DNA of 24,446 bases, from IMG/VR virus record IMGVR_UViG_3300009502_000195, positions 1 to 24,446 of that record; one strand, given 5' to 3'. The notes beneath the pieces are model-generated. The model was not told the origin of the DNA. It saw only the letters and a list, made by a program, of their open reading frames with translations, and made no database searches. The stretch is from a virus. Both the position numbers and the translations under genes were made by a program. This document shows, piece by piece, positions 1 through 24,446 of the stretch (position 1 is the first letter of the stretch; the number at the start of each line of letters is the position of its first letter).

Positions 1-189
1 AACAAGAAAGACTACAATATGTATATGGTTATAACAACCTCTTACGTATTTGTTGCCGGCCTTATTAGTCTCGCAGGAGAGGAATATAAGATAGGTTTCA
101 GTATACGTAAGTTCATTAAAAGTGAGTGGCCAAGGTTTAAGAAAGCGCTTATAGAAGCAATTTCTTACCCTTACCGTAATCACTTCTAA
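1..189 (+). CDS. 3' end of an unrecognised protein (5' truncated)
   Basis: The frame is open from the window edge to a TAA at 187-189 and gives the last 62 residues of a protein. It contains a short hydrophobic stretch (MVITTSYVFVAGLISLAG, about residues 9-26 of the fragment) followed by a basic, aromatic C-terminus ending YPYRNHF. The fragment shows no family motif I recognise. A clear intrinsic terminator starts 14 nt after the stop, which supports this being a true gene end. The hydrophobic stretch is too short and mixed to call a membrane segment with confidence. Confidence 0.6.
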   Translation, partial: NKKDYNMYMVITTSYVFVAGLISLAGEEYKIGFSIRKFIKSEWPRFKKALIEAISYPYRNHF

Positions 190-202
190 GTCAGTAAACA
201 AT

Positions 203-239
203 GCCCGGCTTGGAGCAATCTGAGCCGGGTTCTTTTTTT
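203..239 (+). terminator. Rho-independent terminator after the first gene
   Basis: A GC-rich stem CCCGGCT (204-210) pairs with AGCCGGG (223-229) around a 12-nt loop and is followed directly by a T-rich run at 230-239. It lies 14 nt past the stop codon at 189 and ends the plus-strand transcript entering from the left. Confidence 0.9.
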
Positions 240-256
240 GATTTAATACCATTACA

Positions 257-268
257 ATGTAATTACAT
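257..268. promoter_or_regulatory. 12-bp perfect palindrome just upstream of a start codon
   Basis: ATGTAATTACAT is its own reverse complement and ends 2 nt before the ATG at 271. Its core TGTAA/TTACA halves also occur in the 18-bp palindrome at 11388-11405. It could be an operator or a structure that occludes the start, but short AT-rich palindromes also arise by chance. Confidence 0.3.
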
Positions 269-270
269 GT

Positions 271-906
271 ATGAGCAAATCTACATCTATAGATATTAAT
301 TACCTTTCATATGCATGTGATGGACAAGGCACATGTGCTTGGTCACTAAGTGCCGGCAGCCCAGACATTAAACAAGTACTAAAGATTACTGACAATAGTA
401 AAGACTTCCTACCCCCCAACCCTACTTCATATGCAAGCATTCTTAAAATTGCTGATAATGCTATTATTACTTTAGAAGGCTTAGTGATTGAACAAGGTTC
501 TGAATGTTCTGTTGATATTAATAATAATGCTACAGCTGTTGTAGAAGGAGTGTTTGGTAGTTCCGTAAATGGTACAGGTAATCAAATTTTTAGTGTAAAA
601 GGTAAAAGTGTTGTTAGTATTAGAGGTATATTAAAAGGCGCTGGAAACAGGTTAAATGCTGATATACTTGTAGATAACTGGTCAGATCAAAATTATAGTG
701 GTAGTGTAGTAGATATTACGGACGCTAAACACGAAACAGGGAGAAAGCTAAATGTAGTGTATCGTATTGGTTCAAGTAAGATTATCGGGGAATGTAATAA
801 ACTTTTATGGCCATCAATACAACTAACAACATATTTTTATATTAAACTAATAGTACGTAACATTATGAGAATCAAGCAGGGACAAAAAGGCCCAAGCTTT
901 TTATAA
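271..906 (+). CDS. Unrecognised 211-aa protein with beta-solenoid-like repeats
   Basis: I do not recognise the family. Residues from about 50 to 155 alternate short hydrophobic strands with Asn/Gly turns (for example ASILKIADNAIITLEGLVIE, then ATAVVEGVF, then KSVVSIRGILKGAGNRL). That rhythm is typical of right-handed beta-helix or solenoid proteins, which in phages are often fibre-associated or surface proteins. The last 35 residues change character to an aromatic and basic segment (LLWPSIQLTTYFYIKLIVRN) that could be an amphipathic helix. There is no signal peptide. The ATG has no Shine-Dalgarno site; a 12-bp palindrome abuts it. An upstream terminator makes this the first gene of its own transcript, although no clear promoter was found. 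Its function is open. Confidence 0.6.
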   Translation: MSKSTSIDINYLSYACDGQGTCAWSLSAGSPDIKQVLKITDNSKDFLPPNPTSYASILKIADNAIITLEGLVIEQGSECSVDINNNATAVVEGVFGSSVNGTGNQIFSVKGKSVVSIRGILKGAGNRLNADILVDNWSDQNYSGSVVDITDAKHETGRKLNVVYRIGSSKIIGECNKLLWPSIQLTTYFYIKLIVRNIMRIKQGQKGPSFL

Positions 907-958
907 AAATCCCGCGACAAAAAAATATATTAAAAGTTGATTAACTTTAGCAATAATA

Positions 959-966
959 TATAAATA
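959..966 (+). promoter_or_regulatory. T4-type late promoter (TATAAATA) for the porin-like gene
   Basis: The octamer is a perfect match to the T4 late-promoter element TATAAATA. It ends exactly 6 nt before the ATG at 973. If initiation occurs at the T4 distance, the transcript would begin at or next to the A of the start codon. No Shine-Dalgarno sequence is present between octamer and ATG. Confidence 0.6.
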
Positions 967-972
967 TAGAGT

Positions 973-1704
973 ATGAAGAAACTATTAACATTAACCTCAT
1001 TGGCATTAATCGCACTCGTTGCAAAAGCTGCACCAGTTAACGGTAACTTAGACCTCGGATTTACTTCAAAGTTGATCCAGCAAGGCGTCTTAGTTGGCAC
1101 TAACTACGCGACAGCAGGCGTTGAAACAAATCTTTACGGCATTGATCTTGCTGTAACAGCGTTTGATAAAATCAGCGACACAACCACAGCATCCGTTGTA
1201 GCTGGTAAAACAGTTACATCAACAGATGCTTCTGGCCTCAAGCGCGTTTATCTCGATGCTGGCTATAAATTCACGTCCCCTCTTGCTGATTTAACACTCG
1301 GTGCTGAGTTGAGACACGTCAATACAACTGAAGCTGCTGGTAGCGCAAACCATAACTTCTTACCTTTCGTTAAACTGAATGGTAGCTGGTTTGGTGGTCA
1401 CCTTAACTGGGAAGGCCGTGCACTAAACGACACTTACAATCGTAGTAACAACTTTGAATTCGGTGTTAATGCACCGCTCAATACTGTTGGCGGTTTAAAG
1501 ATTGTTCCAGCCTTAGTATTAGGCTTCAACGATCCAGGAGCTGCTACAATTGCCGCTCTTAAGAACGTTAAGAAGTATTATCAACCTGGTATCGGTCTTG
1601 AATGGCACGGTGTTACAGCAAATCTATTTGCACAACGTACCTCCTTAACAAGTTCAGATACTCAGATTACTGGTTATAACGCAGGTTACAAATTCAAGTT
1701 CTAA
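973..1704 (+). CDS. Secreted outer-membrane beta-barrel (porin-like) protein
   Basis: This 243-aa protein opens with a textbook Sec signal peptide: MKK, a hydrophobic core LLTLTSLALIALVA, and a likely cleavage after KAA near residue 20. The mature part is a run of alternating polar/hydrophobic strands (such as RVYLDAGYKF, LTLGAELRHV, GIGLEWHGVTANLFAQR) and ends in GYKFKF. A C-terminal Phe with alternating aromatics is the usual BAM recognition signature of outer-membrane barrels. By inference it is inserted in the host outer membrane, where it might act as a pore, block phage receptors or alter the envelope. It has its own late-type promoter and a strong terminator, so it is a single-gene unit. 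Hand-counted lines run about 42-50% GC against about 32-35% in neighbouring genes, which suggests recent acquisition or expression-driven codon choice. The barrel class is well supported; the exact function is not. Confidence 0.8.
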   Translation: MKKLLTLTSLALIALVAKAAPVNGNLDLGFTSKLIQQGVLVGTNYATAGVETNLYGIDLAVTAFDKISDTTTASVVAGKTVTSTDASGLKRVYLDAGYKFTSPLADLTLGAELRHVNTTEAAGSANHNFLPFVKLNGSWFGGHLNWEGRALNDTYNRSNNFEFGVNAPLNTVGGLKIVPALVLGFNDPGAATIAALKNVKKYYQPGIGLEWHGVTANLFAQRTSLTSSDTQITGYNAGYKFKF

Positions 1705-1725
1705 TATAACTCAACTTGTACAATT

Positions 1726-1756
1726 AAATCTCCTACTTCGGTGGGAGATTTTTTTT
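1726..1756 (+). terminator. Intrinsic terminator with UUCG tetraloop after the porin-like gene
   Basis: An 11-bp stem (1726-1736 with 1741-1751, including one G-T wobble) closes on C(TTCG)G, an extra-stable tetraloop, and runs into T residues up to 1756. It lies 22 nt after the stop at 1704. On the minus strand the hairpin is not followed by a T-run, so it should act mainly on plus-strand transcripts. Its right half encodes the C-terminus of the converging gene at 1733-1957. Confidence 0.9.
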
Positions 1757-1957
1757 GTGTTCATCTACCAAGAATATAATTGCTCTGTTAAGTTTATGAG
1801 CAAATTTTTCTGGTGGTATACCTGCTTTTTCTTGTAATAAAAGCTCTTCTCTGAGGGCTTTAGTGAACTTGTCTGATAAACTAAGATTTCTTGGGTAAAA
1901 CAACCTCTTAGTCTGTTTTAACATACCATACTGTTCCATTAAAGCTTGAAATTTCAT
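1733..1957 (-). CDS. Small basic protein of unknown function (74 aa)
   Basis: The predicted protein is basic and helix-rich (for example LSDKFTKALREELLLQEKAG and KFAHKLNRAIIFLVDEHKKN) with no recognised domain or membrane segment. It is read against the flanking plus-strand genes. Support that it is real comes from a perfect TATAAATA octamer 13 nt upstream of its ATG and a plausible amino-acid composition. Its last codons and TAG stop lie within the terminator hairpin of the porin-like gene, so the two transcripts converge and share sequence. There is no Shine-Dalgarno site. Its small size, basic charge and position in an accessory segment would fit a DNA- or host-protein-binding regulator, but this is a guess. 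Confidence 0.6.
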   Translation of the reverse strand: MKFQALMEQYGMLKQTKRLFYPRNLSLSDKFTKALREELLLQEKAGIPPEKFAHKLNRAIIFLVDEHKKNLPPK

Positions 1958-1970
1958 GTTGATTTAACTA

Positions 1971-1978
1971 TATTTATA
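1971..1978 (-). promoter_or_regulatory. T4-type late promoter (TATAAATA) for the 74-aa gene
   Basis: A perfect TATAAATA reads on the minus strand here, with 13 nt between the octamer and the ATG at 1957. It predicts a leader of only about 7 nt. Confidence 0.5.
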
Positions 1979-2064
1979 CCAATTATAGAATATACTCGTG
2001 TACAATGTGTAACTTTACATTTACTATTGGATATTACTGGTTAAACATTGGGAAATCCATAATT

Positions 2065-2099
2065 AAACGCTTAATTAAGTGTATTTGTTAAAAGCGTTT
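2065..2099. repeat. Inverted repeat in the 216-bp gap between divergent genes
   Basis: AAACGCTT (2065-2072) and AAGCGTTT (2092-2099) form an 8-bp stem with a 19-nt loop. A 10-bp palindrome, CTTAATTAAG (2070-2079), overlaps the left arm. The loop is long and the T-content downstream is diffuse, so a terminator is unlikely. A binding site or cruciform-prone element between the divergent promoters of the 1957 and 2174 genes is possible. Nothing else is evident in 1979-2173, and no convincing -35/-10 pair was found for the 2174 gene. Confidence 0.35.
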
Positions 2100-2173
2100 T
2101 ATACTTTAGGATTATTTAACAATTTTAAAAAATAAACAGTTGAAAAATAACACTTTTATATTATCATAACAGT

Positions 2174-2662
2174 ATGAGTAAAGAAGAGTATATTAAATTA
2201 CAACTAGTTATTTCTACCTTACAGAAAACTATAGAAGATCAGGAAAAGATTGATGAAATCCTTGATCTTCTAAGTGCTAACACTGTAGGAGTTGATGAAA
2301 CAGCTAATTCAGAAGAAAAGACAGAAGAAAAGGCAGAAGAACTGGAAGGTTCAGACGAGCCTAAGGTAAAAAAACAATTCGTAATGCTTGTTTCTGACCC
2401 AAATAGTGTTATTAATAAAGATCTCACTGGTTGGGTTGTACAAATGCCAGAAGATGAAGACGTTCGGGATGTTGTTGAATGTATTAAAAAAGGCGCATAT
2501 AATTTTAATGCATCTAAAAAAGGTCAAAAGTATCCGGTAACGTCAATTGGTCAAGCAATTGCTAATGTTGGTAATAAATTCTTTAAGCCTTACAACGTTA
2601 GTATTAAAACTAAAGAACCAATCTTAATTGTAACCACAAATAACATTTTACCAAGGAGCTAA
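2174..2662 (+). CDS. Conserved-looking acidic protein of unknown function (162 aa)
   Basis: Residues 1-35 form a helical, probably coiled-coil segment (EYIKLQLVISTLQKTIEDQE). A very acidic Glu-rich linker follows at about 45-62. A compact C-terminal domain (about 66-162) carries FVMLVSDPN, LTGWVVQMPEDEDV, AYNFNASKKGQKYPV and KTKEPILIVTTNN. That C-terminal pattern gives the impression of a conserved small domain, and I have a vague memory of similar proteins in phage and bacterial genomes, but I cannot name a family or function. The gene lacks a clear Shine-Dalgarno site. It is followed after 1 nt by a 54-aa gene with a good ribosome-binding site, so the two form an operon. Confidence 0.65.
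   Translation: MSKEEYIKLQLVISTLQKTIEDQEKIDEILDLLSANTVGVDETANSEEKTEEKAEELEGSDEPKVKKQFVMLVSDPNSVINKDLTGWVVQMPEDEDVRDVVECIKKGAYNFNASKKGQKYPVTSIGQAIANVGNKFFKPYNVSIKTKEPILIVTTNNILPRS
2653..2658 (+). promoter_or_regulatory. Strong Shine-Dalgarno site (AAGGAG) deciding the start of the 54-aa gene
   Basis: AAGGAG ends 5 nt before the ATG at 2664. It is one of the few canonical ribosome-binding sites in this window, and it marks a gene too short to be picked up by length alone. Confidence 0.8.
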
Positions 2663-2663
2663 T

Positions 2664-2828
2664 ATGTCAGGTAAAGGTTCAAAACCACGTCCCTACTCAA
2701 TTTCCCAAGAAGAATACGGTAATAATTGGGACTTAATCTTTAAAAAAGAAAAACCGGTTATAAAACCGGTTACAGAAAAGAAAAAACCTAAAATTCAAAC
2801 CGGAAGTATAAATCCAGCTGGATCGTAA
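2664..2828 (+). CDS. Small phage protein (54 aa), SGKGS-RP type
   Basis: The ATG at 2664, placed by an AAGGAG site, opens a 54-residue frame ending with TAA at 2826-2828. The protein begins MSGKGSKPRPYSISQEEYG and continues NNWDLIFKKEKPVIKP. I recall very small proteins in phage genomes with the same pattern (SGKGS, a basic RP motif, then W-x-x-IF), so it is probably a conserved phage family of unknown function; this recollection is unverified. The Lys/Pro-rich second half contains a KPVIKPV repeat. That repeat is encoded by the two arms of a hairpin which, on the other strand, looks like the terminator of the sugar cluster. The last 34 nt overlap the end of the converging GT11-like gene. Confidence 0.75.
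   Translation: MSGKGSKPRPYSISQEEYGNNWDLIFKKEKPVIKPVTEKKKPKIQTGSINPAGS
2741..2771 (-). terminator. Terminator of the glycosylation operon, embedded in the opposite gene
   Basis: Read on the minus strand, AACCGGTT, a TTAT loop and a second AACCGGTT (2752-2771) form an 8-bp stem that runs straight into TTTCTTTTTT (2742-2751). It begins 23 nt past the stop of the GT11-like gene (2795). On the plus strand no T-run follows, so the 54-aa gene it lies within should not be terminated. Confidence 0.75.
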
Positions 2829-3637
2829 ATAGCAGGACATATTTTCCAGCTTTTACACACTACATCTTTTGGGTCTACATCCTGTAAAATGTCAGGTCCA
2901 AACCAAACTCCAGGGGCTATAACAGTCTTACTGGGGTTTTTTGATAGATACGCCCCCCACCACGTGAAGGTTGAGTTAGAAATTACAAAATTCTGACACA
3001 AAGACAAGAACCATAATGCTTCATGTCGAGTGTAATCAACAAAAACAGTGTTCGAAAAGCTTAAATTCTGTTTACACCAGTCTAAATCGTCACTTACCAC
3101 AAAGATTGTATCAACTTTTGGTAACATTTCAACTGCTTTGTATAAATACTCTTTAGTTACCACTGGATGACGGGTAGGGAAGGTCAAAAAATCACCTCTT
3201 CTTACATTTATAACAGCATTTGTACCGTTATTTAATTGAGGATACCCCCGCAGTGCCTTCTCTATAAATTGTTCTGTAGGTCCGAATAACTGTTTAATGT
3301 TTTCTGACTTATCTTCAAAGTATTTTTCTGTTTCAAAATAACCTCTAAACACGGTTGGTAGTGTAGCATGTGGTTTATATTCAGTATAATGATAGGTTGC
3401 ATTGATTGTATGTATTTCAGGTGTTGCTGAAGGTGCATTATCAATTAAAAAATCTAATTTTCTATGTATTGTATCAAAATAGTCACTTACTGATGTGTCG
3501 TATTTAGGTAAAACTAACTGTCTATTGTGTCTTAATGCTTGAGCGTATGCATTAGCGATTTGAAACATTTGATTACCCAAACGACCAATCATGTGGCATG
3601 TTATATAATTAGTAGAGAGTGTAAATTTTTGGTTCAT
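2795..3637 (-). CDS. GT11-family glycosyltransferase (alpha-1,2-fucosyltransferase-like)
   Basis: This 280-aa protein has the hallmarks of family GT11. GRLGNQMFQIANAYA (residues 18-32) is the N-terminal signature. VRRGDF (145-150) corresponds to the HxRRxD nucleotide-sugar motif of fucosyltransferases, with Val at the position usually held by His. SDD (182-184) and SNSTFTWWGAY (220-230) complete the C-terminal signature. Known members transfer fucose from GDP-fucose to a galactose-terminated acceptor. The actual donor here is unproven, and no GDP-fucose synthesis genes are visible, so the host would have to supply it. It is the last gene of the minus-strand sugar cluster, 3 nt after the preceding GT25 gene, and is followed by an embedded terminator. 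There is no Shine-Dalgarno site. The length is normal for the family. Confidence 0.88.
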   Translation of the reverse strand: MNQKFTLSTNYITCHMIGRLGNQMFQIANAYAQALRHNRQLVLPKYDTSVSDYFDTIHRKLDFLIDNAPSATPEIHTINATYHYTEYKPHATLPTVFRGYFETEKYFEDKSENIKQLFGPTEQFIEKALRGYPQLNNGTNAVINVRRGDFLTFPTRHPVVTKEYLYKAVEMLPKVDTIFVVSDDLDWCKQNLSFSNTVFVDYTRHEALWFLSLCQNFVISNSTFTWWGAYLSKNPSKTVIAPGVWFGPDILQDVDPKDVVCKSWKICPAIYDPAGFILPV

Positions 3638-3640
3638 TTT

Positions 3641-4303
3641 TTAAAATTGTTTTACTATTTTACCTTTAATAAAGTTTTCTTCCCAGTGTCGAGGTGTTGG
3701 AGCCCATCCCCACGCATCTAAATCACTCTTACTCTCTCTTTGTATAATAGCTATAGGGTATGCAATATATTTATTTAACTCTTCCCGTTCACCTAGCCAT
3801 CCATCGATAGGGCAATGAAAAAACGGATCATATTGTAAGAATTTGTACATACCTGTTTTATTAAAACCAACTGCATGCATTGTTAATATTTCATTTGTTT
3901 TTAACAAATTTTCTGATACCTGAGGTACGATCTTACCGAACGTATAACAACCAAAATACAGCATATGCCAGTCTGGAAACTGTTGTATTTGATCTAATGC
4001 TTTTTCTACTATTTCAATAGCACTTATACCGTCTCTATCATAAAATTGAATATCATCTTCAAATATAACAAATCGTTCGTATCCAGCTTTTTCAGCCATT
4101 TTAAATATTTTTGCAAATGTGGCACCACAGTAGTTATGCTTTTTTAATTCGGCTGGTTCGTTTATACCATCAATACCACACACTCGTTCAAAGAAATTTT
4201 CAAGTCCCGCTTTTTTTACTTCAGCTTCAAATTCAGCTCTTCTATCAGGTCTACGGTCAAGGTTAATATAGTAACCCTTTTCAAAAAAATCATTTATTTT
4301 CAT
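3641..4303 (-). CDS. GT25-family glycosyltransferase (LPS-type), copy 2
   Basis: The 220-aa product starts MKINDFFEKGYYINLDRRPD. The YxINLDRRxDR pattern (residues 12-21) is the N-terminal signature of family GT25, whose members include LPS galactosyltransferases. FEDD (81-84) is the expected acidic metal- and nucleotide-binding motif, preceded by the typical G-Y-E-R-F-V-I strand. The C-terminal SKSDLDAWGW also fits. The length is normal for bacterial members. The start overlaps the stop of the previous GT25 gene by 4 nt (ATGA). It is a tandem paralog of that gene, with an almost identical first 21 residues, YLAYP/IAYP-like spacing and the same AWG end motif. It likely adds a hexose to a surface or virion glycan; donor and acceptor are unknown. 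Confidence 0.85.
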   Translation of the reverse strand: MKINDFFEKGYYINLDRRPDRRAEFEAEVKKAGLENFFERVCGIDGINEPAELKKHNYCGATFAKIFKMAEKAGYERFVIFEDDIQFYDRDGISAIEIVEKALDQIQQFPDWHMLYFGCYTFGKIVPQVSENLLKTNEILTMHAVGFNKTGMYKFLQYDPFFHCPIDGWLGEREELNKYIAYPIAIIQRESKSDLDAWGWAPTPRHWEENFIKGKIVKQF

Positions 4304-4986
4304 TTCTCTATATTAATTGCTGAATATGATCGTTTCCAGTCTTCGATATTAGCGGTATACCCCCATGCATCAATATCACTTTTACCTGCCCGTTGTACTA
4401 CAGCCATCGGGTATACTAAATATTTTATAATATCTGAACGTGCAGAAAGCCATTCATCATATATACAGTCCTGTCTGGGTACATATTTTAATAGCTTTTC
4501 AAACGATTTTTTATTATAACCAACAGCATGTGCGGTAATCATACAATCTGCACGTAAAAGATTGGGCGATACTTGTTTAGCTTTCTTGTCTTTCACGTGA
4601 CCACCAAAATACACTAAGTCCCAATCTGGAAACTGTTGTAATTGATCTAATGCTTTCTCTACAAGCTGTAAACCGGATTCTGCTTCATGGTTATAAAACA
4701 ACATATCATCTTCACATATTAGTACTCTTTCATAACCGCTTTCGGAAGCTTTTTTATACAAATTATAAAACGACTCACTACTAGCAGCTGCTTTCTTTAT
4801 GTAAGGGTGTTCGTGAGACTTTAAAACATATTCATACGACTCACTTTCGCCGTCTATACCTGGAAAACGCTCAAACCATTCTTTAAGCCCGAGCGTGCTT
4901 GCCTCTTCTTCGAATTCAACTTTTCTATCAGTTCTACGATCAAGGTTTAAGTAATACCCTTTTTCAAAAAAATCATTTATTTTCAT
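4300..4986 (-). CDS. GT25-family glycosyltransferase (LPS-type), copy 1
   Basis: The 228-aa product begins MKINDFFEKGYYLNLDRRTD and carries the GT25 signature YYLNLDRRTDR (residues 11-21), CEDD (91-94) after YERVLI, and a C-terminal SDIDAWGY. The adjacent downstream gene is a clear paralog: the first 24 nt of both genes are the same, and most conserved blocks line up, but the region after the IDG motif (about 47-70) differs in sequence and length. That pattern fits a duplication with divergence of acceptor specificity. The ATG follows the TAA of the GT-B gene with no intervening base, and there is no Shine-Dalgarno site, so translation probably depends on coupling. The substrate is unknown. 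Confidence 0.85.
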   Translation of the reverse strand: MKINDFFEKGYYLNLDRRTDRKVEFEEEASTLGLKEWFERFPGIDGESESYEYVLKSHEHPYIKKAAASSESFYNLYKKASESGYERVLICEDDMLFYNHEAESGLQLVEKALDQLQQFPDWDLVYFGGHVKDKKAKQVSPNLLRADCMITAHAVGYNKKSFEKLLKYVPRQDCIYDEWLSARSDIIKYLVYPMAVVQRAGKSDIDAWGYTANIEDWKRSYSAINIEK

Positions 4987-6168
4987 TTAAGTAATTAACT
5001 GATTAATATAGTCAACCCACATATGCCCCACTTTTTTAGAGTTAAATTGACTCAGTATATAATCCTTACCTTTAGCACGTATCTCTTCTTTAACTTGTGG
5101 ATTGGCTTCCAAATAATTAATTTTATTTATAATATTTTGTATGTTGTTCTTAAACTTACCCTCTTCATCTTTTGAGAGTGACTCTTTGTTCATAGCAACT
5201 GGATCAACACCTTCTGGAAAATCAATCCAAGCACAATAACCTTCAAAATTATCAGGTAACGCACCTAGTGGGTATGTAATAGGTATTGCACCTAAAGCAA
5301 TTGCTTCAGCTACCACACAAGAGAACGTATCCTTATGTACGTCTTTATAGGGTGTGTATAGTGGGTACAAGAAATACTCACTTTGGGCAACTTGTGTAAA
5401 CAAGGTTTTTTTATCAACCCCATCGTGTTTAAAAAAGAAATTATCTTGATGGTCATGTATTACCATTAAATAATCAAATGCATGGAGTTCTTTGTCGGTC
5501 ATGTTTAACTGCCTTATAGCTTCAATAGCTACGTCTCCTCCACGTGGCCAAGCTGCATGAAACACAAAGTTATGAGGTTTTCTTACAGGTTTACTATCTA
5601 ATACTTCATTAATAATATCATCCATTACCGGATTAGGTATTAGTGTGGATGTGGTGTTAGAGTAATGATCTTTAGCGTGGTTAATAGTGTTGTCGTTTTG
5701 TAGTTTTTCCCAGGGAGAAATATTAACAAACCCTAACTTTAAACTATTGTCTCTAGCATAATTTATTATCTCATCGATGCCATATATCCATTGCATATGA
5801 CACCAGTATATAAGCGCTTTAGTTACTTTTATAGGTAATTTTTTATAGTCTTGAAACCATAAACTACTGATAACTATGTCAAAGTCTCTATTGACAATAT
5901 TTTCAAACTCTTGATTGGTATAGTATACACCTCTTACATTTTTACCTGGGTTAAAGTATATACCGTGTTCTGCATAATGAGTTTCCAAGGCGGGTTCAAG
6001 TTTATCAGAAGTAACTACTACTTCATATCCAGCAGCTGCTAGTTGTTCTGCAACAACTATAGTACTTGTATCAGTACCAGAACCACCCCCACTACCATAG
6101 CGTAGGGTATCTCCGTCTAAATAGTTACTTCTTCTACTATTGCCAATTAAGATAAATGCTATTCTCAT
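4987..6168 (-). CDS. GT-B fold glycosyltransferase (GT4-like)
   Basis: This 393-aa protein starts with a Rossmann strand, MRIAFILIGN, followed by a Gly-rich loop GSGGGSGTDTST (residues 25-36) and AEQLAAAGYEVVVT, the usual N-terminal half of GT-B enzymes. The C-terminal half carries FVFHAAWPRGGDVAIEAI (201-218), resembling the donor-domain strand, and TFSCVVAEAIALGAIPITY (281-299), which corresponds to the E-x7-E region of GT4-type transferases. It presumably uses a nucleotide sugar to extend a glycan in the cytoplasm. Its start overlaps the previous gene by 4 nt (ATATGA), indicating translational coupling within the sugar operon. The precise donor cannot be read from sequence. Confidence 0.75.
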   Translation of the reverse strand: MRIAFILIGNSRRSNYLDGDTLRYGSGGGSGTDTSTIVVAEQLAAAGYEVVVTSDKLEPALETHYAEHGIYFNPGKNVRGVYYTNQEFENIVNRDFDIVISSLWFQDYKKLPIKVTKALIYWCHMQWIYGIDEIINYARDNSLKLGFVNISPWEKLQNDNTINHAKDHYSNTTSTLIPNPVMDDIINEVLDSKPVRKPHNFVFHAAWPRGGDVAIEAIRQLNMTDKELHAFDYLMVIHDHQDNFFFKHDGVDKKTLFTQVAQSEYFLYPLYTPYKDVHKDTFSCVVAEAIALGAIPITYPLGALPDNFEGYCAWIDFPEGVDPVAMNKESLSKDEEGKFKNNIQNIINKINYLEANPQVKEEIRAKGKDYILSQFNSKKVGHMWVDYINQLIT

Positions 6169-7463
6169 ATGTTTTTTTCATATCTTTCACTCCAACCTTT
6201 TTCTTTAAACATAGCATACATTACTATTTTATAAGGCTTATCTATACTTCGAAACTTTGCTGTATGTGTATTAATTTTGAATTTAGTATATTCGAGACTG
6301 TTTTCAGCTGTAAAATCGTTACGATATAAACTTACACCGCTTTGAGTTTCTATACCAAATGTTACGAACGACACAGAATCGTTTTCAGGTAATTGTTTAG
6401 TAAAGAACTCTGTATCCCAGCTACAATTAATATTAAAATCTTTACTAATGAATTGCTCTTCATAGTTTGATGGATTAGGTGGCTCGTTTACTTTAAGTGT
6501 AAAGTCTTGTATACGGCAATTTTTAAAATCAAAACCACCATATTCTTCGTATTCTCTTAAAGAACGTACATCTCCTAAACCAAACACGCCAAGCTCGATA
6601 CCATGGTCTTCTTGTTGAAATATTTGACGGGTCTTGTTTCGTGCATAAATATCTCTTTCGCCGGATGTTTTACCGGTATGTTTTTCAGTACCATGATCAT
6701 CCCAGTGCTTAACACGGTAATTACGCGTATATTCGTGCCAAATATATTGACGGTAAGGACTAAAGAAATCATAACCACGAGTCCAAGCTCTAACACTCAT
6801 AGTTGTTTCTTCTGTATAACCACCAAAATAGATGTCAGGATCGTAAGGTACTTCTTTAATAAAATTACCACTTACTAAAAAGAAATGCCCACTAATAGTA
6901 CGTGCTTTAATAACCTTTGTGCGTGTTTTGTGATCCTGTATATACCATGGCATACTCATGAGCAATTTATCCGAACTAAATTCATATTGAGACATTAAAC
7001 ACGGACCAAAATCTGTAATTGGTTGATCAGGATTAAATGGTGTACAATATGTAGAAATAATTGGTTTCTTAGACATTGTTAATGCCTGTTCGTAATCTTC
7101 TAACATCATTTTATCCCAATCCTGTGCAAAGCGGTGATGGGAATCTAACTGTAATGTTAATTCTTCACCGTCATATAAAGTATTAGTTAATGCTCGAGCC
7201 CAACCTAATCCTTCACTTTCTGTATATGGGCGTTTAATGACTCTGTATTTTGGATCCCCATCAAATACATCTGGGTTTTCATCTGGACCATGCTGCCAAC
7301 AAATACCAAAAACAAACTGCTCTGGATTAGCTGCTTTGGCTAACATATCTTCAATAGTTGGAATAAGTTGCGGGTCTCTATACGAAGCAAATTGCACAAA
7401 GATGCGAGGCTTTGTCTTTTGCATTTTCTTTTTTGAAGATTTAGAAGTTTGTGTTTTAGCCAT
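6165..7463 (-). CDS. GT60-like GlcNAc-transferase (Skp1 GlcNAc-transferase family)
   Basis: The N-terminal 20 residues are Lys/Ser/Thr-rich and look disordered. RIFVQFASYRDPQLIPTIED (20-39) and LQLDSHHRFAQDWD (104-117) match the conserved opening and DxD-like metal-binding motif of the GlcNAc-transferase (GT60) family. That family is known from the Dictyostelium enzyme that glycosylates hydroxyproline on Skp1 and also has bacterial and viral members. FGGYTEETTMSVRAWTRGYD (213-232) is the expected acceptor-side block. After about residue 310 a separate C-terminal region of about 120 residues (DFTLKVNEPPN onward) looks like a beta-sandwich and may bind the acceptor. The known family modifies protein rather than lipid, which raises the possibility that virion proteins are the target. 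It lies 8 nt after glf. Confidence 0.75.
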   Translation of the reverse strand: MAKTQTSKSSKKKMQKTKPRIFVQFASYRDPQLIPTIEDMLAKAANPEQFVFGICWQHGPDENPDVFDGDPKYRVIKRPYTESEGLGWARALTNTLYDGEELTLQLDSHHRFAQDWDKMMLEDYEQALTMSKKPIISTYCTPFNPDQPITDFGPCLMSQYEFSSDKLLMSMPWYIQDHKTRTKVIKARTISGHFFLVSGNFIKEVPYDPDIYFGGYTEETTMSVRAWTRGYDFFSPYRQYIWHEYTRNYRVKHWDDHGTEKHTGKTSGERDIYARNKTRQIFQQEDHGIELGVFGLGDVRSLREYEEYGGFDFKNCRIQDFTLKVNEPPNPSNYEEQFISKDFNINCSWDTEFFTKQLPENDSVSFVTFGIETQSGVSLYRNDFTAENSLEYTKFKINTHTAKFRSIDKPYKIVMYAMFKEKGWSERYEKNI

Positions 7464-7471
7464 AAAGTTAA

Positions 7472-8584
7472 TTATTTAAGTGGGTTAAGACTGCCAGTGT
7501 TTTCTTTCTCAAAATCATACAAAGCTGATGCTATAACCTGGTGCATATCATAGTATTTGTATTCAGCAAGCCTTCCACCGAACAGCACATTTGAAAGTTC
7601 TTTAGTAAGCTCTTTATATTGATTATATATTTTAGTATTCTTTTCATTGTTAATCGGATAATATGGTGTTAATCCGCGTTTCCACACTTCTGGATACTCT
7701 CTTGTGATTAACGTGTGAGACACGTTAACCTGGTCAAAATGTTTATGTTCAATAACCCGTGTGTAAGGTACATCTACATCTGTATAGTTAATTAATGCAT
7801 TGCCTTGATAGTCTTTAACAGGAACCATTTCATGTTCAAAACTTGTTGTCCTGTAGTCTAAGTCTCCAAATTGATAATTAAAATAAGCATCAATAGGGCC
7901 AGTATATAGTATTTTTTTAGCTATTCTATCCCAGTTATCTTTATCCGCTAAATAATCTGTATTGAGCTTTACTTCAACACCAGAAAGCATTTTTTCTATA
8001 ATTTGAGTATACCCACCAATTGGAATACCTTGATATGTATCAAAATAATAATTATCATCAAAGTTGGTTCTAATTGGTATACGTTTAATAATGAACGTTG
8101 GTAGCTCTTTAGGATCAGCTTTCCATTGCTTTTGAGTGTACCCCTTAATAAACGTTTCATATAACTCAGTACCTATTTCACTTAAACACCACTCTTCCAG
8201 GTTCTGTGGATTATCTATTTTTACCTTATTTGCGAGAAGTTTCTCTGTAGCTTGTTCTGGTGTTTTAACATCCCACAACTGATATAACGTTAACAAGTTA
8301 ATCGGAAACGAATATAATTTATTTTTATAGCTTACTTTAGGTCTGTTAACGAAATTATTAAACGTTGCAAACTGATTAACATAATCCCATATCTTTCTAT
8401 TAGACGTGTGAAATATATGTGGGCCATACTCATGTACATTTATACCGCCTACATTTTTAGTATATATGTTACCACCTATATGTTCTTTCTTTTCAAGTAC
8501 TAAGCAAGTTTTACCTGCTTTAGTTGCTTCATGTGCAAATACGGAACCATATAAGCCTGATCCTACTATAAGATAGTCGTACAT
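7472..8584 (-). CDS. glf: UDP-galactopyranose mutase
   Basis: This flavoenzyme interconverts UDP-galactopyranose and UDP-galactofuranose. The 370-aa length matches bacterial Glf. Visible features are the FAD-binding motif YLIVGSGLYGSV (residues 4-15) with the acidic strand end VLEKKEHIGGN (29-39), EYGPHIFHT (52-60), GYTQKQWKADP (148-158, containing the conserved active-site Trp), IPIR (169-172), and the C-terminal flavin-contact block GGRLAEYKYYDMHQVI (336-351). It is the first gene of the six-gene sugar cluster, so the downstream transferases are candidate users of UDP-Galf. A possible sigma70-like promoter lies in the 37-nt gap before it. No late octamer or Shine-Dalgarno site is present. 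Confidence 0.95.
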   Translation of the reverse strand: MYDYLIVGSGLYGSVFAHEATKAGKTCLVLEKKEHIGGNIYTKNVGGINVHEYGPHIFHTSNRKIWDYVNQFATFNNFVNRPKVSYKNKLYSFPINLLTLYQLWDVKTPEQATEKLLANKVKIDNPQNLEEWCLSEIGTELYETFIKGYTQKQWKADPKELPTFIIKRIPIRTNFDDNYYFDTYQGIPIGGYTQIIEKMLSGVEVKLNTDYLADKDNWDRIAKKILYTGPIDAYFNYQFGDLDYRTTSFEHEMVPVKDYQGNALINYTDVDVPYTRVIEHKHFDQVNVSHTLITREYPEVWKRGLTPYYPINNEKNTKIYNQYKELTKELSNVLFGGRLAEYKYYDMHQVIASALYDFEKENTGSLNPLK

Positions 8585-8592
8585 TTAGTATT

Positions 8593-8620
8593 ATTATATT
8601 ATAATACCGTAATTATTCAA
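8593..8620 (-). promoter_or_regulatory. Possible sigma70-like promoter for the sugar operon
   Basis: On the minus strand TTGAAT (8615-8620), 16 nt of spacer and TATAAT (8593-8598, a perfect -10) precede the glf ATG by 8 nt. It fills the only gap between spike and glf, and no late-type octamer is found there. In such AT-rich DNA a chance match is quite possible. Confidence 0.4.
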
Positions 8621-8621
8621 C

Positions 8622-10565
8622 TTAAGCTGGACCGTTAATTGGTGTTGTTATCGAGCCTGCAGTGTTGTGGTGAGTAGTTGGACTGTTTGCCGCAACTGCT
8701 GTATTTGGTCCATTAACCGCAGCAGCTTGAGTGTTTAATGTAGTAGAATCTGCAACAAGCTGTAATGGTAAGTTTTTAAAATAATGAGTATGAGCTTGAT
8801 TAATTACAATTGTAACTGTGTCACCACTATTTATTACACCACCACCAGATTTACTAATTTGGGCAGCAGTATCAGTAATTGTTGTTGACTCTGTAACTTG
8901 AAATTCTACAGGAGCAGTAACGTGCTGTAAATATGTTTCCCCTTTAACATAAGCCCCACCACCAATAATTACGTTTTGACTTATACCTAAATTATCATCA
9001 ATAACTACTTGTTGACGGTTACGCGTTCTTAAAGACATTATATTAGATATAATAGATAAATTAGTACCACCATCGATATTAGTATCATCAGAAGAGGCAA
9101 TATTAACTTGCTTACCAGCCAACGCTACTATAGTACCACCCATATTAATCGGACCAGTAGTCTTAATATCTATACCGCCTGACCCTACTAATAAGTTATA
9201 ACGGTTACCAGCTGACACGGTATAATTGCCACCTGGCATATCATCTATATGTGTGTATTCAATTGCTGGTATTGTGGTGGTGACTTTACCGGTATTGTTA
9301 TAATACTCTGTAATTGTTTTAGCCGTTTTGTTATAACGGGTGCTAGCAAAACCATTAAATACTAATCCCACATTAACAAGTTTATGTTTAGTTACAGTTT
9401 CAATAAAATTACCGCCAAAACCAAGCGCGGCTTCTGCTTGTGCAAGTCCATAAGCTTGAGAATTTATAGTGCTTGCTAAAGAGTCTTTATTCCCAACCCC
9501 CTCGGGTAAAGCTAAAAGATTAGCTATAGCTGTATATTCACTCATCCAAGTGTTCATTGCACCTAAATTTAAAGAACCAGTTTTTATGTAGTAGTCTCCT
9601 TGTACAATATTATCAAAGTCTCTACCTACCCATAAATTATTATGTCCATTAATAGTTTCAAACTTGTCTCTTAGTGTTAATAATTGTAAATTTTTAGGAC
9701 TAAATAAAGAATTGTATTTGTTATTAAGTTCTAAAAACCCACCCGCAAAATGAGTAATTTTAAACCGCTCTCTATCTGTTGTGTTAATAATTTCTAAAGC
9801 AGCACCACGTTGATTAATAACCATTTTGTTGCGGTATGTTTCAGTATTAACATCGTTTACATTTCTAACTGACTTACCTTCACTTTCAAACGTTTGTGGG
9901 TAATCTTGATAAGTGCCGTCGTCTGCACCAAAAATACTCTGAAAATCTTTCTGACCTAATGATGCTCCCATGTACACTGGGTATGTAGGAATACCGTCTC
10001 TAAAGAACACCCAAACGTGAGCCCCCACATTAGGTACCGCAAATACGCCTTTAGCAGCATTTGAATAAGTGGATGGTCTATATTGCCCGCCGGTAGGGTT
10101 AACATTATTGGTATTATTAGCTACTGTATCTGTAAAAGCATCTGTTAATTTAGTAGCATACTTTTCATATACAAACCCGGGCTTTTCACCTATACGTTCT
10201 TGATTTAAACTATATTGAGTGTATGAATTAGAAAAATTAGTACCCGAAAGACTGTATGGATACGCTGCATCTGATACTGTACCAGCATCTGCATATGCAT
10301 TATAAGTACCAGACGAACTTTCACCGGCTACTGGTGCGCAGTAATCTGCCCACGGTAAACTGTCCCTAAGGTCGTTTATAATTAAACTTAAATCTGAATT
10401 TATATTAAGACCTGGAAACTTAAAATTACGATCTTGTTTAAGCGCACCCCACTTGTTGTACACACTTGCATTAACATGAGGTACCCACACCTTAACCCGA
10501 CCACGGTATTCTGGGTCATTGTTAGCTACTACTACGCCGAGATAAATTGATGGGTAATTTTTCAT
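8622..10565 (-). CDS. Baseplate spike / central hub protein with gp5-like OB domain
   Basis: This 647-aa protein starts with an OB-fold of the gp5/VgrG spike type: YLGVVVANNDPEYRGRVKVW (8-27), then LPWADYCAPVAG (70-81) and, after a long low-complexity insert, GAHVWVFFRDGIPTYPVYMG (181-200). Residues about 250-330 read FKITHFAGGFLEL and IVQGDYYIKTG, as in gp5-like proteins that lead into the triple-stranded beta-helix. Repetitive Gly/Asn-rich strands occupy about 440-550. QAHTHYF (590-596) contains an H-x-H of the kind that binds iron at spike tips, although some 50 Ala/Asn/Thr-rich residues follow it. I see no lysozyme domain, unlike T4 gp5. The gene overlaps the previous stop by 4 nt (ATGA) and is the last structural gene before the sugar cluster. 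It probably pierces the outer membrane. Confidence 0.8.
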   Translation of the reverse strand: MKNYPSIYLGVVVANNDPEYRGRVKVWVPHVNASVYNKWGALKQDRNFKFPGLNINSDLSLIINDLRDSLPWADYCAPVAGESSSGTYNAYADAGTVSDAAYPYSLSGTNFSNSYTQYSLNQERIGEKPGFVYEKYATKLTDAFTDTVANNTNNVNPTGGQYRPSTYSNAAKGVFAVPNVGAHVWVFFRDGIPTYPVYMGASLGQKDFQSIFGADDGTYQDYPQTFESEGKSVRNVNDVNTETYRNKMVINQRGAALEIINTTDRERFKITHFAGGFLELNNKYNSLFSPKNLQLLTLRDKFETINGHNNLWVGRDFDNIVQGDYYIKTGSLNLGAMNTWMSEYTAIANLLALPEGVGNKDSLASTINSQAYGLAQAEAALGFGGNFIETVTKHKLVNVGLVFNGFASTRYNKTAKTITEYYNNTGKVTTTIPAIEYTHIDDMPGGNYTVSAGNRYNLLVGSGGIDIKTTGPINMGGTIVALAGKQVNIASSDDTNIDGGTNLSIISNIMSLRTRNRQQVVIDDNLGISQNVIIGGGAYVKGETYLQHVTAPVEFQVTESTTITDTAAQISKSGGGVINSGDTVTIVINQAHTHYFKNLPLQLVADSTTLNTQAAAVNGPNTAVAANSPTTHHNTAGSITTPINGPA

Positions 10566-11371
10566 ACTGTTATTGCAGCCATTGTAAGTTGTACCTGGTT
10601 ACTTGTTGTGGTGTTAGTTAGGTCCACTGTTATGTTTGTATCCCCTATAGCAGTTGTATCTTCGTATTCTATTTGTGTAAACCAAGATGGTGGTACTAAT
10701 AAATTACCTATTATTGTGCTATTAAAAGGTAAAAACTTATTTATATTTGGATACAAACCATTAACCTTTGCAATAAGAATACTATTATTATTTATAACAC
10801 GGGTTAAATCGGTATCTGCCATTATTAGATTGCTGTTATTTGGACTTGTATCTGTACCGTTAGGCCCAATATTGGATGTATTAGCAACAAAAAGTGAATT
10901 TGCAGTCTTATAAAAGTTCTTTATTGTAGTGGATATACCTGCAGGTAACAAACGCTCTATAACAACATTATAAGGAACACTGTTATTATTACTTTGATTG
11001 TTCATGTAGGATATATACACCAAACTACCTACTGAATCAGATAATGGTTGATAGTATAGTGGTTGAGAACTCGATATAGCGCTTAACACTAAACTATTGG
11101 TGTAATACATTGCTTCATCCCACCAATATTTGCTCCAAAAATACGGTAAATTAGTTATGGTGGCACCGCTTAAATTAAGTACTGAGTTATTAGCAGAAGC
11201 ACCAGTCAGTAATGTAAAAAAATCAATTTGGGAGCCAATCGGATTGGATGAATACTGAGTAGTGTAGTACGCTTTAGCCACACCAAGTTGGGCTTCAAAA
11301 CCGGTAACACTATAACCTTTCCAATAAAAGTTAGTATTGTATAAATCGTAGGTTCTGACGTATGTAGCCAT
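10562..11371 (-). CDS. Unknown baseplate-module protein (269 aa)
   Basis: I do not recognise this protein. It is Asn/Ser/Tyr/Thr-rich, with aromatic clusters (NFYWKGYSV near residue 14, FWSKYWWDEAMYY near 98-110) and a stretch VPYNVVIERLLPAGISTTI that recalls beta-rich tail proteins only loosely. There is no signal peptide or membrane segment. Position is the strongest clue: it sits between the putative hub and the spike and overlaps the spike by 4 nt, so a role in hub-spike assembly or the lower baseplate is likely. It has its own late-type octamer (GATAAGTA) exactly 6 nt before the ATG, and an 18-bp palindrome lies between it and the upstream gene. Confidence 0.6.
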   Translation of the reverse strand: MATYVRTYDLYNTNFYWKGYSVTGFEAQLGVAKAYYTTQYSSNPIGSQIDFFTLLTGASANNSVLNLSGATITNLPYFWSKYWWDEAMYYTNSLVLSAISSSQPLYYQPLSDSVGSLVYISYMNNQSNNNSVPYNVVIERLLPAGISTTIKNFYKTANSLFVANTSNIGPNGTDTSPNNSNLIMADTDLTRVINNNSILIAKVNGLYPNINKFLPFNSTIIGNLLVPPSWFTQIEYEDTTAIGDTNITVDLTNTTTSNQVQLTMAAITV

Positions 11372-11377
11372 TGTTAT

Positions 11378-11385
11378 TACTTATC
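11378..11385 (-). promoter_or_regulatory. Late-type promoter octamer (GATAAGTA) for the 269-aa gene
   Basis: GATAAGTA lies exactly 6 nt upstream of the ATG at 11371, the same spacing as for four other genes in the window. No Shine-Dalgarno site is present. Confidence 0.5.
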
Positions 11386-11387
11386 CA

Positions 11388-11405
11388 TGTAACATTAATG
11401 TTACA
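11388..11405. repeat. 18-bp perfect palindrome overlapping the hub stop codon
   Basis: TGTAACATTAATGTTACA equals its own reverse complement. It overlaps the stop of the hub gene and lies 2 nt upstream of the late-type octamer of the next gene. No T-run follows it on either strand, so it is not a standard terminator. It may be an operator, an RNA-processing hairpin or a weak pause site. Confidence 0.6.
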
Positions 11406-12933
11406 GCACATCATCTGCAATACGTGTATTTTTATCCGCAAATGGTTTTACTGCTGTAATATTATTGATATAATTGTTTTGAGTAAACACGTGTTCAACC
11501 TTTACTAAATACCACTGACCTAAAAACTTTTCATCGAAGTCTGCATCTATTGCACCTATTAAACGATCAAGACCAATAAAACGATTGCATTTACGTAATG
11601 TAGTTCCTGGTACAGTAAAATGTAAGCACTGATTTAAAAATAAACCCGCTTTAAGAATAGAGTTTCTTGCATCTGGGTATCTTTCAAGTTTAGTGCTATT
11701 ATAAGAATAAGGCTGTCTAAATGAAACGTTTTGTGTTTTGGTTTTATTTAATGACAATAAAGCTGTTGGTGCTTTATTGTTTGAAAACTTCTGTATATAA
11801 TTATCTTGAAAGTAGGTTTTTATATTATCAACAGTATTATCTACATATTCTAAGTTAAACTGTTTATCTTTAATATTGTTACTTGCACACGGGGTGTTGA
11901 CCAGCACAAATGCATTATCAAGTGCAGACATATCAACAAATTGATAATTGTTGACAGAGCTCTTACCACCAAAATTCATATTAAGATATGACTCCTGTGT
12001 TTGAGGTGTTTTTAATAACGATGGTATTATTACACCTGTAGACGTGGAAGATGTTAAATAAAATTGCTCCATTTGCCATGGACCTGCTGCCTTACCTACT
12101 ACCGCTAAAGACATTTCATTTGCAAATGAAGTAAGTGTCCATTCTTTAGAGTAGCGATCTCTATATAATAATGGTACATCGCCGTCTATTTGACCATACT
12201 TTTTACTAGCTACATGTTTATTAAATAAATAGTCTAAATCATCTATTGAAGTAAAGTTTGTAGGTGGTGTATAAAATATTTTGCTCGCACCAGGGTCCCA
12301 AAATTGATTAAATTTTTGTGTACCACTTCTTACATTTAATACGTTTTGTATTAAACTCTTTAATGCTTCACCTGTCGGTACTTTACGTTGATCATCTGAA
12401 AGTATACTCGATTTGCCGTTTAAATTTGGGTATAGACTATATAGTGCTTTGTTTGTACTCCACCCTGTTGAGGAAGATTCTGCAAATAACTGATAATCAA
12501 ATTCCCAAAAGTAAAGTTTTATATTTTTTTGATCTGGTTTACTACCGGGTATGTCTTCTACATCATAAATAGAAAATGTGTAGCTCAACTCCCACCCCCC
12601 AGATGGAAACGCATCAGTTTCAATACTATCAGATGCACCATCATATATTGGTTTAATATTAATTAAAATTAAATCTCTACCATCATTACGGAATTTATAA
12701 TTTGCAGCAGCTGAAATAAACTCATTAGGTCTACGCTCAATTATATTCTCTTTATTGTTAACAATTAAATAGCCTTTTTTAAACCACTCTCTACTGTCTT
12801 CTTCAATACAAAGCTTTACTAAAGCAGCAGTATTAATAGCAAAAAACGTGTCTTTTGCATTAAATAGAGTTACACCGAATTCATATGTCTGGTCATTAAC
12901 TCTTAACTTTGATGTTGATGCTGGCTGAGCCAT
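11401..12933 (-). CDS. Putative baseplate hub protein (gp27-like)
   Basis: This 510-aa protein shows the pattern of tail hub proteins: an N-terminal beta-rich domain (TYEFGVTLFNAKDTFFAINT, then NEFISAAANYKFRNDGRDLI), a further beta domain with KNIKLYFWEFDYQLFAES (about 135-152), and a helical stretch TGEALKSLIQNVL near 187-199, as in the T4 gp27/VgrG1 layout in which a helix bundle joins two barrel-like domains. The C-terminal part (FTVPGTTLRKCNRFIGLDRL, then FLGQWYLVKVEHVF) resembles the second barrel of hub proteins. Assignment rests on these similarities and on its place between the gp53-like wedge and the spike. It starts 1 nt after the upstream stop and lacks a Shine-Dalgarno site. Alternative: another baseplate wedge component. 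Confidence 0.6.
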   Translation of the reverse strand: MAQPASTSKLRVNDQTYEFGVTLFNAKDTFFAINTAALVKLCIEEDSREWFKKGYLIVNNKENIIERRPNEFISAAANYKFRNDGRDLILINIKPIYDGASDSIETDAFPSGGWELSYTFSIYDVEDIPGSKPDQKNIKLYFWEFDYQLFAESSSTGWSTNKALYSLYPNLNGKSSILSDDQRKVPTGEALKSLIQNVLNVRSGTQKFNQFWDPGASKIFYTPPTNFTSIDDLDYLFNKHVASKKYGQIDGDVPLLYRDRYSKEWTLTSFANEMSLAVVGKAAGPWQMEQFYLTSSTSTGVIIPSLLKTPQTQESYLNMNFGGKSSVNNYQFVDMSALDNAFVLVNTPCASNNIKDKQFNLEYVDNTVDNIKTYFQDNYIQKFSNNKAPTALLSLNKTKTQNVSFRQPYSYNSTKLERYPDARNSILKAGLFLNQCLHFTVPGTTLRKCNRFIGLDRLIGAIDADFDEKFLGQWYLVKVEHVFTQNNYINNITAVKPFADKNTRIADDVL

Positions 12934-12934
12934 T

Positions 12935-13303
12935 TTATTTTACGTCTTGCAATTGAGAAACAACAAGTCTTACATATGCTGGGGTTAAATACTTTAACTT
13001 TGTACCTGCTGGTGGGCTAAAAACAGGGTTTTGAACATTGTTGACTGAGCAAATTAACCACCACAAAAGTATAGTACCGTATAACTTATATGATATTAGA
13101 GTGTATGGCATATCTCCATATGGTACTGTGTATGTATCATAATAAGCCTGTTCAAGATCAGCAGGGAAACTTGTTTTAGCTAAAATATTATAAAAGTAGT
13201 TGTTGTTGTCGTTTTGATACACATTAAAAATGTTTTCATACCTAAAACTTTCAAGATTAGGCAAGCTACTGATTTCACTTTGTAATTGTGGTGTTTGGTT
13301 CAT
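12935..13303 (-). CDS. gp53-like baseplate wedge protein
   Basis: The 122-aa product has a pattern typical of gp53-type wedge proteins and related LysM-like tail proteins: FRYENIFNVYQ (20-30), MPYTLISYKLYGTILLWWLI (65-84), then NNVQNPVFSPPAGTKLKYLT (88-107). The W-W-x-I, N-x-x-x-NP and PPAGTKL elements are the recognisable part. T4 gp53 joins wedges around the hub; that role is inferred here. It is separated from its neighbours by 1-2 nt, so translation is probably coupled, and it shows no Shine-Dalgarno site. It is short compared with T4 gp53, but similar-sized versions occur in other myoviruses. Confidence 0.65.
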   Translation of the reverse strand: MNQTPQLQSEISSLPNLESFRYENIFNVYQNDNNNYFYNILAKTSFPADLEQAYYDTYTVPYGDMPYTLISYKLYGTILLWWLICSVNNVQNPVFSPPAGTKLKYLTPAYVRLVVSQLQDVK

Positions 13304-13305
13304 GT

Positions 13306-14613
13306 TTAATACGCTGCAGAAAGATTAGTGGTTGTTACGGTTATTCTTTGATTTGGATCAGCATTGGCTAAGAATAAATTACGCGTGTTTTTAAGCACAC
13401 CGGTAAACTTAAGAGTTATTTTATAAGCTTCTGGCATTAATTTTACATATGGACCAGCACCGTTTGCATCAACAACCTCACCGTTTTGTAAGTTTACAAG
13501 TCTTGTATTACCTATATTAGATATACTAATATTACTTAAATACGCTAATGGGATTTGCTTGTAACCAGGTATTTCTATTTTATACAAACAAGGGGCATCT
13601 AAAAAGTTTATACCTTTTCTGTTTGGTAAATTTTGATACGTTAGTATATAACAAAGCTCCCAATTTTTTTGTAATTGAGCAACTCCCCCTGTGTCATCTG
13701 TGTTGTAAAGATGAAATGTTATTTCTACATCTTCCGTGGCTCCGGAGCCTTGATAAGATACGAGTTCTTCTTTTTGAGTCGCTCCAGCAGTCGCTCCAAA
13801 TAGAGCATCTGTAGCCCCGCCTATTATTTCAAAAGGAGCCATTAATGCTTTGCCGAAATCTTTACCGCTTTCACCTTCCCCGGTTGCATTTTTTGAAGCT
13901 GCTTTTGTTTTACCAAATACACCGCTATAGAAATTACTAATACCGCCTGCTATTTTACCTACTCCTTCTCCAAACTTTGTACCCGGACCACCCCAGCTAT
14001 TATTAACACCAATCATGTTACTGGATGTATAATATGGTAAATGATATATAAAACCGGTAGTTTTAACTGCATATAAACCGGCATATGGGTCCATTGCAGA
14101 TGCAAAATCACCCGGGCTTTTTGGAGTAAAATCAAACTTTTTAGCACTATCTAACACTGAAGTGGCAACACCTGTAGTCTTGTCTACTACAAAGCTAGCA
14201 GCTGTTTGAATGGCGGTACCCACTTCTCCTTGACCAGCAATAGTAGATGCAGTTTTAACTTGTTGACCTAAAGCTTGAAATGCCCCACCTATAGCCTCGG
14301 TAGACCCCACCTTATTAGCTATAGTCAAATTACTAACAGTTCCTCGTATACTGTACAAATAACCTCTTAGTTCACTTGATTGCGTTTGTCTGTATTCTGT
14401 TATAATAGCTTTAGGAATATGTTGTCTTGCTTCCATTGGCGATATTGTCCATGGAAATAAATTAAACACATCGATGGTAACTTGATTGGAGGTTAATTCA
14501 GGCGCCCCTAGTTTATCAGGAGATTGGTTCCATTTAAACAACACCCCATTATAACTTGGGGGTAAAAAATTTGATCCATCACCTGATGTTGTATATGTAG
14601 ATGCACCAGCCAT
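13306..14613 (-). CDS. Putative tail-tube initiator / baseplate protein (gp48-like)
   Basis: The 435-aa protein has an N-terminal beta domain (PPSYNGVLFKWNQSPDK; VFNLFPWTISPMEARQHIPK, about 49-68), a long Gly/Ala-rich, low-complexity middle (about 105-285), and a C-terminal domain (about 285-420) with DVEITFHLYNTDDTGGVAQL, PCLYKIEIPGYKQIPLAYLS and MPEAYKITLKFTGVLKNTRN. The ending P-E-A-Y-x-I-x-L-x-F-x-x-x-L is typical of tube-fold baseplate proteins at the tube-baseplate junction. By inference it nucleates the tube above the hub. A weak Shine-Dalgarno (AGAGGA) precedes the ATG, overlapping the end of the tape-measure gene 1 nt upstream. The central region resembles the Gly-rich part of the tape measure, which could reflect contact with it or simple low complexity. 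Confidence 0.5.
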   Translation of the reverse strand: MAGASTYTTSGDGSNFLPPSYNGVLFKWNQSPDKLGAPELTSNQVTIDVFNLFPWTISPMEARQHIPKAIITEYRQTQSSELRGYLYSIRGTVSNLTIANKVGSTEAIGGAFQALGQQVKTASTIAGQGEVGTAIQTAASFVVDKTTGVATSVLDSAKKFDFTPKSPGDFASAMDPYAGLYAVKTTGFIYHLPYYTSSNMIGVNNSWGGPGTKFGEGVGKIAGGISNFYSGVFGKTKAASKNATGEGESGKDFGKALMAPFEIIGGATDALFGATAGATQKEELVSYQGSGATEDVEITFHLYNTDDTGGVAQLQKNWELCYILTYQNLPNRKGINFLDAPCLYKIEIPGYKQIPLAYLSNISISNIGNTRLVNLQNGEVVDANGAGPYVKLMPEAYKITLKFTGVLKNTRNLFLANADPNQRITVTTTNLSAAY

Positions 14614-14614
14614 A

Positions 14615-16630
14615 TTATAATAATCCTCTTGCGTATATCATTGTGTTTCTATACTTACTACGTTCTATATAAGGTACATCTCTATCAGCACTATTACCAT
14701 CATTTTTACCTGGCATATTTGCATTGTTTGCATTCACTATAGAGGTAGTGGTATTATTTGTACTGTTAGATATATTTGCCATATTTTGTGTACTTGCAGC
14801 TGCTACCGGCTCGAGAGTAGCAATTAATTCATCTAATTTTTTTACCATTGTGTGAGTTAGTCTAACTTGTGCTTCCTGTATTTTGTAATACGGTGTTTCC
14901 ATCATTGTTTCTTTAGCTTCTGTAGACAATGTAACTTTACCCAATTTTGCAGCTTCAGTAGACGCAAGACTGGTTGAAGCTAATGAAGTAGGTAATGTAG
15001 TGTTAGAAAATTCATTAATAATTGAGGATGGCCCTTGTACGCCCGGTAACGCATTTGCATTGGTAGGTAAAGAAAAATGTAAAGCCGTTGCAACAGCTGC
15101 TAACTTAAGCATATTAACACTATTAACAGAATCAATAAACTTACTAAACGGATCAAAATTAGTTTTTAAATCTCCAAACGACGACATAGCTTCTTTTAAT
15201 TTATTAATTCCATTTGTTAAATTATCTATATTACTGGTTTGTTTGCTTAAAGCTATTAATTGATCTATAGGAGAAGATTGTTTGGAACCACCAAGCAACC
15301 CACCAAAGAATCCGGTGATTCCGCTTATAAGAGAACCACCACCAAACAGTGCCATTGAACCAGCAATTGCTGCAATACCCCCAGCGGTGTCTCTTAATTT
15401 TGCTCCACTAATATTGCTTAAAGATATAATACTATCAGTAGTACGGGTAATAATATTTGTAACCGCGTCACCTATAACTTTAAAAGGTAAAGCTATAGCA
15501 GACCCTATACCAGATACTATATCTTTAATAGTATTAAAGCCTGTTTTAATAACATCTGCAACTGCACTTATAAGTGTTAATATTGTAGGTGCTATTTTAT
15601 CTATAGTCTCTATAAGTACTTTACCAATAACATCTGCAATTTTTATTAAAAGAGGTACAAGTTCATGCACTATAGGAGCTATTTGTTTTATAGCTTGTAT
15701 AAACACATCACCAATAACTTTAGCAACAGCTATAAAAAACGGTATTATAGCTTGTATAGCAGGAGTAGCTATTCTAAGTGCAGCTGCTAAACCAATTATA
15801 GCAAGTACAAGCACCCCTAAACCAGCTGCTACAAATGGATCAGCTAGCACCATTAAACCAGGCGCCAAACCTTCTAACCCGGTGCCTAATGAAGTAAGAA
15901 AAGTTTGTAGCCCTTTACCTAAACCACCAATACCTTTACCCACCCCCTCTCCAAGTGCCCCGATACCAGCACCTAACCCTTTACCTAAAGCGGAAATGAT
16001 ATTGTTACCGACCCCGGTATCTGCAACTGTACCCGTGCTTTGTGCAATTGCAGTATTACCTATAGATGTTGAAAATACTTTTTTAAGTGATTCAAGTACA
16101 TCAGGGTTAATTTCTGCAATACTAACCGGTTGTACTTGTATTTCAGTAAGAGCAGCAGCTGCAGCTGCTTCACCTTCAAGCTCTCCAGACCCCTTACCAA
16201 CAGCACTTGTTGAAATATTTTCAGATAATTGTTTAGACAAATCAGTAACTAATTTCTTATTTTTGTCGGTTTCTTCCTTATCTTTTTGAGCTTTACGATC
16301 ATTATATTTCTTATCTTGATCTTTAACAGAGTCAGAATTTTTAAGTTCTTTATCGTAAGCTTTAAATGAGTCTATCATTGTTTGCTTAAACGATGGACCA
16401 ATAGCTTTAGATATACTTTCTAAAGTACGTACCTGTAATATACTTTGAGTATAGAAAGATTTATTACTGCCATTTATAATTGTAATAAGTTCATTTAGTT
16501 GTGCATTATTACTATTAGAATTAGCCAGCATACCGTCTAACCATTTTTGCGGTATTGATCCATTATCTTTAGGCTTTAATGTAGCCATTAAAGATGAAAT
16601 AAATCCTGGATCGCTGGTTTGATCTGCCAT
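14615..16630 (-). CDS. Tape-measure-like tail protein (671 aa)
   Basis: The protein combines a charged, probably coiled-coil N-terminal part (about 50-140, ending in a very Lys/Asp-rich stretch), a Gly-rich hinge (about 205-255: ALGKGLGAGIGALGEGVGKG), and a long hydrophobic helical region (about 255-395). Residues 296-324 and 325-353 form two 29-residue repeats with a partial third to about 380. The C-terminal part is polar, with Asn/Ser/Thr-rich linkers. Such a layout, with membrane-active helices and helical length, is normal for tape-measure proteins, which also help pass DNA through the inner membrane. At about 0.15 nm per helical residue, 671 residues would span roughly 100 nm, close to a T4-sized tail. 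Its place after the two T4-baseplate-like genes also fits. It carries a late-type octamer upstream. Confidence 0.65.
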   Translation of the reverse strand: MADQTSDPGFISSLMATLKPKDNGSIPQKWLDGMLANSNSNNAQLNELITIINGSNKSFYTQSILQVRTLESISKAIGPSFKQTMIDSFKAYDKELKNSDSVKDQDKKYNDRKAQKDKEETDKNKKLVTDLSKQLSENISTSAVGKGSGELEGEAAAAAALTEIQVQPVSIAEINPDVLESLKKVFSTSIGNTAIAQSTGTVADTGVGNNIISALGKGLGAGIGALGEGVGKGIGGLGKGLQTFLTSLGTGLEGLAPGLMVLADPFVAAGLGVLVLAIIGLAAALRIATPAIQAIIPFFIAVAKVIGDVFIQAIKQIAPIVHELVPLLIKIADVIGKVLIETIDKIAPTILTLISAVADVIKTGFNTIKDIVSGIGSAIALPFKVIGDAVTNIITRTTDSIISLSNISGAKLRDTAGGIAAIAGSMALFGGGSLISGITGFFGGLLGGSKQSSPIDQLIALSKQTSNIDNLTNGINKLKEAMSSFGDLKTNFDPFSKFIDSVNSVNMLKLAAVATALHFSLPTNANALPGVQGPSSIINEFSNTTLPTSLASTSLASTEAAKLGKVTLSTEAKETMMETPYYKIQEAQVRLTHTMVKKLDELIATLEPVAAASTQNMANISNSTNNTTTSIVNANNANMPGKNDGNSADRDVPYIERSKYRNTMIYARGLL

Positions 16631-16639
16631 ATACCTAAT

Positions 16640-16647
16640 TACTTAGG
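16640..16647 (-). promoter_or_regulatory. Late-type promoter octamer (CCTAAGTA) for the tape-measure gene
   Basis: CCTAAGTA lies 9 nt upstream of the ATG at 16630, within the 37-nt gap after the preceding gene. It keeps the TAAGTA core but departs from consensus at the first two positions. Confidence 0.35.
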
Positions 16648-16667
16648 TGCAGAACAGTAAGACAGTA

Positions 16668-17477
16668 TTAACTTACAATAAACAACACACTATCCACTAA
16701 TAAGACCAAATCATTGTTTAACTCGCCAGTGTCAGTGTTTTTACCTGTAACAGTTAATAAATCCTTTTGTTCTGTAACGTATTTCTCCATGTACTTTAAC
16801 ACGCCTTGTATTGCACTATTAGGCATCTTTTCAAGCAAAGCGTGACGCTTAGAGAAAGGAAGAGAAGCATAGTTCACACTTTGTGTTTGATTATCATGTG
16901 TTATTGAAATGTCTTTAACAAATTTCGATATTTCTCCCACAAATGCATCCCCAATAGTATCAGTAATTTGAGAATTTAATAGTTGCTGGTCGTTAATGTT
17001 TTTTTCTCTTAATTGTTTTTCTATATTGTAGTGCTCAGAAATTAAAGGTGGCCCCACTTTAATAGTAAAATTACTACTACTAACCGTGCTTCCATCCGGT
17101 ATAGAAACCATTTTAATTTTATCTACAATTGTTTGTAAGTTGACTTTATACTTATTTGAGTTCTGTTGTAGTGTGTAATCTACCCCGGAAGATAGCACTC
17201 GTAATTGTACGGCAATTGCTGCTGCATCAATAGTAGTTAATAACGGTACGATGTCTGTCTCTATACAGTTTTCTTGAATTAAATTGTAAAACGCGATTGT
17301 AAAACGAGTTTGAAAAACAGGATTGTCTACTGCTGCTTTTAATATACTCTTTTGCTGTCCGGTATTAATTGTTTTAAAATTTACGTTTTTTTGTAAGCTT
17401 GGTATAAATACAGGCAATACTACCTCTTTATTAATTGTATCCAATACTGATAGTATATCATTAAAATTGTTACTCAT
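16668..17477 (-). CDS. T4-baseplate-like protein (gp26-type), 269 aa
   Basis: I place the start at the ATG at 17477, because a CATAAGTC octamer lies 5 nt upstream; a longer 280-aa reading would need a TTG at 17510 that overlaps the previous stop. After a short N-terminal part the protein reads VVLPVFIPSLQKNVNFKTIN and TGQQKSILKAAVDNPVFQTR, then NLIQENCI, DIVPLLTTIDAAAIAVQLRV and LSSGVDY. This is the pattern of the T4-type baseplate/hub assembly family to which gp26 belongs: a surface peptide, a lysine helix, a Cys-containing strand, a D-x-x-A helix and LR-x-x-S-x-G. The C-terminal half is helical and ends hydrophobic (LVLLVDSVLFIVS). It probably helps assemble the hub rather than form a permanent part. 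The assignment is from motif pattern only. Confidence 0.5.
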   Translation of the reverse strand: MSNNFNDILSVLDTINKEVVLPVFIPSLQKNVNFKTINTGQQKSILKAAVDNPVFQTRFTIAFYNLIQENCIETDIVPLLTTIDAAAIAVQLRVLSSGVDYTLQQNSNKYKVNLQTIVDKIKMVSIPDGSTVSSSNFTIKVGPPLISEHYNIEKQLREKNINDQQLLNSQITDTIGDAFVGEISKFVKDISITHDNQTQSVNYASLPFSKRHALLEKMPNSAIQGVLKYMEKYVTEQKDLLTVTGKNTDTGELNNDLVLLVDSVLFIVS

Positions 17478-17482
17478 ACTAT

Positions 17483-17490
17483 GACTTATG
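17483..17490 (-). promoter_or_regulatory. Late-type promoter octamer (CATAAGTC) at the 269-aa baseplate gene
   Basis: CATAAGTC sits 5 nt upstream of the ATG at 17477 and inside the alternative TTG-started reading. A very similar octamer, TATAAGTC, precedes the adjacent gene at 18443-18450. Confidence 0.35.
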
Positions 17491-17506
17491 GTTGTAATAT
17501 TGTTTA

Positions 17507-18436
17507 TCAACCGAATTCATTAGGTATACCTTGCCCGAAACTTGGAGTGTTGTTGCCTTGTTTAGGTGTGTTTGCAGATACCTCTTCTTGAACCTGTTGC
17601 ACGTAAAGATTCCAATATAATAATTGTTCAGCAGGAGTAATTGAGTCTGCATAATCCGGTGTAAAATTTGCTTTACTAATAAGATTTAAATTAATTTTGT
17701 ACAAATTAATTAAATCATCATTAAAAATTAATTTACAGAATTCAAGTAATACTGTAGTGTTAGTAGACACCGGTAAATCGACTACAGGCGTTTTACTGTA
17801 AGGAGAGGGCACTACTAACAGTTTTGTTTTAGAAATTTCTGCTTCGGTTAATGACAACGAATCAAATACTTTAGTGGTTAATGTTAATGGTAAAGCATCA
17901 ACTATTTTAACCCTTTCTTCAAATGATATGTTCTTAAATTCAATAGTTTTTCCTCCAGCTATTAATTCGTCGATACTGGAAGCTAATTGATAACTAAAAG
18001 CTTTTTCTGGCTCTAGGTTGATAAAATGTATTTCATCTATAGCTTTAACTATACTATGTTTAATTGTAACGTTTTCCTGTAATATAGTTTTATTATATAT
18101 AGCACTTTCTAATTTAAACACCATATCTTCAATACGGATATTACATTCAAATTGTTTTTTAGTTTCTACACACGTTGCTTTAAGCTTGAGGTCTGGACTA
18201 ATACAAATAGAGCGTATTTGAAGTAATAATATAATCTTGTCTACAGCATTAAGGCCACCCTGTAATATCCCGGGAGAAGCGTGTTCAATTAACTGGTTTA
18301 AATGATATACAAACTCTGTACTATCATTATTATAGAGGGATTTAACCAGGTCCTTATACAACTTGGATGTAATCTCTCCTACCTGTATTTTTTTGTTATT
18401 AAATCCAGGTAGCTTAACTCCATACGTAAATGCCAT
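17507..18436 (-). CDS. T4-baseplate-like protein (309 aa), likely hub-assembly factor
   Basis: The 309-aa protein starts FTYGVKLPGFNNKKIQVGEI, resembling the P-G/P-S plus beta-hairpin opening of its downstream neighbour. It contains a helix pair with VDKIILLLQIRSICISPDLK (about 64-83), then a short strand KATCVETKKQFECNI that could be a small Cys-containing hairpin, and a long helical C-terminal half ending in a Gln/Asn/Gly-rich tail. The arrangement (opening, LLQIR-x-x helix, strand pair, helical tail) resembles T4-type baseplate assembly proteins. Cys at about 76, 87 and 97 are too irregular to claim a metal site. A TATAAGTC octamer lies exactly 6 nt upstream of the ATG. The gene is probably a diverged relative of the next one, but identity is low. 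Confidence 0.45.
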   Translation of the reverse strand: MAFTYGVKLPGFNNKKIQVGEITSKLYKDLVKSLYNNDSTEFVYHLNQLIEHASPGILQGGLNAVDKIILLLQIRSICISPDLKLKATCVETKKQFECNIRIEDMVFKLESAIYNKTILQENVTIKHSIVKAIDEIHFINLEPEKAFSYQLASSIDELIAGGKTIEFKNISFEERVKIVDALPLTLTTKVFDSLSLTEAEISKTKLLVVPSPYSKTPVVDLPVSTNTTVLLEFCKLIFNDDLINLYKINLNLISKANFTPDYADSITPAEQLLYWNLYVQQVQEEVSANTPKQGNNTPSFGQGIPNEFG

Positions 18437-18442
18437 AATAAT

Positions 18443-18450
18443 GACTTATA
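18443..18450 (-). promoter_or_regulatory. Late-type promoter octamer (TATAAGTC) for the 309-aa gene
   Basis: TATAAGTC ends exactly 6 nt before the ATG at 18436. It lies in the 33-nt gap after the 247-aa gene, which shows no terminator. Confidence 0.45.
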
Positions 18451-18469
18451 CCAGATGTAAGAAAAATCT

Positions 18470-19213
18470 TTAAGCTTGCCCGTGTGTGTATGAAACTCTA
18501 TACTGGTTATATACAAAAGTTGCTGGAGACACTCTTATTTCGGCTTTACCATAGGTATAAGATGCTTCTGCAACAGAAATAGGTGCACACCCTTTAAATT
18601 CAAATATTCTTCTAATACCCGCATTAGTTTTACTGTCGTTTTTATCGTAATGCACTACAGTTATATCTGTTTTAATGTTTTGAGTAGATGTTTTGTCTCG
18701 GGTTATTAAACCGTAATGACCAACAAGTGTTACCCACGGACGCAAAACAAAGTCAATAAACGATTTGTTGGTTTCTAAGAACCCTATTTTTAAAGGGTCA
18801 TATTGTTTACGATCGGTACTAACAACCCCGCTTAATAACCCACCACTTGGTCCTTCGAGTGTAGATACTCTATTTTGTCCAACCGATTCACCAGGTACAT
18901 CGATACCTTGAGCGAATAAGCATACCTGACCACCATACACACCTTGTTTTTGTTTTTTTAGTTCTTCGTTTAATGCTTTAAGAGATGTATTTACGTCCCA
19001 ATTATTTTCGTACGTGTCCCATGGGCTGGATCCTGCGTCTATTACACTATCTGTCCACACATTTGTTGTTAATGCTTTAGGTAATTCAAAACTTATAAGA
19101 AAATTTGACTCAACCGGAATTTGTGTATTCGAGTTACTTAAAAAATTTATAAACGTATTGACCTCAGAGCCAGCGTTTTGTGCATTAGCTTTTGGCCCAA
19201 TTAAAAAGGACAT
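18470..19213 (-). CDS. Tail-tube-like / baseplate protein (247 aa)
   Basis: This protein looks like a diverged tube-fold member: an opening strand IPVESNFLISFELPKAL (about 36-52), a central insert (about 53-100, with a charged helix LKALNEELKKQKQGVYGG), CLFAQGIDVPGESVGQNRVS (about 98-117) where tube proteins carry their loop, and a C-terminal block RRIFEFKGCAPISVAEASYT followed by AEIRVSPATFVYNQYRVSY. The last block (F-K-G-C-x-P-I-S-V-x-x-x-x-Y, then a strand ending in Y-x-Y-R-V) is common in T4-like tube-initiator and tube proteins. It lacks the N-terminal GFAR motif of the three genes before it. A GGAGG Shine-Dalgarno lies just upstream, and the start overlaps the previous stop by 1 nt (TAATG). 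A role at the tube-baseplate junction is inferred. Confidence 0.55.
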   Translation of the reverse strand: MSFLIGPKANAQNAGSEVNTFINFLSNSNTQIPVESNFLISFELPKALTTNVWTDSVIDAGSSPWDTYENNWDVNTSLKALNEELKKQKQGVYGGQVCLFAQGIDVPGESVGQNRVSTLEGPSGGLLSGVVSTDRKQYDPLKIGFLETNKSFIDFVLRPWVTLVGHYGLITRDKTSTQNIKTDITVVHYDKNDSKTNAGIRRIFEFKGCAPISVAEASYTYGKAEIRVSPATFVYNQYRVSYTHGQA

Positions 19214-19896
19214 TACTTACCTCCTAATAACTTATTAATGGTTTTGTTAACTAGTTTATTAGCAACATTACTACCAATTTGTCCAACTACACTACCAATT
19301 AACCCACCCACCCCACCACCTAAGTCTAAACCTAAACCGGAAGCTATTCCTATATCTGGGCCTGTTTCCCAGTATTGATATGCGATAGTAGCTTTTACTT
19401 CAACTATACCACCAGATTTAGTTAAATCATATGCTATTTCGTCCACTTTAGTAATGAATGCCCCTAATAGTGTGTAACGCCTTACTATATTTAATTGATC
19501 ATCAAATAACGAAAGAACGATTTTATTTTCATTTAAATCTTTTGGCTCCATACTTCCAGTTGAGTCTCTTTCATTAAACGTACTGGACATAGAGTTTTCT
19601 AAAAAGTTTCTTAGCATGTAGTTTTGTGTACAGTAAAATGTAACGTTCCATGCGTTGTTGCCTTCGAATTTTACGGTGCCCGGTACTTGAAAATCTAACC
19701 CCATAAATGGAGCAGCTGTAGTACTAATTGTTTTGCTTGGTAAATTAGCTGTTTTTAAAAATATTAAATTGTCTTCTTCTAAAGAAACACCATTAACATC
19801 AAACGTTGTAATTCTAAATTGAAAATCCCGCGCAAAACCATACCTTGACGCATTACTGTAAAAGTCTCTAATTGTTTGCCCCTGTACGTTTGACAT
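19213..19896 (-). CDS. Tail-tube paralog 3 with a glycine-rich C-terminal extension
   Basis: The 227-aa product carries the tube signature TIRDFYSNASRYGFARDFQF (8-27), then NLPSKTISTTAAPFMGLDFQ (51-70), VPGTVKFEGNNAWNVTFYC (71-89) and IVEVKATIAYQYWETG (164-179). These blocks align with the major tube gene and with paralog 2. Beyond about residue 178 comes a 50-residue tail found in neither relative, made of Gly-rich repeats (LGLDLGGGVGGLIGSVVGQI) and a basic end NKTINKLLGGK. The tail could fill the tube lumen, contact the tape measure or anchor the protein at one end of the tube. It has a TATAAGTA octamer exactly 6 nt upstream of its ATG. Confidence 0.8.
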   Translation of the reverse strand: MSNVQGQTIRDFYSNASRYGFARDFQFRITTFDVNGVSLEEDNLIFLKTANLPSKTISTTAAPFMGLDFQVPGTVKFEGNNAWNVTFYCTQNYMLRNFLENSMSSTFNERDSTGSMEPKDLNENKIVLSLFDDQLNIVRRYTLLGAFITKVDEIAYDLTKSGGIVEVKATIAYQYWETGPDIGIASGLGLDLGGGVGGLIGSVVGQIGSNVANKLVNKTINKLLGGK

Positions 19897-19902
19897 ATAA
19901 TA

Positions 19903-19910
19903 TACTTATA
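19903..19910 (-). promoter_or_regulatory. Late-type promoter octamer (TATAAGTA) for tube paralog 3
   Basis: TATAAGTA ends exactly 6 nt before the ATG at 19896 and fills most of the 15-nt gap after paralog 2. Confidence 0.5.
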
Positions 19911-19911
19911 A

Positions 19912-20502
19912 TTAAGATTGTAATAAATCTTGAGAAGTAACGTATTGATAGCCTATAGTGGCTTGTACCTTGGCTATATCCCCACCAGCTGCAGCTGTAT
20001 ATTCAATAGCCCCCACATTTTGTAGAAATGCCCCTATTAAATTGTATTTACGCAACACAGAGGTAGTATCTTTGTTTGGACCAGAGTTGTTTAATAAATG
20101 TAACTCAATATTACAATCCCACCAATTTGGTTTATTGGACAAAGATGTATGTTCATCAAATGTGTCTACCGACCATTTTTCTAATACGTTTCTTATTATA
20201 TAGTCTCTATCACAATAAAATGTTACTGCCCAGCTTGATGATTCCGTGTATTGGGCTACCATTGGTATTGTGTATTTAAACGATTTAAAGTCTACTGAAG
20301 TAGTAGATATAGTACGTGAGGGTATTGTGCCATTTTGCGCATATAAAAACAGATTATCACCTTTTTTTGTACCAGGTGTACCACCATCTGGCCTGTATAT
20401 ATCTTCACTACTTCTTGATATAGAATTAATCCTAAACAGATTAGTACGTGCAAATCCGCGGCTTGTTGCTGTTTTGTAAAAGTCTGTTATACCTCTATCC
20501 AT
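19912..20502 (-). CDS. Tail-tube paralog 2
   Basis: The 196-aa product has the N-terminal tube signature GITDFYKTATSRGFARTNLF (4-23), TIPSRTISTTSVDFKSFKY (59-77) and SSSWAVTFYCDRDYIIRNVL (88-107), plus VQATIGYQYV near its end, all shared with the neighbouring paralogs. Relative to the major tube it has an insertion after residue 30 (DIYRPDGGTPGTKKGDNLF) and a variant core loop (IPMVAQYTESSSW in place of VPGTVDYTG). It sits downstream of the terminator that ends the sheath-tube transcript and has its own octamer, so it is probably made in lower amounts. It may form a specialised ring of the tube near the baseplate or neck. Confidence 0.8.
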   Translation of the reverse strand: MDRGITDFYKTATSRGFARTNLFRINSISRSSEDIYRPDGGTPGTKKGDNLFLYAQNGTIPSRTISTTSVDFKSFKYTIPMVAQYTESSSWAVTFYCDRDYIIRNVLEKWSVDTFDEHTSLSNKPNWWDCNIELHLLNNSGPNKDTTSVLRKYNLIGAFLQNVGAIEYTAAAGGDIAKVQATIGYQYVTSQDLLQS

Positions 20503-20508
20503 TTATAA

Positions 20509-20516
20509 TACTTAAT
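20509..20516 (-). promoter_or_regulatory. Late-type promoter octamer (ATTAAGTA) for tube paralog 2
   Basis: ATTAAGTA ends exactly 6 nt before the ATG at 20502, directly downstream of the terminator at 20527-20555. That arrangement requires a new initiation event for paralog 2. Confidence 0.45.
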
Positions 20517-20526
20517 GTATGTACAT

Positions 20527-20555
20527 AAAAAAAGCCCTGCTTTTAACAGGGCTTT
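20527..20555 (-). terminator. Strong terminator after the sheath/major-tube block
   Basis: On the minus strand a stem of 9 bp (20547-20555 with 20531-20539) around a 7-nt loop is followed by an uninterrupted T-run (down to about 20527). It starts 16 nt after the stop of the major tube gene and separates it from the minor tube paralogs. Confidence 0.92.
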
Positions 20556-20571
20556 GAATTAAAACTTTATA

Positions 20572-21099
20572 TTAATTAACGTGTCTCCAGTATTGGTAAG
20601 CTAATTTAGCTGTGAAGTCTAATGGTTTACCAGCACCTGAATTGTCGTAACCAGTAACCGCACCTAAGTTTACAATATACACACCGTAAAGCTTATATGT
20701 GTTAAGTACATTCTGGTTTTCATCAATTAAGTCAAGTTGAATGACTTTGTCTGTACCACGTAATGAAAGATCGCCAGTACTTGTAGCGTCATTAAATACA
20801 CCATTAATTTGCCAATCTTCAAGTTTCTTACGAATTACACCTTTAAGATCGTTGTAAAACTTTACTTCCCAACTATCCGAACCAGTATAGTCAACAGTAC
20901 CCGGTACATTGAAGTTTAGTCCCATGTAAGGTACTTTTTGATTAGAAATTTGCCGATCTGGAAGTTGCTTTGTTGTAATATAAACAAAATCATCTTCGGT
21001 GAATGTATCTTGCCCAAGAGAACGAACACGCATCATGAAATCCCGTGCAAATCCGCGCTCTTGTGCTACGCGATAGAAATCCTGTATAGTCTGAGACAT
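20572..21099 (-). CDS. Major tail tube protein (gp19-like)
   Basis: The start at 21099 gives 175 aa beginning MSQTIQDFYRVAQERGFARD, aligned with the starts of the two paralogs; the longer reading would need a TTG at 21108. Shared blocks are QLPDRQISNQKVPYMGLNF (about 46-64), VPGTVDYTGSDSWEVKFYND (65-84), and the C-terminal LDFTAKLAYQYWRHVN. It lies directly downstream of the sheath, is the shortest and most regular copy, and is followed by a strong terminator. All of this fits the main tube subunit that stacks as hexamers inside the sheath. Length is near that of T4 gp19 (about 163 aa). A CATAAATA octamer lies 9 nt upstream. Confidence 0.88.
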   Translation of the reverse strand: MSQTIQDFYRVAQERGFARDFMMRVRSLGQDTFTEDDFVYITTKQLPDRQISNQKVPYMGLNFNVPGTVDYTGSDSWEVKFYNDLKGVIRKKLEDWQINGVFNDATSTGDLSLRGTDKVIQLDLIDENQNVLNTYKLYGVYIVNLGAVTGYDNSGAGKPLDFTAKLAYQYWRHVN

Positions 21100-21108
21100 A
21101 TGTAACAA

Positions 21109-21116
21109 TATTTATG
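21109..21116 (-). promoter_or_regulatory. Late-type promoter octamer (CATAAATA) for the major tube gene
   Basis: CATAAATA lies 9 nt upstream of the ATG at 21099, in the 59-nt sheath-tube gap. It matches the octamer upstream of the sheath exactly. Confidence 0.5.
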
Positions 21117-21158
21117 GTTAAACGCTGTCTTTATTTAATGTTTTACTAAAAGATATTA

Positions 21159-23519
21159 TTATAGAAGCTCGGTAAAGTCTTGAGATGTCTTAGTTGCGTA
21201 GAAGTTTACTAAGATAAACTCAGCTGTTCTAACAGGCTTAATATAAATGTCTACTACCAACGTGTTATCATCAACAACAGCGGGTGTGTTGTTTGTTGCA
21301 TTACACACTAGCAAGTAATCGTATAATCCCTGTGTGTTACGAGCTAGTTCAAACAATGGTGTCAATGTATTGACTACTCTACTTTGCGTGAAAGTAGTAT
21401 TTGGTTCAAATATAAAGAACTTCATCGTTTGGTTTGTAGCTTTTTCTAAATAAAGGAACAAGCGACGTACGTTAATACGATCAAATGCACTTGGTGCTTT
21501 TAACAAGGTCTTTTGACCAAATACTGTAAACCCCTCATTAGGGAAATACACTACAGGGTTAATAGATACTTTATAAAGCAAGTCACGTTGTTTTTGCTGC
21601 GGGTTAATTGCAATATCACTTACACCGGTAATGATACCGCGGTTTAACCCTGCAGGAGCTGTCCAGACGTAATTGTTTGCATCGCTTGCTGTAGTCATTG
21701 CTGCAGCAAAACCGGAAAACGGTAACCAAACACTTTGGGAAGTAAATATATCTTGCGCCATTACCCAGTTACCATACGTTGTAGCATAACTTGTATTAAT
21801 GGTACCGTAAAGGTTACGTAGTGGCCAGTAAATGTTTTGCGAGAAGTTGTATTGTTTGTTGCTGAGTGTCTTATAATTTTGACCAGTAACAAAAATATGA
21901 CGTATTGGATCAGAGATAAAATAATGATCTTTACGGCGTTGACTTGCAAACTCGACAAATAAGTTTGTAATTGTTTGCCAGCCTGTTACTAAATCGTTAC
22001 TTACTACAGTACCATCAGAAGCACTGAGTGCCTGCACGTAACTTAACAGAGCGGTAGATACTGCTGTATCATCATATTGTGTGCTAGCACCTGCTACATT
22101 TTGCACTGCAGCAATGGTAGATAGACCTGCATCGAGTGTAATGTCAATATCTATTACATCTGTATTTTCTGCAGCATTAAGAGCATATGTAAGTTTTTGA
22201 CTGACAACACCAATTTCTTTAGCACCATTAAGCGGTAAAGCGTTAGAATATGTACCCAACGCATAAAGGTTATTAGCAGCTAAGAATTCTGTAGTGTTTA
22301 TGTTTGTAAGGAAAGGAAGAGCTGTAGAATTAAATGAGTCTGAGGTGTCAGTTAATGTTGTTGCTTTAAATACTCTTATTTGTTTTGTCGAATTACCGTT
22401 TACGTCTAACCAACCTAATGTATTAGAAATATTAGGATTAATAAACACTTCAATATTATTTGAAGCATTATTAATAGTTGTCTGCAAGAAACTAGACTTT
22501 GGCACACCACCGTTTACATCTTGTATTGTACGGTTAACATAGAATGAACCAGCATAACCTTCTTGTAATACGTATTGTAGTTGTGTAGTATTTTGCGAGA
22601 ACGGAGAGGGGCGTAATTTAAACAACGAAATAATTGCACTATCGCCATATCCAGAAGCTGCAATATTATATGTTGGAATGTTTTCAATATCTTGAGATAG
22701 ACTTTGAATATTAGCTGAATATGCAGCTGATACTGTAAAACCAATACGGGATGGTGGTACAATGGTATAAGACGAAACATCTGCTGCTTGGTTATTAACG
22801 AAGTAACTTGCCCCAACTGAATACACCTTAATAGCATCATCGTATGGTGTTGTTGGGTTATTGCTGAAAGAATCGCCGATGTTTACATAATAACCTTGAA
22901 AATTTTCATCAATTGTAGTTTTTGCTGTGTTAACTACAATAATACCTGCACTACTAAGACTGTTTACAGCGCCTGCACCTTGTACTGTAAATGCACTTAA
23001 ACCTGCTGTGTTACCACCAGTTGTAGACCAGTTAATACCGCCTTGATTGATAGCATTATATTGATCTGTTGTTAACGATATAAGAGCGGGTTGTCCGAAA
23101 TAATAACCTGCTGCACCCGATAGAGGATATAGACCTGTTGACCATGTAGCTGAAGCGCTTGCATATGAAACGGAGGGTATCGGTAAAACCGGGTAAACTA
23201 ATGCACTATATGTACTTGATGTACCTTCACCAGCATTTGCGCCGTAAGGTAAACGAATTGCTTTAATTGTTGGATTACCACCAGCATTAAAAAGTTGACT
23301 TACTGAATAATAAAAATAACGTTCTGCTGCATTTGTTGGAGTACCGAACACGTTTTGGAAATCGCTTAAAGAAGCAAGCTCAACAACTTCGTATGTTGGG
23401 CCCTGTGGAGCAAAACCGGTAACTAATACGTTAGTTCCGACTGGTGCTATTGCTCTTGTAGATAGATCGATTTCTCGAATTTCTACGCCCGGTGATTGTA
23501 TAGTGCGTGTAGATGCCAT
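21159..23519 (-). CDS. Tail sheath protein (gp18-like)
   Basis: The 786-aa protein begins RTIQSPGVEIREIDLSTRA, the classical N-terminal sheath motif, with GTNVLVTGFAPQGPTYEVVE next (about 28-47) and SDFQNVFGTPTNAAERYFYY (about 52-71). The C-terminal domain has RINVRRLFLYLEKATNQTMK, FFIFEPNTTFT, YDYLLVCNATNNTPAVVDDN and VVDIYIKPVRTAEFILVNFY, the conserved core through which sheath subunits interlock and contract. It is longer than T4 gp18 (659 aa). The extra length lies in the variable middle (about 110-480), which is Ala/Ser/Thr/Asn-rich and probably makes surface-exposed domains. The CATAAATA octamer lies 21 nt upstream, giving the longest leader in the module. Confidence 0.95.
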   Translation of the reverse strand: MASTRTIQSPGVEIREIDLSTRAIAPVGTNVLVTGFAPQGPTYEVVELASLSDFQNVFGTPTNAAERYFYYSVSQLFNAGGNPTIKAIRLPYGANAGEGTSSTYSALVYPVLPIPSVSYASASATWSTGLYPLSGAAGYYFGQPALISLTTDQYNAINQGGINWSTTGGNTAGLSAFTVQGAGAVNSLSSAGIIVVNTAKTTIDENFQGYYVNIGDSFSNNPTTPYDDAIKVYSVGASYFVNNQAADVSSYTIVPPSRIGFTVSAAYSANIQSLSQDIENIPTYNIAASGYGDSAIISLFKLRPSPFSQNTTQLQYVLQEGYAGSFYVNRTIQDVNGGVPKSSFLQTTINNASNNIEVFINPNISNTLGWLDVNGNSTKQIRVFKATTLTDTSDSFNSTALPFLTNINTTEFLAANNLYALGTYSNALPLNGAKEIGVVSQKLTYALNAAENTDVIDIDITLDAGLSTIAAVQNVAGASTQYDDTAVSTALLSYVQALSASDGTVVSNDLVTGWQTITNLFVEFASQRRKDHYFISDPIRHIFVTGQNYKTLSNKQYNFSQNIYWPLRNLYGTINTSYATTYGNWVMAQDIFTSQSVWLPFSGFAAAMTTASDANNYVWTAPAGLNRGIITGVSDIAINPQQKQRDLLYKVSINPVVYFPNEGFTVFGQKTLLKAPSAFDRINVRRLFLYLEKATNQTMKFFIFEPNTTFTQSRVVNTLTPLFELARNTQGLYDYLLVCNATNNTPAVVDDNTLVVDIYIKPVRTAEFILVNFYATKTSQDFTELL

Positions 23520-23540
23520 AATAGTAAAGTTTTCTACTAT

Positions 23541-23548
23541 TATTTATG
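23541..23548 (-). promoter_or_regulatory. Late-type promoter octamer (CATAAATA) for the sheath gene
   Basis: CATAAATA lies 21 nt upstream of the sheath ATG, predicting a leader of about 15 nt. An AATAGTA/TACTATT inverted repeat (23520-23541) fills the space between octamer and ATG. Confidence 0.45.
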
Positions 23549-23576
23549 ATATTTTAACACTAAAACCTAGTCTTTA

Positions 23577-24164
23577 TTAAAGTAATTGAGTATTTAACTG
23601 GCTGAACGCAAACGTAAAAGAGGATTCAATCTGTTCACCGTCTCTATAATTATATGTTATTTCTCCTAAATTCGTTATAAAGGCCTTTATATAATCCCAC
23701 TGTATTTTTTTATTGTTATACTCATCCAACCCATACACTGAAATATTTGTTTGGTAGTTATTTAAATTTATAAACTTGTCAGGAGATACTAAGCCGTTAT
23801 AGTTGTATGTGCTTTCTTTACTGTCGTTTAATACATTCAACCAATACCACAATACCCACCAATTATTAAATTCATTGTCTACTGTAAAATTTACAGTAAT
23901 GGATTTATAAGGAGATTTTGTATAACTTGTAAATTTAGCTGTTTGCCCTGAATATACTAGATCTACTTCAGGTACAGCTGTTTCTGGAACTACAGTACCG
24001 TATATAGAATACTGTAATTGATCTAAACTAAGAAATTTAACCGAGCGCTCAACAAGCGTAGACTTGTTAACGGATTTGAGTATAGGCGGCAAGTTTAAGA
24101 CAAGTAGAAACTTGTCTTTCCTGTTTTTGTTAAGAATTGATTGCTGTATCGAGTCTACACTCAT
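23577..24164 (-). CDS. Tube-like tail protein upstream of the sheath (195 aa)
   Basis: The product has a helical start, then KFLLVLNLPPILK (about 18-30), LQYSIYGTVVPETAVPEVDL (about 50-69), PYKSITVNFTVDNEFNNWWV (about 84-103) and a C-terminal YIKAFITNLGEITYNYRDGE (about 158-177). These are characters of a tube-fold protein: VPE/P-x-V loop, a long strand with T-V-x-F, a W-rich helix, F-x-x-N-L-G-E-I-x-Y, and an end strand with F-A-F-S. The ITNLGEITY block echoes the VNLGAVTGY and QNVGAIEYT blocks of the tube paralogs. It lacks GFAR. Its position before the sheath suggests a tail completion, terminator or tube-cap role, but a baseplate role is possible. A CGTAAGTA octamer lies 8 nt upstream. 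Confidence 0.55.
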   Translation of the reverse strand: MSVDSIQQSILNKNRKDKFLLVLNLPPILKSVNKSTLVERSVKFLSLDQLQYSIYGTVVPETAVPEVDLVYSGQTAKFTSYTKSPYKSITVNFTVDNEFNNWWVLWYWLNVLNDSKESTYNYNGLVSPDKFINLNNYQTNISVYGLDEYNNKKIQWDYIKAFITNLGEITYNYRDGEQIESSFTFAFSQLNTQLL

Positions 24165-24171
24165 CTAACAC

Positions 24172-24446
24172 TTACTTACGAAAGTGTTTGTTATTGATAA
24201 TGTAATATTCCTTAATAACGCTCTCAGAAGCAGAAGCATTCTGATCAGCAGCTGCCGTATTTTTGGGGTCAGCAGCTGCCGTATTTTTGGGGTCTGGCGT
24301 AACAGTTTGTAATACTGATCCGGCTTTTGTATTACGCTTTGCAGCTAAAGCAGCTAATCTCTGTTCAATGTTCTTTTTAATACTCTCTAAATCTCTTGCA
24401 CGTAGTGTGCCGACAATTTTGTTAATTTGACCTACCCCAACTTTTG
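24172..24446 (-). CDS. 3' end of an unrecognised helical protein with a short peptide repeat (5' truncated)
   Basis: The frame is open from the right edge to a TAA at 24172-24174 and gives about 90 residues. It reads as a basic helical segment (LRARDLESIKKNIEQRLAAL, likely coiled-coil), a Pro/Ala/Asn linker with two perfect copies of DPKNTAAA, and a C-terminal EYYIINNKHFRK. No family is recognised. It is the first-read structural-module gene in the window and ends 7 nt before the next start. The octamer of the next gene overlaps its stop codon. Confidence 0.65.
   Translation of the reverse strand, partial: KVGVGQINKIVGTLRARDLESIKKNIEQRLAALAAKRNTKAGSVLQTVTPDPKNTAAADPKNTAAADQNASASESVIKEYYIINNKHFRK
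24173..24180 (-). promoter_or_regulatory. Late-type promoter octamer (CGTAAGTA) overlapping a stop codon
   Basis: CGTAAGTA lies 8 nt before the ATG at 24164 and includes the TAA of the upstream gene. The match to the consensus is partial (TAAGTA core). Confidence 0.3.
24247..24294. repeat. Perfect 24-bp tandem repeat, two copies
   Basis: Positions 24247-24270 and 24271-24294 are identical. The unit is in frame and encodes DPKNTAAA on the minus strand, so copy number can change without a frameshift. Confidence 0.95.

Follow-up and report, generated by a model that had tools for sequence, protein, structure and literature searches.

Gene content of the window and its relatives

The window, the whole 24,446-base virus record analysed here, is a complete database entry yet a fragment of a genome, and its content is that of a T4-type tail region, with a sheath gene (21159-23519), five gp19-like tube paralogues, a baseplate hub and a tape-measure-like protein. 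Because the record is a 24-kb fragment, genome-wide counts were made on the genomes of relatives, found by sheath and tube searches and including contigs G004 (122.7 kb), G005 (82.5 kb), G009 (140.7 kb) and G010 (73.1 kb). The last two were examined only after the spacing rule had been formed and serve as a replication set. Gene starts were assigned by rule rather than from evidence, with the same caller for the family, T4, the cyanophages and the pelagimyophages. Relatives of the tube genes were also sought in bacterial genome contigs as a hint of the host, and none were found.

Eleven late-type octamers precede gene starts in the window, all where the first-pass annotation had placed them, and five are separated from the ATG by exactly 6 nt (Table 1; the gap is the number of nucleotides between element and start codon). 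The form nATAA(A/G)T(A/C) proposed for them fits eight of the 11, while the octamers of 20502 (ATTAAGTA), 16630 (CCTAAGTA) and 24164 (CGTAAGTA) deviate at the second position, so that TAARTA, not ATAARTA, is the core. The accompanying description of Shine-Dalgarno sites was also accurate, as the octamer genes have none, whereas AAGGAG precedes 2664 and GGAGG precedes 19213; since such sites are rare family-wide, their lack at octamer genes says little within the family. The start at 19213 has no promoter-like element at gap 3-14, and a G-rich Shine-Dalgarno-like sequence occurs in most of its distinct orthologue upstreams.

Some sites carry additional sequence matches. The gene starting at 1957 has a TAAATC at gap 3, the octamer of 16630 is overlapped by TAATTA at gap 5, and upstream of 973 a TTGATT lies 16 bp 5' of TATAAA, such that a sigma70-type promoter is also possible there.

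Table 1. Candidate promoter, terminator and ribosome-binding elements in the window
Feature	Sequence	Positions	Strand	Context
Late-type octamer	TATAAATA	959..966	+	gap 6 to ATG 973
Late-type octamer	TATAAATA	1971..1978	-	gap 13 to ATG 1957
Sigma70-type promoter	TTGAAA-N16-TATCAT	2140..2167	+	6 nt before ATG 2174
Sigma70-type promoter	TTGAAT-N16-TATAAT	8593..8620	-	8 nt before ATG 8584
Late-type octamer	GATAAGTA	11378..11385	-	gap 6 to ATG 11371
Late-type octamer	CCTAAGTA	16640..16647	-	gap 9 to ATG 16630, tape-measure-like gene
Late-type octamer	CATAAGTC	17483..17490	-	gap 5 to ATG 17477
Late-type octamer	TATAAGTC	18443..18450	-	gap 6 to ATG 18436, baseplate hub
Shine-Dalgarno	GGAGG	19213..19226	-	before operon-internal start 19213, gene 18470-19213
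Late-type octamer	TATAAGTA	19903..19910	-	gap 6 to ATG 19896, tail tube paralogue
Late-type octamer	ATTAAGTA	20509..20516	-	gap 6 to ATG 20502, tail tube paralogue
Intrinsic-terminator-like hairpin + T7	AGCCCTG..CAGGGCTTTTTTT	20527..20553	-	ends 24 nt before ATG 20502
Late-type octamer	CATAAATA	21109..21116	-	gap 9 to ATG 21099, tail tube paralogue
Late-type octamer	CATAAATA	23541..23548	-	gap 21 to sheath ATG 23519; leadered exception
Late-type octamer	CGTAAGTA	24173..24180	-	gap 8 to ATG 24164

Enrichment of the late-type core close to start codons

The overall number of octamers in the window is not raised (30 sites vs 40 expected from shuffles), and it is their placement, not their frequency, that is non-random. 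Against a null in which these upstream regions were dinucleotide-shuffled 500 times, TAA(A/G)T(A/C) lies at gap 3-14 at 11 of the 25 window starts (shuffle mean, 1.6; maximum, 7) and at a gap of exactly 6 at five of them (mean, 0.14; maximum, 2). Among 290 family starts, TAAGTA was found 63 times within 30 nt upstream (3.3 expected); gaps of 5-12 had 43 occurrences (0.84 expected), and TAAATA behaved similarly. After removal of orthologues, a core lies 3-14 nt upstream of 50 of 142 family starts, where shuffles average 10.3 and reach at most 19, and the gap of the best site has modes at 6 and 9. Occurrences of TAAATA plus TAAGTA in G009 and G010 number 13, 14 and 12 at gaps 5, 6 and 7; gap 9, with 11, forms a second peak, and few sites lie past 20 nt.

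The short-spacing enrichment over shuffles that the window had led the first-pass annotation to anticipate is present in the family and was replicated in G009 and G010, but the 'fixed distance' of that account was too strong, as a narrow range peaking at 5-7 with a second peak at 9 sits within gaps that span 3-14 family-wide. The start caller may favour gaps 3, 6, 9 and 12 on account of the in-frame TAA that the motif contains; the gap peak is not an artefact of this kind, because G009 and G010 have sites at gaps 5 and 7 as often as at 6.

The near motif is enriched at, though not exclusive to, structural genes in G004 (17/35 structural starts vs 7/43 replication starts, p = 0.003) and is nearly missing at operon-internal overlapping starts (2/62). 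Sequence beyond the TAARTA core is near background, and a TTGA -35 element is not enriched with the late core (2/50 non-redundant sites).

Conservation of spacing and terminator boundaries

Footprints at 63 loci retain the core while the flanking sequence drifts, and at the fourth core position A, G and T are interchangeable among orthologues with the spacing unchanged. Among the tube paralogues, TAARTA lies at gap 5-11 in 25/25 distinct upstreams of the 21099 gene, to 64% protein identity, with those having the first core at 10-11 often carrying an overlapping TAATTA or a second core at 6-7; in 10/10 upstreams of the 20502 gene a T-run is followed by ATTAARTA, which ends 5-6 nt short of the ATG, to 45% identity; and the 19896 gene has TAARTA at gap 5-10 in 15/18, including the L009 orthologue, whose octamer is TATAAATA at gap 6. 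Further, TAA(A/G/T)TA lies at gap 5-6 in 6/6 distinct orthologue upstreams of the 11371 gene, gap 5 is found in 5/6 orthologues of 17477, most orthologue upstreams of 18436, though not every one, have a gap-6 core, gap 6 is preserved at 973 in the window, G004 and G005, and gap 9 at 16630 is preserved among relatives. The octamer of 24164 lies at gap 8 in 5/5 clustered orthologues and is missing in those more remote orthologues in which the start and the upstream gene overlap. The sheath gene has its octamer at 15-23 nt in 22/22 distinct orthologue upstreams; this gene would retain a leader of 10-30 nt, as probably would gp23.

The terminator-like hairpin upstream of 20502, which ends 24 nt from the ATG there and in the orthologues, is found in the window, L009, G001, G002, G004 and G005, and similar hairpins end 14 nt before the ATG at G004 14579 and 16 nt before gene 6280 of the phage HTVC008M. 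At all of these genes the space between hairpin and ATG is taken up by the promoter element alone. Additionally, where divergent genes lie only 33-34 bp apart, elements point both ways.

A second promoter class with the same spacing

In the non-redundant family set, TTGA peaks ~29-33 nt upstream of starts (16 occurrences in the 4-nt bin 29-32, with 0-4 in most bins), and G009 and G010 repeat the peak, here with the mode at 30. The same peak was sought in T4, the cyanophages and the pelagimyophages and was not present. When 41 motif-less starts were aligned on TTGA alone, TAnnnT fell at a single offset in 22, compared to ~3 at most others, and in 14/28 cases the sigma70-class -10 ends 6 nt ahead of the start codon. 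The geometry of this early class is TTGAtt-N16-TAnnnT-N6-ATG, which puts the predicted +1 on the A of the AUG. Examples in the window precede 2174 and 8584, the latter conserved in G001, G004 and G005. Late and early motifs tend to mutual exclusion in the non-redundant set (p = 0.03), a tendency that is not significant in G009 and G010.

The rule had been proposed as the property of a late regulon; that restriction does not hold, since these phages space their TTGA/TATAAT promoters from the AUG in the same way. Bacteroidetes-type promoters were considered as the reason for the missing Shine-Dalgarno sites and rejected, since sequence close to the ATG is depleted of TTTG and does contain a promoter of the TTGA/TATAAT form.

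Candidate late-promoter machinery

The late octamers of T4 lie at -13 to -6 (PMC1524935), about one helical turn from the transcription start and without a -35 element (PMC2988020). With that placement, a gap of 5 would put +1 on the A of the AUG and a gap of 6 would leave one nucleotide.

Six-frame reading combined with PHROG profiles recovered a gp55 late sigma factor (PHROG 234; E = 1.2e-17 in G004 and 4e-19 in G009), which overlaps gp47, and a gp45 sliding clamp (G004 69245-69979; PHROG 223, E = 2.7e-7). The G005 gp55 is 93% identical to that of G004; the gene is found in relatives and not within the 24-kb window fragment. Queries with T4 and P-SSM2 gp45 in phmmer had no match among called genes, the family gp45 being divergent, and no match to gp33, whose homologues are divergent, was obtained among the G004 candidates scanned. 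The set of late factors looked for on the suggestion of the first-pass annotation is thus represented in close relatives by gp55 and gp45, with gp33 not identified.

Alignment of the family gp55 revealed NF..Y, NFD, NP..Y and RI.KE blocks common to T4, P-SSM2 and HTVC008M. Unlike T4 gp55, the family protein does not have the hydrophobic clamp-binding C-terminus LDFLYE and ends in ..DPVNPNNKHAD; as the P-SSM2 gp55 is also without it, an LDFLYE-type end is not general across the T4 superfamily.

Comparison with other phages and leaderless systems

Late transcription in T4 is a textbook system, with mRNA leaders that carry ribosome-binding sites. The family resembles it in having a -10-like octamer with a TAAATA core and no -35 element, in encoding gp55 and gp45 homologues, and in placing octamers ahead of structural genes on either strand. 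It differs in that the fourth core position accepts G (or T) and the first two octamer positions are loose, and above all in distance: in T4 most octamers are separated from the start by 21-30 nt, and the leader has a Shine-Dalgarno site in 22/26, whereas those of the family lie at 3-14 nt with none. The cyanophages S-PM2, P-SSM2 and P-HM2 share the TAAATA core, a gp55 (P-SSM2) and related capsid and sheath proteins, but their octamers are mostly 16-35 nt or more upstream, with gap 5 in 0-3 genes per genome. Processed with the same gene caller, T4 and the three cyanophages have TAAATA mainly 16-35 nt upstream and retain leaders of ~15-25 nt.

The cultured phages HTVC008M, Mosig and Melnitz are mixed, with TAAATA exactly 5 nt before the ATG and no Shine-Dalgarno site at 11, 6 and 3 starts, respectively, though none of their starts has an octamer at gap 6. 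These pelagimyophages and methylophages differ from the family in having many leadered late genes with Shine-Dalgarno sites, which occur in about half of their genes and in almost none of the family's. Within the three genomes, a Shine-Dalgarno-like sequence is found at 2/24 starts with a near octamer vs 35/43 with a distant one (p = 7.7e-9), a contrast that is the strongest argument for the predicted leaderless expression. That one and the same genome has the octamer either with a leader and a Shine-Dalgarno site or with neither indicates that the octamer is a promoter and not a ribosome-binding element. The view that the arrangement is unusual for a T4-type phage holds against T4 and the cyanophages, with octamers 16-35 nt away, but not against the cultured pelagimyophages, which share octamers at exactly 5 nt. 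The ribosomal protein bS21 is encoded by HTVC008M, Mosig and Melnitz and was not found in the window's family, and was rejected as a family-wide explanation.

Bacterial leaderless mRNAs, in which 70S ribosomes initiate at a 5'-terminal AUG (PMC9031893), are similar in having a -10 element ~6 nt from the AUG, an AUG start and no Shine-Dalgarno site; the difference is that here the arrangement is predicted phage-wide, for both promoter classes, early and late, of a virus in the T4 superfamily. Phage transcripts have been remarked to be often leaderless (PMC5312081), and late promoters are listed for Melnitz in a paper where 'leaderless' occurs only within a reference title (PMC9004378). No description of leaderless late mRNAs in T4-type phages was found in the open-access literature.

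Proposed expression strategy and alternatives

We consider it highly probable that the octamers are gp55-type late promoters giving leaderless or ultra-short-leader mRNAs, and that the early promoters are likewise fused to the AUG. A gp55-type sigma factor would read the octamer, and transcription would start six nucleotides beyond it, as in T4, on the AUG or a few nucleotides away; host-sigma70-type early promoters (TTGAtt-N16-TAnnnT) would also set +1 on the AUG. The first gene of each transcript would then mostly have a leaderless or ultra-short-leader mRNA, with ribosomes initiating on these ends, and operon-internal genes would depend on translational coupling or, occasionally, on a Shine-Dalgarno site. 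Predicted leaders would be ~0-8 nt, with gaps of 9-14 implying 4-8 nt, so that 'leaderless' is not meant strictly. The late part of this proposal was a prediction of the first-pass annotation, and it gained sequence-level support from the enrichment, from gp55 and gp45 and from the contrast with T4 and the cyanophages, as well as from the motif itself, its spacing and conservation and the terminator boundaries.

An element 5-13 nt from the AUG would also suit ribosome binding, and with Shine-Dalgarno sites scarce and TAAG complementary to CUUA at the 16S 3' end, TAAG or TAAATA could be a translation signal, for example pairing with the 16S rRNA, on mRNAs with ordinary leaders. The pairing had already been doubted, and the A/G/T swaps at the diagnostic position, with constant spacing in orthologues, weaken it further. 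A translation signal would also sit poorly with an element found at so few operon-internal overlapping starts, with terminator-like hairpins only 14-24 nt upstream, with HTVC008M octamers that have a Shine-Dalgarno site when 16-35 nt away and none when 5 nt away, and with a second promoter class that has a complete -35/-10 structure, and we regard it as very unlikely. It is also unlikely that the promoters are real but that the main mRNAs come from upstream read-through or initiation elsewhere, leaving leaderless translation a minor route. Most late genes do lie in same-strand clusters, and sheath and probably gp23 would have longer leaders, but terminators and divergent intergenic regions of 33-60 bp would force local initiation at several genes, and the conserved spacing implies that the distance to the AUG is under selection. 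Chance is the least credible source of the pattern. AT-rich, stop-rich intergenic DNA and open reading frame calling could yield TAAnTA near called starts, given that TAA is a stop codon that falls in frame at gaps 3, 6, 9 and 12 and that the total octamer count of the window is not elevated; dinucleotide shuffles, however, reach just a fraction of the observed count, gaps 5, 6 and 7 peak equally in G009 and G010, identically called T4 and cyanophage genomes have no such peak, and orthologue footprints retain the core.

For the AUG-fused promoters favoured here, two classes with different -10 geometry following one rule make near-genome-wide leaderless expression the simplest reading. On balance it also seems probable that a whole T4-superfamily clade does without 5' leaders, with both promoter classes fused to the AUG genome-wide, one site shared by transcription and translation, and leader regulation surrendered, the sheath and a few other highly abundant proteins excepted. 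The cultured Pelagibacter and OM43 phages, in which fused octamers stand beside leadered ones, would offer an internal comparison of leaderless and leadered translation under one sigma factor. Late-promoter prediction in pelagimyophages has been reported as unsuccessful (PMC7029224), and the spacing supplies a practical rule for locating these promoters. The same rule also guides the choice of start codons in these genomes.

Transcription and translation genes and signals

HTVC008M encodes bS21, as do, on the basis of similarity, Mosig and Melnitz, and these carriers are the same three cultured phages that have octamers (putative T4-type late promoter elements) fused to the AUG; bS21 was looked for in the window's phage family and not found. 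The late sigma factor gp55 of G004, a 122.7-kb relative, was overlooked by the length-based gene caller and is without the clamp-binding C-terminus that T4 gp55 has. Upstream of the GTG of the gp41-like helicase gene of G004 are a TATAAT (6 nt) and a terminator-like hairpin (24 nt), and, judged from the sequence, this codon is a candidate leaderless GUG start.

Within 16630-16650, the tape-measure gene octamer is embedded in an inverted repeat, CCTAA-GTAA-TTAGG, that is kept in relatives, and tandem TAAGTAAGT copies in a 4-nt register occur at several other octamer sites.

Structural and glycosyltransferase-like genes

Four of the five gp19-like tube paralogues of the window lie side by side. 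T4 and P-SSM2 each have a single gene annotated as gp19; T4 gp54 likewise bears the label tail tube. Similarity of the sheath to its T4-type counterparts falls mainly within the C-terminal 330 residues. The leader of the sheath gene, TAAATAATAGTAGAAACTTTACTATT, is conserved and contains a short inverted repeat (TAGTA..TACTA). Within the glycosyltransferase-like block, two adjoining paralogues (3641-4303 and 4300-4986) have a common N-terminus, MKINDFFEKGYY.

Locations of the features discussed (bare coordinates, window; L025 and L026, stretches of G004 DNA, and L045, of HTVC008M DNA, numbered locally)
Feature	Coordinates	Remarks
Glycosyltransferase-like gene block	2795-7463	
Gene beside this block	7472-8584	matches PHROG 9677
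gp19-like tail tube paralogues (n = 5)	18470-21099 and 23577-24164	all five match PHROG 45
Sheath, 786 aa	21159-23519	matches T4-type sheaths
gp55, G004	L025:10417-10917	3' end overlaps called gp47 frame
gp41-like helicase gene, G004	L026:7488-8831	start codon GTG
Ribosomal protein bS21, HTVC008M	L045:41228-41431
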